From: Bacillota bacterium
GTDB taxonomy: Bacteria; Bacillota; Clostridia; Tissierellales; Tissierellaceae
Direction: 5' to 3'
Length of the DNA: 47,434 nt
Assembly: GCA_030602225.1 (NCBI GenBank)
Contig: JAUWAD010000005.1
Coordinates: 1 to 47,434, forward strand
Positions 1 to 47,434 of the stretch are shown here, in pieces. The notes below the pieces were generated by a model that was given only the letters and a program-made list of their open reading frames with translations, had not been told where the DNA came from and did no database searches. The position numbers and the translations under genes were made by a program. Position 1 is the first letter of the stretch. Every line of letters starts with the position of its first letter.

Positions 1-474
1 ACAACAAGTTTAGCTGCTGGTGTAATAACTGGATATGCAATTAACCTTAAAACATTAGGACTTAGCGAATATGAGAACTTCAACTTTAATAGTGCGTGTC
101 TTATTGGAGGTATTCCTTTTGGGGCTAGTGGTTTGGGTCTCTTTAGGCTGGATGCAGATAATGATAGCGGGACGCTAATTGTTTCAAGTATTTCATTTCC
201 TCTTACTGACTTTGGAGTTGATAATAAGAAAAGGATAAGAAGTGCTTTTTATGGTGGAAAAGCTGATGGTAGAATGAAACTTTTCATTGAGAATGATGAA
301 GAAAATGAAAGAGAAAGACTTTTTATTCCTGGTAGTGTCAGGTCAAAAACTAAAATTCCAATAGGAAGAGAGGGAAAAGGTTCTTACTGGAAAGTTAGGC
401 TTACTAATGTAGGAGGTTGTAATTTTAAGCTTGATACACTTGAAGTTTTTCCTGTTCTTCTGGGAAGAGTATAA
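1..474 (+). CDS. 3' part of the same repeat-containing tail/structural protein (wrap-around gene)
   Basis: Frame 1 is open from base 1 to the stop at 474. The track's start at 133 is an internal TTG. Bases 1-143 are about 95% identical to 47292-47434. Confidence 0.8.
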   Translation, partial: TTSLAAGVITGYAINLKTLGLSEYENFNFNSACLIGGIPFGASGLGLFRLDADNDSGTLIVSSISFPLTDFGVDNKKRIRSAFYGGKADGRMKLFIENDEENERERLFIPGSVRSKTKIPIGREGKGSYWKVRLTNVGGCNFKLDTLEVFPVLLGRV

Positions 475-1847
475 TGACTTATAGGCTTAACCTTGCAGGC
501 AATACAGATATTGCTAAGTTATTATTGCCTATGGCAAGAAAGGAGCTTGAAACTTTAAAGAACCAAATGTCGTTTGCTAATCTTGGACAGCTGCAGAGGA
601 CAGTAAAACTTGCAAGTGGCGCTGTTATTAATGTTGAGAGAGTTCTTGGTCAAGATACTATTAATATTTTAGTTCCTGAGATTGAAGTTAAAAAGGAAGA
701 AGCTGTTGAAGAATTACAACTTACTAAGAACTTTGTTGTTATCGAACTTATTAGTGAAGCTTGTGACTCTGGATATGTAATCTGGAATATTGAAGAAGGG
801 CGTTTATATTCAGGCTTTGAAGATGAAGCTTATCCTATAAATGAAGAAGCCCTTAAAGACTGGATAGATACAACTTTCGCTGAAGATGTTACAGAAGATG
901 ATATATATTCTGTGGAGTTAGCTGGTGAAACTGTCATTGCTGGTGGAACTTCAGCTAATACAGGTTGTGGTGTACTTACTAATGATATTGACTTTATGAC
1001 TAAGTATCTTGCATTTTATGATGCTTATGGTTATTGTGATTGGGGAGAAGATGCTTGTTGTATTGAAATGCAGTGGTATGAAAGTGGTGCATGGCAAGGA
1101 CAGTGGGAGACTTGTCCTGAATGTGAAGCAGTCTGGATATGGGAAGATAAATTTACTAATATTACAATGAAGGCTTTCATTCTTGGTGCTCTTAAAAGTT
1201 ATAATCTTACTATTCAAGTTGAGGCTTTTAAAGGTGAAACTACTTGTATTAGAAATGAAACTGATTACCATGATAGAGATTATTACTGGCCACTTGTAAC
1301 TTATCTACCTCCAGGCTCAGAGTATGATGATTGGACAGCATGTGGAAGAAGTCAACTTCCGATTATATATAAAGCTTGTCATGTAGAAGGCCTTAGATAT
1401 AATTGTGAATTAAAAACTTCACTTGGAGACTTCGCTGTTCTAGAACTGTGGAATGAATATGAAAGTATTTGGACTACAGCATGTACATGGCCATCTGGTA
1501 ATAGAGAGACAAGCAAGATGTGGGATGGTTATGATGTTCCGCTTGTTAAGGGTGTTTATAGTGCTGAAGTTTATGTTCAAATCTTTGGGTATTGGGGAAG
1601 AATAAAGACTGTACAAGCTGGAAGTACTACTTATGAGGTAACTGGAGAAGTTAAATGTGCAGTTAATGAATATTCAAGTGTAAATAATGTGCATCCTACT
1701 GAGCAAGAAGAAGACGAAGGTTTTACAACTTCTATCAGTGAGTTAATTAATAAGTTTATAGATGATAATACTTTAACATTTGCTACTAGTGCAGATGGAA
1801 TTGATTTAGATATAAAGATCTATAAAGTACCTGAGGAGACTCTATAA
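474..1847 (+). CDS. Hypothetical virion-arm protein, 457 aa, Cys/Trp-rich middle
   Basis: Long ORF in a co-directional cluster; start and stop overlap neighbouring genes (TAATG). Confidence 0.75.
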   Translation: MTYRLNLAGNTDIAKLLLPMARKELETLKNQMSFANLGQLQRTVKLASGAVINVERVLGQDTINILVPEIEVKKEEAVEELQLTKNFVVIELISEACDSGYVIWNIEEGRLYSGFEDEAYPINEEALKDWIDTTFAEDVTEDDIYSVELAGETVIAGGTSANTGCGVLTNDIDFMTKYLAFYDAYGYCDWGEDACCIEMQWYESGAWQGQWETCPECEAVWIWEDKFTNITMKAFILGALKSYNLTIQVEAFKGETTCIRNETDYHDRDYYWPLVTYLPPGSEYDDWTACGRSQLPIIYKACHVEGLRYNCELKTSLGDFAVLELWNEYESIWTTACTWPSGNRETSKMWDGYDVPLVKGVYSAEVYVQIFGYWGRIKTVQAGSTTYEVTGEVKCAVNEYSSVNNVHPTEQEEDEGFTTSISELINKFIDDNTLTFATSADGIDLDIKIYKVPEETL

Positions 1848-2929
1848 TGGCTGATGAAGGGTATATAAAAGATATAGCGCTTGATTTGACTAACACTCAA
1901 ATTGCACAAGCGAGAGAATATGCAGATGATGCATATACATCTGCACAGGGATTTCTTAATGAGCTGAAAGCTCTTTTCGAAGACTATGATGTTCCTGCGC
2001 TTGAAATAGAAATGCCTGAGATTGATATTCCAGACATTAATATAGAGCTTCCTCCTGATTTAGAAGAGCCTGATTTAGAACTTGTTATTACTGGAGATTT
2101 TCCAAGTCCACCCTCATTTAATAACTCAGACTTAGAGGCTGCACTTGATTTAGTCTTTGAAAATATTTCTAATACTCTTCAAACAGGTGGTACTGGCATT
2201 ACTGAAGTTGTAGAAGATGCTATCTATGATAGAGCAAGAAGCAGATTAGATGAAGAATTTAGAGATGAATATGAAAAGGTAGAGAATATCTATGCTTCAA
2301 GAGGATTTGAAGTTTTACCTGGAATAGTTGCAAGTCTAATGGCAAGAATGGGAAGTGAGGTAGTGAGAAAGTCTGAAGACTTGAATAATGATATTCTTGT
2401 AAATCAGACTAAACTTGCACAGCAACAAATTCAGTTTGCTCTGACAATGTGCATTGAGCTTTTCAAGGCAAGACTTCAAGAATATGCTACAAGAATAGAG
2501 GCTTATAGCACTGAAATTACTGGTTATATTTCTAGGATACAAGCTCAGGTAGCTGTTATTGATGCTAGAGTTAAAGCTTTTGAAGCTAAAGTACGAGTCT
2601 ATACTGCATCTGTTGAAATGCAGAAAGTGTACTATGAAACTCTTAGTACTAAAATCAGCTTAGAACTTCAGAAGGCTAAGTTAGTAACTGATATATTAAT
2701 CTCAGAAATGGAAGCAAATCTAAAGGCCTTTGTTGCTATAAAAGAACTGCAACTTGAAGCTGCTAAAGCAGGTGGTACTGTAATGGCACAACTTGCAGCA
2801 AGCGCTCTCAGTTCTATTAATACTGCAACAGGATATAACTTTCATAGTGGTATTACCTGGGCAGAAAGTAAATCTGAAAGTGTAGCACAAAGTCAAAGTG
2901 AAGTTCATCAGCATATATATAAACATTAA
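1847..2929 (+). CDS. Predicted coiled-coil/helical structural protein, 360 aa
   Basis: ORF with long Ala/Glu/Gln/Lys-rich helical segments; overlaps the upstream stop. Confidence 0.75.
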   Translation: MADEGYIKDIALDLTNTQIAQAREYADDAYTSAQGFLNELKALFEDYDVPALEIEMPEIDIPDINIELPPDLEEPDLELVITGDFPSPPSFNNSDLEAALDLVFENISNTLQTGGTGITEVVEDAIYDRARSRLDEEFRDEYEKVENIYASRGFEVLPGIVASLMARMGSEVVRKSEDLNNDILVNQTKLAQQQIQFALTMCIELFKARLQEYATRIEAYSTEITGYISRIQAQVAVIDARVKAFEAKVRVYTASVEMQKVYYETLSTKISLELQKAKLVTDILISEMEANLKAFVAIKELQLEAAKAGGTVMAQLAASALSSINTATGYNFHSGITWAESKSESVAQSQSEVHQHIYKH

Positions 2930-2930
2930 C

Positions 2931-2958
2931 TGGAAAGTCAATAATTGACTTTGCTTAA
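2931..2958 (+). repeat. Dyad element copy 1 (core GTCAATAATTGAC 2937-2949)
   Basis: Copy of intercistronic element, ~24 nt before the next ATG. Confidence 0.9.
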
Positions 2959-2972
2959 AAAGGAGTAAGAAT

Positions 2973-3512
2973 ATGGCTTTTCTAATGAGTCCGAAGGAAT
3001 TTACTCGGAGGAATATAAGATATGGTGAAGAAGGAACTGAAAAGCGAAGAAGAGAGTTGGCAGGATATGCTGGCATCTTACAAGAGCTTAAGGATCAAGG
3101 GGCTCTTGGTCTTCTGGAATCTGCTCAAAGATTTGAAAGACCAGAACAAGAAGCAAGAATTACTGGCCTTGGAGCAGAAACTGAGAGAACTCGACTTGGA
3201 ACTGCTGGAGAAGAGTTCTATCAAGGACTCTCTAGGAGATTTGCAGAACCTTTCATGAAGAAATATCTTGGTATGGAAGACTATCTTCCTGAACCTGAAA
3301 GAGCTGAGTTGCTTTCAAGAGAGAGAGGCCCTGTTCCAGCAAGTATTGGGCCAAGAACTGATATTGCCACTCCAAGAGGGCCTGGTGTTACTGGTACTTG
3401 GGAAGCTCCTAAACCTCCTACACCTTCTATTCTTGACAGATTCAGTAGAATGTTTGCTCCTAGAAAAAAGAAGCTAGCTCGGGATACTGCAGTACTAGGT
3501 GTAAGAGGGTAA
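2973..3512 (+). CDS. Hypothetical virion-arm protein, 179 aa
   Basis: ORF with RBS aaggag upstream; continuous with the structural cluster. Confidence 0.7.
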   Translation: MAFLMSPKEFTRRNIRYGEEGTEKRRRELAGYAGILQELKDQGALGLLESAQRFERPEQEARITGLGAETERTRLGTAGEEFYQGLSRRFAEPFMKKYLGMEDYLPEPERAELLSRERGPVPASIGPRTDIATPRGPGVTGTWEAPKPPTPSILDRFSRMFAPRKKKLARDTAVLGVRG

Positions 3513-3521
3513 GGAGATATT

Positions 3522-6500
3522 ATGCCATCTTTTGGAGAACGTTTACTTACACGAGCTATACAAAGTAGTATAGCTGAAGAAAGTAGAAAAAGAAGAGCTC
3601 TTGAGAAAGTGGAGAAAGATAAGGTATCTTTGCTTGCTGACCCAGCTACAATGGATAAATTAGTAGCTGACTTTACTACTATGATATCTCCTTCAAGAGC
3701 TAAGCTAGGAACAGACTTTGCCAGTAAAGTTGATGCTGCTGATGCTAATATTCCAAGTGACCATCCTTTAAAAGGGTATGGACATAGTCTTAGAGATAAT
3801 CTTCGTGCTCAGTTAGTAAGTCCGGAAAATAGAGGTAAGTCTATTGAACAGCTAATTTTACAACAATCTGGTAGAGAGCTTATTAAGAAGGGTAAAAGTG
3901 GTAAGTCTCTTTATGAAGAGGCTCATGAATATAAGTATAGAAAGGATTATGCTCCAGGTAACTGGTTTGGTCTTGCTGGAGAAGATGAAGATGTAAGAGC
4001 ACTTCCTGGGTATGAGGAGTTTAAAGAAGAAAAGGCTGCTATTACACCAAAAGAAATTACTACCACTTATAAACAAGCTCTTGGATTTGGTGCTGGATTT
4101 GCTGGGGCGGGGCAGTTAACAAGAAGGGCTGCTATTAAATGGGGAGGAAAGAGAGCAGTAAGTTGGGGAACTAAGAGACTTGTTACAGGTGCAGCTCTTG
4201 GGCCTCATGTTGGTCTTGCTGCTGTAGCTGCTGTTCCTGCTTTTAAGATATTTGATGCGACAGCTAATGTTATTGAAAGAAGTCATTTTGGAAAGTCTCA
4301 AGGTGCTATTACTAAGCTTACAACTGAGGTGATAATTGGTGGACTTATTCCTGCTTATGCAGGACATAAGATTTTAACTAAGAGTATTGCTGCAGCTGCT
4401 AAAGCAAATATTATAAAAGGTACTGCAGAGAAATTGCTTATGCGACTTCCTACAGCACGTAATGCTATTGTGCTTGGAAAGGCGAGAGCAGTTGATGCTA
4501 AAACACAAGCTGCTGCTGATGCTGCCATTAAAAAGGAAACTGCTAAACCTACTACTAAGAAACAATTCTTTAAAGCTGCTGATGATGAATATACAAGGCA
4601 ACAATTTGAGTATAGAGATTTATCAAGGTTTGAGAAACAAGAAATGGAAAAAGACCTTGCTGCTCCGTTTGCTAGTATATTTACCGGAGCTAGAACAGCA
4701 AGACCTAAGAATGTTGGCAAAATCTTTGCGAGTTTTACTGATGAACAGTCTGATGCAGCTCTGGTTAAAGCTAAGACTATTGGAATTAGAAAGGCTACTC
4801 AGCAAGTTAAGGAAGGAGCTGATGTACTCGAAGATCAAAGAGTGAAAGAGATTCGAGATGGCATACATAAAGGTCTTAAAGAGACAGATGAATATCTTAT
4901 TCCTAAAAAGTTATATACTACTGATGATTTAATTAGTCCATTTAAATCAAAGAAGCAGCAAAGGCTTACAACCTCTGCAGAGAAGAAAGTTAGTAAAACT
5001 CAGAAAGCTGCTAAAGAAGTTAATGATGCAGTAGATAAGGAAATACTTGCTGTTAAGATGACAGAGGTTGGTGAGGATATAGCAACTTCAAGAGCAGCTA
5101 TTGCTGAGATGGATAAAATCTTTAAAGGTGGCTTTGTACAGACAGAGACTGGTGCTGTTATAAGGAAGGAGGGGAAGAAAGCTGTTGTACAAGTTCCGGA
5201 TGAAGTGATTAGGAAGAAAGAAGCTGCTATACCCATTCCTGGAAAAAGGTATATATTTCCACGGGGAGAAAAGCTTTTTAAAGAAGTTGATGAAACACTG
5301 AAAGAAACAACAGAAGTAACTAAAGCATTGAAAGCTAAGATAGAAGTTTCCGTTGATGATATAACAAGGTACCATAGAAATATAGCTATTCCAGCTATTA
5401 AACAAGCTCTAGAAAGAGGAAAATTTAATGAGGCTAAAGCTATAATTCAGCAGACAAATTTAGATAAACATCCTATAGGTAAGAAGTTGGTAGCTAAGGT
5501 TGAAGAGGGGTTTGAAAAATATGGTACGCTTTCTGAAAAAGAACTAAAAGAATTAGCTCCTTTTAGAACAGTAATGGAAGAACTTGAAAGGGTTCCAGTT
5601 CCTTTTACTGACATACCAGAAGATGCAGTAGAAATCTCCTATCGAGAAGCAAAAAGAAGACTTCTTAAACAAGTAACAAAGAAAGATTCTATTGGAGAAG
5701 CAAAATTAGATGGTGCTATTAAAAATGCTGAAACATCAGTAGGAAAACAGGTAGAAAAACAACAGGGAAGAAAGCTTACTGAAGCAGAAATGTCTGATGC
5801 TGAATGGCTTGCAAGGGCTGGTGAGAGTGAAACTATTGAAGATATATTTGCTACTACTGATGGATTGATGAAGGAGGAATTTGATCCAAGTAAGTGGACT
5901 TTTTTTCTTCTGGCAGGAGTAACAGTTCCACTTTTAAGTTTAATTAGTACAGATGCTCAAGCAGGTATGACAAGTGAGGCATTAAAGGTTGCTGCTAATT
6001 CTAAAGTGCCTAAGATTGTAATTGATTCTTTAAAAGCAGCTGGTAAGTCAGGAAAACAGTTAAATAAGGAAATAATTGAAGGTGGATATACTTATATTCC
6101 TGCGGCTGAAGGGCAGAAGTTCTTTGGTGAAAGGATGAAAGCTATTAGTGTATCTGAAATGGTGGCTGAACGAGGAGAAAGATTATCTGATCAGATAATT
6201 AGATCAAAGAGTTTACCGTTTGGCTTTGATAGACTTATGAGTACAGCAGGATTTTCTAGATTATTTACAAAGGCTGGTGGTGAGCCTGCTATTGAATTGG
6301 GTAATAGGCATATAGTCTCTGGCTCTATGACTGAGAAAGGTTTACAAGTAGCTGATAATATTTATAGCTCTGTTAAGAATTATAATGCTAATCCTAAAGA
6401 AGTTATTGAAACTATGAAGCCTTTAGCTGAAAGATTTGCTGGTGAGGTTGGAGCATATAATAGTGTTGAATATCATATTAAGGCTATTAAAGGAATTAGA

Positions 6501-8378
6501 AATAAAGCTCTTGCTGATCTTAAGAAAGGAAAGTTAAAGGGCCTTGAGAAAGACGAAGTAATAGCAGGACTTAAAGAAGCTAAAATATCACTCAGAAGAT
6601 TAAATGATGCTCTGGAAGAGCTTGCACCTACAGCTGCAAAGTTTGAAAGTAATTATCAGGAAACAATTAAGATACTAGCTAAGAATAATCCATCTGTTAG
6701 AATGAGTTTAGCTGCTGAGGATACAGCTAAGTTTAAACATAATCCGTGGCTTGAACCACTAATGACCTTCGAGGAAAAAGAAGCTGTTGGGTACTATAAG
6801 AAGTTTATGGAAGAATATGCTGAGGAAATAGCGAGGGTTTATGGGAAAGATGCTGTTATAGAAAGCAGACCCTATATCCATCATGCCTTTCATCCAAGCT
6901 GGAAAACTAGATTTATTAACGATGAGCTTTTAAGACTTAAGTTAGGAATTAAACCACATCCTCCATATACTGAATGGCACAGTCGATCAAGGTATAGTAA
7001 ACAAATGGTTCCTCACATAGGATATAATACTGGAAGATATATTCCTGATGCTGAGAAGAGAATTCAAATGCGAGAATTCTGGGGCATAGACAAGAAAAAC
7101 AGTTGGCATGCTTTAAGACAAAGTCCTATGGTTCAAGGATCAGATGCACTGAGAGAATTCTTTCAGAGAATTCATAATGCTGGAATACCTGCATCTGATC
7201 ACTGGAGCAATAAAGCAGCTAATTGGTATAGTGCTATTGAGGTATTCAGACTTCTTGGATTTTCTACAAGTGTTGCTTTTAAACATCTATTTAAAATTCC
7301 TGGTACATGGGCACAACTTGGATTCATTCCTGCAGCTAAGCATATTCCTGAAACTATTCAAGTTTTTGCAAGAACATTTGCTCAGGGAAAAGGTGGTAAG
7401 GATATTGCAAGACAACTTAATTTAACAGGTAGAGCTGGAGAGAAGGCTGCTACAGATTTAATTGCTAAGACATTTTCTAGACAGTATGGTTATATGAATA
7501 CTATAATGGATATGGATATGGCAGTTAATGTTAATAGTACCTTTGAGACTGGTTTGAAGTGGTTAAATGAAAAAGGTGGAGTATTTGTAAGGGGTGTTGA
7601 GCACTTTGATAGGTCTCATGGTATTTTAGCTGCATCTGAACAAGCTGCTAAAAAAGGAATGACTGCCAAGCAAGCTGTGTATGGATTAGTTGATACAATT
7701 CTCAAGAATAACTTTTTAAGTGGAACACTTAATCCCTCATGGATGAGAAGTCCTAAAGTAAGAGCACTGTTTCTGTTTCAAAATACAGCCTTTAAAATAT
7801 TAGAGAGAAGGATTGTTGGAGGTATTAAAACTCTTGAACTTAGTAAAGCTGCTGGTAAGTCAATAAAAGAAAAAGGTTTAAGACAAACACTTAAAGAGCT
7901 TAGAGGAATAAAACAGTTTATAAAAGAAGGAGAACATGAATTTAAGGAAAGTATTATCCTTGATGCTTTAAATGCTGACAGAGGATACTTTGGAACCCCT
8001 CAGAGCATACAGTTTATGAAGGAAATTCTTATTATGGGAGCTATTGTAGGAGCTGGTGGAGTAGCAGGAGTTGATTTATGGGAGCATGCAAATCACATTC
8101 CCTTCTTAAAAGGTCATACTAAATATCCTGTACTTGCAACGTCTCCAATTTTTAATGCTATGTTTGATGTAAAGGCTAATAGAGCAGCTGCTGCTAAGGC
8201 AAGTAAAGCTCCTGAGTTCTTAATGACAGACTTTCTAAAAGAGTGGTTATGGCAAGGTAAGTATGGGCCATATCCTCAGTCAGTTAAAAAGCTGATGAGA
8301 TTATCTGATGATGATATACCTAAGAGATATAAAGATTCTAAATTTAAATACTTATTTTCAATTCCCGCTACTGAATAA
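3522..8378 (+). CDS. Very large (1618 aa) putative internal virion/ejection protein
   Basis: Largest ORF; hydrophobic Gly/Ala-rich segments and long charged helices; located among tail genes. Confidence 0.7.
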   Translation: MPSFGERLLTRAIQSSIAEESRKRRALEKVEKDKVSLLADPATMDKLVADFTTMISPSRAKLGTDFASKVDAADANIPSDHPLKGYGHSLRDNLRAQLVSPENRGKSIEQLILQQSGRELIKKGKSGKSLYEEAHEYKYRKDYAPGNWFGLAGEDEDVRALPGYEEFKEEKAAITPKEITTTYKQALGFGAGFAGAGQLTRRAAIKWGGKRAVSWGTKRLVTGAALGPHVGLAAVAAVPAFKIFDATANVIERSHFGKSQGAITKLTTEVIIGGLIPAYAGHKILTKSIAAAAKANIIKGTAEKLLMRLPTARNAIVLGKARAVDAKTQAAADAAIKKETAKPTTKKQFFKAADDEYTRQQFEYRDLSRFEKQEMEKDLAAPFASIFTGARTARPKNVGKIFASFTDEQSDAALVKAKTIGIRKATQQVKEGADVLEDQRVKEIRDGIHKGLKETDEYLIPKKLYTTDDLISPFKSKKQQRLTTSAEKKVSKTQKAAKEVNDAVDKEILAVKMTEVGEDIATSRAAIAEMDKIFKGGFVQTETGAVIRKEGKKAVVQVPDEVIRKKEAAIPIPGKRYIFPRGEKLFKEVDETLKETTEVTKALKAKIEVSVDDITRYHRNIAIPAIKQALERGKFNEAKAIIQQTNLDKHPIGKKLVAKVEEGFEKYGTLSEKELKELAPFRTVMEELERVPVPFTDIPEDAVEISYREAKRRLLKQVTKKDSIGEAKLDGAIKNAETSVGKQVEKQQGRKLTEAEMSDAEWLARAGESETIEDIFATTDGLMKEEFDPSKWTFFLLAGVTVPLLSLISTDAQAGMTSEALKVAANSKVPKIVIDSLKAAGKSGKQLNKEIIEGGYTYIPAAEGQKFFGERMKAISVSEMVAERGERLSDQIIRSKSLPFGFDRLMSTAGFSRLFTKAGGEPAIELGNRHIVSGSMTEKGLQVADNIYSSVKNYNANPKEVIETMKPLAERFAGEVGAYNSVEYHIKAIKGIRNKALADLKKGKLKGLEKDEVIAGLKEAKISLRRLNDALEELAPTAAKFESNYQETIKILAKNNPSVRMSLAAEDTAKFKHNPWLEPLMTFEEKEAVGYYKKFMEEYAEEIARVYGKDAVIESRPYIHHAFHPSWKTRFINDELLRLKLGIKPHPPYTEWHSRSRYSKQMVPHIGYNTGRYIPDAEKRIQMREFWGIDKKNSWHALRQSPMVQGSDALREFFQRIHNAGIPASDHWSNKAANWYSAIEVFRLLGFSTSVAFKHLFKIPGTWAQLGFIPAAKHIPETIQVFARTFAQGKGGKDIARQLNLTGRAGEKAATDLIAKTFSRQYGYMNTIMDMDMAVNVNSTFETGLKWLNEKGGVFVRGVEHFDRSHGILAASEQAAKKGMTAKQAVYGLVDTILKNNFLSGTLNPSWMRSPKVRALFLFQNTAFKILERRIVGGIKTLELSKAAGKSIKEKGLRQTLKELRGIKQFIKEGEHEFKESIILDALNADRGYFGTPQSIQFMKEILIMGAIVGAGGVAGVDLWEHANHIPFLKGHTKYPVLATSPIFNAMFDVKANRAAAAKASKAPEFLMTDFLKEWLWQGKYGPYPQSVKKLMRLSDDDIPKRYKDSKFKYLFSIPATE

Positions 8379-8384
8379 AATAGT

Positions 8385-8405
8385 AAGCGGCGTCAATTAT
8401 TGACT
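8385..8405 (+). repeat. Dyad element copy 2 (GTAAGCGGCGTCAATTATTGACT; core 8392-8404)
   Basis: Copy of intercistronic element, 20 nt before ATG. Confidence 0.9.
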
Positions 8406-8424
8406 ACCTCGCTGGAGAATACAA

Positions 8425-8667
8425 ATGTCTGAAACGGTTGAAACCAGATTAGCATTAGTAGAAAATGCAGTTTCTGATCTTAAAGAAAGTCAAGGAGAGA
8501 ACTTTGCGAAGTTGTTTAGAATCCTTGAAGGTGAAGGTGATGAAGTGGGATTAAAGGCTTCTGTGAGATTACAAAATGCTTCCTTAAAACGCCTTTATAA
8601 ATGGGTAGCAGGTCTTACAATGTTAGCTTTTGGAGCTATTGGAGAAGTAATAAGAAGAAATATTTAA
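8425..8667 (+). CDS. Small C-terminal-TM protein resembling XhlA/holin-type membrane proteins
   Basis: Charged coiled N-terminus followed by the single TM segment 'WVAGLTMLAFGAIGEVI'. Confidence 0.5.
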   Translation: MSETVETRLALVENAVSDLKESQGENFAKLFRILEGEGDEVGLKASVRLQNASLKRLYKWVAGLTMLAFGAIGEVIRRNI

Positions 8668-8679
8668 AGGAGATAAGAT

Positions 8680-9003
8680 ATGGCAACTGGACAAAGATCA
8701 TTTAAGAGTGATGGAAATAAGAATGCTATTCAGGCAGGAGTTAAAATAGAGGATGTGATGGAAGTGAGTATTACAGCTGCAAGTTTTGTTGCTGTAACTA
8801 TTCCAGCTTCTATTTATCCTAAGTCAATTTACGTGACTACAAGGGATCAAACAAACTTTCTTTTGTCTAATGATTCTGGTGGTGCTGGTTATGCTACAAT
8901 TCCTTCAGGTTTTGGGATTGATCTTGCACCTGAAGCAGAGGAAATTATATTTTATGTGCAGGGAACTTCTACTACAACTCTTGAAGTAATACTTTTAGGA
9001 TAA
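8680..9003 (+). CDS. Hypothetical small virion protein
   Basis: ORF with RBS aaaggag. Confidence 0.65.
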   Translation: MATGQRSFKSDGNKNAIQAGVKIEDVMEVSITAASFVAVTIPASIYPKSIYVTTRDQTNFLLSNDSGGAGYATIPSGFGIDLAPEAEEIIFYVQGTSTTTLEVILLG

Positions 9004-9018
9004 GAGTAAGGTATTGAT

Positions 9019-9450
9019 ATGAGACTAAGAAGATTTAGACCAAACTTAGGAATGTCAAGAATGATGATGGGAAGATTCTTAGGCCCTGAACTTATAACAG
9101 CTGTAGGAGACAGGGATTTTTCTGCTGGGGCAGGGAATTGGACTGCCAGTACCGGGGAGATTACTTGGGATAATATCTCTATGAACTTTAACTATACTGT
9201 GTGGGGTTATGCGAGATTAGCGGTGCAGGGCACACCAGGTGTTCTTCATAGGGTTGGGTATGAAACAATACTTGACACATCAGGACTATTAGCCGTCAGA
9301 ATTGGTGGTGTTGGGGATTATACTACTATTAGTACAACTATTGGGGTTCATACTATAAATGTTGTGGCTGAAGCAAATGGTTTCATATATTTCGGGTCTG
9401 GGAACTGGATTGGTTCGATAGACAACATAAATCTAAAGGCAGTGTTATAA
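9019..9450 (+). CDS. Hypothetical, possible carbohydrate-binding/tail-associated protein
   Basis: ORF; beta-rich Gly/Thr/Trp composition; overlaps the next gene. Confidence 0.6.
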   Translation: MRLRRFRPNLGMSRMMMGRFLGPELITAVGDRDFSAGAGNWTASTGEITWDNISMNFNYTVWGYARLAVQGTPGVLHRVGYETILDTSGLLAVRIGGVGDYTTISTTIGVHTINVVAEANGFIYFGSGNWIGSIDNINLKAVL

Positions 9451-10793
9451 TGGGAAAGAGCAATTTAAAAATGAGCCATAATATTCTACCTGATCTGCAA
9501 GGAGGGACAGATGATGAGTATTATCATTTAACCTCTGCAGAACATATATCCTTTGGCTCTTTAATTGATAATTCTATTGTTAACACACTTCACCGACATA
9601 GTGAATTAGTTAATCCAGCTGGAAGTATTGATCCTGCTTTGAGTATTGATGCTGATGGTAAAGTAACATTGCATGGCAGTAATAATGCTTATATATTAAA
9701 TGATACTGCTGTTGATAACTTCAGTTGGTTTTATATGAAAGGGGCTGCTACTGGCTCTAGTATGCTTATATCTTTAGGCACAGGGGCTACATCAGTTGGA
9801 GGTATAGCTGCTGTATATGGGGGTGCTTGGGGTTCTAATAACATTCAGATATATCATGATGGAAGCAATGGATATTTATCTACAGGAGCAGGAGATTTAG
9901 TCTTAAGTCCTAATGGAAATATAATCTTAGTAAACCAAAAAATTCTATACACAGAAAATATTAGGGCAAAGGACTCTGACGGATTATATATAGCAGATGA
10001 TGGTGGAAATCTTGGTATTCATATAGCAGATGGTGGGAATGTTAAAGTACAAAATACTGAAATTGTGAGTGCCTATGTAAAAATTAATAAAAATGGTAGT
10101 GGTAATAGATATGCTTATATTGATCTAATAGGAGATGGTACCTACACAGGTTTCGGATTAAGACTCTCAAGAACCAATACTGGGCCTAATACTATTTCAC
10201 GATTAGAACATAGAGGAACAGGAAGTCTTGAAATAAGAGCGCATGAAGCTGCTCCAATAATATTTAAAACGACTGATATTACAAGACTAACTCTTGCTGC
10301 TGATGGAACTATAAATATTACTGGCAGCTTGCTTTTTACAGGCGCCGGAAAAGGTTTGGCTTTTGCAGAAATATGGGCTTTTGATGTAAATAATACTTTA
10401 ACAATAACAGGCACAGGCATTGTCAATAAAGTTCAAGTTACTTCTTTTGCTGTGAATGGACTGTCAAATAACGCAACTCCTGATCACACAAACGATCATA
10501 TTACAATTACAAAGGCAGGATTATATAAAGTTAATATTTCTGCAAGTATTGAAAGTGTAGGCGGAGTTGCCTATAAAATAGCGGTTGGTGTATTTAAGAA
10601 TAATGGTGCATACCACTTTCAAAATTTGCATGTCTCTAGGAATTTAGCTGGAGGCTGCCCAATATCAATGACTGGAATTATTGATTTAGCAGTGAATGAT
10701 ACGATTGAAGTTTGGACTTGGAATGAGACGGATACAAATAATATAGTAGTTGATGATATAACTATGAATTTACTTCAAATTGCAGGAACATAA
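9450..10793 (+). CDS. Putative tail fibre/receptor-binding protein with C1q/TNF-like C-terminus
   Basis: Gly/Asp-rich fibre body; the C-terminal stretch 'NKVQVTSFAVNGLSNNATPDHTNDHITITKAGLYKVNISASIE...GIIDLAVNDTIEVWTWN' resembles phage C1q-like head domains. Confidence 0.6.
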   Translation: MGKSNLKMSHNILPDLQGGTDDEYYHLTSAEHISFGSLIDNSIVNTLHRHSELVNPAGSIDPALSIDADGKVTLHGSNNAYILNDTAVDNFSWFYMKGAATGSSMLISLGTGATSVGGIAAVYGGAWGSNNIQIYHDGSNGYLSTGAGDLVLSPNGNIILVNQKILYTENIRAKDSDGLYIADDGGNLGIHIADGGNVKVQNTEIVSAYVKINKNGSGNRYAYIDLIGDGTYTGFGLRLSRTNTGPNTISRLEHRGTGSLEIRAHEAAPIIFKTTDITRLTLAADGTINITGSLLFTGAGKGLAFAEIWAFDVNNTLTITGTGIVNKVQVTSFAVNGLSNNATPDHTNDHITITKAGLYKVNISASIESVGGVAYKIAVGVFKNNGAYHFQNLHVSRNLAGGCPISMTGIIDLAVNDTIEVWTWNETDTNNIVVDDITMNLLQIAGT

Positions 10794-10805
10794 AGGAGGA
10801 ATAAA

Positions 10806-11030
10806 ATGGAGAAAGAGAGCCAGGTAGAAAAATTAAAGACTAAAGAACAACTACAGCAGGAATTAAAAGAGTATACGGCAAAACAAGTAAATTTATGTCA
10901 GCAAGAAGTTGTTGCAGCTATCAATCCTATCCTGGATAAGTACCAATGCCAGATTGATGTATCAGTTACCCTAAGAAGTGGACAAGTTATTCCCTCTTGG
11001 AATATAGTCCCAAGAAATGTAGGAGGCTAA
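10806..11030 (+). CDS. Hypothetical protein, 74 aa
   Basis: ORF with RBS aaaggagg. Confidence 0.6.
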   Translation: MEKESQVEKLKTKEQLQQELKEYTAKQVNLCQQEVVAAINPILDKYQCQIDVSVTLRSGQVIPSWNIVPRNVGG

Positions 11031-11032
11031 GC

Positions 11033-11827
11033 ATGTCAGCATCGACACTTTTAGAAGTGGGAGATACAGTTCCTGTTATTCTACAAATTGCTGATGGAAA
11101 TGCTGGCTTATACCCTCAGGCAGAAATTAGAGATGATGCTGCTAATTTATTAGTAACTCTTGATCTATCTCATCAAGCAGAGGGTCTGTATGTTCCTGCC
11201 GCTCCTTATTCAATGCCTGATGAAATCTTTATCAAGATAACTTATATTGTGTATACTGACGCTGGACACACTACAGAGTCAGATGTTTATCTTAGAGATA
11301 TTGATGTTTTTTGTAGTATTAACCCTGTTGATTATAAAGCCACGGGGTTTGCCGTTCCTAATGAATATGATGCAGTGTTAGGAACTCTTTCTACTGAAGC
11401 AAATGCAACATCAAATAAGAATGAAGTAACTGCAGAAGTGAATGCTAATGAGACTAAGATAGATACAATTATAGGAGCTATTACCTTGCTTAATAATCTG
11501 TCGATAGCTGACGTTCAAGCTGCATTGACTGCTCAGGGATATACTTCTGGAAGGGCGACACTTCTTGATTATCTTGATGCTACTATATCATCCAGATCAA
11601 GCCATTCTGCAGCTGATATATGGGCACATGCTTCAGCTATGTTTTTACTAAAGATAATTAAGAACAAAAAAGTATTGGCTAAAAATGTAACTGTGTGGGA
11701 GCTAATAATCTACGATGATGATAATACAACTCCAATCTTGAATAAGGCAATAAAAGATAAAGACGGAGGTGATATAACTGATTTAGAAGCTGGAGTATTA
11801 GCTCAGGAGATAGCAACAAGTGTTTAA
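11033..11827 (+). CDS. Putative tail-fibre-associated protein
   Basis: ORF; ATG at 11033 preferred over the track start at 10997; adjacent to the fibre gene. Confidence 0.6.
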   Translation: MSASTLLEVGDTVPVILQIADGNAGLYPQAEIRDDAANLLVTLDLSHQAEGLYVPAAPYSMPDEIFIKITYIVYTDAGHTTESDVYLRDIDVFCSINPVDYKATGFAVPNEYDAVLGTLSTEANATSNKNEVTAEVNANETKIDTIIGAITLLNNLSIADVQAALTAQGYTSGRATLLDYLDATISSRSSHSAADIWAHASAMFLLKIIKNKKVLAKNVTVWELIIYDDDNTTPILNKAIKDKDGGDITDLEAGVLAQEIATSV

Positions 11828-12008
11828 TTTACAACCAGGATGTGGATTAGGATTTACTGCCAGTAAGCAAATAGCCTTTGGGTTAGGTTCTTCTTTTGTT
11901 CTTAGAGAAATAATACTTAAATCTATTATCTCTTTTACAAGAGAAATAATAACTCGAAGTTTTATTGTCACAAAGACTAAACAATCTTTTACTAGGAAAG
12001 CAGTATAA
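11820..12008 (+). CDS. Small protein with SFxREIIxRSF micro-repeats
   Basis: 62 aa ORF overlapping its neighbours; contains SFTREIITRSF. Confidence 0.5.
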   Translation: MFNLQPGCGLGFTASKQIAFGLGSSFVLREIILKSIISFTREIITRSFIVTKTKQSFTRKAV

Positions 12009-12148
12009 TGACTGGAAGACAAGCAACTTATAAACGTAAAGAGGTAAATAAATCTTTCAGTAGAGAATTTTCTCAAAGGTCATTTGTTAGAGAGATAATA
12101 AATAGAAGCTTCAAAAGGAAAAAAGAGGTGTCAAATGAAGGCAGGTAA
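12008..12148 (+). CDS. Small protein (46 aa) with the same SFxREIxxRSF micro-repeat (absent from the supplied track)
   Basis: ATG at 12008 gives MTGRQATYKRKEVNKSFSREFSQRSFVREIINRSFKRKKEVSNEGR*; overlaps the next gene. Confidence 0.5.
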   Translation: MTGRQATYKRKEVNKSFSREFSQRSFVREIINRSFKRKKEVSNEGR

Positions 12149-12467
12149 ATTTAAAAAGCAAGGAAGTGAGCACTATAATATTAATGCTGATTTTTCTTTA
12201 AATATGGATATTGCAGGTGGTGAAGATTTAGTCCTTGCTAATTGTACTGTTGTTGCTGAAGATAAAGATGAAGAAGATGCATCAGCTACAGTATTAAAAG
12301 ATGCTTCAATAGCAATAGGAACAGGCAGTAATAAAGGAAAACTTTATATCCATGTCCAGGCAGGAACTGTAGCATTAAGCCCTTATAAAATCACCTTCAA
12401 AACTGGCAATACAACAACAGGCGAAGGATGGGAGAAGGATGTTTTTATGACTATAAAGGAAATTTAA
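12135..12467 (+). CDS. Hypothetical protein, 110 aa
   Basis: ORF with RBS aaaagagg. Confidence 0.6.
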   Translation: MKAGKFKKQGSEHYNINADFSLNMDIAGGEDLVLANCTVVAEDKDEEDASATVLKDASIAIGTGSNKGKLYIHVQAGTVALSPYKITFKTGNTTTGEGWEKDVFMTIKEI

Positions 12468-12478
12468 TAGGAGGAATT

Positions 12479-12787
12479 ATGAAAGGCAAAAATGGAGTAG
12501 TTTTATTGGGTCTTAAACTTGAAATGAGAAAGGTTCTTATAGAAGCAGATAAAGTATGGAAAGCTCATGGACAGGAACTTACTATTACATCTGGATTAGA
12601 TGGCATTCATAGTCCTGGAAGTCTTCATCCATATGGTTATGCACTTGATCTGAGAACAAGATATTTTGATAAGGCTGAGTACACAACAATTGCAGCTGAG
12701 TTAAGGGCTGCACTTGGAGACAAGTATGATGTAATTGTTCACTATACTCATATCCATATTGAGTATGATGAAATATTAAGGAGGTAA
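12479..12787 (+). CDS. Peptidase M15-like (D,D-carboxypeptidase/VanY-type) endolysin
   Basis: Motifs 'SLHPYGYALDL' (SxHxxGxAxD-like) and 'HIHIEYD'; ATG at 12479 after ggagga; next to a holin. Confidence 0.7.
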   Translation: MKGKNGVVLLGLKLEMRKVLIEADKVWKAHGQELTITSGLDGIHSPGSLHPYGYALDLRTRYFDKAEYTTIAAELRAALGDKYDVIVHYTHIHIEYDEILRR

Positions 12788-12789
12788 TT

Positions 12790-13122
12790 ATGAGTTGGAT
12801 ATCAGCTATTCCTGTAGTAGGAGATTTAATTAAAGGAGCTTCTGACATTATTAAAGAAGTTGTAGTAGACAAGGACAAACAAAATGAGATTATAGGCAAC
12901 CTTAAGAAGATTGAACAAACAGTGTATATGAGTGAACTACAAACTAAAACTATTCCTTGGGTTGATGCTCTACATAAGATGGGGAGACAAATACTGAATT
13001 TTCTAAATATTATAGCAGTAGTTACTCTTATTGCATTAGATGTTACAATAGATCAGAATATAGCTCTCTTACTTGGTGGGCCTAACATTGCTTATCAATT
13101 AATCAAAGGAAAGAATAAATAA
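12790..13122 (+). CDS. Holin (3TM holin-like)
   Basis: MSWISAIPVVGDLIKGASDIIKEVVVDKDK... plus TM segment 'ILNFLNIIAVVTLIALDV'; directly after the M15 peptidase. Confidence 0.7.
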   Translation: MSWISAIPVVGDLIKGASDIIKEVVVDKDKQNEIIGNLKKIEQTVYMSELQTKTIPWVDALHKMGRQILNFLNIIAVVTLIALDVTIDQNIALLLGGPNIAYQLIKGKNK

Positions 13123-13127
13123 ACTGG

Positions 13128-13214
13128 CCTGTGAGACACCCAGAATTGGATTATTATTTTGTTCGGGTATTGGTATTCGGAAACATAGATCGTCCAATAC
13201 TGGGCATCTCACGG
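13128..13214. terminator. Large hairpin at the convergent junction of the two arms (possible bidirectional terminator or structured RNA)
   Basis: cctgtgagacacccagaattgga (13128-13150) is inverted as tccaatactgggcatctcacgg (13193-13214), with few mismatches. Confidence 0.45.
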
Positions 13215-13429
13215 CGTTCTATGACCATATATGAACCAATATATTGAATAAATACCGTACTATTAAAAGTCCTATTATCCAGTATATAATGTGTGTAAGA
13301 TTGCTTATTTCTTGCTTCATAATCTAAGTGGTGGTTGTTTTAAGTTATCTGTTATCATTAGGTCACCTATTTTGATTAGAATAACTTGTCTCCAGTTCCT
13401 TATCAACCGCATTTTCTAACTTGTTATTA

Positions 13430-13879
13430 TTATAAATGTCGTTTCCACTCATCATTATCTTCTCTACTACCACCGCAATCCATGCCATTATGCCTGGAAC
13501 CCAAAGAAGGTGTGGGAAATTCTCTTTTCTTTTCACATCGACCCTCACCGTCATTGCTAATCTTTTGTTTTCGGGTAAAGTAAATACAAGTTCCATGTTC
13601 ATCTAATTCAAGATACTCTGCCGTACAAGTTGCACGCCATTTATAATGCTTGCACAATGTTGCTTGACAAGTTACCTGTTTAAACTTATTTGGTATTACA
13701 CTATCATTAATTTGGTTTTGTTCAGATGCTGAGTTGAATGTTTGGGAGGCTACGAGTTCCGTATGTAGTTTGTTAATATTATCAGCATTTAATTGTGGTG
13801 TATAAATATAGTGATTTTCACAATAACCCTTGCGACCGTTCATTATTTGTTTAAGTAGTTGAATTAATTTTTCTTTCAT
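13430..13879 (-). CDS. Hypothetical Cys-containing protein, 149 aa
   Basis: ORF with RBS aaggag; 'CQATLCKHYKWRATCTAEYLELDEHGTC' Cys pattern. Confidence 0.5.
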   Translation of the reverse strand: MKEKLIQLLKQIMNGRKGYCENHYIYTPQLNADNINKLHTELVASQTFNSASEQNQINDSVIPNKFKQVTCQATLCKHYKWRATCTAEYLELDEHGTCIYFTRKQKISNDGEGRCEKKREFPTPSLGSRHNGMDCGGSREDNDEWKRHL

Positions 13880-13894
13880 ATTAAGTCTCCTTAT

Positions 13895-15109
13895 TTAATA
13901 TCCTTCTCTTTTTGTCGCATAATAGAATATCCCCTTTTCTCCTGCCGGCCCTTCATATCCTCTTCTTGCAAGGCCTCTTCTTATCACAGTATCAATTACA
14001 TTTTCAAACTTCTTAGCATCCACATCTCTCCAGATGCGTTGGAGTAAAGCAGGCTCGCTTATAATTCCTTCTGCCTCTATAATAGAAGCTACCATATTTA
14101 CTTCAGGTGAGATATCACTTCTCCCAACAGCAACGAAGGTTTTACTCATGGCCTTCTCTGCTATCTCTAACTCAATAATAGCCTGGTCAACATCATTCCA
14201 TTCTATTATAAGTTCACTGTGTTTAACAGCTGCATTTATTACAGCTAACTTAAGAACAAACATAGGCTTTCTTGAATACCAGCCATTAAATGCAGGGTCT
14301 TTACATACCCTTGCTGGACTTCTTTCTTCGAAGCGCATGTACCATCTTTCCCACTCTGTCTGGCATTCACTACTAAAATTATATCCTCCAGATATTCTAG
14401 ATATAACAGTTAAGTCATTAATGAGAGCTTCTCTTCTTTCATAGAGCTCGGGACTTAAATAAGGAATAGGAATTTTCTTGTTCTTCTCACTTCCCCAGAT
14501 AAATATGATTCTACTCGTAAGACCTCCACCAATAGCTGTTATTGGTAAACTAGAAGCAAGACTTTCTGGAGTAGTAGCACCGAGGATATTTAGATATACT
14601 GAAGGAATTATATTTGTTCCTGAATTTTTAGTCCTATATTTCCATGGAAGTTCTTGACAGTCGAAGAGATCTGTTAGAAGGACTAACATTTTTGTATTCT
14701 CTTGTTTCTGTCCAAGAAAAGATTCAAATTCTCGTGAGATTACTGAAAGAGAGCTATGTCTAAACATATCTCCATTTGGCATCTGTTCATCACTGGCACA
14801 GGCTTCAAGATCTTGTAACAAAGCTTCCTTTGTAATAGCGTCAGCAGAGAGTTCTATATTTGTTATCTCATTTAGAATGTCTACTCCGTAGGAAATACTT
14901 TGACTCTTTCTAACAATTCCTGGTTCTGCTACCAAGATAACATATAAATTTGGAAAGACCTTTATTCTCCCAAGGTGAAGCCAGACCTTCTTTCTTAAAG
15001 CAGCAGCTACCATTGAACGTCCTATCCAAGGATGAAATATTTTAGCACTTTCAGTATTCTCAGTGTATTCAACATAACTATCTAACCAGTTCTTCAGTTT
15101 TCGGCTCAT
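13895..15109 (-). CDS. DUF3987-like (primase/helicase-associated) protein
   Basis: 'FHPWIGRSMVAAALRKKVWLHLGRIKVFPNLYVILVAEPGIVRKSQSI', typical DUF3987 start with a degenerate P-loop. Confidence 0.6.
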   Translation of the reverse strand: MSRKLKNWLDSYVEYTENTESAKIFHPWIGRSMVAAALRKKVWLHLGRIKVFPNLYVILVAEPGIVRKSQSISYGVDILNEITNIELSADAITKEALLQDLEACASDEQMPNGDMFRHSSLSVISREFESFLGQKQENTKMLVLLTDLFDCQELPWKYRTKNSGTNIIPSVYLNILGATTPESLASSLPITAIGGGLTSRIIFIWGSEKNKKIPIPYLSPELYERREALINDLTVISRISGGYNFSSECQTEWERWYMRFEERSPARVCKDPAFNGWYSRKPMFVLKLAVINAAVKHSELIIEWNDVDQAIIELEIAEKAMSKTFVAVGRSDISPEVNMVASIIEAEGIISEPALLQRIWRDVDAKKFENVIDTVIRRGLARRGYEGPAGEKGIFYYATKREGY

Positions 15110-15126
15110 TTATTCTCCAGTAGGTT

Positions 15127-15149
15127 AGTCAATTATTGACTTTGCTTAG
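15127..15149 (-). repeat. Dyad element copy 3 (core 15128-15140)
   Basis: Minus strand CTAAGCAAAGTCAATAATTGACT. Confidence 0.9.
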
Positions 15150-15151
15150 AT

Positions 15152-15373
15152 TTACGTTAGACTTCCGCAACCTTTACAATGTGGACAGATATAATCTGAT
15201 GAAATAAGACGTTTGACTCCACCACCCAGATTAATAATTTTAAGAGGATGATTATTTATTGCTGCATAACTAATAATAACTTTTGCATTTATATTATATG
15301 AGCATACTCTATTAATATAGCCATTATCAATATCAGCTTTACAGTTACCTATAAAATTTATATCGAGTCTCAT
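15152..15373 (-). CDS. Small protein with C-terminal CPHCKGCG zinc motif
   Basis: ORF with RBS ggagg; C-terminal 'CPHCKGCGSLT'. Confidence 0.55.
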   Translation of the reverse strand: MRLDINFIGNCKADIDNGYINRVCSYNINAKVIISYAAINNHPLKIINLGGGVKRLISSDYICPHCKGCGSLT

Positions 15374-15395
15374 ATCTCCTCCATCTCTCCAATTA

Positions 15396-15596
15396 TTAAC
15401 TTTTTAAATTAAAGGTTAAACAATGAAATAAATTCTCTCGCATTTTAATGTCTGAGTTTGACTCTGACTGTGGTGTATAATCAGTTGGACATTCAATAAC
15501 CTTTTTGAGCCATATTACTTCATCATGTTCTAAAGTTAAAGTAAGAGTCACTCTCTTTTCTACCTTTGCTATCATATTTCCTCCATCTCCCCCCAA
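15396..15596 (-). CDS. Hypothetical small protein
   Basis: ORF; true start probably the internal MIAKVEKR after ggaggaaat. Confidence 0.5.
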   Translation of the reverse strand: MGGDGGNMIAKVEKRVTLTLTLEHDEVIWLKKVIECPTDYTPQSESNSDIKMRENLFHCLTFNLKS

Positions 15597-17968
15597 CTTG
15601 GGCCGAGTGAAAAGTCAACATCTATTGTGAACTCTCTATTATTTGATGTAAGAGGATATAGCATACATTCTCTTAGAGTAAGCATACCTTCTTCTATCTT
15701 CTGAGAGTTGTCTTCTGAAAGAACATAGATAGCATCATGGAGTTGTAGATATAAATTAAGATGCAACCCTTGATGCCCTTGTTCATGATAAACCTTTACA
15801 AGAGATTTATTAAGCAAGTCTCCAACAGTTGACTGTGGAATGTAAGAATAAGCACTTCTAAATAAACTTCCACTCTTTCCATCTTGTGGCCATCTGTCAA
15901 GAAACTTGTGCTTTCTTCCAAGAAGATTAACAAGGTATCTTGTATTCCTAAGTTCATCTTGGATTCTTTTATGCCAAAGTGTTAATTGTGGAGAAAGTGA
16001 GAAGTATGCAGTAAGTAACTTCTTAGCTTCTGCCATAGAGCAGTTGACCTTATGTGAAAGAACTCCTGGGCCAGCAGCATAATTAGTTGCATGTCTTATA
16101 GCTTTACCAATATTTCTTTGTTTATGTGTTACTTCTCCTGCTTGAACTCCAAACATCTGTGCCGCTGTTAATTTGTGCACATCAAGATTATTCTTCTCTC
16201 TGAATTCTCTTGACTGACCAAAAGAAGCTTCAAAGAGAGCAATTAATTTCTGGTCGTTTATAACATAGGCTACTACTACAGCTTCTGCTTGTATATGATC
16301 AGCTTGAAGAAGTACATATCCTTTAGGGACAGTATATATTTTTCTTGCAGGTTTTGGAATGTTCTGAAGATTTCCACTTCCATAAGGAAGAATAATTGAT
16401 TTAGAAGAACTCCATCTACCAAAGCTTTTATAAGAATCTTCATCATCAATTACTGTAGTCTTTGTCATTCTTGCCATTGTAGCGCCAGTTACATTATAAG
16501 AAGTATGAACTCTTGAGGCTGGCGATACAGTGATATCTATAAATGTTCCTCTGAGTTTTGATATTTTCTTCTTCTCTATTATTTTAAGAAGAACAGGATT
16601 ATCAGTTATTCTTGCTAACTTTGTTAATGCTTCAATATCACTTGTTTTTTTCCTTGCTTCTGATACAGACTTTCTTCTTTTATACTGGGTAGGAAGACCT
16701 AAGTCTATATAGAGTAAGTCTTTAACTTGTTGATGAGAGTTGAAGTTTATTTTCTTGCCAATTTCTTGCTCAAGATAAGCATCAAGTTCTGCTTCTCTTT
16801 CAGTAAGATCTTCTAACATTTGCTGTCTTTTTTCCTGGTTAACATGAAGTCCCTGGAGTTGAAGAAATATAGCAGGTTCTACTTGAGACATTTCAAACTT
16901 ATAGATATCCCAAGCATCTAACTTAGTCAACTCTTTTTCCATGACTTCCCAGTCACCATATGTATTAACTACATCAAGACAGTTATAGTATGTTGGCATT
17001 TCACTTGATAGGTGTTTCCAGGCAGGTACATTTAGACAAATACTGGTAAGATAACCAAGACTTCTTTGTGTTTCAGGCCAACAAATATGTGTAGCTATCA
17101 TTGTATCAGCATTATAATTAGGGCAAGCTATTCCATTTTGATACCAAAGGACAGCTGCATCATAGCTGCCATTATGCATTATTATAGGTTTATGAGAGAA
17201 AACTCTTGATATTCCTTGCCAGAATTTTAATTCATTATCTCTGGAGAAGACAGGTTTATCTCCTGATAAGATTCTCAAAGCCATAGCATGTTCTGGACTA
17301 TCAGCAATTCCCATTATATCTATATGTGCACCAGGCGTTGATTCAATATCAACAGCAATATAGCCTTCATGATCTCTGTCAAGATATTCAAGGTACTGTA
17401 AGAATTCTTGTAGTGAAGGAGAGGATTGGAGTCTTCTATTATCAACCAATAAGCCTGGAGTGTCACAATTTTGAGCTGCTTTTCTTAAGTCCATTACAAC
17501 ATCGAAATGAAGTTTCCACTCATAGTTAATCTTCTGAGGATGCCATGTAGGAAGGACTTTAAATCCTGGAGCAAGAGTTGATTCAGTTATATAACCTCTA
17601 TAGTCTCGTATTCCTTTAAGTCTACAGACCTCCCAAAGAGCAGTAGCTCCTAAAGTAACTATAAGATTAGGCTTATACATTTCTATTTCACTCTTTAAAA
17701 CTCCAAGCCAATGTTGTAAAATAGGTTTTGGTCTGGTTTTCTTACTATCCTCATAAAAGAAACCTATCTTATTCCCTGGAGGCTTCTCTCTTGCTATGTT
17801 AGTTACAAGACATTCACGTCTGTTGATACCAGCTTGATATAATAGTTTGTCTAATGTCCTTCCAGCATAACCAACAAAAGGTTTACCTTCTCTGTCTTCA
17901 TCAACTCCAGGAGCCTCTCCTATCAGCATTATTTTTGCGTCTGGCGGGCCAGTAGTTTTACAAAACAC
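15572..17968 (-). CDS. UDG-fold domain fused to family A DNA polymerase (with 3'-5' exonuclease-like domain)
   Basis: N-terminus GEAPGVDEDREGKPFVGYAGRTLDKLL (family 4 UDG signature), then IAVDIEST (exo), motif A LLQADHIQAEA, motif B RNIGKAIRHATNYAAGPG, motif C LQLHDAIYV. GTG start. Confidence 0.85.
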   Translation of the reverse strand: MFCKTTGPPDAKIMLIGEAPGVDEDREGKPFVGYAGRTLDKLLYQAGINRRECLVTNIAREKPPGNKIGFFYEDSKKTRPKPILQHWLGVLKSEIEMYKPNLIVTLGATALWEVCRLKGIRDYRGYITESTLAPGFKVLPTWHPQKINYEWKLHFDVVMDLRKAAQNCDTPGLLVDNRRLQSSPSLQEFLQYLEYLDRDHEGYIAVDIESTPGAHIDIMGIADSPEHAMALRILSGDKPVFSRDNELKFWQGISRVFSHKPIIMHNGSYDAAVLWYQNGIACPNYNADTMIATHICWPETQRSLGYLTSICLNVPAWKHLSSEMPTYYNCLDVVNTYGDWEVMEKELTKLDAWDIYKFEMSQVEPAIFLQLQGLHVNQEKRQQMLEDLTEREAELDAYLEQEIGKKINFNSHQQVKDLLYIDLGLPTQYKRRKSVSEARKKTSDIEALTKLARITDNPVLLKIIEKKKISKLRGTFIDITVSPASRVHTSYNVTGATMARMTKTTVIDDEDSYKSFGRWSSSKSIILPYGSGNLQNIPKPARKIYTVPKGYVLLQADHIQAEAVVVAYVINDQKLIALFEASFGQSREFREKNNLDVHKLTAAQMFGVQAGEVTHKQRNIGKAIRHATNYAAGPGVLSHKVNCSMAEAKKLLTAYFSLSPQLTLWHKRIQDELRNTRYLVNLLGRKHKFLDRWPQDGKSGSLFRSAYSYIPQSTVGDLLNKSLVKVYHEQGHQGLHLNLYLQLHDAIYVLSEDNSQKIEEGMLTLRECMLYPLTSNNREFTIDVDFSLGPSWGEMEEI

Positions 17969-17970
17969 TT

Positions 17971-18114
17971 TTATTCCTCCTTTATATCTATCCTTATAAT
18001 TGTACCAGCTTTATAAGCTTTAACAGTTGTACCTTCATCATTCTGAAGATCGATACGTTTCATGCCGTCAGCAACTTTTGTATACGCTTCAATAATTAAT
18101 TCTACTGTGTCCAT
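17971..18114 (-). CDS. Small hypothetical, 47 aa (not in track)
   Basis: MDTVELIIEAYTKVADGMKRIDLQNDEGTTVKAYKAGTIIRIDIKEE*; upstream ggagg. Confidence 0.5.
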   Translation of the reverse strand: MDTVELIIEAYTKVADGMKRIDLQNDEGTTVKAYKAGTIIRIDIKEE

Positions 18115-18115
18115 T

Positions 18116-18286
18116 TTATTCCTCCCAATGTTCATTCATTTTCTCTCTCCACTGCCACTCTTCATCAGCAGCAACAGCAAGAAATTCTCCTACATTTTCA
18201 GCTAACCATTTAAGATAGCTGGATGGAATCTCGTGTATTTCCTTTCCTTTGAATGCTCCATAAGGCATTCTTATTTTAGCTTCCAT
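18116..18286 (-). CDS. DUF3820-like small protein, 56 aa (not in track)
   Basis: MEAKIRMPYGAFKGKEIHEIPSSYLKWLAENVGEFL... resembles the 'MPFGKYKGxxLxxIPxxYLxWL' pattern. Confidence 0.6.
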   Translation of the reverse strand: MEAKIRMPYGAFKGKEIHEIPSSYLKWLAENVGEFLAVAADEEWQWREKMNEHWEE

Positions 18287-18482
18287 CTTTCTTTTCCTTA
18301 TTATTCAAATAATATTGATCTAAGCATTCTTTCTTTGCTTTCCCATTTATACACTTTCTTTCATACAAACCACTTATACATTTGGTTGTAGGACAATCCG
18401 AATCCTGTTTAAAATATTTACACTCTTTTTGAATATAAGAATCACATTCAAAGCGGGCTACAATTTTACAACTGTTAGTCAT
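18276..18482 (-). CDS. Cys-rich small protein
   Basis: 68 aa with 8 Cys; overlaps its neighbours. Confidence 0.5.
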   Translation of the reverse strand: MTNSCKIVARFECDSYIQKECKYFKQDSDCPTTKCISGLYERKCINGKAKKECLDQYYLNNKEKKDGS

Positions 18483-19761
18483 TTAATTTACTCATCCTTT
18501 CAAGAGCAACTGCATAAGCTTCTATTGAATTATCAACTCCAGTACAAAATAGTTTCTGTTTGACACCAGCTTCAATACTTGAACCACTGCCCATAAATGG
18601 GTCATAAAGCATCTGTCCTGGGAGTGCTACTCTTTCAAGTAAGTTCTCCAGCAGCAGAACTGGTTTTTCATACTTATGAATTTTTTCAGTGGGATTAACA
18701 GGAGGACACTCAATCCAATTAGGCATGCCTTGTTTTATAATCCTTGAAGCATCTTTCCTTATATACATTATCTGTTCGTAACAGTCAGATGGCCAAGAGG
18801 TAGGTACATTACATCCTCCTGTTTCACGCTTAATCCAGATAAAAGGTTTAATATAGACTCTCCAGCCACACTCTATAAAGATATCTCTGAGATAGTTAAA
18901 GTGCTCCATTGCATGAAAAATATAGCCGTGTGCATCATACTTGGTGAAACGAAAGCTCTCTTTTGCAAGGAAATAATAACTTGCTAAAGCTTTATATTTA
19001 TCATCTCTAAAGTCTATTCCAGTAGCAGACTTCCCTCCTGTTCTTCCACCAACAGAGATACCAATTTTATCATGCTCAATTCCATAGAGTGGATCAGTTA
19101 AAAGGATATCAACTGAATTGTCAGGCACTTCAGACATATGATCAATAGCATCTGTGTAATGAAGAGTAAAAAGGTCTTTTTTGTCTTTGACCTTTTGCTC
19201 AAACTCCTTAATGCCTTCAATTGCAGCAGCTACTTTTTCAAGCCCTTTATAAGCTTTCTTAATTTCACTTGCTTTTTTGGCCTCTTTTAATTGAGGAAAT
19301 GCTTTTATCATCTCTGCCATTTGAAGCTGGTTAATTATACTTCCCTTAGTCTTTCCAATTAGCTTTGCAGTATCCTCTAAAGTATGACCTCCACTTGTTC
19401 CAGGTGTTGTAGCACCATGCTGTTCTACTTTAAAGTTATGAAGTTCTTCAACTGCTAAAGCATACTCTGCAGGAGTGTAGTCTTTTCTGTGAAGATTAGC
19501 TTCAAGTTCCAATTCTCTCATTTCCTTTGGGTCAGCTACATCTTCAAAAACTGCTTTTACTTGTACGCCTGCAAGGATACATGCAGCAAGTCTTCTGCCT
19601 CCATCTATAAGTTCAAACTTTCTGTTGATTACTATTGGAAGAATTTGCCTTGTCCTTTTAATAGACTTAGAAAGTTCTTCAATATCTCCCAGATCTTGTC
19701 GAAATCTGTTGTGCCCATCAGCCACTTTAATATTAGTTGGATCTGTTTGAATTATGTCCAT
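18475..19761 (-). CDS. ParB N-terminal nuclease-like domain + HTH fused to DNA methyltransferase
   Basis: 'INRKFELIDGGRRLAACILAG' (ParB-like), 'TLEDTAKLIGKTKGSIINQLQMAEMI' (KorB/ParB-like HTH), 'DILLTDPLYGIE' (motif IV variant), 'DPFMGSGSSIEAG' (SAM motif). Confidence 0.85.
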   Translation of the reverse strand: MDIIQTDPTNIKVADGHNRFRQDLGDIEELSKSIKRTRQILPIVINRKFELIDGGRRLAACILAGVQVKAVFEDVADPKEMRELELEANLHRKDYTPAEYALAVEELHNFKVEQHGATTPGTSGGHTLEDTAKLIGKTKGSIINQLQMAEMIKAFPQLKEAKKASEIKKAYKGLEKVAAAIEGIKEFEQKVKDKKDLFTLHYTDAIDHMSEVPDNSVDILLTDPLYGIEHDKIGISVGGRTGGKSATGIDFRDDKYKALASYYFLAKESFRFTKYDAHGYIFHAMEHFNYLRDIFIECGWRVYIKPFIWIKRETGGCNVPTSWPSDCYEQIMYIRKDASRIIKQGMPNWIECPPVNPTEKIHKYEKPVLLLENLLERVALPGQMLYDPFMGSGSSIEAGVKQKLFCTGVDNSIEAYAVALERMSKLND

Positions 19762-19773
19762 CTGCTTCCTTTC

Positions 19774-20001
19774 TTAAATTGCTATATAGATTTCATCTCC
19801 TTCAGAAACTGGAGCTCCTACTTTTAGAAGTAGTCTCAGAGTTACACCTTCTTTATGAGGAAGAAACTGTAATATAGGATTGTGAACTAAGTCAATATTA
19901 TGCTGATCTACAAGCTTAATAAGTACATGATTACCATTTTGTTCGAGAGAAATATAACATTCCTTATCATACGGTAATTCTGTAAAGATCTTTGGTTTCA
20001 T
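19774..20001 (-). CDS. Hypothetical small protein
   Basis: ORF with RBS aaggagg. Confidence 0.5.
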   Translation of the reverse strand: MKPKIFTELPYDKECYISLEQNGNHVLIKLVDQHNIDLVHNPILQFLPHKEGVTLRLLLKVGAPVSEGDEIYIAI

Positions 20002-20010
20002 ATTTCCTCC

Positions 20011-20277
20011 TTATATCAAACCAAGCTTCTTCAGCAAATCTAACTGTTCAACTGTAACAGGAATCTTCTTACCTTTTCCAGCTTTACTGGTAGATTTCTT
20101 CTTGGTCTGTAAGTTAATAATTACACTCTCTAAATCTTTTTGTCTCCTATCTGCATAGGAATTAAAAAAGACAGCCTGCTCATTAGGCGGCAGCATCTGG
20201 AACTTCTGATTTAGGTTTATTAATTTCATCTTCCATATCCTTTGGTGTAAGTTGATGATGACATACTGCACAGACAA
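20011..20277 (-). CDS. Hypothetical protein (true start probably internal: MKLINLNQKFQMLPPNEQAVFFNSY)
   Basis: ORF overlaps the upstream gene. Confidence 0.45.
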   Translation of the reverse strand: MSVQYVIINLHQRIWKMKLINLNQKFQMLPPNEQAVFFNSYADRRQKDLESVIINLQTKKKSTSKAGKGKKIPVTVEQLDLLKKLGLI

Positions 20278-20482
20278 ATGTTTGTATAGGAATTACTTCT
20301 GTTTTTCCAGATGTTGATAATAAAGGCGATACCCTTTTCAATTTATAGGTCTGAATAAAGTTATCAAACCCACACTTCTTACAAACTGCATGAGGTAAAG
20401 CCTCAAGTTCTGCTATTGTCATTTGTACTTTTTGTCCTTGTAAAGGGGTCTGTCTATTGTACTTTAGTCTTTGATTGTTCAT
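20183..20482 (-). CDS. Zinc-ribbon protein
   Basis: CKKCG...CAVCH two-CxxC ribbon. Confidence 0.55.
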   Translation of the reverse strand: MNNQRLKYNRQTPLQGQKVQMTIAELEALPHAVCKKCGFDNFIQTYKLKRVSPLLSTSGKTEVIPIQTFVCAVCHHQLTPKDMEDEINKPKSEVPDAAA

Positions 20483-20826
20483 TTGTTTTCTCCTATATAG
20501 CTAAAATCTATTTTAATGTAATATTCCCTTATCCATGTGTAGTGTTCTAATGCAGCTACCATTCCAGTACTCATACCATAATCCATAAAGAACGCTACTC
20601 CGACTGCTTGACTTCCCCAAGCATAACCACATTGAATACCTTTTTTTCTTTCAGCTTCTTTACTATCATTAAGTATTCCCTTTTGAGTATAAAGAAGATG
20701 AGAAGCAAAAGGGCAGCCTCCTTGACTAATAATATGCTTCATACATCTACGAGCATATGTAATATGCTTCTCTACTTGTTCATGTGTTTCGCCTGAATAA
20801 GGCGATTCTACTATTATTAATTCCAT
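20479..20826 (-). CDS. DUF7768/nucleoside deoxyribosyltransferase-fold-like protein
   Basis: 'IVESPYSGETHEQVEKHITYARRCMKHIISQGGCPFASHLLYTQ'. Confidence 0.6.
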   Translation of the reverse strand: MELIIVESPYSGETHEQVEKHITYARRCMKHIISQGGCPFASHLLYTQKGILNDSKEAERKKGIQCGYAWGSQAVGVAFFMDYGMSTGMVAALEHYTWIREYYIKIDFSYIGENK

Positions 20827-20837
20827 TCTTCCTCCTT

Positions 20838-21107
20838 TTATAATTCAAGTCTGTCTAATATACTATATACCTGATCTGCAGCTCTGTTAGCATTTCTACT
20901 TAAGTTTCTTATTGTGACAGCTAAAGGCACTAAGTAGATATCATCTTCTTCTCCTGTTTTATCAGGTGGAATTTCTGATAAAACAGGCTTAATACACTCT
21001 TCGAGGTTGTTTACTCCAACAGATAAACGATCAAGTGCACCATTTAATGACTTTATTTGTTGATTTACTTGAGAGTCTTTCTCAATTACCTTTGTTTCTT
21101 CTTTCAT
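20838..21107 (-). CDS. Hypothetical protein, 89 aa
   Basis: ORF with RBS aaggagaaag. Confidence 0.5.
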   Translation of the reverse strand: MKEETKVIEKDSQVNQQIKSLNGALDRLSVGVNNLEECIKPVLSEIPPDKTGEEDDIYLVPLAVTIRNLSRNANRAADQVYSILDRLEL

Positions 21108-21136
21108 TGCTCTTTCTCCTTTTGTTTAAGTAGTTA

Positions 21137-21156
21137 TGTCAAAATTTGACTTTGCT
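21137..21156 (-). repeat. Dyad element copy 4 (core 21138-21150)
   Basis: Minus strand CAGCAAAGTCAAATTTTGACA. Confidence 0.85.
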
Positions 21157-21258
21157 GATTAATATCCAATCGCCCTCTTAGAAGAGTAGCGGCTATGATA
21201 CTTCTTAAGTACTACTTAATAAGTACTTATCCTAAGAGGGCTGTTAGAGATTAATTAG
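21155..21258 (-). ncRNA. Branched hairpin structure between genes
   Basis: GCCCTCTTAG (21172-21181)/CTAAGAGGGC (21232-21241), a perfect 10-bp stem; inner AAGTACT (21207-21213)/AGTACTT (21222-21228); possible outer CTGATTAAT/ATTAATTAG. Confidence 0.45.
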
Positions 21259-21731
21259 TCCTTTCGTCTTACCATCTTAGTAACAGTATTTATAGTGCCT
21301 TGTCGAAACTCAGAGAATTCGATATTGACAGTAACAACAACAGGAATACCAATCCAGTCACCATTTTCCAGCGCGGTCTGAAGCTTTTCCTTAGTTCCCA
21401 TATCAAGTTCCATAGTATCAGCAAACTCTTTGAGCATATTAATTTTGGACTGGCGTTTTGTCTTCTTGCCATCTTTAGTCTGGACATTTTCATCTCCAGG
21501 TCTTGGAAACCAGACCTGCTTAAAGACCCTTCCTCCATCAATTAGAGTCTCACCATCAGACATATATCCTCCATTGTCTGCAAGTGTTACTATAAAAGTC
21601 AAGCCGTAGTTTTCAGGATTATAAGAAACTCCTGTAAGACTTCCGAGGAAATTACCTTGGGGAATGAGAGGATCAGGTTTGTACTCACTTTCGAGGTCAT
21701 AGTCTGTATTGATTTGTGTATGTTCTTCCAT
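21255..21731 (-). CDS. DUF669-like / possible ssDNA-binding protein
   Basis: Acidic N-terminus, 'PQGNFLGSLTGVSYNPENYGLTFIVTLADNGG' OB-like pattern, next to recombination genes. Confidence 0.45.
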   Translation of the reverse strand: MEEHTQINTDYDLESEYKPDPLIPQGNFLGSLTGVSYNPENYGLTFIVTLADNGGYMSDGETLIDGGRVFKQVWFPRPGDENVQTKDGKKTKRQSKINMLKEFADTMELDMGTKEKLQTALENGDWIGIPVVVTVNIEFSEFRQGTINTVTKMVRRKD

Positions 21732-21788
21732 TGTTTAGTTCTCCTTTAGTTTGTTTAGTTATTTGTGTAGTTGTTTATGGTCTTACAG

Positions 21789-21995
21789 CTAACCTTCATC
21801 ACCTCCTTCTTTATCTTCATCTAAGTTTCTGCAGTTCCAGTGAAGTTCTTCTATGATAACTTCTATATCAAGCTTAGCATTTCTATGTAGAAGCCATACT
21901 TTATCATAGTGGTCTTCACAGGAAGGCATTTCTTCTCCAAGGATTTTATGTGAGTATCTAGCTGTTTCATTACACTCTCTTGTAATACAGGACAT
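21789..21995 (-). CDS. Small hypothetical protein
   Basis: MSCITRECNETARYSHKI...CEDHYD; abuts the next ORF. Confidence 0.45.
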   Translation of the reverse strand: MSCITRECNETARYSHKILGEEMPSCEDHYDKVWLLHRNAKLDIEVIIEELHWNCRNLDEDKEGGDEG

Positions 21996-22255
21996 TATTC
22001 TCCTCCTTCTTTTTCTTGTGCCTCTACAAGATATTGAATTTTTTTCTCAAGGCTGTCACGTAGAGTTACAAGTTCTCCAACTAACTCTGCCATTTTGTTT
22101 CTTGCCAGACTTCCATCAAGATAATTTAAAGTTGCCTGTAGATAAATCTCGACCCTTATAAGACTTCGCTGCTGTCGCTTAATTTGACCTTCATAATCAG
22201 GTTTACACCTTTTTGAAGTCCCCTCAGAAATATCATCTCTTATATCATCTAACAT
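21995..22255 (-). CDS. Hypothetical protein
   Basis: ORF with RBS aaggagg upstream. Confidence 0.45.
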   Translation of the reverse strand: MLDDIRDDISEGTSKRCKPDYEGQIKRQQRSLIRVEIYLQATLNYLDGSLARNKMAELVGELVTLRDSLEKKIQYLVEAQEKEGGE

Positions 22256-22399
22256 TACTTACCTCCTTTTTGTTTATTTAATATAAACAGCTTAGCAGTA
22301 CTTATACTCATATTATAATGTCTCTTATAATAATTTGTTAAGTTAATACAACTTTTACAGAATAAAGCAGAGACTCTAAAGCTATTACACCCAGATCTT

Positions 22400-23353
22400 T
22401 TACACCTTTTTCTTTTCATTCATATACTCCATCAAGACATTATAGTCATTAGGAATCTCAGCAGGAAGTAACTGTGCTTTACCGGAGAAGCAACTTCTTG
22501 CTTTATAGAATCCTCTTGGGAGGGTTCTGAGATAGTAGTATGGTTTTCCTTTGTCCATTTTAGTAAAGGCATAATAGACTTCATCAAAGTATCCAGGAAT
22601 AATAGAACTAAGCATTCCTGTTAACATAGGATCAACAGATAAGACTGCTCCAGTATCAGAATCTAATGTCATTCTCCAGTGTGCATTTACTAAGAGATTG
22701 CAGTTTAAGGAAATTAGTTTTCTCAGTTTTCCTTCTACAAGATTCTTGACAATCTGGTAGTGAACATTCCATAGTGGGCCTTGAGTAGCTGGGTTTCTCT
22801 TAGGGTCAAGTTGAAGTGCTCTTTCCATTGCCAGGTCTGTCATTGATGTGGTACTGTCAAGAATTACTGTCTTGATCTCTCCAGCTTCTACTTTTTTAGC
22901 CACTTCAAGAATATCCTTTTCAAAGTCTACCCAACCTTTACTAGTAAGTGGGTATTGTGAGTACTTGAAGTCAAGACCTCTGTAGATTAGAATGTGTTTG
23001 TCTATGTCAAAGACATAGCCAGGTGTTGGGTGTGTGCTTCCAAAAACACTCTTACCTGTTCCATAGTCTCCAACTACCATTATCTTACTGAACTCACTTA
23101 TCGGAGTTACATCTTTTGCGTCTTTTATCATTTGCTTTCCTCCTTTAAGGCCTACGCCATGTCCTGGCTGTCCAGCTTTAAGACAGTCTTTAGATATGCA
23201 GTTGCCTTCTGGGTCTACCTGAATTGTTCCACAGCCTTCACAAAGTACTAATACTGCTGTATCTCTTTGCCAATCTTCTTTTGATGTTAGCCCTTTAAAA
23301 TCAGAAGGCCTTCTAAACAACTCCTGATTACAGGCTTCACAAAATTCTGCCAT
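22400..23353 (-). CDS. Sak4/RecA-like AAA ATPase with N-terminal zinc fingers
   Basis: Walker A 'VVGDYGTGKSVFG', 'KTVILDSTTSMT' Walker B-like, N-terminal CEACN...CEGCG. Confidence 0.75.
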   Translation of the reverse strand: MAEFCEACNQELFRRPSDFKGLTSKEDWQRDTAVLVLCEGCGTIQVDPEGNCISKDCLKAGQPGHGVGLKGGKQMIKDAKDVTPISEFSKIMVVGDYGTGKSVFGSTHPTPGYVFDIDKHILIYRGLDFKYSQYPLTSKGWVDFEKDILEVAKKVEAGEIKTVILDSTTSMTDLAMERALQLDPKRNPATQGPLWNVHYQIVKNLVEGKLRKLISLNCNLLVNAHWRMTLDSDTGAVLSVDPMLTGMLSSIIPGYFDEVYYAFTKMDKGKPYYYLRTLPRGFYKARSCFSGKAQLLPAEIPNDYNVLMEYMNEKKKV

Positions 23354-23571
23354 TATCTTCCTCCCTCCATAAACTTCTTCTTTGAAAGGCCATTCCTTGC
23401 TTTCCAGCAGTCAACAGTATTAGCAATAGCTATTTCTGCTCTCCTTAGCTCTGATTGCTCTGTTGTTAACGTAGCAGAACTTTGTTGAACATCTAATAAA
23501 GCTATTAATACTCCTCTAAGTCTAAACATAGCAAAGTTTCTTTCTCTTGCCCATTTTTGTGCTTTGGTCAT
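23353..23571 (-). CDS. Small hypothetical protein
   Basis: ORF, start overlapping the neighbouring gene. Confidence 0.4.
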   Translation of the reverse strand: MTKAQKWARERNFAMFRLRGVLIALLDVQQSSATLTTEQSELRRAEIAIANTVDCWKARNGLSKKKFMEGGR

Positions 23572-23755
23572 TTTGTTCCTCCTTTTCTAATATTGACTTC
23601 ACAATATCAGCTAGGACTGCTATAGCTGCTCCCTGATTTCCAAAGTATTCAGCAACTGTCTTTCCATTGAAGGGGCGGCCATCAAAGTTCTTTGCATCAT
23701 TTTTCATATCTGCTGCTATCATTTTCAAAACATTAATTTTTTTATTGTCTTTCAT
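23522..23755 (-). CDS. Small hypothetical protein
   Basis: ORF following the nuclease gene. Confidence 0.45.
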   Translation of the reverse strand: MKDNKKINVLKMIAADMKNDAKNFDGRPFNGKTVAEYFGNQGAAIAVLADIVKSILEKEEQNDQSTKMGKRKKLCYV

Positions 23756-23757
23756 AA

Positions 23758-24693
23758 TTACCTCTCATTCATAACGTCCCAGGGTTCATCAATATAATAG
23801 CCATAAGGAACATTACCTTCTAATCTCTCAATAGAAGTATTCCTTTCACAGACATTACAGAACTCGCACCTTCCGTAGCGATAACAGGAGTCCTGACCCA
23901 TAGTCCAAAGGTTTCTTCTCATGTCAAGCTGAATTTGGTTGACAGTATTAAGAAAGGAAAGTCTCCAATTCTCTAAGTCTTCATTAGTAAAGATTTGTGG
24001 AACCCTCTCAAAATTAACAGTCAGTTTCCCATACTCTCCTGTTACTTTACTTTTACGAGAAGTAAGGTAATGAAAAACAACTAACACACCACCAGGTTCT
24101 TCAGGAAAGAACTCTGTTTTACCAGCGGCTGTATATCCCATAATTTGAGGACTTCTGTGAAGTTCTTGAATTTTCTTTGATAACTGCCAACCTGTAGTCT
24201 TATGCTCTAAGAACCAAAGCTGGCCATTAAGTTTAACTGTGAGGTCTTTCTTTCCAGTGAACATGAAAGGTTGTAAGGTAGGAAATGCTGTTTCTTCTAC
24301 TTCATTGCTCCAGTGTGTCTCTATCCGGAAAAGGCTCTCAGCTTCTAATACTTCCATAAAACCTTCGTCAGCAGCGAAGTGATCTATATATTGTAAGAAA
24401 CAAGCACAAAGATTTTCAAAGGTTCTATAATCAGGATAGAATTCTTTATCTCCAGTATATTTATCCCAACTCTTCTTACCTGCTAAAATAGCAGCTTCTA
24501 TTGCACCACCATCTCGCACCCACCCATTTTCCTTAACATGGTTGTAAAATTCCTTCATTACATCATGCCAGACTACTCCGTAACGTAGAGCATTATTTCC
24601 TTTATCAGGATATAAGCCGAGAATAAATCTGAGGTAGTATTTTCTTGGGCAGGATACATAGGTTTCTCTTTTTGTGTTATCTAGTTTAAGCAT
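23758..24693 (-). CDS. PD-(D/E)XK (RecB/Cas4-like) nuclease
   Basis: 'TKRETYVSCPRKYYLRFILGL', 'LWFLEHKTTGWQ', C-terminal 'CRYGRCEFCNVC' cluster. Confidence 0.75.
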   Translation of the reverse strand: MLKLDNTKRETYVSCPRKYYLRFILGLYPDKGNNALRYGVVWHDVMKEFYNHVKENGWVRDGGAIEAAILAGKKSWDKYTGDKEFYPDYRTFENLCACFLQYIDHFAADEGFMEVLEAESLFRIETHWSNEVEETAFPTLQPFMFTGKKDLTVKLNGQLWFLEHKTTGWQLSKKIQELHRSPQIMGYTAAGKTEFFPEEPGGVLVVFHYLTSRKSKVTGEYGKLTVNFERVPQIFTNEDLENWRLSFLNTVNQIQLDMRRNLWTMGQDSCYRYGRCEFCNVCERNTSIERLEGNVPYGYYIDEPWDVMNER

Positions 24694-24707
24694 TATTCCT
24701 CCTAATA

Positions 24708-24908
24708 TTATACAGCAATGTCTACATCATCTTTTTTATATTCATGACTCTCAGGATCGGTAGAAAACCATCGCACTCCCTTTAAAGGTACTGTTCTATT
24801 TTTTCCGTTGGTCAGTCTCATCCAGAGAATTTCGCCATCTTGTCTAACTTGTGAGCACTCAAAAGCTTCCAAATAACCATCTGCCCATCTTACATTTACT
24901 AATGTCAT
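24708..24908 (-). CDS. Small hypothetical protein starting at internal Met (MTLVNVRWADGYLEAF)
   Basis: ATG preceded by ggaggaaatatc; the track start at 24944 would lie inside the dyad element. Confidence 0.5.
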   Translation of the reverse strand: MTLVNVRWADGYLEAFECSQVRQDGEILWMRLTNGKNRTVPLKGVRWFSTDPESHEYKKDDVDIAV

Positions 24909-24938
24909 GATATTTCCTCCATAACTTCTAAGATAAGT

Positions 24939-24961
24939 AGTCAATAATTGACTTTGCTTGG
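24939..24961 (-). repeat. Dyad element copy 5 (core 24940-24952)
   Basis: Minus strand CCAAGCAAAGTCAATTATTGACT. Confidence 0.9.
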
Positions 24962-24968
24962 AAAGGTT

Positions 24969-25291
24969 GGAGAGGGTAGCCTTCGAAAGCTACTGATAAG
25001 TAGTACTTCTTATCACTTCCACTATCGCCTCTCCATAAGGTTACAGGAGTCAACGATAAATATCTCTCAAATGGAGATAATAAGATTGACTCCTGTAAGT
25101 TAAGGGTTAAAGGTTAAAGAGTAGCTATGTGCTCGAATGATCAGGAGGTCTCTGCCTCCGTTGCCGCTACTATCCGATAGTTGTCTGCGGACACACACAG
25201 ATAAAATAGCTCTTTAACCCATTAAAGAACTGCCGGCCTAAGTGGTGCGAGCCTAATATTAGGGAGCTATCAACAAAGGCCAGCACCTTAG
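24969..25291 (-). ncRNA. Highly structured intercistronic region (four helical domains), candidate structured RNA
   Basis: Stems: 24969-24975/25028-25034 with inner 24976-24980/24989-24993 and 24994-25000/25009-25015; 25041-25053/25086-25098 (13 bp perfect); 25112-25128/25206-25219 with inner hairpins; 25238-25248/25283-25291. Confidence 0.55.
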
Positions 25292-25663
25292 TTAAACAGA
25301 GATACCAAGACTCGCAAGCAGCTTCTTGGCAGTCTCTTTCTCTGGCCCCTGGAGCTTGTCCAGATTAGCAGTAATAGTGGAAATCGCAACTTTAGGCTGC
25401 GCCGGAGCACGAACAGACCAATCACCTTTCATTAGTCCATCCCATACTTTAGCAATAGCTTCTTCTGCATCTTTACCAGATCTGCCAGCAGCACTGTCAC
25501 CAAGTTTGTGGCCAAGTCCGAATGGGCCAAAAGCTTTCTGAATTTTAGGTGGGAGTTGGGAGAAATCAAATTCCATTGCTTCCTTTTCACCCTCAACTAC
25601 AGTGAGAATTACTATTCCAGGTTTTGTTACCAAATCTTTACTGAGTTTCTTCGCTCTTGCCAT
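25292..25663 (-). CDS. Hypothetical protein, 123 aa
   Basis: ORF with RBS ggaggaaaag. Confidence 0.6.
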   Translation of the reverse strand: MARAKKLSKDLVTKPGIVILTVVEGEKEAMEFDFSQLPPKIQKAFGPFGLGHKLGDSAAGRSGKDAEEAIAKVWDGLMKGDWSVRAPAQPKVAISTITANLDKLQGPEKETAKKLLASLGISV

Positions 25664-25808
25664 TTTCTTTTCCTCCTTTGAGGGTTAAAAAGTTTAAAAT
25701 TGCACTTTTAATCAGTCTTTTAACTGTAGTGCTGTCTCTGATTGCCAACATCTTTAGTTCTTTGTGTGTATCCCCAGGTATTAGAGTCTGCACATGAACA
25801 TGCTTCAT
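25638..25808 (-). CDS. Ribbon-helix-helix-like small DNA-binding protein, 56 aa (not in track)
   Basis: MKHVHVQTLIPGDTHKELKMLAIRDSTTVKRLIKSAILNFLTLKGGKENGKSEETQ*; RBS gaaaggagg. Confidence 0.5.
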   Translation of the reverse strand: MKHVHVQTLIPGDTHKELKMLAIRDSTTVKRLIKSAILNFLTLKGGKENGKSEETQ

Positions 25809-25867
25809 TTCATTTTTACCTCCTTTCAGTATAACCTTTAATATTGATAAAATCTACATTATGATAT

Positions 25868-25896
25868 ATATATATCATATTATGACACAGTTGTCA
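25868..25896 (-). promoter_or_regulatory. Sigma70-like promoter, minus strand
   Basis: Minus strand TTGACA-actgtgtcataatatga(17)-TATATA, just upstream of the RHH gene. Confidence 0.6.
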
Positions 25897-25943
25897 AGGA
25901 TTATTTTGTAGTTTATGAAATATATTGTCATTCTTTATTCCCC

Positions 25944-26066
25944 TCCTACTCATTTATTCCCATTCTTTTATCTTCTCTCTTAGCTATAGTTAGTAAAACA
26001 CAAAAGAAGTAACCAACTAAAGCTCCTATAAATAATCCTACTAGTATTCCTAACCAGTAACTATTC
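25944..26066 (-). CDS. Single-TM small protein, 40 aa (not in track)
   Basis: MNSYWLGILVGLFIGALVGYFFCVLLTIAKREDKRMGINE*; RBS ggagg. Confidence 0.5.
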
Positions 26067-26286
26067 ATCTGTTACCTCCTTTATTTTGTAGTCTCTCCGT
26101 GTAGTTATACAGCTCTATAAGTTCATGTGTAAGTAAACTGTCATCTCTGCGAGCCTGTTTTATTAGCTGATGCATAGCACAGTTTTGAGGATTGTAATTG
26201 AAGAAGTTGCAATTTTCTTCTACATCTAGCTTTTGTGGTAAAAGCATTATGTTTTCAGTTACTCTCATATATCGTGACAGTCTCAT
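26065..26286 (-). CDS. Small hypothetical protein
   Basis: ORF overlapping neighbours. Confidence 0.4.
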   Translation of the reverse strand: MRLSRYMRVTENIMLLPQKLDVEENCNFFNYNPQNCAMHQLIKQARRDDSLLTHELIELYNYTERLQNKGGNR

Positions 26287-26480
26287 TCTATTCCCTCCAT
26301 TCCCATTCTTTTAGCAAACCTGTTAAGAGCCTTTAAAATAGAAGGCTCAAGATATACTCTATCCGTAGGGTCTCTGTGGTCGTTGGCATGCAGCCATATT
26401 CCATAGCCATCATAGAGTGTATAGACTCCATCTCCAATGTAGTCCATTCTACTCTGATCTTCATTTGTTAAGTTGTTCAT
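26283..26480 (-). CDS. Small hypothetical protein
   Basis: ORF with RBS ggagg. Confidence 0.45.
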   Translation of the reverse strand: MNNLTNEDQSRMDYIGDGVYTLYDGYGIWLHANDHRDPTDRVYLEPSILKALNRFAKRMGMEGIE

Positions 26481-26649
26481 TTACTACCTCCAAATTATTG
26501 AGATTTAATTTCATCTCTTAGGTCACTTTCTGCATCAATTACACTGTCATTATTATACTCTCCGTCCTCAGAGAACCAATGGTCGCTTAGGGCATCTAAA
26601 ACCTTTTCAATTGTTTCTTTGGTTATTGTATAGTATACTTGATCTTTAC

Positions 26650-27498
26650 TCATTTCACCACCTCCACTGCTACAGCACAGACAGGAACTCCATGCCTGGT
26701 TTTTTCATCTTCATGTTTTACAAGTAACATCTTTTCAATAAGATCTTCTCTATCTTTCCAATATTCTATTCTTTTAGAGTGTGGTAGTTTACCTGCCCCA
26801 ACATTAAATTCTGCATTGTCATTATCTTTAACAGTAAATCCTCCAACCATACTCTTAGGTTCTCCATACTTATCAATAGCTTCATATACAGCAACTATTT
26901 TATATTTATCTTTTGAGGTAGGCTTAAATTTAATCATGGCAGAACATTTCTTCTTAATATATAAAGAGCTTGGGTTTCTAAAGATAATACCTTCATAACC
27001 TTCTTCCATCCATTCTTGAAGGTGAGTTTGCCAAGTATCTGGAGAAGCTATCCTTGTAGGAACAAGTTGAATAATATCTCCTATATCACCCAATACAAAA
27101 TTACTTTTTTGTATTTTAAGGAGTCTTTGAGTCCTGTGAAACTGGTCAGATACTATTCCTTGGTAATCAAAGATGTGGAATTGTAATACCTCTGAATCTG
27201 GATGCTTATTAACAGTCCTATTTGCAACTGAATTGATTTGCTCTTGGCTCCAGCCGTGTAAATAAGCTTCTCCATCGTATGGTAGATGAGGAAGTTTCTT
27301 TAGCTCTTCTTTTATATGAGGAAAGTATCTAAACTCAACCCCATAAGATGAGAGAAGAACAGGCTCGTTATGAAACCACTCCACTCTCATCCTCTGTCCT
27401 CTATACTTTGGCTGTATAAAGAACTGTCTTCCAAGGTTTTGAATTTTTCTTGTACTGGCAGGATATGCCAGCATTATATTTTCTCTTTTTCTTCTCAT
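26650..27498 (-). CDS. ATP-dependent DNA ligase-like nucleotidyltransferase
   Basis: 'QPKYRGQRM' (motif I KxxG), 'YDGEAYLHG' (motif III-like), 'EGIIFRNP' (motif IV), 'MIKFKP' (motif V). Confidence 0.75.
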   Translation of the reverse strand: MRRKRENIMLAYPASTRKIQNLGRQFFIQPKYRGQRMRVEWFHNEPVLLSSYGVEFRYFPHIKEELKKLPHLPYDGEAYLHGWSQEQINSVANRTVNKHPDSEVLQFHIFDYQGIVSDQFHRTQRLLKIQKSNFVLGDIGDIIQLVPTRIASPDTWQTHLQEWMEEGYEGIIFRNPSSLYIKKKCSAMIKFKPTSKDKYKIVAVYEAIDKYGEPKSMVGGFTVKDNDNAEFNVGAGKLPHSKRIEYWKDREDLIEKMLLVKHEDEKTRHGVPVCAVAVEVVK

Positions 27499-27749
27499 TT
27501 ATCCTCCTTCAATTTCTTTAGTCTAACACTATAGAAAGAGTATTCAGAAAGTGTTCTATTTTTATTAGGCTTATCTTCATTAGTAATATCACAAGCAAAC
27601 AGACCACCAGTATCTACAAAATGAATCTTCTTTATCTTTCCAATTAAGCCTCTAATATCCTTTCTGCCAGGATAGTGTGCATCTGCTCTATTAGTTCCAA
27701 TTACTTGTACTCTATCGCCTACTTTAATCATTTTGTCCTCCTCTTCCAT
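27495..27749 (-). CDS. Small hypothetical protein, possible SH3/KOW-like fold
   Basis: 'KVGDRVQVIGTNRADAHYPGRKDIRGLIGKIKKI'. Confidence 0.45.
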   Translation of the reverse strand: MEEEDKMIKVGDRVQVIGTNRADAHYPGRKDIRGLIGKIKKIHFVDTGGLFACDITNEDKPNKNRTLSEYSFYSVRLKKLKEDK

Positions 27750-27990
27750 ATCTTATTCTGTGCCCATTGATAAGATTTTGTCTTAGATCATCAATTCTTA
27801 TTACCCCTTCAATCTCAAGAATAGCAATAAGATGTGACAATCCATCCACTAGTAAATCCACAGATGTTTGAAGTGTTTCTAACCGTCCTTTACCACTATA
27901 TGTAGGATCTCCATCAAATGCTTTTGTAATATTATTATAAAGTATATTCATTATTCCTCCTATCTTGCACTCGTTTTCATCTTCTTTCAC
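27724..27990 (-). CDS. Small hypothetical protein
   Basis: ORF; likely internal start MNILYNNI after ggagg. Confidence 0.4.
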   Translation of the reverse strand: MKEDENECKIGGIMNILYNNITKAFDGDPTYSGKGRLETLQTSVDLLVDGLSHLIAILEIEGVIRIDDLRQNLINGHRIRYGRGGQND

Positions 27991-28277
27991 CTTGATAATT
28001 TACGAGTAGTTCTTTGATTCTGTTTAAAGTATCCACCTTTTCCACTTCTAACATGGAAATTATCTATAGCTGAACCTGACATATCAGCTACCATACCAGC
28101 TTTAAACTTGTTTATAAGATCAGTAAAGAAGCTGAGAGCTCCAAACTGAGTTTTGCCTTTCGCAACTTTAGTTCCTTCATTTCTTTCTCCAATAATAATT
28201 TCTTTCTTTTCTTCTTCCATTTTATTCCTCCTCTTGAGATATAACGTCCAGCAAATCTCTAAGCTTTCTTTCATCAC
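27987..28277 (-). CDS. Small hypothetical protein
   Basis: ORF; likely internal start MEEEKKEI after ggagg. Confidence 0.4.
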   Translation of the reverse strand: MMKESLEICWTLYLKRRNKMEEEKKEIIIGERNEGTKVAKGKTQFGALSFFTDLINKFKAGMVADMSGSAIDNFHVRSGKGGYFKQNQRTTRKLSR

Positions 28278-28500
28278 TTTTTCCTATATCAATAATTATA
28301 GATACTGCATCTATAACTGAAGATAAAGCCAGATGTAACCCTTCAATCCTTGCTTCAGAAATCTTAGCCTCTAAGTAATTACCTGCTCTTGTAAAAGTAG
28401 CTGACCTCGTAGTTTCTTTTCTGATAGACTTATAAATACTATCAGTAATTTCTACTCTGAACTCTTCAATTGTTTTCTTCTTTATTTTTGGCTCTGCCAT
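28222..28500 (-). CDS. Small hypothetical protein
   Basis: ORF with RBS ggagg. Confidence 0.45.
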   Translation of the reverse strand: MAEPKIKKKTIEEFRVEITDSIYKSIRKETTRSATFTRAGNYLEAKISEARIEGLHLALSSVIDAVSIIIDIGKSDERKLRDLLDVISQEEE

Positions 28501-28677
28501 TTTAGTCCTCCTTTCTTTAAAAAGCTATCGAGCAATCCTCACAGACTTCTGTATCAGGATACTCTTTAATAAATTCAGGATCTATTATTTCTCCACAGTC
28601 AAAGCATCTCCTAGGTTTAAAATCTTCCTTATAATTATCAATTTCTGGATCATGTAAGTTAACCATTGTTACCTCCT

Positions 28678-29106
28678 TTAAGTACATTTATATACATAGT
28701 CATCAACTTCTTTAGTACCTATTTTTACTCTCTTACACAAAGAAGAATAATCGACACATAAAGTTAATCTTGGATACTCCCCCTGTCCGAAAGGAGCTTT
28801 TTTATGTTGAAAATAGAAAGTAATTTCTCCCAGTCCCTTATTCGATTGGCTCTCTTCTCGTTTCTCCATATAATCAAAGGTGAATACAGTTTCCTCAATT
28901 AAGAGTGGAAGCGTTTTATCATCCTCTTTGGTCAGATAGATTGTAGCAGTTAGTACAGCAGAAGATTGATTTATATATACTTCTCTATTAAACTGCGTCT
29001 TCAACTCCTCAATAATAGGATATATATCCTTATGTCTTTCAATAGACTTAAGCTTTGATCTTTGTCTACGCATTGCAGTTTTTATTGTGTTTGTATAAAG
29101 TGTCAT
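28678..29106 (-). CDS. Hypothetical protein, 142 aa
   Basis: ORF; 'IKTAMRRQRSKLKSIE' resembles a segment of 30095-30481. Confidence 0.5.
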   Translation of the reverse strand: MTLYTNTIKTAMRRQRSKLKSIERHKDIYPIIEELKTQFNREVYINQSSAVLTATIYLTKEDDKTLPLLIEETVFTFDYMEKREESQSNKGLGEITFYFQHKKAPFGQGEYPRLTLCVDYSSLCKRVKIGTKEVDDYVYKCT

Positions 29107-29554
29107 TATTTCCTCCTTTAAGAAAGATTAAGTCTTCTTTGGTTAAACTGTCTTCTTCATGTTTTATAATGTCTTCAGCACTATAACCATCCTGCTTCAT
29201 TAATTTCCATCTCCTCTTTTTTTGTGCTGTGTCCTCAATATTTACTCTCTTTACTTCTCCGTTCTTATTCTTTTTAAAAGCAATTAAAGGAGACTGTGGA
29301 ATCTTTTTAAGTAGAACCCAAAGTTTTCCATCCTTCCAAAGTCTTTTCACTTTCATCTGTGCAGCTTTTATAGGATCAATATCAGATAGAATCTTTATTT
29401 CTCTCCTGAGAGAAAGAAGAACTTCTGTTTGAATTTCTCTATCTTCACAGGGAAGGAATAATTCATCTCCAAGTTCAGATTTACTAACTTCATCAAGCCA
29501 TTTTATTATAATGTCTCGGGTTTTCAAGTCAGTACCTTTACTTTCTTGTAACAC
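29066..29554 (-). CDS. Hypothetical protein, 162 aa
   Basis: ORF in a cluster of overlapping small genes. Confidence 0.5.
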   Translation of the reverse strand: MLQESKGTDLKTRDIIIKWLDEVSKSELGDELFLPCEDREIQTEVLLSLRREIKILSDIDPIKAAQMKVKRLWKDGKLWVLLKKIPQSPLIAFKKNKNGEVKRVNIEDTAQKKRRWKLMKQDGYSAEDIIKHEEDSLTKEDLIFLKGGNNDTLYKHNKNCNA

Positions 29555-29907
29555 ATTGTTCCTGGGGAGCTACTATAGTTATCTTTGACCCTACTTTTCC
29601 TATAAAAAAGACCAACTAAAAGTTTTTCATAGAAAATTTTAACGTCTGTGTAATGGCACAAGTCTTTTTCTTTTGGTTTTCGCCCTTTACCCAAGCCCTT
29701 TACTTTTATTACTATATACCTTTCCTGTCCGGGAATAAGAGCATGAAGAATAAACTTTTCTGCAGTCACCTTAGTTGTAAATGTCATTACTCCAACAGTT
29801 TCTTTTCTTGCCTCTACAACACTACCTTTTTTATAGTAAAGACAGTATTTACCTGTTATCAGACAACTCTTTCTATCTTCTGTTACTACTTTCCATCTTA
29901 TTAGCAT
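29524..29907 (-). CDS. Hypothetical protein, paralog of 30708-31100
   Basis: Shares 'G....AR(K/E)(E)T.GV..F.TK..A..F' and 'SSPGTMCYKKVKVL' with SSPPKGTICYPAVEVL. Confidence 0.55.
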   Translation of the reverse strand: MLIRWKVVTEDRKSCLITGKYCLYYKKGSVVEARKETVGVMTFTTKVTAEKFILHALIPGQERYIVIKVKGLGKGRKPKEKDLCHYTDVKIFYEKLLVGLFYRKSRVKDNYSSSPGTMCYKKVKVLT

Positions 29908-29936
29908 AGTTTCCTCCTTTTACTTCTCAGTAGAAA

Positions 29937-29959
29937 AGTCAATAATTGACATAGCTTAG
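29937..29959 (-). repeat. Dyad element copy 6 (core 29938-29950)
   Basis: Minus strand CTAAGCTATGTCAATTATTGACT. Confidence 0.9.
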
Positions 29960-30094
29960 TTCTACCACCATGTTCTCCAAGGTGGTTTATATGGCTTGGA
30001 TAAGTAATATATTATAAGACAGAAAACTATTCCAAGTATGAATATAAATAAACTGACCATGAGGTAAAGTAGGAGTATTTTCATTTTGTCCTCC

Positions 30095-30481
30095 TTAATT
30101 ATTCTGGAAGTATTCCTCTATTTCCTCTTCGTTCTTCCCATCTTGAAGCATCCTTCTTCTTATCTTCTCGTTATCTGTAGTACCAGTGCTGATCTTCTCT
30201 TCAAGAGGAGCTTCATTGCCTTCTGAATCAATTATAGCAAAGTTAAACTCTTCTATATTCTTACCAATAATAACTGCAAGATCATCTTCTTTAGTTCTCT
30301 TAGAGATAGTAATGATAGAAGCTATTGAAGGAGCAATCTTTTCAAGCTTATTTCTTTGCCTGTGCAGAGACATTCTTATTCTATCCATCTGTTTCTCATT
30401 ATCACACTTGATAACAAGAGTCTGTCCAGGTGGAAGATCTTCCATTACATAGTTAAATATGTCAATTGGATTAGCTTTCAA
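30095..30481 (-). CDS. Hypothetical protein, 128 aa
   Basis: ORF with RBS ggagg. Confidence 0.5.
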   Translation of the reverse strand: MKANPIDIFNYVMEDLPPGQTLVIKCDNEKQMDRIRMSLHRQRNKLEKIAPSIASIITISKRTKEDDLAVIIGKNIEEFNFAIIDSEGNEAPLEEKISTGTTDNEKIRRRMLQDGKNEEEIEEYFQNN

Positions 30482-30504
30482 TTATTTCACCTCCTTAATT
30501 TGAT

Positions 30505-30655
30505 ATACGGGGCAAGAATTGAACTTGCAATCAACAGGGCTGCCTGTTTTCAGTACTTACCTTCCCTATGGGGCTTTAGATATCCTCAGATAAGTCTTCA
30601 CCTGAATCGGTGCTTTGCAACACGAAAGCATTGAACCAATAATGCTATCCCGTAT
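30505..30655 (-). ncRNA. tRNA-like element: acceptor, D-like and T arms plus expanded central domain
   Basis: Minus strand: ATACGGG...CCCGTAT acceptor (7 bp); AGCA-TTATTGGTTCAA-TGCT D-like arm; GCAAG-TTCAATT-CTTGC T arm; AACAGG-CAGC-CCTGTT variable-arm-like hairpin. 151 nt is too long for an ordinary tRNA. Confidence 0.45.
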
Positions 30656-30707
30656 AAAGATATAGTTAAGTAGTATAACTCTTAATAGTCATCCTCACAC
30701 TCAGCAT

Positions 30708-31100
30708 CTATACAATTAGACTCTCCACAAAATTTGCATCGTTTTCACTTTCTCTTAATACTTCTACTGCAGGATAACAGATAGTTCCTTTTGGAGGAGA
30801 TGACATATCTGATACACAAGATTTTTTACTGTAGAAATACAGCAAACCTCCATAACCACAGATATATTTAGGAGTTTTACCTCTCCCAATAGGAAGAACT
30901 CTTAAGATTCTTTTCTCATATGCTGTTACAGTTTTTAAAAAGTTTTTAGCTTGTTTCTTCGTTTTAAAGCAGAATACTCCAAGTGTGTCCTCTCTTGCTG
31001 TCGTTATTCCTCCTTGTATATATCTAAGATTATAACCTTTTCTGTGTTCAAACATACTTTTATTATATTTTACTATTTTAAATACTGGCCTTCTTGGCAT
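30708..31100 (-). CDS. Hypothetical protein, paralog of 29524-29907
   Basis: See 29524-29907. Confidence 0.55.
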   Translation of the reverse strand: MPRRPVFKIVKYNKSMFEHRKGYNLRYIQGGITTAREDTLGVFCFKTKKQAKNFLKTVTAYEKRILRVLPIGRGKTPKYICGYGGLLYFYSKKSCVSDMSSPPKGTICYPAVEVLRESENDANFVESLIV

Positions 31101-31113
31101 AGTCCCTCCTTTA

Positions 31114-31560
31114 TTATCTTATTATAATAAACTCTTTTTGTAGGAGTTCTTTTATCAAATCTCCAACATGAGATAGTGATACATTTAAAGCTTTAGCTTT
31201 GCATTTCGCTGCCTTTAGAATATCAGCTCTGAACTCTATCTCATGTTGTTCTGTCCAATCTCCTTGATAAATACCAGTGAACTCTTCCAGCTGCTTTATC
31301 TTAGCAGTTAAATTGTAGATACTGCGGTTAAAGTGCTCTGCCTCCTTTATTACTTTAGTATCAATACAAGAAAAATGTACTTCTATTGCAACAGCAGTAT
31401 ATAGTTTACCCAGTTTTGCTTTCTGCTGCTCCTCTGGATTATCTCCCGGGCCAAGAGTGATTAGCGTTGTATAGTCTCCCTCAATAAATTGCTTTTTACA
31501 AGCAGGGCATAATTCTCCTATGGAAGGGTGGTCTTTAGTTTTTGGGCCATATCTTTCCAT
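31114..31560 (-). CDS. Hypothetical protein with N-terminal zinc motif
   Basis: 'GELCPACKKQFIEGDYTTLI'. Confidence 0.5.
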   Translation of the reverse strand: MERYGPKTKDHPSIGELCPACKKQFIEGDYTTLITLGPGDNPEEQQKAKLGKLYTAVAIEVHFSCIDTKVIKEAEHFNRSIYNLTAKIKQLEEFTGIYQGDWTEQHEIEFRADILKAAKCKAKALNVSLSHVGDLIKELLQKEFIIIR

Positions 31561-31707
31561 TTAATCCTCCTTCTAAACTCTATAATATCTTATGGGTCTT
31601 AACGCTTTTCTTTCTTCTTCTGTTACTGTTTTAATAATCTTTACTTTATTAAACTTTGGCCATAGGAACTTTTTTGGGCATCCTTCAAATATTGTAGTTT
31701 TCATACT

Positions 31708-32109
31708 TTACCTCCTTTCTTGATAAGTGTAATTCCTGTACGCATAAATCAGCATATCAACAAGTTCTTGAACAGGTTTCTTTTCAAGAATTTGTCTACA
31801 TTTTTTACAAGTTCTGACAAAATCAGTAATTGCTTCCCTGTTCTTTGAAACAAGCTCCTTTGGAACATGGGAAGTGATAAACTCAACAGTGATAGATTTA
31901 CAGCAGGAACAGGAGATATTCCTCTGAATTTGAACAGGAACTCCCTTATCTTTTAAGTTAGTATATTGAAGTAGTTTTCTGTTTCTTACTTTCTTTGGTT
32001 TCTTAAAACCTAAAGAGAGTAGAATCTTTTGATTTTTCAGGGTCTGGCTGTTCCAGTCTATGTTAATTATCTTTGGCATTTGAGCTCCTCTTTCTTCACT
32101 GCTTCCCAT
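31708..32109 (-). CDS. Hypothetical protein with CSCC...CKKC Cys pattern
   Basis: ORF; likely start MPKIINIDWN. Confidence 0.45.
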   Translation of the reverse strand: MGSSEERGAQMPKIINIDWNSQTLKNQKILLSLGFKKPKKVRNRKLLQYTNLKDKGVPVQIQRNISCSCCKSITVEFITSHVPKELVSKNREAITDFVRTCKKCRQILEKKPVQELVDMLIYAYRNYTYQERR

Positions 32110-32491
32110 ACCTCTAGAATAGAGGGATTATAATTTTTAGATATCGCTGATTGTAAACTGATTGTATTTATACTGGATGCCTCTCGCTGTCTCTTCCACT
32201 CTTTCTTAGGACATACTTTCATCCTTTGTTCACAAGCTCTTCAGCTTTTTGATCACTTACTCTTGAAACTACTACATTTTCATTTTTTACACACTTCATA
32301 ATTTCTCCTTTAATATTCTCAGTCTTTCTATTTGCTGTGTACTTTCAGTAAGATTTATTTGCTCTAAGACTTCTTGGCAATATCTAAAGCGACTTGATAT
32401 TTACCATTTTAATACCTAAAATTATATATTCTAAGGCTTGCTTAGTTGTTAGTTCTACCTTCATTTTATCTTCTCTCCTTTTAAGTATCCA

Positions 32492-32514
32492 TGTCAATTT
32501 TTGACTTTGCTTGG
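32492..32514 (-). repeat. Dyad element copy 7 (core 32493-32505)
   Basis: Minus strand CCAAGCAAAGTCAAAAATTGACA. Confidence 0.85.
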
Positions 32515-32787
32515 ATGATAAATTCCTGCTTTCTTCTTTTCATCTATAGTATAAAACCTAAATAGGAACTGTCTGTTCCTGTTAGGATTAATATATCTAC
32601 TTTTGGTGTTAATCTTAATACTCTCCTTTAAAAGGACTTGTGGCATGAAGTGCAGTAAGATAAACTTCATGCCAGGTTCATAATCCCAAAGATCTATAGA
32701 TTTATTTATCATAGATTTTGGATTCTCCTCTGCCCAGGTTCTGCCTGTGACTAAGGCCAGAATAAAATTTAGTGTCTTTTCTTGCAT
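32494..32787 (-). CDS. Hypothetical protein whose C-terminus is encoded by a dyad element
   Basis: ORF; the last codons H-P-S-K-V-K-N-stop lie in CCAAGCAAAGTCAAAAATTGAC. Confidence 0.45.
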   Translation of the reverse strand: MQEKTLNFILALVTGRTWAEENPKSMINKSIDLWDYEPGMKFILLHFMPQVLLKESIKINTKSRYINPNRNRQFLFRFYTIDEKKKAGIYHPSKVKN

Positions 32788-33002
32788 TCAAACCTCCAAG
32801 AGACTGTAAGAATTGCCTCTTACAGCCTGTTGAGGATTTAATTGGTAGTTTCAAGTTCCTTCTTTGCGAGTTCACCAAGCTCCTGTCTGTCTGCAGCAGA
32901 AAGTTCTTTAAGCTCTGTCATACTAACCCTATTAAAGTCATCTCCGAAATAGGTTCTGATAGCCTTTACATTGCTCATTTCCTGTGTTTCAGTCATTGTT
33001 AA

Positions 33003-33203
33003 TCACCTCCTTTGTCTCAAATAAAAGTTAAGATGTACATTAAAAGGTAAATAGGATAGTGCTTCATTTAAACTTGTAGGATATGCAAGTGCAAGCTCTG
33101 CTAATGGCCAACCCTCTTTTGGTGGAGTGAACTCCTTGCAGGTCTTTGAATCGTGCATAACTTCCCTGCAAGGTGTATTGCATCTATTACAGTCTGATCT
33201 CAT
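33003..33203 (-). CDS. Small Cys-containing hypothetical protein
   Basis: ORF with RBS aaaggagg, downstream of a sigma70-like promoter. Confidence 0.45.
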   Translation of the reverse strand: MRSDCNRCNTPCREVMHDSKTCKEFTPPKEGWPLAELALAYPTSLNEALSYLPFNVHLNFYLRQRR

Positions 33204-33278
33204 AGTTACCTCCTTTTGTTAAGATCTTCCATTATAACTCCTCCCTTTATTTAATTAATTTCAGTTTTAATAAGTACA

Positions 33279-33307
33279 TTTTAACATATTTACACCCAGT
33301 TGTCAAG
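33279..33307 (-). promoter_or_regulatory. Sigma70-like promoter, minus strand
   Basis: Minus strand TTGACA-actgggtgtaaatatgt(17)-TAAAAT; shares TTGACAACTG with the promoter at 25868-25896. Confidence 0.6.
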
Positions 33308-33340
33308 AACTAATTTCAAGTTACCATGTATATATTACAG

Positions 33341-33656
33341 GTAACATTGAACGGTGAACGAAAATAACATTGTACGAGAACACGGAACGGTGAACATTCT
33401 CTACCCTTTTCGGGTCAAAATAATTGACCTTGCTCAGATTCTCTCAGTTTTATCCTTTTAAGCTCTTTCTTTTCTTATTAATAATATATCTTATATATAT
33501 AATATTATTTATATATTAATTTAGGCTAAGAGAGAAATAAAAGACTTTAAAGAAGAGCTTAGAACATCTAAGCTAGGTCAACAAAATGGCACCGAAAAGC
33601 ACAGGGAATGTTCACCGTTCACCCGATATGGTAACATGTTCAATGTTCACCGTTCT
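33341..33656. other. Candidate replication origin: four mirrored GAACGGTGAAC iterons around an AT-rich core
   Basis: GAACGGTGAAC at 33349-33359 and 33385-33395; GTTCACCGTTC at 33610-33620 and 33645-33655; AT-rich 33472-33524; dyad elements or half-sites at 33414-33428 and near 33569-33582. Confidence 0.55.
33413..33437 (-). repeat. Dyad element copy 8, inside the origin candidate (core 33414-33428, 5-nt centre)
   Basis: Minus strand CTGAGCAAGGTCAATTATTTTGACC. Confidence 0.75.
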
Positions 33657-33682
33657 ATACCTTAAATCCTTCTCAGCTCCAT

Positions 33683-33705
33683 AGTCAATAATTGACTTTG
33701 CTTAG
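33683..33705 (-). repeat. Dyad element copy 9 (core 33684-33696)
   Basis: Minus strand CTAAGCAAAGTCAATTATTGACT. Confidence 0.9.
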
Positions 33706-33849
33706 TTATTTTAAGACTATATCAACTATTTCAGTTTGTAGTTTAAGAATTTCTTTTAAAACTTTTAACTCTACTTCTCGCTCCTTAATTTTCTTTTGTG
33801 TTATTTCTCTTTGGTTGATTAAGTCTATCTTTTGATCTTTAGTAAACAT
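33706..33849 (-). CDS. Small coiled-coil protein, 47 aa (not in track)
   Basis: MFTKDQKIDLINQREITQKKIKEREVELKVLKEILKLQTEIVDIVLK*; RBS aaaggaga. Confidence 0.5.
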   Translation of the reverse strand: MFTKDQKIDLINQREITQKKIKEREVELKVLKEILKLQTEIVDIVLK

Positions 33850-33898
33850 AGCAATCTCCTTTCAGAGCAGTTTATAGACTTACTCAGGTCTTGGTTGC

Positions 33899-34051
33899 TT
33901 AGTGAAAGTACCTGTAATAATTCCTGTAGAAGTTATCTTCTGGGTCTCTACTCTTTATTATCATCAGATCAATCAGCTCTCTAGTAGTTTGATTACAGAT
34001 AGTGTAAAGGCTGTCTAACTCAAGAAAGTCAAGTATTCTAACAAAGTACAT
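33899..34051 (-). CDS. Small hypothetical protein, 50 aa (not in track)
   Basis: MYFVRILDFLELDSLYTICNQTTRELIDLMIIKSRDPEDNFYRNYYRYFH*; RBS aaggaga. Confidence 0.45.
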   Translation of the reverse strand: MYFVRILDFLELDSLYTICNQTTRELIDLMIIKSRDPEDNFYRNYYRYFH

Positions 34052-34074
34052 AGTAGTCTCCTTTTAAGGTTTAT

Positions 34075-34263
34075 TTATTCATCTGTTAAAAGATCTCCCA
34101 GCATAATCTCAGTGATATCTGTAAGTGCTTCATCCAGTGTAATATGCCGATCAGTGTAATCATACATAATATCATTAAGCCTTTTCTTATAATTATCAGA
34201 TAATAGGCTGGTATCAACATCAGCCTTAATAATTATAGCTGTCATAGAATTACCCCCTTTCAA
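34075..34263 (-). CDS. Small hypothetical protein
   Basis: ORF; likely start MTAIIIKADVD after gggg. Confidence 0.4.
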   Translation of the reverse strand: MKGGNSMTAIIIKADVDTSLLSDNYKKRLNDIMYDYTDRHITLDEALTDITEIMLGDLLTDE

Positions 34264-34719
34264 GATTTACTTAGTTATTTCAATGTAAGTATTTCCATTG
34301 TCATCTCCAAAACCAGCCTGTTTGAAAAGTTCTGCTAATTCAATAACTGATATTTCTCTATCACCTGATAGTACTTCAGCTTTCTTTTCCAATCTTGGTG
34401 GTATAATAATATTCATAGATATTCTGATTCGAGTAAGCATATAATCACCTCCTTTTAAGGTTACTTGTTGTTACTGTTACCAGCAATCAATCCACACTCC
34501 TTTTACTTTTTCAGCACAGGATGTATGAGCGTATCTTGTTGGAACTGTTGAGCTGTCAAGATATTTCATACGATTAAAGATTGGATTTTTACAGATATAA
34601 CATATAGCTTTAATTTTCTTTTCTCTGTTATACCTGTATCTTCTTTTTTCATTTTAACCTCTCACTTAGTTGTTATTAATCTTGCCAGATACTTATGACT
34701 GTTGACCAGCAAAGCTGGC

Positions 34720-35139
34720 TTATGATTTAATTTTGTTGATTGCCGCTGTTGCCTCTTCATGACTATGACCTTGTTCAATGAAATAGTCATAAAGTGCTGA
34801 CTGCTTAATCCCGCCTCTTTTGGCAGCCACTGCGTCGGGATCTTTGAAATAGAAGCCAGCTTCAGTGTGGACGATTTTAAACTTCTTGTCGCAGAGATCA
34901 TCATAACGCTCATTCATCTTATCAGCTCGTTCAGCATCAGAGAACTCTGTTCCGCCCATTGCCGAAATGATATCTGCTTCATATTGTTTGAAGCCATAGA
35001 GCTGTAAGAAGAGTTTGCCTTCAGGTGTAACCAGATTTAAATCGAATGCAGTTTCAATTGTTACAATGTTGTTAGTTTCAGCATCAAATAACCATTGCCT
35101 GCGTATCTTTTTTGTTACTTTAATTTTGTCTTCACTCAT
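34720..35139 (-). CDS. Hypothetical first gene of the minus arm, ~139 aa (MSEDKIKVTKKIRRQW...)
   Basis: ORF with RBS ggaggg; internal Met preferred over the track start at 35154. Confidence 0.6.
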   Translation of the reverse strand: MSEDKIKVTKKIRRQWLFDAETNNIVTIETAFDLNLVTPEGKLFLQLYGFKQYEADIISAMGGTEFSDAERADKMNERYDDLCDKKFKIVHTEAGFYFKDPDAVAAKRGGIKQSALYDYFIEQGHSHEEATAAINKIKS

Positions 35140-35244
35140 GATATATCCCTCCATCGGCGCAATGCGCCTAGGTTATGCCATAAGCATCTGACAAGATCAA
35201 TAACATCAAATTGTCAAAGAGCATTGGAAAGTACTAATCATTTT

Positions 35245-35277
35245 ACAATACACTCAACTATTTGTTAAGTGTATTGT
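35245..35277. terminator. Perfect 10-bp inverted repeat in the divergent region
   Basis: ACAATACACT-caactatttgtta-AGTGTATTGT. Confidence 0.4.
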
Positions 35278-35285
35278 GAAACAAT

Positions 35286-35390
35286 TAATCCCACATATGT
35301 CTAAATTCATCCCGCACTGAAAATAACCAGTCAGGTAATCCGTCTATTTCAGCATGTAATATGGTTAAGAGTTGCTTTTCTCTCCACATA
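35286..35390 (-). CDS. Micro-ORF, 34 aa
   Basis: MWREKQLLTILHAEIDGLPDWLFSVRDEFRHMWD*; RBS gggagg; preceded by repeated leader. Confidence 0.45.
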
Positions 35391-35436
35391 ATGAACCTCC
35401 CGAAGTTAGAGTTATTTAAAAGAACACTTGAAATGA

Positions 35437-35574
35437 TTAACCAAGATCGAAATATAATCTATACTGTGGGAGATACCGTCGTTGACAACGAACTCCCGCA
35501 TTTAATATATCTTTAGTATCGCCATTTCTCTCTTCAATAAAGCCTACTAGTTCACGAAACCTGATATAAAACAT
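35437..35574 (-). CDS. Micro-ORF, 45 aa
   Basis: MFYIRFRELVGFIEERNGDTKDILNAGVRCQRRYLPQYRLYFDLG*; RBS aggaga; preceded by repeated leader. Confidence 0.45.
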   Translation of the reverse strand: MFYIRFRELVGFIEERNGDTKDILNAGVRCQRRYLPQYRLYFDLG

Positions 35575-35629
35575 AATAATCTCCTAAAGTTAGAGTTATG
35601 TAAAAGAACAAAATTTCAAATTCAACTGC

Positions 35630-35658
35630 ATTAAATCACAAATTTGAACATTTGTCAA
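35630..35658 (-). promoter_or_regulatory. Sigma70-like promoter, minus strand
   Basis: Minus strand TTGACA-aatgttcaaatttgtga(17)-TTTAAT. Confidence 0.5.
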
Positions 35659-35904
35659 CAAAAATATGACGCTGGTGTCTAACATATTGAAATGATTACA
35701 TATTCCTGTGCCTCTGCTTGGAAGTAAAAGCCTGGTATTAACACCAGATGAAGACCCCCAAGACCCCAAGAGCCTCAGCAGGCGTCAATGATAGGATACT
35801 ATTTTACACCCAGACAAAAAATAAACAGTTCACTTAACTGCAAAGCAGCTGAAAGATGAAGGGTATATTTTGATGTGAAAATGTTGTTCACTAGAAAATA
35901 ATTC

Positions 35905-35933
35905 TTGACAACTTATGATTTTTGTGGTATGGA
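35905..35933 (+). promoter_or_regulatory. Sigma70-like promoter for the virion arm
   Basis: TTGACA (35905-35910)-acttatgatttttgtgg(17)-TATGGA (35928-35933), about 40 bp upstream of the first plus-arm gene. Confidence 0.5.
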
Positions 35934-35973
35934 TGACTATGTTAAATCTCTATATTCATTGGAGGATCTTTAA

Positions 35974-36417
35974 GTGTTAGATATAGATACTGAAGTATTA
36001 CTTGACATGAATGAGAAGGGACTTACTTTTAAAGAGCAGGCTGAAGAACTTGGCTGTTCTCCTACTACTATATCTAATAGAATTGCTAAGATTCAGCAAG
36101 AGCAGGGAATCTTAATGAAGTACAGAACCCTCCAATCCCTTCAACTTACCAGTATACAAGCTAAAATCCTTGAAAGTATAACACCAGAAAAAATTGACCA
36201 GGCACCTTTAAGAGATCTTGTTGTTGCCTTTAAAATATTAAAGGATAAAGAACTTGTAGTAGATGGGAAACCTTCTGAGATTAAAGGGCTTGTTAGTTAT
36301 CTGATAAAAATGGAAAGAGAACAACTTGTCCTTAGTCAAGCTGAAGAAGTTATTGTTGAAGGGGAAGTTGAGGAATCTGGTTCTGTTGAAGATCCGGATT
36401 ATATTCCTGAGTTATAA
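35974..36417 (+). CDS. Putative small terminase subunit / HTH protein
   Basis: N-terminal HTH 'TFKEQAEELGCSPTTISNRIAKIQ'; first gene of the packaging module; GTG start after ggagg. Confidence 0.55.
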   Translation: MLDIDTEVLLDMNEKGLTFKEQAEELGCSPTTISNRIAKIQQEQGILMKYRTLQSLQLTSIQAKILESITPEKIDQAPLRDLVVAFKILKDKELVVDGKPSEIKGLVSYLIKMEREQLVLSQAEEVIVEGEVEESGSVEDPDYIPEL

Positions 36418-36418
36418 C

Positions 36419-36442
36419 TAAGGAGAGAAGTCAATAATTGAC
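36419..36442 (+). repeat. Dyad element copy 10 (core 36430-36442)
   Basis: CTAAGGAGAGAAGTCAATAATTGAC. Confidence 0.85.
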
Positions 36443-36451
36443 AATACTGAT

Positions 36452-37486
36452 ATGCCAGATGTAGCAAGACTAAAACAGAAAGAAGACTTTTATAAAAGGA
36501 TGAGAGGAGTTAAACAGCTCGTAACAGAGTATTTAACTCCAGCAGCTAGAGTTGGTGGAGCTTTAGTAAGTGCTACTAAAGGAGAACCTTTAGATATTAC
36601 TGACACAGAAGTAATTGAAGGCGTTCTTTCTGGTCTTGTTGGTGGTGCTCCTGGAGGATTACCAGCAGGTACTGTGGGTACAGGAGTTACAAGAAGTGAG
36701 GCATTGAAGCAGCTTGGAAAGAGTGCAACCCTTTTTAGAAGGCCTCAATTAAAGGGGACTAAGTTTGAAGGTCATATGAGACCCAAGATTCCTAAATGGG
36801 ATATTCGAGATGTGGCAGCTAGTATAAGAAGAGCACCAAAAGAAGAACTTGATCCTATTTTATTTACTAAATATGCTGAATTAGAACCTGGTATACTGGC
36901 CCGTAACCTACGAACTGCTGGAGGGCCAAGAGAGTCAGGAATTCAACTTAGTCCAGAAGCACGAGGAGGAGAGTTCTTTCATGAATTGACACATGCAAGT
37001 TCTTATGCTAAAAGAGGAAAACCTTCACTAGAAGGTTACTTAGCAGACTTACTTGAAACATCTACAGAGGCTGCAAGAGGATTACTTAGTAAAATTTCTG
37101 TGAAAGGAAAGAGGGGTTTTTATACAGATCAACCAATAGAGAAACACGCAAGACTTGTTCCTTGGGCATTACCTAAGAAAGGAGAGATTACTTCTAAAGA
37201 GTTTAGTAGAATATTCAGTAAGGCTGCAAAAGTTACTATAGGGCAGGTTAAAGGTAAAGCTCCTAAATTCCACAAAAAAATTTTAAAAGAGGTTGCTAAA
37301 GGATATAAAACAAGAGCTCGTACTAAAAGGAGAATGGAAAGTGAAGGCCTCATAAAAGAGTCAAAAGGAACTATAGAGCTTCCAGGACTCCCAATGAAAA
37401 CAGATGATATAGTTAAACTAATTGAAAAACTTCCAGTAAGAGAAATTAAGAAATTAAGGAAAGGAATAAAAAGAAAGGCTGATTAA
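36452..37486 (+). CDS. Hypothetical protein with HExxH (HELTH) zincin-like motif
   Basis: 'GGEFFHELTHASSYAKRG...LADLLETSTEA'. Confidence 0.55.
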   Translation: MPDVARLKQKEDFYKRMRGVKQLVTEYLTPAARVGGALVSATKGEPLDITDTEVIEGVLSGLVGGAPGGLPAGTVGTGVTRSEALKQLGKSATLFRRPQLKGTKFEGHMRPKIPKWDIRDVAASIRRAPKEELDPILFTKYAELEPGILARNLRTAGGPRESGIQLSPEARGGEFFHELTHASSYAKRGKPSLEGYLADLLETSTEAARGLLSKISVKGKRGFYTDQPIEKHARLVPWALPKKGEITSKEFSRIFSKAAKVTIGQVKGKAPKFHKKILKEVAKGYKTRARTKRRMESEGLIKESKGTIELPGLPMKTDDIVKLIEKLPVREIKKLRKGIKRKAD

Positions 37487-37635
37487 TGCCAGAGAAACTT
37501 GAGAAATTACTGAGAAAACAAGCAAATAAGAAAGGTCTTTCTGGTAAAGATCTTAAAAGATATGTGTATGGAGCCTTGGTAAATAGAGGATGGAAGTCAA
37601 AAAAGAGAAGGAGAAATAAAGTTGCTAAAATATAA
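37486..37635 (+). CDS. Small basic protein, 49 aa (not in track)
   Basis: MPEKLEKLLRKQANKKGLSGKDLKRYVYGALVNRGWKSKKRRRNKVAKI*. Confidence 0.5.
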   Translation: MPEKLEKLLRKQANKKGLSGKDLKRYVYGALVNRGWKSKKRRRNKVAKI

Positions 37636-37659
37636 CTGCCAGTTGGGGCAAGCTAAGTT

Positions 37660-39201
37660 TTGCCGGAAACTTGGTATAATTCAGTTCTTAAAGAGAGGTT
37701 TCCTCCGCCTCTTAAAGTCCTCAACTGGCCACTTAATATTATGGGATTCATAGAAACTAAATTAAATGAGTGGGCAGAGATTCCACTCTTATTTGTTCAA
37801 GAAGCTTTTGACTGGTCTCAAGTTCCTCAAGATGGGCCAAGTGAACAGCAGATTGAACTATTTATCAACTTTAATAAAGGCCCAAGAGTAACAATTAGAA
37901 GTGGTCATGGAACTGGTAAAGATGCAGATGCTGCTATGTTAATACTTTGGTTTATGACTACTAGAGCATATCCAAAGGTAGTTTGTACTGCACCTACTGC
38001 AAGACAGTTAAGTGATATTCTGTGGAGTGAATTAAGTAAATGGCTTAGAATGAGTATTCTTCGAGATGAGTTTGTTCTTCAGAAAGATAAGTTATTTCAT
38101 AAGGATCATCCCAAGGAATGGTGGTGTAGAGCAGTTAGTCCTTCTGTGAAAGCTACTAAAGAAGAACAAGCTGAGACACTTGCAGGTTTTCATGGGGAGC
38201 ATCTTTTAATAGTGGTTGATGAAGCAAGTGGTGTTCCTGATCCTGTATTTATTCCACTTGAAGGTGCGATGACACAAAGAGATAATCATGTGTTACTAAT
38301 TGGGAATATGACTAAAAATACTGGATATTTCTGGGAAAGTCATTTTCATGCTGAATTAAGTAAACCATGGATCAAACTCCATTGGGATTCGAGAAAGAGT
38401 ACTAATGTTAAAGAAACTTATATTACTTACATGACTGAAAAGTATGGGATTGATTCTAATGTCTTTAGAATAAGAGTTGCTGGAGAACCGCCACTAGAAG
38501 ATGAGAGGACATTGATTCCACTACATTGGGCACAACAGTGTATTGGGAATGAAGTAATAGTTGCTGAAGACGAACCTCTTTATCTTGGTGTGGATGTTGC
38601 AAGGTATGGGGAGGATAAGAGTATTATACTTCCAAGACAAGGATTGAGAATAGATCCTTGGGAGCAGTTTCAAGGTATGAATACTATAGATCTTGGAGGG
38701 TTCATTCTTCAAACTCATGATGATTTAGAAGCTGAGGGAGTATCAATTGATGAGATTGGAATTGGTGCAGGTGTAACAGACTGGCTTCACAAGCTTAATA
38801 GAAAGAATGTCTTTGGTGTTAATGTTAAAAGGAAGTCAAGTGATATTACAAGGTTTCATATGCTGAGAGATGAGCTCTGGCTTGCCATGAGAGACAAATG
38901 TATGAATGGCCAGTATTCCTTTCCTGTTGGAGAACTTGGAGAAGAACTTTGTAATGAACTTGCAAGTCCATATTATGGCTTTAATGCTCATGGAGGTTTT
39001 AAAATTGAGAGTAAAAGAGACATGAAACTGAGAGGAGTATATAGTCCTAATATTGCTGATGCACTTGGACTTACTGAGTACTTTTATAATGTAGCTTCAA
39101 GAATCTGGCCTATAGGAAAGAGAAAAAAGAAACAAAAGAGTATTCAACCAATGGGAGACTTACCAAGGAGAAGTGGTAGTCAAGGTTGGATGGCAGCATA
39201 G
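37660..39201 (+). CDS. terL: Large terminase subunit
   Basis: Walker A 'RSGHGTGKDADAA', Walker B 'LLIVVDEASG', nuclease-like 'YLGVDVARYGEDKSII'. TTG start. Confidence 0.9.
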   Translation: MPETWYNSVLKERFPPPLKVLNWPLNIMGFIETKLNEWAEIPLLFVQEAFDWSQVPQDGPSEQQIELFINFNKGPRVTIRSGHGTGKDADAAMLILWFMTTRAYPKVVCTAPTARQLSDILWSELSKWLRMSILRDEFVLQKDKLFHKDHPKEWWCRAVSPSVKATKEEQAETLAGFHGEHLLIVVDEASGVPDPVFIPLEGAMTQRDNHVLLIGNMTKNTGYFWESHFHAELSKPWIKLHWDSRKSTNVKETYITYMTEKYGIDSNVFRIRVAGEPPLEDERTLIPLHWAQQCIGNEVIVAEDEPLYLGVDVARYGEDKSIILPRQGLRIDPWEQFQGMNTIDLGGFILQTHDDLEAEGVSIDEIGIGAGVTDWLHKLNRKNVFGVNVKRKSSDITRFHMLRDELWLAMRDKCMNGQYSFPVGELGEELCNELASPYYGFNAHGGFKIESKRDMKLRGVYSPNIADALGLTEYFYNVASRIWPIGKRKKKQKSIQPMGDLPRRSGSQGWMAA

Positions 39202-39210
39202 GAGAATAGA

Positions 39211-41097
39211 ATGCCTTCTGAAAGAATGGAAACACCAGGAGAAACTAAAGTAGGTGGGGATAATAAAACTCTACTTGATTGGCTTCGTGATGCTGAGAGA
39301 AGCACAGCTGAAACAGAGTGGAGAACTGTTGCTCTTGAGGATTATAAGTTCTATGCTGGTGAGCAAGATACAGCTGAAGTTAAGGCTGAGTTAGAAGATA
39401 AAGACAAGCCAACAAGTGTGTATAATGAAGTAAAGCCTAAAATTGATATGCTTTATGGAATAGCAGCTAAATCAAGACATGAACCTGAAGCATTTCCTGT
39501 TGGTAAAGAAGATGAACCACTTGCTGAACTGTGTAATGGAACACTTAAACATTATGCTAAAAAGATATCTCTTGCTGATAAAGAACTTGCCTGTTTTCTA
39601 CACACATTAAAGGCTGGAAGGTCTCTTTTATACTTCTATATTGATAAAGAGAATCCCTTTAAACCTAAGATAGCCTGTAAAAGATTCTCTGGTTTTAACT
39701 TCTACTTAGACCCAGATTGTGTTGAACTTGATCTTAGTGATGCAAGATACTTATTTCTTGATGTGTGGCTTACTGAAACAGAATTGAAACTTTACTTTCC
39801 TGATGTTGATATGTCCCAGGTGAAAGAGGGAGCTGGGAGTACTGAGACTCTTTCCTTTTTTAATGAGGTAAGTGATAAGTATAGAATTGTAGAGGGCTGG
39901 TATTATAAGATGCGAACAGGTGTCTGGTTTATTAATCCTCTAAGCGGAGAACCAGAATTTCTTACAAAGCCTGATTTTAATAAGTTTGCTCAAACACTTG
40001 AAGAGGGTGTTCCAGTAGGAAAGGATGAGAATGGAGAAGTTATAACAGAACCTGTTGATGTTCCTGCTACTGTTAATGGACACAAGAAAATATATTATTA
40101 TTCAATTTTTACTTCAAATGTTACACTTGAAGAAGGAGAGAGTGCTCATAATTGGGAAGGCTTTCCTACTGTCTTATATGGAGCATATAAAGATGATGAT
40201 AATAATAACTTCTTTGGTGCTATTACTACAATGAAAGATCCTCAAAGATCTAAGAATGATATGAGGAGACAATTATCGCATCAACTTAAAACACTTCCTA
40301 AAGGGATGCCAATGTTTGAGGTGGGAGCAGTTCTTAATCTTGAAGATTATGCAGAGAAAAGCACTTCTCCTGGCTTTTATCTTGAAGTTGCTAAAGGGCA
40401 AATGAGTGGAATAGATTTTAAAGAACAACCTTCTATCCCGCCTATTTATAAAGAATTTGATGCTATGTCTTCTCAAAGTATGAAGGATTCCTCTGGTATT
40501 CAAGATTCTTTAATGAGTGTTCAGACTTCAAGTAGAGAGGCTGGTGTTACTGTAAGAAATAGACAGGAGACTGGAATTACGGTTCTTTATCTCTTGTTTG
40601 ATAATCTAAGAATGTCCAGAATTAAAAGTTATAAAATACTTTTCTCCTTTATTCAACAGTATAAAACAGATGCTGAAGTTGTAAGAATTCAAGGAGAAAA
40701 GGGACTTCAACTGATGCAAATTAATAGTCAGATGAATCCACAGGTTAAAGGCTGGAATGATATAAGTGCTGGAAAGTTTGATCTTGAAATGTCTGATACT
40801 ATAGAGACAGCTACTATGCGAGTGGCCACTGCAGAAATGATAGCAGATTTTTCACATAATAATCCTGGTACTATTCCACCTGATATTTTTATTGATTATC
40901 TTGGACTTCCTTGGAGTGTTAAACAGAAGGTCTTAGGATTTCATACTGAACAGAGAGAAGCACAAGCTGCACAAGCTCAGCATGAAAGAGATATAGCTGA
41001 AAGAGAAATAGAACTTAAAGAAAAGGAGGTGGAGATTAAGGAGAAAGAAGCGGAGGCAAAAATTATACAAGCTAAGAAATCAAACACAAAAGAATAA
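39211..41097 (+). CDS. Portal protein (P22-like)
   Basis: 'RTVALEDYKFYAGEQ...KDKPTSVYNEVKPKIDMLYGI...FSGFNFYLDPDC'; directly after terL. Confidence 0.8.
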   Translation: MPSERMETPGETKVGGDNKTLLDWLRDAERSTAETEWRTVALEDYKFYAGEQDTAEVKAELEDKDKPTSVYNEVKPKIDMLYGIAAKSRHEPEAFPVGKEDEPLAELCNGTLKHYAKKISLADKELACFLHTLKAGRSLLYFYIDKENPFKPKIACKRFSGFNFYLDPDCVELDLSDARYLFLDVWLTETELKLYFPDVDMSQVKEGAGSTETLSFFNEVSDKYRIVEGWYYKMRTGVWFINPLSGEPEFLTKPDFNKFAQTLEEGVPVGKDENGEVITEPVDVPATVNGHKKIYYYSIFTSNVTLEEGESAHNWEGFPTVLYGAYKDDDNNNFFGAITTMKDPQRSKNDMRRQLSHQLKTLPKGMPMFEVGAVLNLEDYAEKSTSPGFYLEVAKGQMSGIDFKEQPSIPPIYKEFDAMSSQSMKDSSGIQDSLMSVQTSSREAGVTVRNRQETGITVLYLLFDNLRMSRIKSYKILFSFIQQYKTDAEVVRIQGEKGLQLMQINSQMNPQVKGWNDISAGKFDLEMSDTIETATMRVATAEMIADFSHNNPGTIPPDIFIDYLGLPWSVKQKVLGFHTEQREAQAAQAQHERDIAEREIELKEKEVEIKEKEAEAKIIQAKKSNTKE

Positions 41098-41108
41098 TGG
41101 AGGATACT

Positions 41109-41231
41109 ATGAAAGCTAAATATATAAAACCTGAATATTATATTGTTGAAGAAATGATATTTATGTTTGCTATATTTAAAAAGTTAGGACATATCTGTAG
41201 ACAATGTTCCTCTTGTCATGGGTGTAGATAA
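41109..41231 (+). CDS. Small CxxCxxCHGC-like protein, 40 aa (not in track)
   Basis: MKAKYIKPEYYIVEEMIFMFAIFKKLGHICRQCSSCHGCR*. Confidence 0.4.
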   Translation: MKAKYIKPEYYIVEEMIFMFAIFKKLGHICRQCSSCHGCR

Positions 41232-41569
41232 TGAAATTAAAACACTGTTTCATTAATGAAGAAGGGAATATCTGGAGAGATACTACATTGATAGAAGCTG
41301 CTAAAGATCTTCTATCTGAAGTATTTGATATTACAACTATTTCTCTTGATGAAATTATTCGCTGGAAAATCTCAAACCTTAGAGATTATGTTAATCATTA
41401 CAAGCGGGTTCAAAGTGCAGATTGTTCTATCCCTATTATACTTAGATCAGATGGATATCCTATGGATGGTTGGCATAGAATTATTAAAGCAAGAGTAACT
41501 GGAGAAACTCTAACAGCAAAAAGGTTCTTGAAAGATCCAGAACCAGATTTTAAAGTTAATATTAAATAA
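41231..41569 (+). CDS. ParB/sulfiredoxin-like domain protein
   Basis: 'IPIILRSDGYPMDGWHRIIKARVTGETLTAKRF'. Confidence 0.5.
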   Translation: MKLKHCFINEEGNIWRDTTLIEAAKDLLSEVFDITTISLDEIIRWKISNLRDYVNHYKRVQSADCSIPIILRSDGYPMDGWHRIIKARVTGETLTAKRFLKDPEPDFKVNIK

Positions 41570-41581
41570 TTGGAGGATATT

Positions 41582-41788
41582 ATGAGTAATGACCCTTGGA
41601 AACATAGAAGTAGAGAAATGAGTTGTAGTACTTGTATGTGGAATGTTGAAAAAGTTAGTGAAGAAAGAGATGAAAAAGCTATAGTTGTGGGTCGCTGTCG
41701 TAAACATGCACCTACTATGGATGGTTACCCAGTTGTATTTAAAACTGACTGGTGTGGAGATCATAAACTTGACGAAAATAAAATATAA
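41582..41788 (+). CDS. Small Cys-containing protein
   Basis: MSNDPWKHRSREMSCSTCMWN...; ATG after ggagg. Confidence 0.5.
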   Translation: MSNDPWKHRSREMSCSTCMWNVEKVSEERDEKAIVVGRCRKHAPTMDGYPVVFKTDWCGDHKLDENKI

Positions 41789-41809
41789 GAAAATTGGAGG
41801 ATAAAGAAA

Positions 41810-42738
41810 TGCCTAAAGAAAACACTGCGCAAGATGCAGAAACAGATGAAACTGGAAAAGAGACTAGTGCTCTGGACAGTTTAGCTGCTGCGCTTGAAGC
41901 TAAGGATGATGTTGATAGTAAGGGAGATGCTGATGAAAAAACAGGTAAAGAAGGTGAAAAGGAAAAAGAGGGTAGTGAAGAAGGTTCTGAAACTTCTGCA
42001 GAAAAGAAAGGAACTGAAGAAGAAAAAGGAACTGAAGATGGAAAAGAGACTGGAGAAGAGAAGGTCTTTACAGAGGCTGATGAAATTCTTGAGTTAAGAA
42101 GCCTGTTAAGAAGTCAGAAAAGGGAAATGTCTCTTTTGAAAGCCAGGCAAAGTAGAGTTGATAAGAGAACCTCTAAGGTTATTGATGAAGAGACTGGAGA
42201 GGAAAAAGAGATTAAAGAAGATTTAACACCTCTTGAAACTAAGATTGAAGCAAAAAATGAACTTGGTGCTCAAAGAGGAGGGCCTCTCGAGGTTTTGCTT
42301 GAACAAATGTCAGACACAAAGAAATGGGGAGATGTTAAAGAAGTTGTTACTGAAAGTAGAGTTGATGAGATTATTGATACTATTGCTGACCATATTACTA
42401 AGGAGCAGGGTGGAGATCTTGAAGAAAATAGACTTGATATTGAACTTTCAGTGTGGAGTATAGCAAATCCTTATAAGTATATGTATGACCTTATTAAACA
42501 ATATCACCCTGATTATATTGAGAAGGGAGAGAAGAAAGAAACTGAAACTGATTCTGCGGAGAAAGATAAAGGAAAGAAAAAGGAACCTGTAAAGACTAAT
42601 ACTTCTATTGGCAGTATGACAGGTGGAACAGATAAGAGTGGTTGGACTTCTGCTAAGATTGATGCTATGGATGAAATGGACTTAGGAACAGTTCCTAAAG
42701 ATGTATATGATAAGTATCTCCGTGGAGAACTTGATTAA
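41810..42738 (+). CDS. Putative scaffolding protein
   Basis: Highly acidic, E/K-rich, between portal and capsid genes; MPKENT start preferred over track TTG. Confidence 0.7.
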
Positions 42739-42751
42739 AGGAGATTAAATA

Positions 42752-43786
42752 ATGGCTGAAACAAGATTTTTAACAAATGATAATCTAACCAGGAAAAAGT
42801 GGGCAAGGGATTTGTTTTCTATAATTCTTCCTGCAGTTGAATTTAACAGCTTGGTTGGTAAAGGAAAGAATGAGCCTATTCAGATAAGGACTGAATTAGG
42901 TAAAGGAGAAGGTGATCAAATTACCTTTGGTATTAGACTTCCTCTAACAGGTGAAGGTGTAGTTGGTTATGATACTGTAGAAGGTAATGAAGAACAGTTA
43001 ATCTTCCGTGACTTCAAAATGACTATTGAAGAGTTGAATCATGCTGTTGATTCGGGTGGTAAAATGGATCAGCAGAGAATGCCTTATGACTTAGTTGTAG
43101 AAGGTAAAGAAGGTCTGCAGGAATGGTGGGTTGATAAACTGTCTGACTATGTTATTAATGGTCTTGCTGGTAACAGTACTTTCAGAATTGCTGGTAAAGT
43201 ATTTGCTAATGCTATTACAGAACCTGATACTGACCATTTTCTGAAGATGAATGGTGTAGCTGAAGCTTCTATGACAGCTGCTGATGAAATGGATCTTACT
43301 TTTCTTGATGCTATGAAACAGAGGGCAGAAATGCCTACTGGAGATGCTTTCAAAGTACGTCCTCTTGTAAGAAAAGGAAAGAAGTACTACAAGGTCGTTC
43401 TTCACACTTATGTCTTTGACGCACTGAGACAAAATACCAATGTGGCTCAATGGGGTGATTTACTTAGAGCAGCTAATAAGCTCCAAGAACCTAATATTGA
43501 GTTTGAGTACAATGGTATGATGGTAATGAAATCTGAGAGGGTTCCTCAGGTACAGACTAATGTTTACAGGAATATCCTTGTTGGTGCTCAGGCTGGTTGT
43601 TGGGCTTGGGGTGGTGCTGGCGAAAGTAAATCCAGTGTCATGGCGTTTGTTCCTTATACCCGTGATGCTAAGAGATTCCTGATGTTCAGAGGTGGTGGTA
43701 TCTTTGGTTTTCAGAAGACTACTTTTCAAGATCTTGACTATGGTGTAATTGCTGGTTCCAGCTTTGCAACTGCGTTACAAGAATAG
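42752..43786 (+). CDS. Major capsid protein, N4-gp56-like family
   Basis: 'FLTNDNLTRKKWARDLFSIILPAVEFNSLVGKGKNEPIQIRTELGKGEGDQITFGIRLPLTGEGVVG'. Confidence 0.85.
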   Translation: MAETRFLTNDNLTRKKWARDLFSIILPAVEFNSLVGKGKNEPIQIRTELGKGEGDQITFGIRLPLTGEGVVGYDTVEGNEEQLIFRDFKMTIEELNHAVDSGGKMDQQRMPYDLVVEGKEGLQEWWVDKLSDYVINGLAGNSTFRIAGKVFANAITEPDTDHFLKMNGVAEASMTAADEMDLTFLDAMKQRAEMPTGDAFKVRPLVRKGKKYYKVVLHTYVFDALRQNTNVAQWGDLLRAANKLQEPNIEFEYNGMMVMKSERVPQVQTNVYRNILVGAQAGCWAWGGAGESKSSVMAFVPYTRDAKRFLMFRGGGIFGFQKTTFQDLDYGVIAGSSFATALQE

Positions 43787-43795
43787 GAGGGAGAT

Positions 43796-44203
43796 ATGAT
43801 ATTTAAGTATACGTATGCTAAAAGAGCTGATAATTTTCGTCTGGTTCGTAGTATAAAACTTATTGAACCTGCTGATGAAACATATTCCCTCATCCAGATT
43901 CCTCAGTATGCATTTATTACTGATGTATGGCTAACTAAACTGGTAGCTTATGGAGACTTAGCTGCCGTTCTTACAGTTGGTTTTACAGGTAATGGAGAAG
44001 CAGCTGATCCAGATGGGTTTATTGATGCTACTCTGGGAGATGCTGATGCAGCTGGTATAGTCAGAGCTACTGAGGATACTCAACCTGGAAGTAAAGGAAA
44101 ATGGTTCAATACTGCTGGTGGAGCAATCACTGCAACCTGTGATGATAATGCAGGAACTGTTGGTACGTTTTTTGTATCAGCTTTGTTTGTCGTTATCCAC
44201 TAA
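43796..44203 (+). CDS. Putative head-associated protein
   Basis: ORF immediately downstream of the major capsid gene. Confidence 0.6.
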   Translation: MIFKYTYAKRADNFRLVRSIKLIEPADETYSLIQIPQYAFITDVWLTKLVAYGDLAAVLTVGFTGNGEAADPDGFIDATLGDADAAGIVRATEDTQPGSKGKWFNTAGGAITATCDDNAGTVGTFFVSALFVVIH

Positions 44204-44227
44204 ATAAAACAATAGGAGATTATTATA

Positions 44228-44752
44228 ATGGCTATGTTAGATTTGAGAAGGGTTGACCTAAGGAGACAAACTCTGGAAAATCCTTACTGGGTAACCAGTG
44301 CTGAGATTAATAAGGATGCAGATGATGCAGAAGCTGTTCTGTTTTCGTTTCCTCTTACTGGTGGTGCAACTCCTAGTAGAGGACTGATTCTTATCACTGC
44401 AATCTGCTGTGAGATTATCACTGCTTTTGCTGGTGGTACTATCACACTTGATATTGGACTTGGTACTATTCCTCTGGAGAGTACAACTACAGCTGGTGTT
44501 GTTACTATAACTGATGCTGATGAGTTTATTATTAATACTGAAATTACTCATGGCACTCCTGCAACATACTTCCCTGCTGCTAGTGGTTGGGTAACTGCGT
44601 GGGTAGCTGGTACTTTTGTATCTCCTGTCGCAATTGTGCCTTTAGACGCTGATGTTCCTGTTGTATATGCAACGCTTGTGAGTGATGCAGCTATTACAGC
44701 TGGTGCTGCAAGAGTTCATGCGTTAGTTCATAGAGTGCCCTTAATGGGCTAA
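44228..44752 (+). CDS. Putative head-associated/decoration protein
   Basis: ORF in the head module. Confidence 0.6.
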   Translation: MAMLDLRRVDLRRQTLENPYWVTSAEINKDADDAEAVLFSFPLTGGATPSRGLILITAICCEIITAFAGGTITLDIGLGTIPLESTTTAGVVTITDADEFIINTEITHGTPATYFPAASGWVTAWVAGTFVSPVAIVPLDADVPVVYATLVSDAAITAGAARVHALVHRVPLMG

Positions 44753-44774
44753 GCTGAGAAGTCAAAAATTGACT
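44750..44774 (+). repeat. Dyad element copy 11 (core 44761-44773)
   Basis: CTAAGCTGAGAAGTCAAAAATTGACT; the TAA is the stop of the upstream gene. Confidence 0.85.
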
Positions 44775-44797
44775 TTACTGAAAACTTGGAGCAGCTG

Positions 44798-45454
44798 ATG
44801 AATTTAGAAGAAATAAGAGATGAAGTAATACTTATTATCCAAGATCCTGATTATGATGAGGATGAGATTGACAAGTATATCAATCAAGCACTTTTATATA
44901 CGGCAGATCTTGTAAATCTACCAGACCTAAAGTCTGTTGAATCTGTGGATACAGTTTTGTCCCAGAACTATGTTAATCTGTCCTCCATAACAGGAGGGTT
45001 TTCAGGAGTCCTGCGTAGGGTAGTTAAAGAAGGTGTGAAAATCTACCCTACGCTTGAACAACTGGCTTCTGATTATGTAGGTAATTGGGATGAAGCTGGA
45101 GAAGTTGAGGCTACTTGTTTGGAAGGTAATATATTATGGTATCAGAAGGTACCTGCTGTGGCAGAGAGTCTTATGCTTATTCTTTATAAGAGCCCGGCTG
45201 TGTTGGAAGATAATACTGATATTCCAAGTAATATTCCTACAGCCCTTCATAAACCACTTCTTGTTAATGGAGCAAGTCATCTTATATTTAATGAGATAGA
45301 GGATGGTATTGAAGGTGAAAAGATAAATACAACTGTCCAGTTTAGATTCTCTTTTAATGAGAATAATAAACACTCTGGAATTATAAAACTCAAAGAGCAT
45401 TTTGCAAAGAGAAGAGTTCATCATATAATGTCTGAAAGTGGGTGGGCTAACTAA
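44798..45454 (+). CDS. Head-tail adaptor-like protein
   Basis: 'MNLEEIRDEVILIIQDPDYDEDEIDKYINQALLYTADLV'; ATG preferred over track TTG at 44786. Confidence 0.65.
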   Translation: MNLEEIRDEVILIIQDPDYDEDEIDKYINQALLYTADLVNLPDLKSVESVDTVLSQNYVNLSSITGGFSGVLRRVVKEGVKIYPTLEQLASDYVGNWDEAGEVEATCLEGNILWYQKVPAVAESLMLILYKSPAVLEDNTDIPSNIPTALHKPLLVNGASHLIFNEIEDGIEGEKINTTVQFRFSFNENNKHSGIIKLKEHFAKRRVHHIMSESGWAN

Positions 45455-46377
45455 TGGGAAAACCACTAAGTATATTTAAAGCAACTACAGGACTAAATAA
45501 AAAACAGGATGAAGTTAGCTTAAATTATGATCCGGAGTCAGGACTTACGGAATTAAGTGAAGCCATCAACGTCGATATTGATGATAAGGGAAAGATTCTA
45601 AGAAGATCTGGCTTCGAATCAATTGATAGTAATGCTTGGCATAGTTTAAAAGGCTTTGGTGATTTTGGTCTTGGAGTGTCAGGTGATTCTCTTTACATCA
45701 TTTATAGGGATAGTAGTGTTACAGGTATAAGGTCTGGACTTACACTTAATAGAAGAATGTCTTATGAAAAGGTTAATGATAGAATATTTTACTGTAATGG
45801 TATTGAGAATGGTGTGGTTTTAGATAGTGTTAGTTGGACTTGGGTTAGTACTGACTTGCCTTCTACTCCAGGTATTAAATATGATATGAGATACTTGAGT
45901 TCTGCTCCTGTTGGAGATCTGGTTAGTTATTTAAGTGGAAGGGTGTATGTTGCAAAAGGAGATACTTTATTCTATAGTCTTCCATGGGCTTACTATTGGT
46001 TTAATTTAGGTCAGGATTTCATTCCGTTTTCAAGTATTATTAACATGCTATGTCCTACAAATGCTGGGATGTTTATAGGCACAGATAAAGGACTTGTCTT
46101 TATGAAAGGTTGGAATCCTTTAGAAACTGAACTTATGCAGGTAGATGATGGGAAAGCTGTAAAGTGGTCTAATGTTGAAATTGACCCTAAGAAACTTCCA
46201 GAGGGTTTTAGATATGCTGGGAAGACTTGGGTGTGGATGAGTAATAAGGGAATATGTCTTGGAAGTGGTGAGGGTATATTTGATAATCTTACTATGGAAA
46301 GGCTTGATATAGAATTTGCTCAAGAAGGGGCAGGATTTTTTGATGGGAGTAAATATGTGGGACTGTTAAACCCATAA
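45454..46377 (+). CDS. Putative tail/stabilisation (beta-propeller-like) protein
   Basis: ORF with repeated blade-like 'GLGVSGDSLYIIYRD', 'DRIFYCNGIENGVVL' segments. Confidence 0.5.
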   Translation: MGKPLSIFKATTGLNKKQDEVSLNYDPESGLTELSEAINVDIDDKGKILRRSGFESIDSNAWHSLKGFGDFGLGVSGDSLYIIYRDSSVTGIRSGLTLNRRMSYEKVNDRIFYCNGIENGVVLDSVSWTWVSTDLPSTPGIKYDMRYLSSAPVGDLVSYLSGRVYVAKGDTLFYSLPWAYYWFNLGQDFIPFSSIINMLCPTNAGMFIGTDKGLVFMKGWNPLETELMQVDDGKAVKWSNVEIDPKKLPEGFRYAGKTWVWMSNKGICLGSGEGIFDNLTMERLDIEFAQEGAGFFDGSKYVGLLNP

Positions 46378-46395
46378 TTTATAAGGAGAAAGGAA

Positions 46396-46881
46396 ATGGC
46401 TTTTCGATTAAGTACAGGATTAAGAAATCTATTAATGGCACAGGCAAGTGGAAGTCTTGTTGGTGCAGGCTTTGGAACTTTGTTCCTAGATGGTGTCATT
46501 TATGTCTATACAGGGAGTCAGCCAGCAACTGCTGATCTTGCTGAGACTGGTACTAACATTCTTATTATTACTGAGAGTGGTGGTGCATTTACACCTTCAA
46601 GTCCTACTAATGGTCTTGAGTTTGAAGATGATCCTGCAAGTGGAGAACTTGAGAAAGCTGCTGCAGAGACTTGGCAAGGCATTGGTATAGGTGGCGGTGG
46701 GACTGCTGGATGGTTCAGGTTTTATGCTAATGATAGAATTCAGGGAGCAAGTGCTGTAAGTGTAAGATTTGATGGGGCTTGTGGAACTTCTGGAACTGAA
46801 CTTATTATGAGCAGTACTACTATTGTAGTAGATGCTACTACTACTATTGATACATTTAAAGTTACTATACCAGCTTCATAA
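46396..46881 (+). CDS. Hypothetical virion protein
   Basis: ORF with RBS aaggaga. Confidence 0.6.
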   Translation: MAFRLSTGLRNLLMAQASGSLVGAGFGTLFLDGVIYVYTGSQPATADLAETGTNILIITESGGAFTPSSPTNGLEFEDDPASGELEKAAAETWQGIGIGGGGTAGWFRFYANDRIQGASAVSVRFDGACGTSGTELIMSSTTIVVDATTTIDTFKVTIPAS

Positions 46882-46892
46882 GGAAGTAGTAT

Positions 46893-47434
46893 ATGGCTAA
46901 TGATGCTGATATAACATTACCAAGTCTTGTAATAAGTAGTGCTACTATAGGAAATAGTGGTGATATGACTTTACCACTATTTACAATTGAAGCACATGCT
47001 GTCACAGGATGGTATGCTATTATAGAGCTTCCAGCTTTGGTAATAGAAGCTAGAAGTGGTGCTGTAGCTAGTGTAGAACTTCCTGCTCTATCTGTAGAAG
47101 CAACAGCTCTTATGGGAGTTGTGTGTACTGCTGATATAATATTACCAGATTTAATTATCAGTGCTTATACATCATCTCCTATTATTGTTACAGCTAATCT
47201 TACTCTTCAAAGACTTCAAATCTCTGCAACTTCAATTCATGATATATTAGCTGCTGGAGACATGGAGCTCAGACTCTTTTTTGTTGCTGGCACAACAAGT
47301 TTAGCTGCTGGTGTAATAACTGGATATGCAATTAATCTTAAAACGTTAGGACTTAGTGAATATGAAGATTTCAACTTTAATAGTGCGTGTCTTATCGGAG
47401 GTATTCCTTTTGGGGCTAGTGGTTTGGGTCTCTT
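46893..47434 (+). CDS. 5' part of a tail/structural protein with tandem degenerate 'LPxLxIxA' repeats; continues in the same frame at 1-474 if the contig is circular
   Basis: ATG at 46893 is open to the window end. Translation MANDADITLPSLVISSATIGNSGDMTLPLFTIEAHAV...IIELPALVIEARSG...SVELPALSVEATAL... The frame matches the homologous bases 1-143. Confidence 0.8.
   Translation, partial: MANDADITLPSLVISSATIGNSGDMTLPLFTIEAHAVTGWYAIIELPALVIEARSGAVASVELPALSVEATALMGVVCTADIILPDLIISAYTSSPIIVTANLTLQRLQISATSIHDILAAGDMELRLFFVAGTTSLAAGVITGYAINLKTLGLSEYEDFNFNSACLIGGIPFGASGLGL
47292..47434 (+). repeat. Terminal overlap with bases 1-143 (non-identical direct repeat)
   Basis: 143 bp align without gaps to 1-143 with 7 mismatches, all transitions. 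Confidence 0.95.

Follow-up and report, generated by a model that had tools for sequence, protein, structure and literature searches.

A stretch of 47,434 nt from a Bacillota bacterium (contig JAUWAD010000005.1, hereafter the window) carries a short dyad dispersed over both gene arms of a phage genome, and the question was which molecule reads it and to what end. A sequence-only reading had listed 11 copies by the first base of GTCAA on the plus strand, and all 11 were found there. Ten lie in plus orientation, at 2928..2955 (core 2937-2949, GTCAATAATTGAC; right flank TTTGCTTA, left flank weak), 15119..15146 (core 15128-15140, at a gene junction in the minus-strand arm), 21129..21156 (core 21138-21150, GTCAAAATTTGAC), 24931..24958 (core 24940-24952), 29929..29956 (core 29938-29950), 32484..32511 (core 32493-32505, GTCAATTTTTGAC), 33405..33434 (5-nt centre, GTCAAAATAATTGAC, without the left AG), 33675..33702 (core 33684-33696), 36421..36448 (core 36430-36442) and 44752..44779 (core 44761-44773, GTCAAAAATTGAC); the remaining copy is reversed, on the minus strand at 8386..8413 (core 8392-8404, GTCAATTATTGAC). 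The pattern GTCAA-N3-5-TTGAC was observed 11 times against 0.065 expected under an order-2 Markov model and reached a maximum of 1 in 200 shuffles, which disposes of the concern that its copy number might be that of shuffled sequence. Among 5-bp dyads, GTCAA-N3 is the most over-represented in this genome (log10 p = -19.5). Allowing one mismatch yielded no extra copies and allowing two yielded background only (15 matches), showing that the arms are sharply invariant, as had been proposed. The GTCAANNNTTGACNNNRCT pattern had no further occurrence in the remainder of the 2.08-Mb assembly, a stricter form of it had none in 195 genomes of the same class, and a nucleotide search of window positions 20000-44000 against phages returned no match. 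An exact long-pattern scan of viral contigs gave 48 matches, mostly single-copy and chance-like, and was set aside.

The core is a perfect 13-bp dyad of two 5-bp half-sites separated by 3 bp, within a fuller motif that is asymmetric, AG(T)-N6-GTCAA-WWW-TTGAC-N4-CT. The CTAAGC box described earlier is indeed present, but it is just one half of this two-sided, asymmetrically spaced flank. Scored on the flanks AG(T)-N6 and N4-CT (by eye, on the right flank, for the copy at 33414), 10 of the 11 copies share one physical orientation on both arms, the exception being 8392, which refutes the idea that polarity follows transcription. Sites in relatives split into 18 sense and 22 antisense with respect to transcription, and both motif directions occur inside a single operon. 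A fixed physical-strand polarity was also rejected as a family rule, since the 10 of 11 in the window compare with 27 against 13 in relatives. A simple gene call puts 9 of the 11 window copies between genes, against a non-coding share of 8.6%, and nine complete genomes have 64 of their 82 sites between genes (5.0 expected), with a spacing more even than that of random gene junctions (combined p = 2e-9, 9 genomes). The expected arrangement of a nearby stop codon and an ATG 10-35 nt further on fits the structural-arm copies better (gaps 34-46 nt) but is poorer at the replication-arm copies 21138, 29938, 33414 and 33684, where gaps are longer, and at 24940 and 32493, where weak ORF calls touch the copy.

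Dyads with this N3 geometry occur in most relatives: some 130 related contigs have either the identical 13-bp dyad or another half-site of equal geometry (CGTAA, GCAAT, GTAAT, GTGAA, TACAC or GTCCCA); each genome uses one uniform half-site, and element-bearing genomes hold 3-14 dyad copies each. The element is conserved in relatives, a positive outcome for one of the refutation tests named in the sequence-only reading, although the junctions that it occupies often differ. For example, the copy at 33684 has a syntenic counterpart of identical orientation in relative L009 (position 450), with a symmetric change from AGTCAA/TTGACT to GGTCAA/TTGACC, while the copy at 36430 is missing there and its two flanking genes abut (stop 2069, ATG 2071).

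The predicted reader is encoded at 18475..19761 on the minus strand, a 428-aa fusion of a ParB N-domain (ParB_N), an HTH and an N6/N4 DNA methyltransferase (MTase). ParB_N spans approximately residues 1-112 and contains the NTP-binding motifs of this domain (GGRR and N-x-x-R-K-x-x-T-P-A-E, here GGRRLAAC and NLHRKDYTPAE); the HTH helices (128-135 and 139-154) are followed by a long helix (164-192) and by the MTase (approximately 197-428), with catalytic motifs TDPLYGI (DPxY) and DPFMGSG (DPFxGSG). Profile searches matched TIGR00180 (1e-14, slightly below the curated cut-off) and TIGR04285 (Noc) over residues 22-153, and Pfam N6_N4_Mtase above cut-off; structure comparison matched Spo0J/Noc/ParB and M1.HpyAVI/CcrM/MboIIA folds, and a search of the PDB with the HTH segment as single sequence gave no useful match. 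Caulobacter ParB contacts parS through residues that include G170, K171, S172, R173 and N178 (PMC7383237), and the phage GK(S/T)(K/R) motif looks like this stretch at the level of motif similarity. The canonical ParB C-terminal dimerisation domain is absent, with the N6/N4 methyltransferase fold in its place, which weakens the case for clamp closure. All replication-arm proteins of the window longer than 200 aa could be assigned, and no ParA, integrase or recognisable repressor was among them.

Two lines of evidence, coevolution and elimination, point to this fusion. Across a small set of 22 phylogenetically related contigs, 15 of them with GTCAA, the HTH domain was the best correlate of half-site distance (r = 0.67). 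Its partial r, with every other domain taken into account, was 0.47 (permutation p < 2e-4), while ParB_N and MTase given the HTH reached partial r of 0.06 and 0.08. This test used a stricter site threshold and was chosen after the helix-only result had been seen, so we report both; the earlier partial Mantel test, on the recognition helix alone, gave a lower correlation (r = 0.27, p = 0.011). When a 16-residue window was slid along the protein without bias, covariation peaked at residues 109-148. The same combinations of helix and half-site turn up in separate contigs: TEGN goes with CGTAA (L244, L252), SREK with GCAAT (L294, L296, L298) and (K/R)G(S/T/N) with GTCAA. By BLAST clustering, only TerS, TerL, portal, primase, PolA and ParB-MTase occur in all complete element-bearing genomes, and only TerS and ParB-MTase of these six have an HTH. 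An over-represented N3 dyad was present in 25 of 36 ParB-MTase contigs (at least 18 kb) against 3 of 21 control loci (at least 9 kb), with the controls having been fetched by motif and one of these three loci showing GTCAA. ParB-MTase alone as query retrieved dyad-bearing contigs down to 26-30% identity, and PolA as bait retrieved one distant relative only. A dimeric DNA-binding protein, one of the two readings offered earlier, is strongly supported, with ParB-MTase, which that reading had named among the proteins to assay, as its leading candidate on comparative grounds.

Several observations count against a ParB reader. The fusion is present in G204 and G208 and in two annotated phages (Mel-JY34, MW202489), all with no clear dyad of the N3 kind, and in G198, G200 and G201 many copies lie within called genes. 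A relaxed search for intergenic 4-bp dyads in G204, G208 and G209 returned weak candidates only, among them TCGA-N3 (five copies, G204), GATA-N15 (six, G208) and TTCA-N5 (five, G208), and these were not retained. The AG/CT flanks are asymmetric, which a symmetric ParB dimer does not explain.

Seen directly were the copies, which are conserved throughout the family, evenly spaced, mostly placed between genes and covarying with the HTH; from these we infer binding, clamp formation, sliding, methylation and a purpose for the latter. The dyads are probably parS- or KorB-operator-like loading sites for the ParB_N-HTH-MTase of the phage, which likely serve self-marking or coating of its genome. The fusion dimer would read the 13-bp dyad through its HTH, with a second, asymmetric contact (AG/CT) outside; an NTP-dependent clamp would then load at the sites, slide and cover all phage DNA in cis. 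As copies lie at gene junctions every few kb genome-wide, a loaded clamp could reach all of this DNA, and as the clamp bears a DNA methyltransferase, self-marking or genome coating is its most likely use. KorB-like long-range silencing and compaction are close alternatives to self-marking. As to the nucleotide, several ParB-fold proteins bind ATP or GTP rather than CTP, according to a survey (PMC12704722). In a Desulfofustis phage the homologue deviates in its catalytic motif (DFPY), and dispersed sites are present in the genome nonetheless, suggesting that methylation may not be the universal purpose. More tentatively, the arrangement might be a self-targeting epigenetic system, in which evenly dispersed phage-specific sites load the clamp, the fused MTase marks DNA in cis only, the own genome is told from that of the host by loading site and topology, not by methylated sequence, and each lineage keeps a private site/reader pair.

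The strongest rival, which we consider rather unlikely, keeps the same protein and sites and makes them a KorB-like long-range repressor system by which a virulent phage times its early and late genes, the MTase being secondary or regulatory. KorB offers a precedent (PMC11790492), the sites lie at gene junctions immediately 5' of start codons, and in the window (32493-33684) and in G201 (19453-20341) they cluster by the divergent arm boundary. However, most sites are intra-operon with no promoter evident, they are evenly spread with flanks oriented independently of transcription, the occupied junctions often differ between relatives, and the MTase is retained throughout the family. Less probable still is an operator for some small phage regulator, stoperator-like or phiC31-CIR-like, with ParB HTH covariation as a by-product of shared ancestry. 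Dispersed intergenic operators of one master regulator are known, namely SPBRE/MrpR (PMC10516654) and stoperators, and fast-diverging small HTH proteins could escape BLAST clustering; against this, the HTH alone shows the partial correlation, which disappears in the remainder of ParB-MTase, a protein that by itself retrieved dyad contigs down to 26-30% identity, and the replication arm has no integrase-like protein above 200 aa.

TerS (probable small terminase subunit, 35974..36417, plus strand, N-terminal HTH) was found in 16 of 16 genomes, in most with this HTH, and could have read the element as dispersed pac-like sites; this is very unlikely, as G203 (TACAC) and G196 (GTCAA) have almost the same TerS recognition helix where their sites and ParB helices differ, G208 and G209 have the TerS HTH without the dyad, and many evenly spaced pac sites make little sense. 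An RNA or single-stranded DNA hairpin (terminator, processing or translational element), the other earlier reading, is suggested by complementary core arms around a 3-nt centre and by complementarity of flank position +-1 (56 of 119 vs 32 expected), but outer flanks pair no better than permuted ones (run 0.71 vs 0.71, p = 0.52), arms are invariant per genome and do not covary, orientation is unrelated to transcription, and an Rfam search gave no match, making it highly improbable; centre positions 1 and 3 were complementary in 61 of 119 (G201 excluded), not above the 54.7 expected. Equally improbable is a mini mobile or recombination element (boundary sequence) inserted at junctions: a syntenic junction is filled in the window (36430) and empty in L009, but copies within a genome share binding positions only, with no extended sequence, and half-site and ParB HTH change together from genome to genome.

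Fusions of ParB and methyltransferase are common in phages, and a 2025 survey could do no more than suggest a role in anti-defence or phage-host interaction (PMC12704722). New here are the predicted cognate dispersed DNA sites of such fusions with their HTH covariation, and a recognition-helix/half-site code spanning several lineages. The coverage pattern points to genome-wide loading in cis, one purified protein and a 28-bp oligonucleotide suffice to test what the fusion does, and the half-site/HTH variants form a natural panel for the evolution of ParB-family specificity.

Among known systems, N15/F SopB centromere sites and phiC31 CIRs are also dispersed inverted repeats bound by a phage-encoded protein; SopB sites serve partition and CIRs lysogenic repression, so partner proteins and functions differ from those of the phage element. 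L5 stoperators, an analogy proposed earlier, likewise occur as numerous short copies between genes to which a single phage protein binds, and they are oriented with transcription. They are asymmetric sites for a monomeric immunity repressor (PMC9283540). The analogy fails on symmetry and orientation, the phage element having a symmetric core and no tie to transcription (18 sense, 22 antisense), and no integrase or repressor was recognised among replication-arm proteins above 200 aa. SPBRE of SPbeta is also an intergenic repeat read by one phage-encoded protein (MrpR), in this case a 15-bp motif in promoter regions and a tyrosine-recombinase-fold repressor of a temperate phage (PMC10516654). 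The same domain pairing is found in phage ParB-fold/N6N4-MTase fusions, enriched in phages and prophages, for which the consulted part of the survey reports no binding sites (PMC12704722). For BCE_0392 of a B. cereus prophage, an activity associated with nicking was reported, and no methylation specificity could be found. ParB-parS and Noc-NBS share a palindromic site and a central HTH reader, and Noc sites are dispersed over the chromosome; they differ in having 16-bp sites, a ParA partner (ParB) or a membrane function (Noc), and no methyltransferase. OB sites of KorB lie at several places on RK2, whose size is similar to that of the phage genome. KorB ends in a C-terminal domain of its own, has KorA as partner and acts as a plasmid repressor, whereas the phage protein ends in a DNA methyltransferase, has no recognised ParA- or KorA-like partner and has sites evenly spaced genome-wide. 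KorB is a ParB-family CTP clamp that slides along DNA from a palindromic operator with the 13-bp core TTTAGCGGCTAAA, and the phage system resembles it in the ParB-family N-domain and HTH, in the 5-3-5 site geometry and in a 13-bp palindromic core present in several dispersed copies (PMC11790492).

Each of the 11 copies of the dyad GTCAA-N3/5-TTGAC reported by the sequence-only reading was found in its place in the window (2937, 8392, 15128, 21138, 24940, 29938, 32493, 33414, 33684, 36430 and 44761), with respect to a mean of 0.065 under an order-2 Markov model. Allowing one mismatch added no copy in the window and two mismatches gave a count at background level, and no additional copy was found in the rest of the 2.08-Mb assembly, of which the window is one entire contig (C102). 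The contig ends share an imperfect 143-nt repeat (1-143 and 47292-47434), so the window probably represents a complete phage genome of about 47.3 kb, assembled as a circle. Its binning with a bacterial or archaeal MAG does not establish the host. The arms are opposed, with structural genes (terL, portal, capsid) on the + strand and replication genes (PolA, primase, ParB-MTase, AAA ATPase, PD-(D/E)XK nuclease, ligase) on the - strand. Near the divergent arm boundary, a long stretch with few convincing genes (33203-34075) carries two copies 270 nt apart; the related genome G201 has a comparable cluster at 19453-20341. On the - strand, 29066-29907 and 30095-31100 hold a possible duplicated gene pair without known family, whose 162 aa and 128 aa proteins fall in one cluster across 12 genomes; next to these, proteins of 127 aa and 130 aa resemble each other by eye.

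Terminase and capsid alignments were used to collect relatives, about 130 IMG/VR contigs and three bacterial or archaeal MAG contigs. Two members of the group are binned in a Micrarchaeota MAG (L188, G206 contig C16) and a Woesebacteria MAG (L189), with uncertain hosts. Exact GTCAA-N3-TTGAC occurs 103 times in 1.48 Mb of relative contigs, and most sites share flanks. The consensus of 69 well-oriented sites, selected in part by the AG/CT flanks themselves, is YMAGTnAAAAnGTCAAwwwTTGACnTTkCTkR, in which AG lies at -9 to the left of the core and CT at +5 to its right; a tabulation of every offset across all 133 non-redundant sites puts the AG and CT peaks at these positions too. Wherever a complete genome has at least six copies, the GTCAA dyad, sometimes in a variant form, ranks first among the over-represented dyads of that genome (log10 p about -11 to -41). 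Genomes without GTCAA may carry a substitute, such as GGTCA-N5-TGACC in G197 (10 copies, all intergenic) or AAATACACA-N1-TGTGTATTT in G203 (11-12 copies). Copies are also gained or lost between relatives: in L009, the 33684 copy is kept with a symmetric outer change, and the 36430 copy is missing where the flanking genes abut.

Of the 82 sites in nine complete genomes, 64 fall between genes (5.0 expected), and the sites are spaced more evenly than an equal number of random gene junctions (per-genome p from 0.001 to 0.16; Fisher combined p = 2e-9, optimistic because the genomes are related). Site polarity had been thought to follow transcription; the flank asymmetry shows no such link (18 to 22), only a moderate physical strand bias (27 to 13). 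Intergenic, evenly spaced and transcription-independent sites argue against promoters and terminators, as well as against the proposed analogy with L5 stoperators, and for a function requiring whole-genome coverage.

By BLAST clustering, the families present in all complete element-bearing genomes are TerS, TerL, portal, primase, PolA and the ParB_N-HTH-MTase fusion, and an HTH occurs in just two of them, TerS and the fusion. TerS (the small terminase subunit) was judged an unlikely reader, given that its helix is nearly identical in G203 and G196, yet their sites differ. Using the fusion as bait retrieved 78 loci, with identity down to about 25%, whose top dyads retain the 5-N3-5 geometry with differing half-sites: CGTAA (L244, 7 copies; L252, 3), GCAAT (L298, 6; L296, 3), GTAAT (L300, 4), GTGAA (L281, L290) and GTCCCA (the annotated Desulfofustis phage OP947158, L312, 6). 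Shuffled contigs never went beyond log10 p = -4.5, and the 22 contigs with a dyad beyond -5 were used for covariation. Half-site distance correlated with HTH domain distance (r = 0.67); given ParB_N, linker and MTase, the partial correlation was 0.47 (0 of 5000 permutations as high), while those of ParB_N and MTase given the HTH fell to 0.06 and 0.08. An unbiased sliding window peaked at residues 109-148, in the HTH region. In the more distant lineages L291, L298, L300 and L312, the differing cores are bordered by another conserved outer flank, CTAT/CCT ... ATAG/AAAGG, which suggests a putative second contact outside the half-sites that would evolve more slowly.

The fusion (18475-19761, - strand, 428 aa) matches Spo0J/ParB/Noc at its N-terminus and DpnA/MboIIA/CcrM-type methyltransferases at its C-terminus in profile searches. 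Its AlphaFold model (mean pLDDT 78.5, pTM 0.64) contains ParB_N, an HTH whose recognition helix spans 139-154, then a long helix at 164-192 and finally an MTase fold, and Foldseek concurs with these assignments. ParB nucleotide motifs (GGRRLAAC, NLHRKDYTPAE) and MTase motifs (DPLY, DPFMGSG) are present. In Caulobacter ParB, the parS-contacting residues include G170, K171, S172 and R173, and residue 173 is among four specificity positions (PMC7383237). This stretch resembles the phage GK(S/T)(K/R), aligned by motif only, and the residues following the phage motif differ in step with the half-site.

Known clamps of the ParB family are loaded at a palindrome, from which they slide, KorB acting up to 1.5 kb from its OB sites (PMC11790492). 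By analogy, we infer that each dispersed site would serve to load the fusion, which would spread from there; with sites a few kb apart it would cover the whole phage genome, and the attached methyltransferase would act in cis to mark or coat phage DNA. We consider this the most likely mode of action, with cis-marking in its most novel form a tentative proposal. The same fusion could instead act in KorB-like silencing or in compaction. Against marking as a universal role, the Desulfofustis protein (10342-11634 of OP947158) has DFPY and SPFLGSG versus the DPPY and DPFxGSG of active enzymes, and its methyltransferase may be altered or inactive with the six dispersed GTCCCA sites retained; some fusion-bearing phages also lack a recognisable dyad.

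Fusions of a ParB fold with N6/N4 methyltransferases are described as common in phages (PMC12704722), and for BCE_0392 of a B. cereus prophage an older report sought a methylation specificity and did not find it (PMC3459991). In the literature searched, with subscription papers outside its coverage, no report of cognate dispersed sites for such fusions was found. In summary, we assign the phage pair of site and predicted reader, as a variant, to the known kind represented by ParB-parS and KorB-OB, and what we rate as new beyond the known fusions is their predicted cognate dispersed sites.
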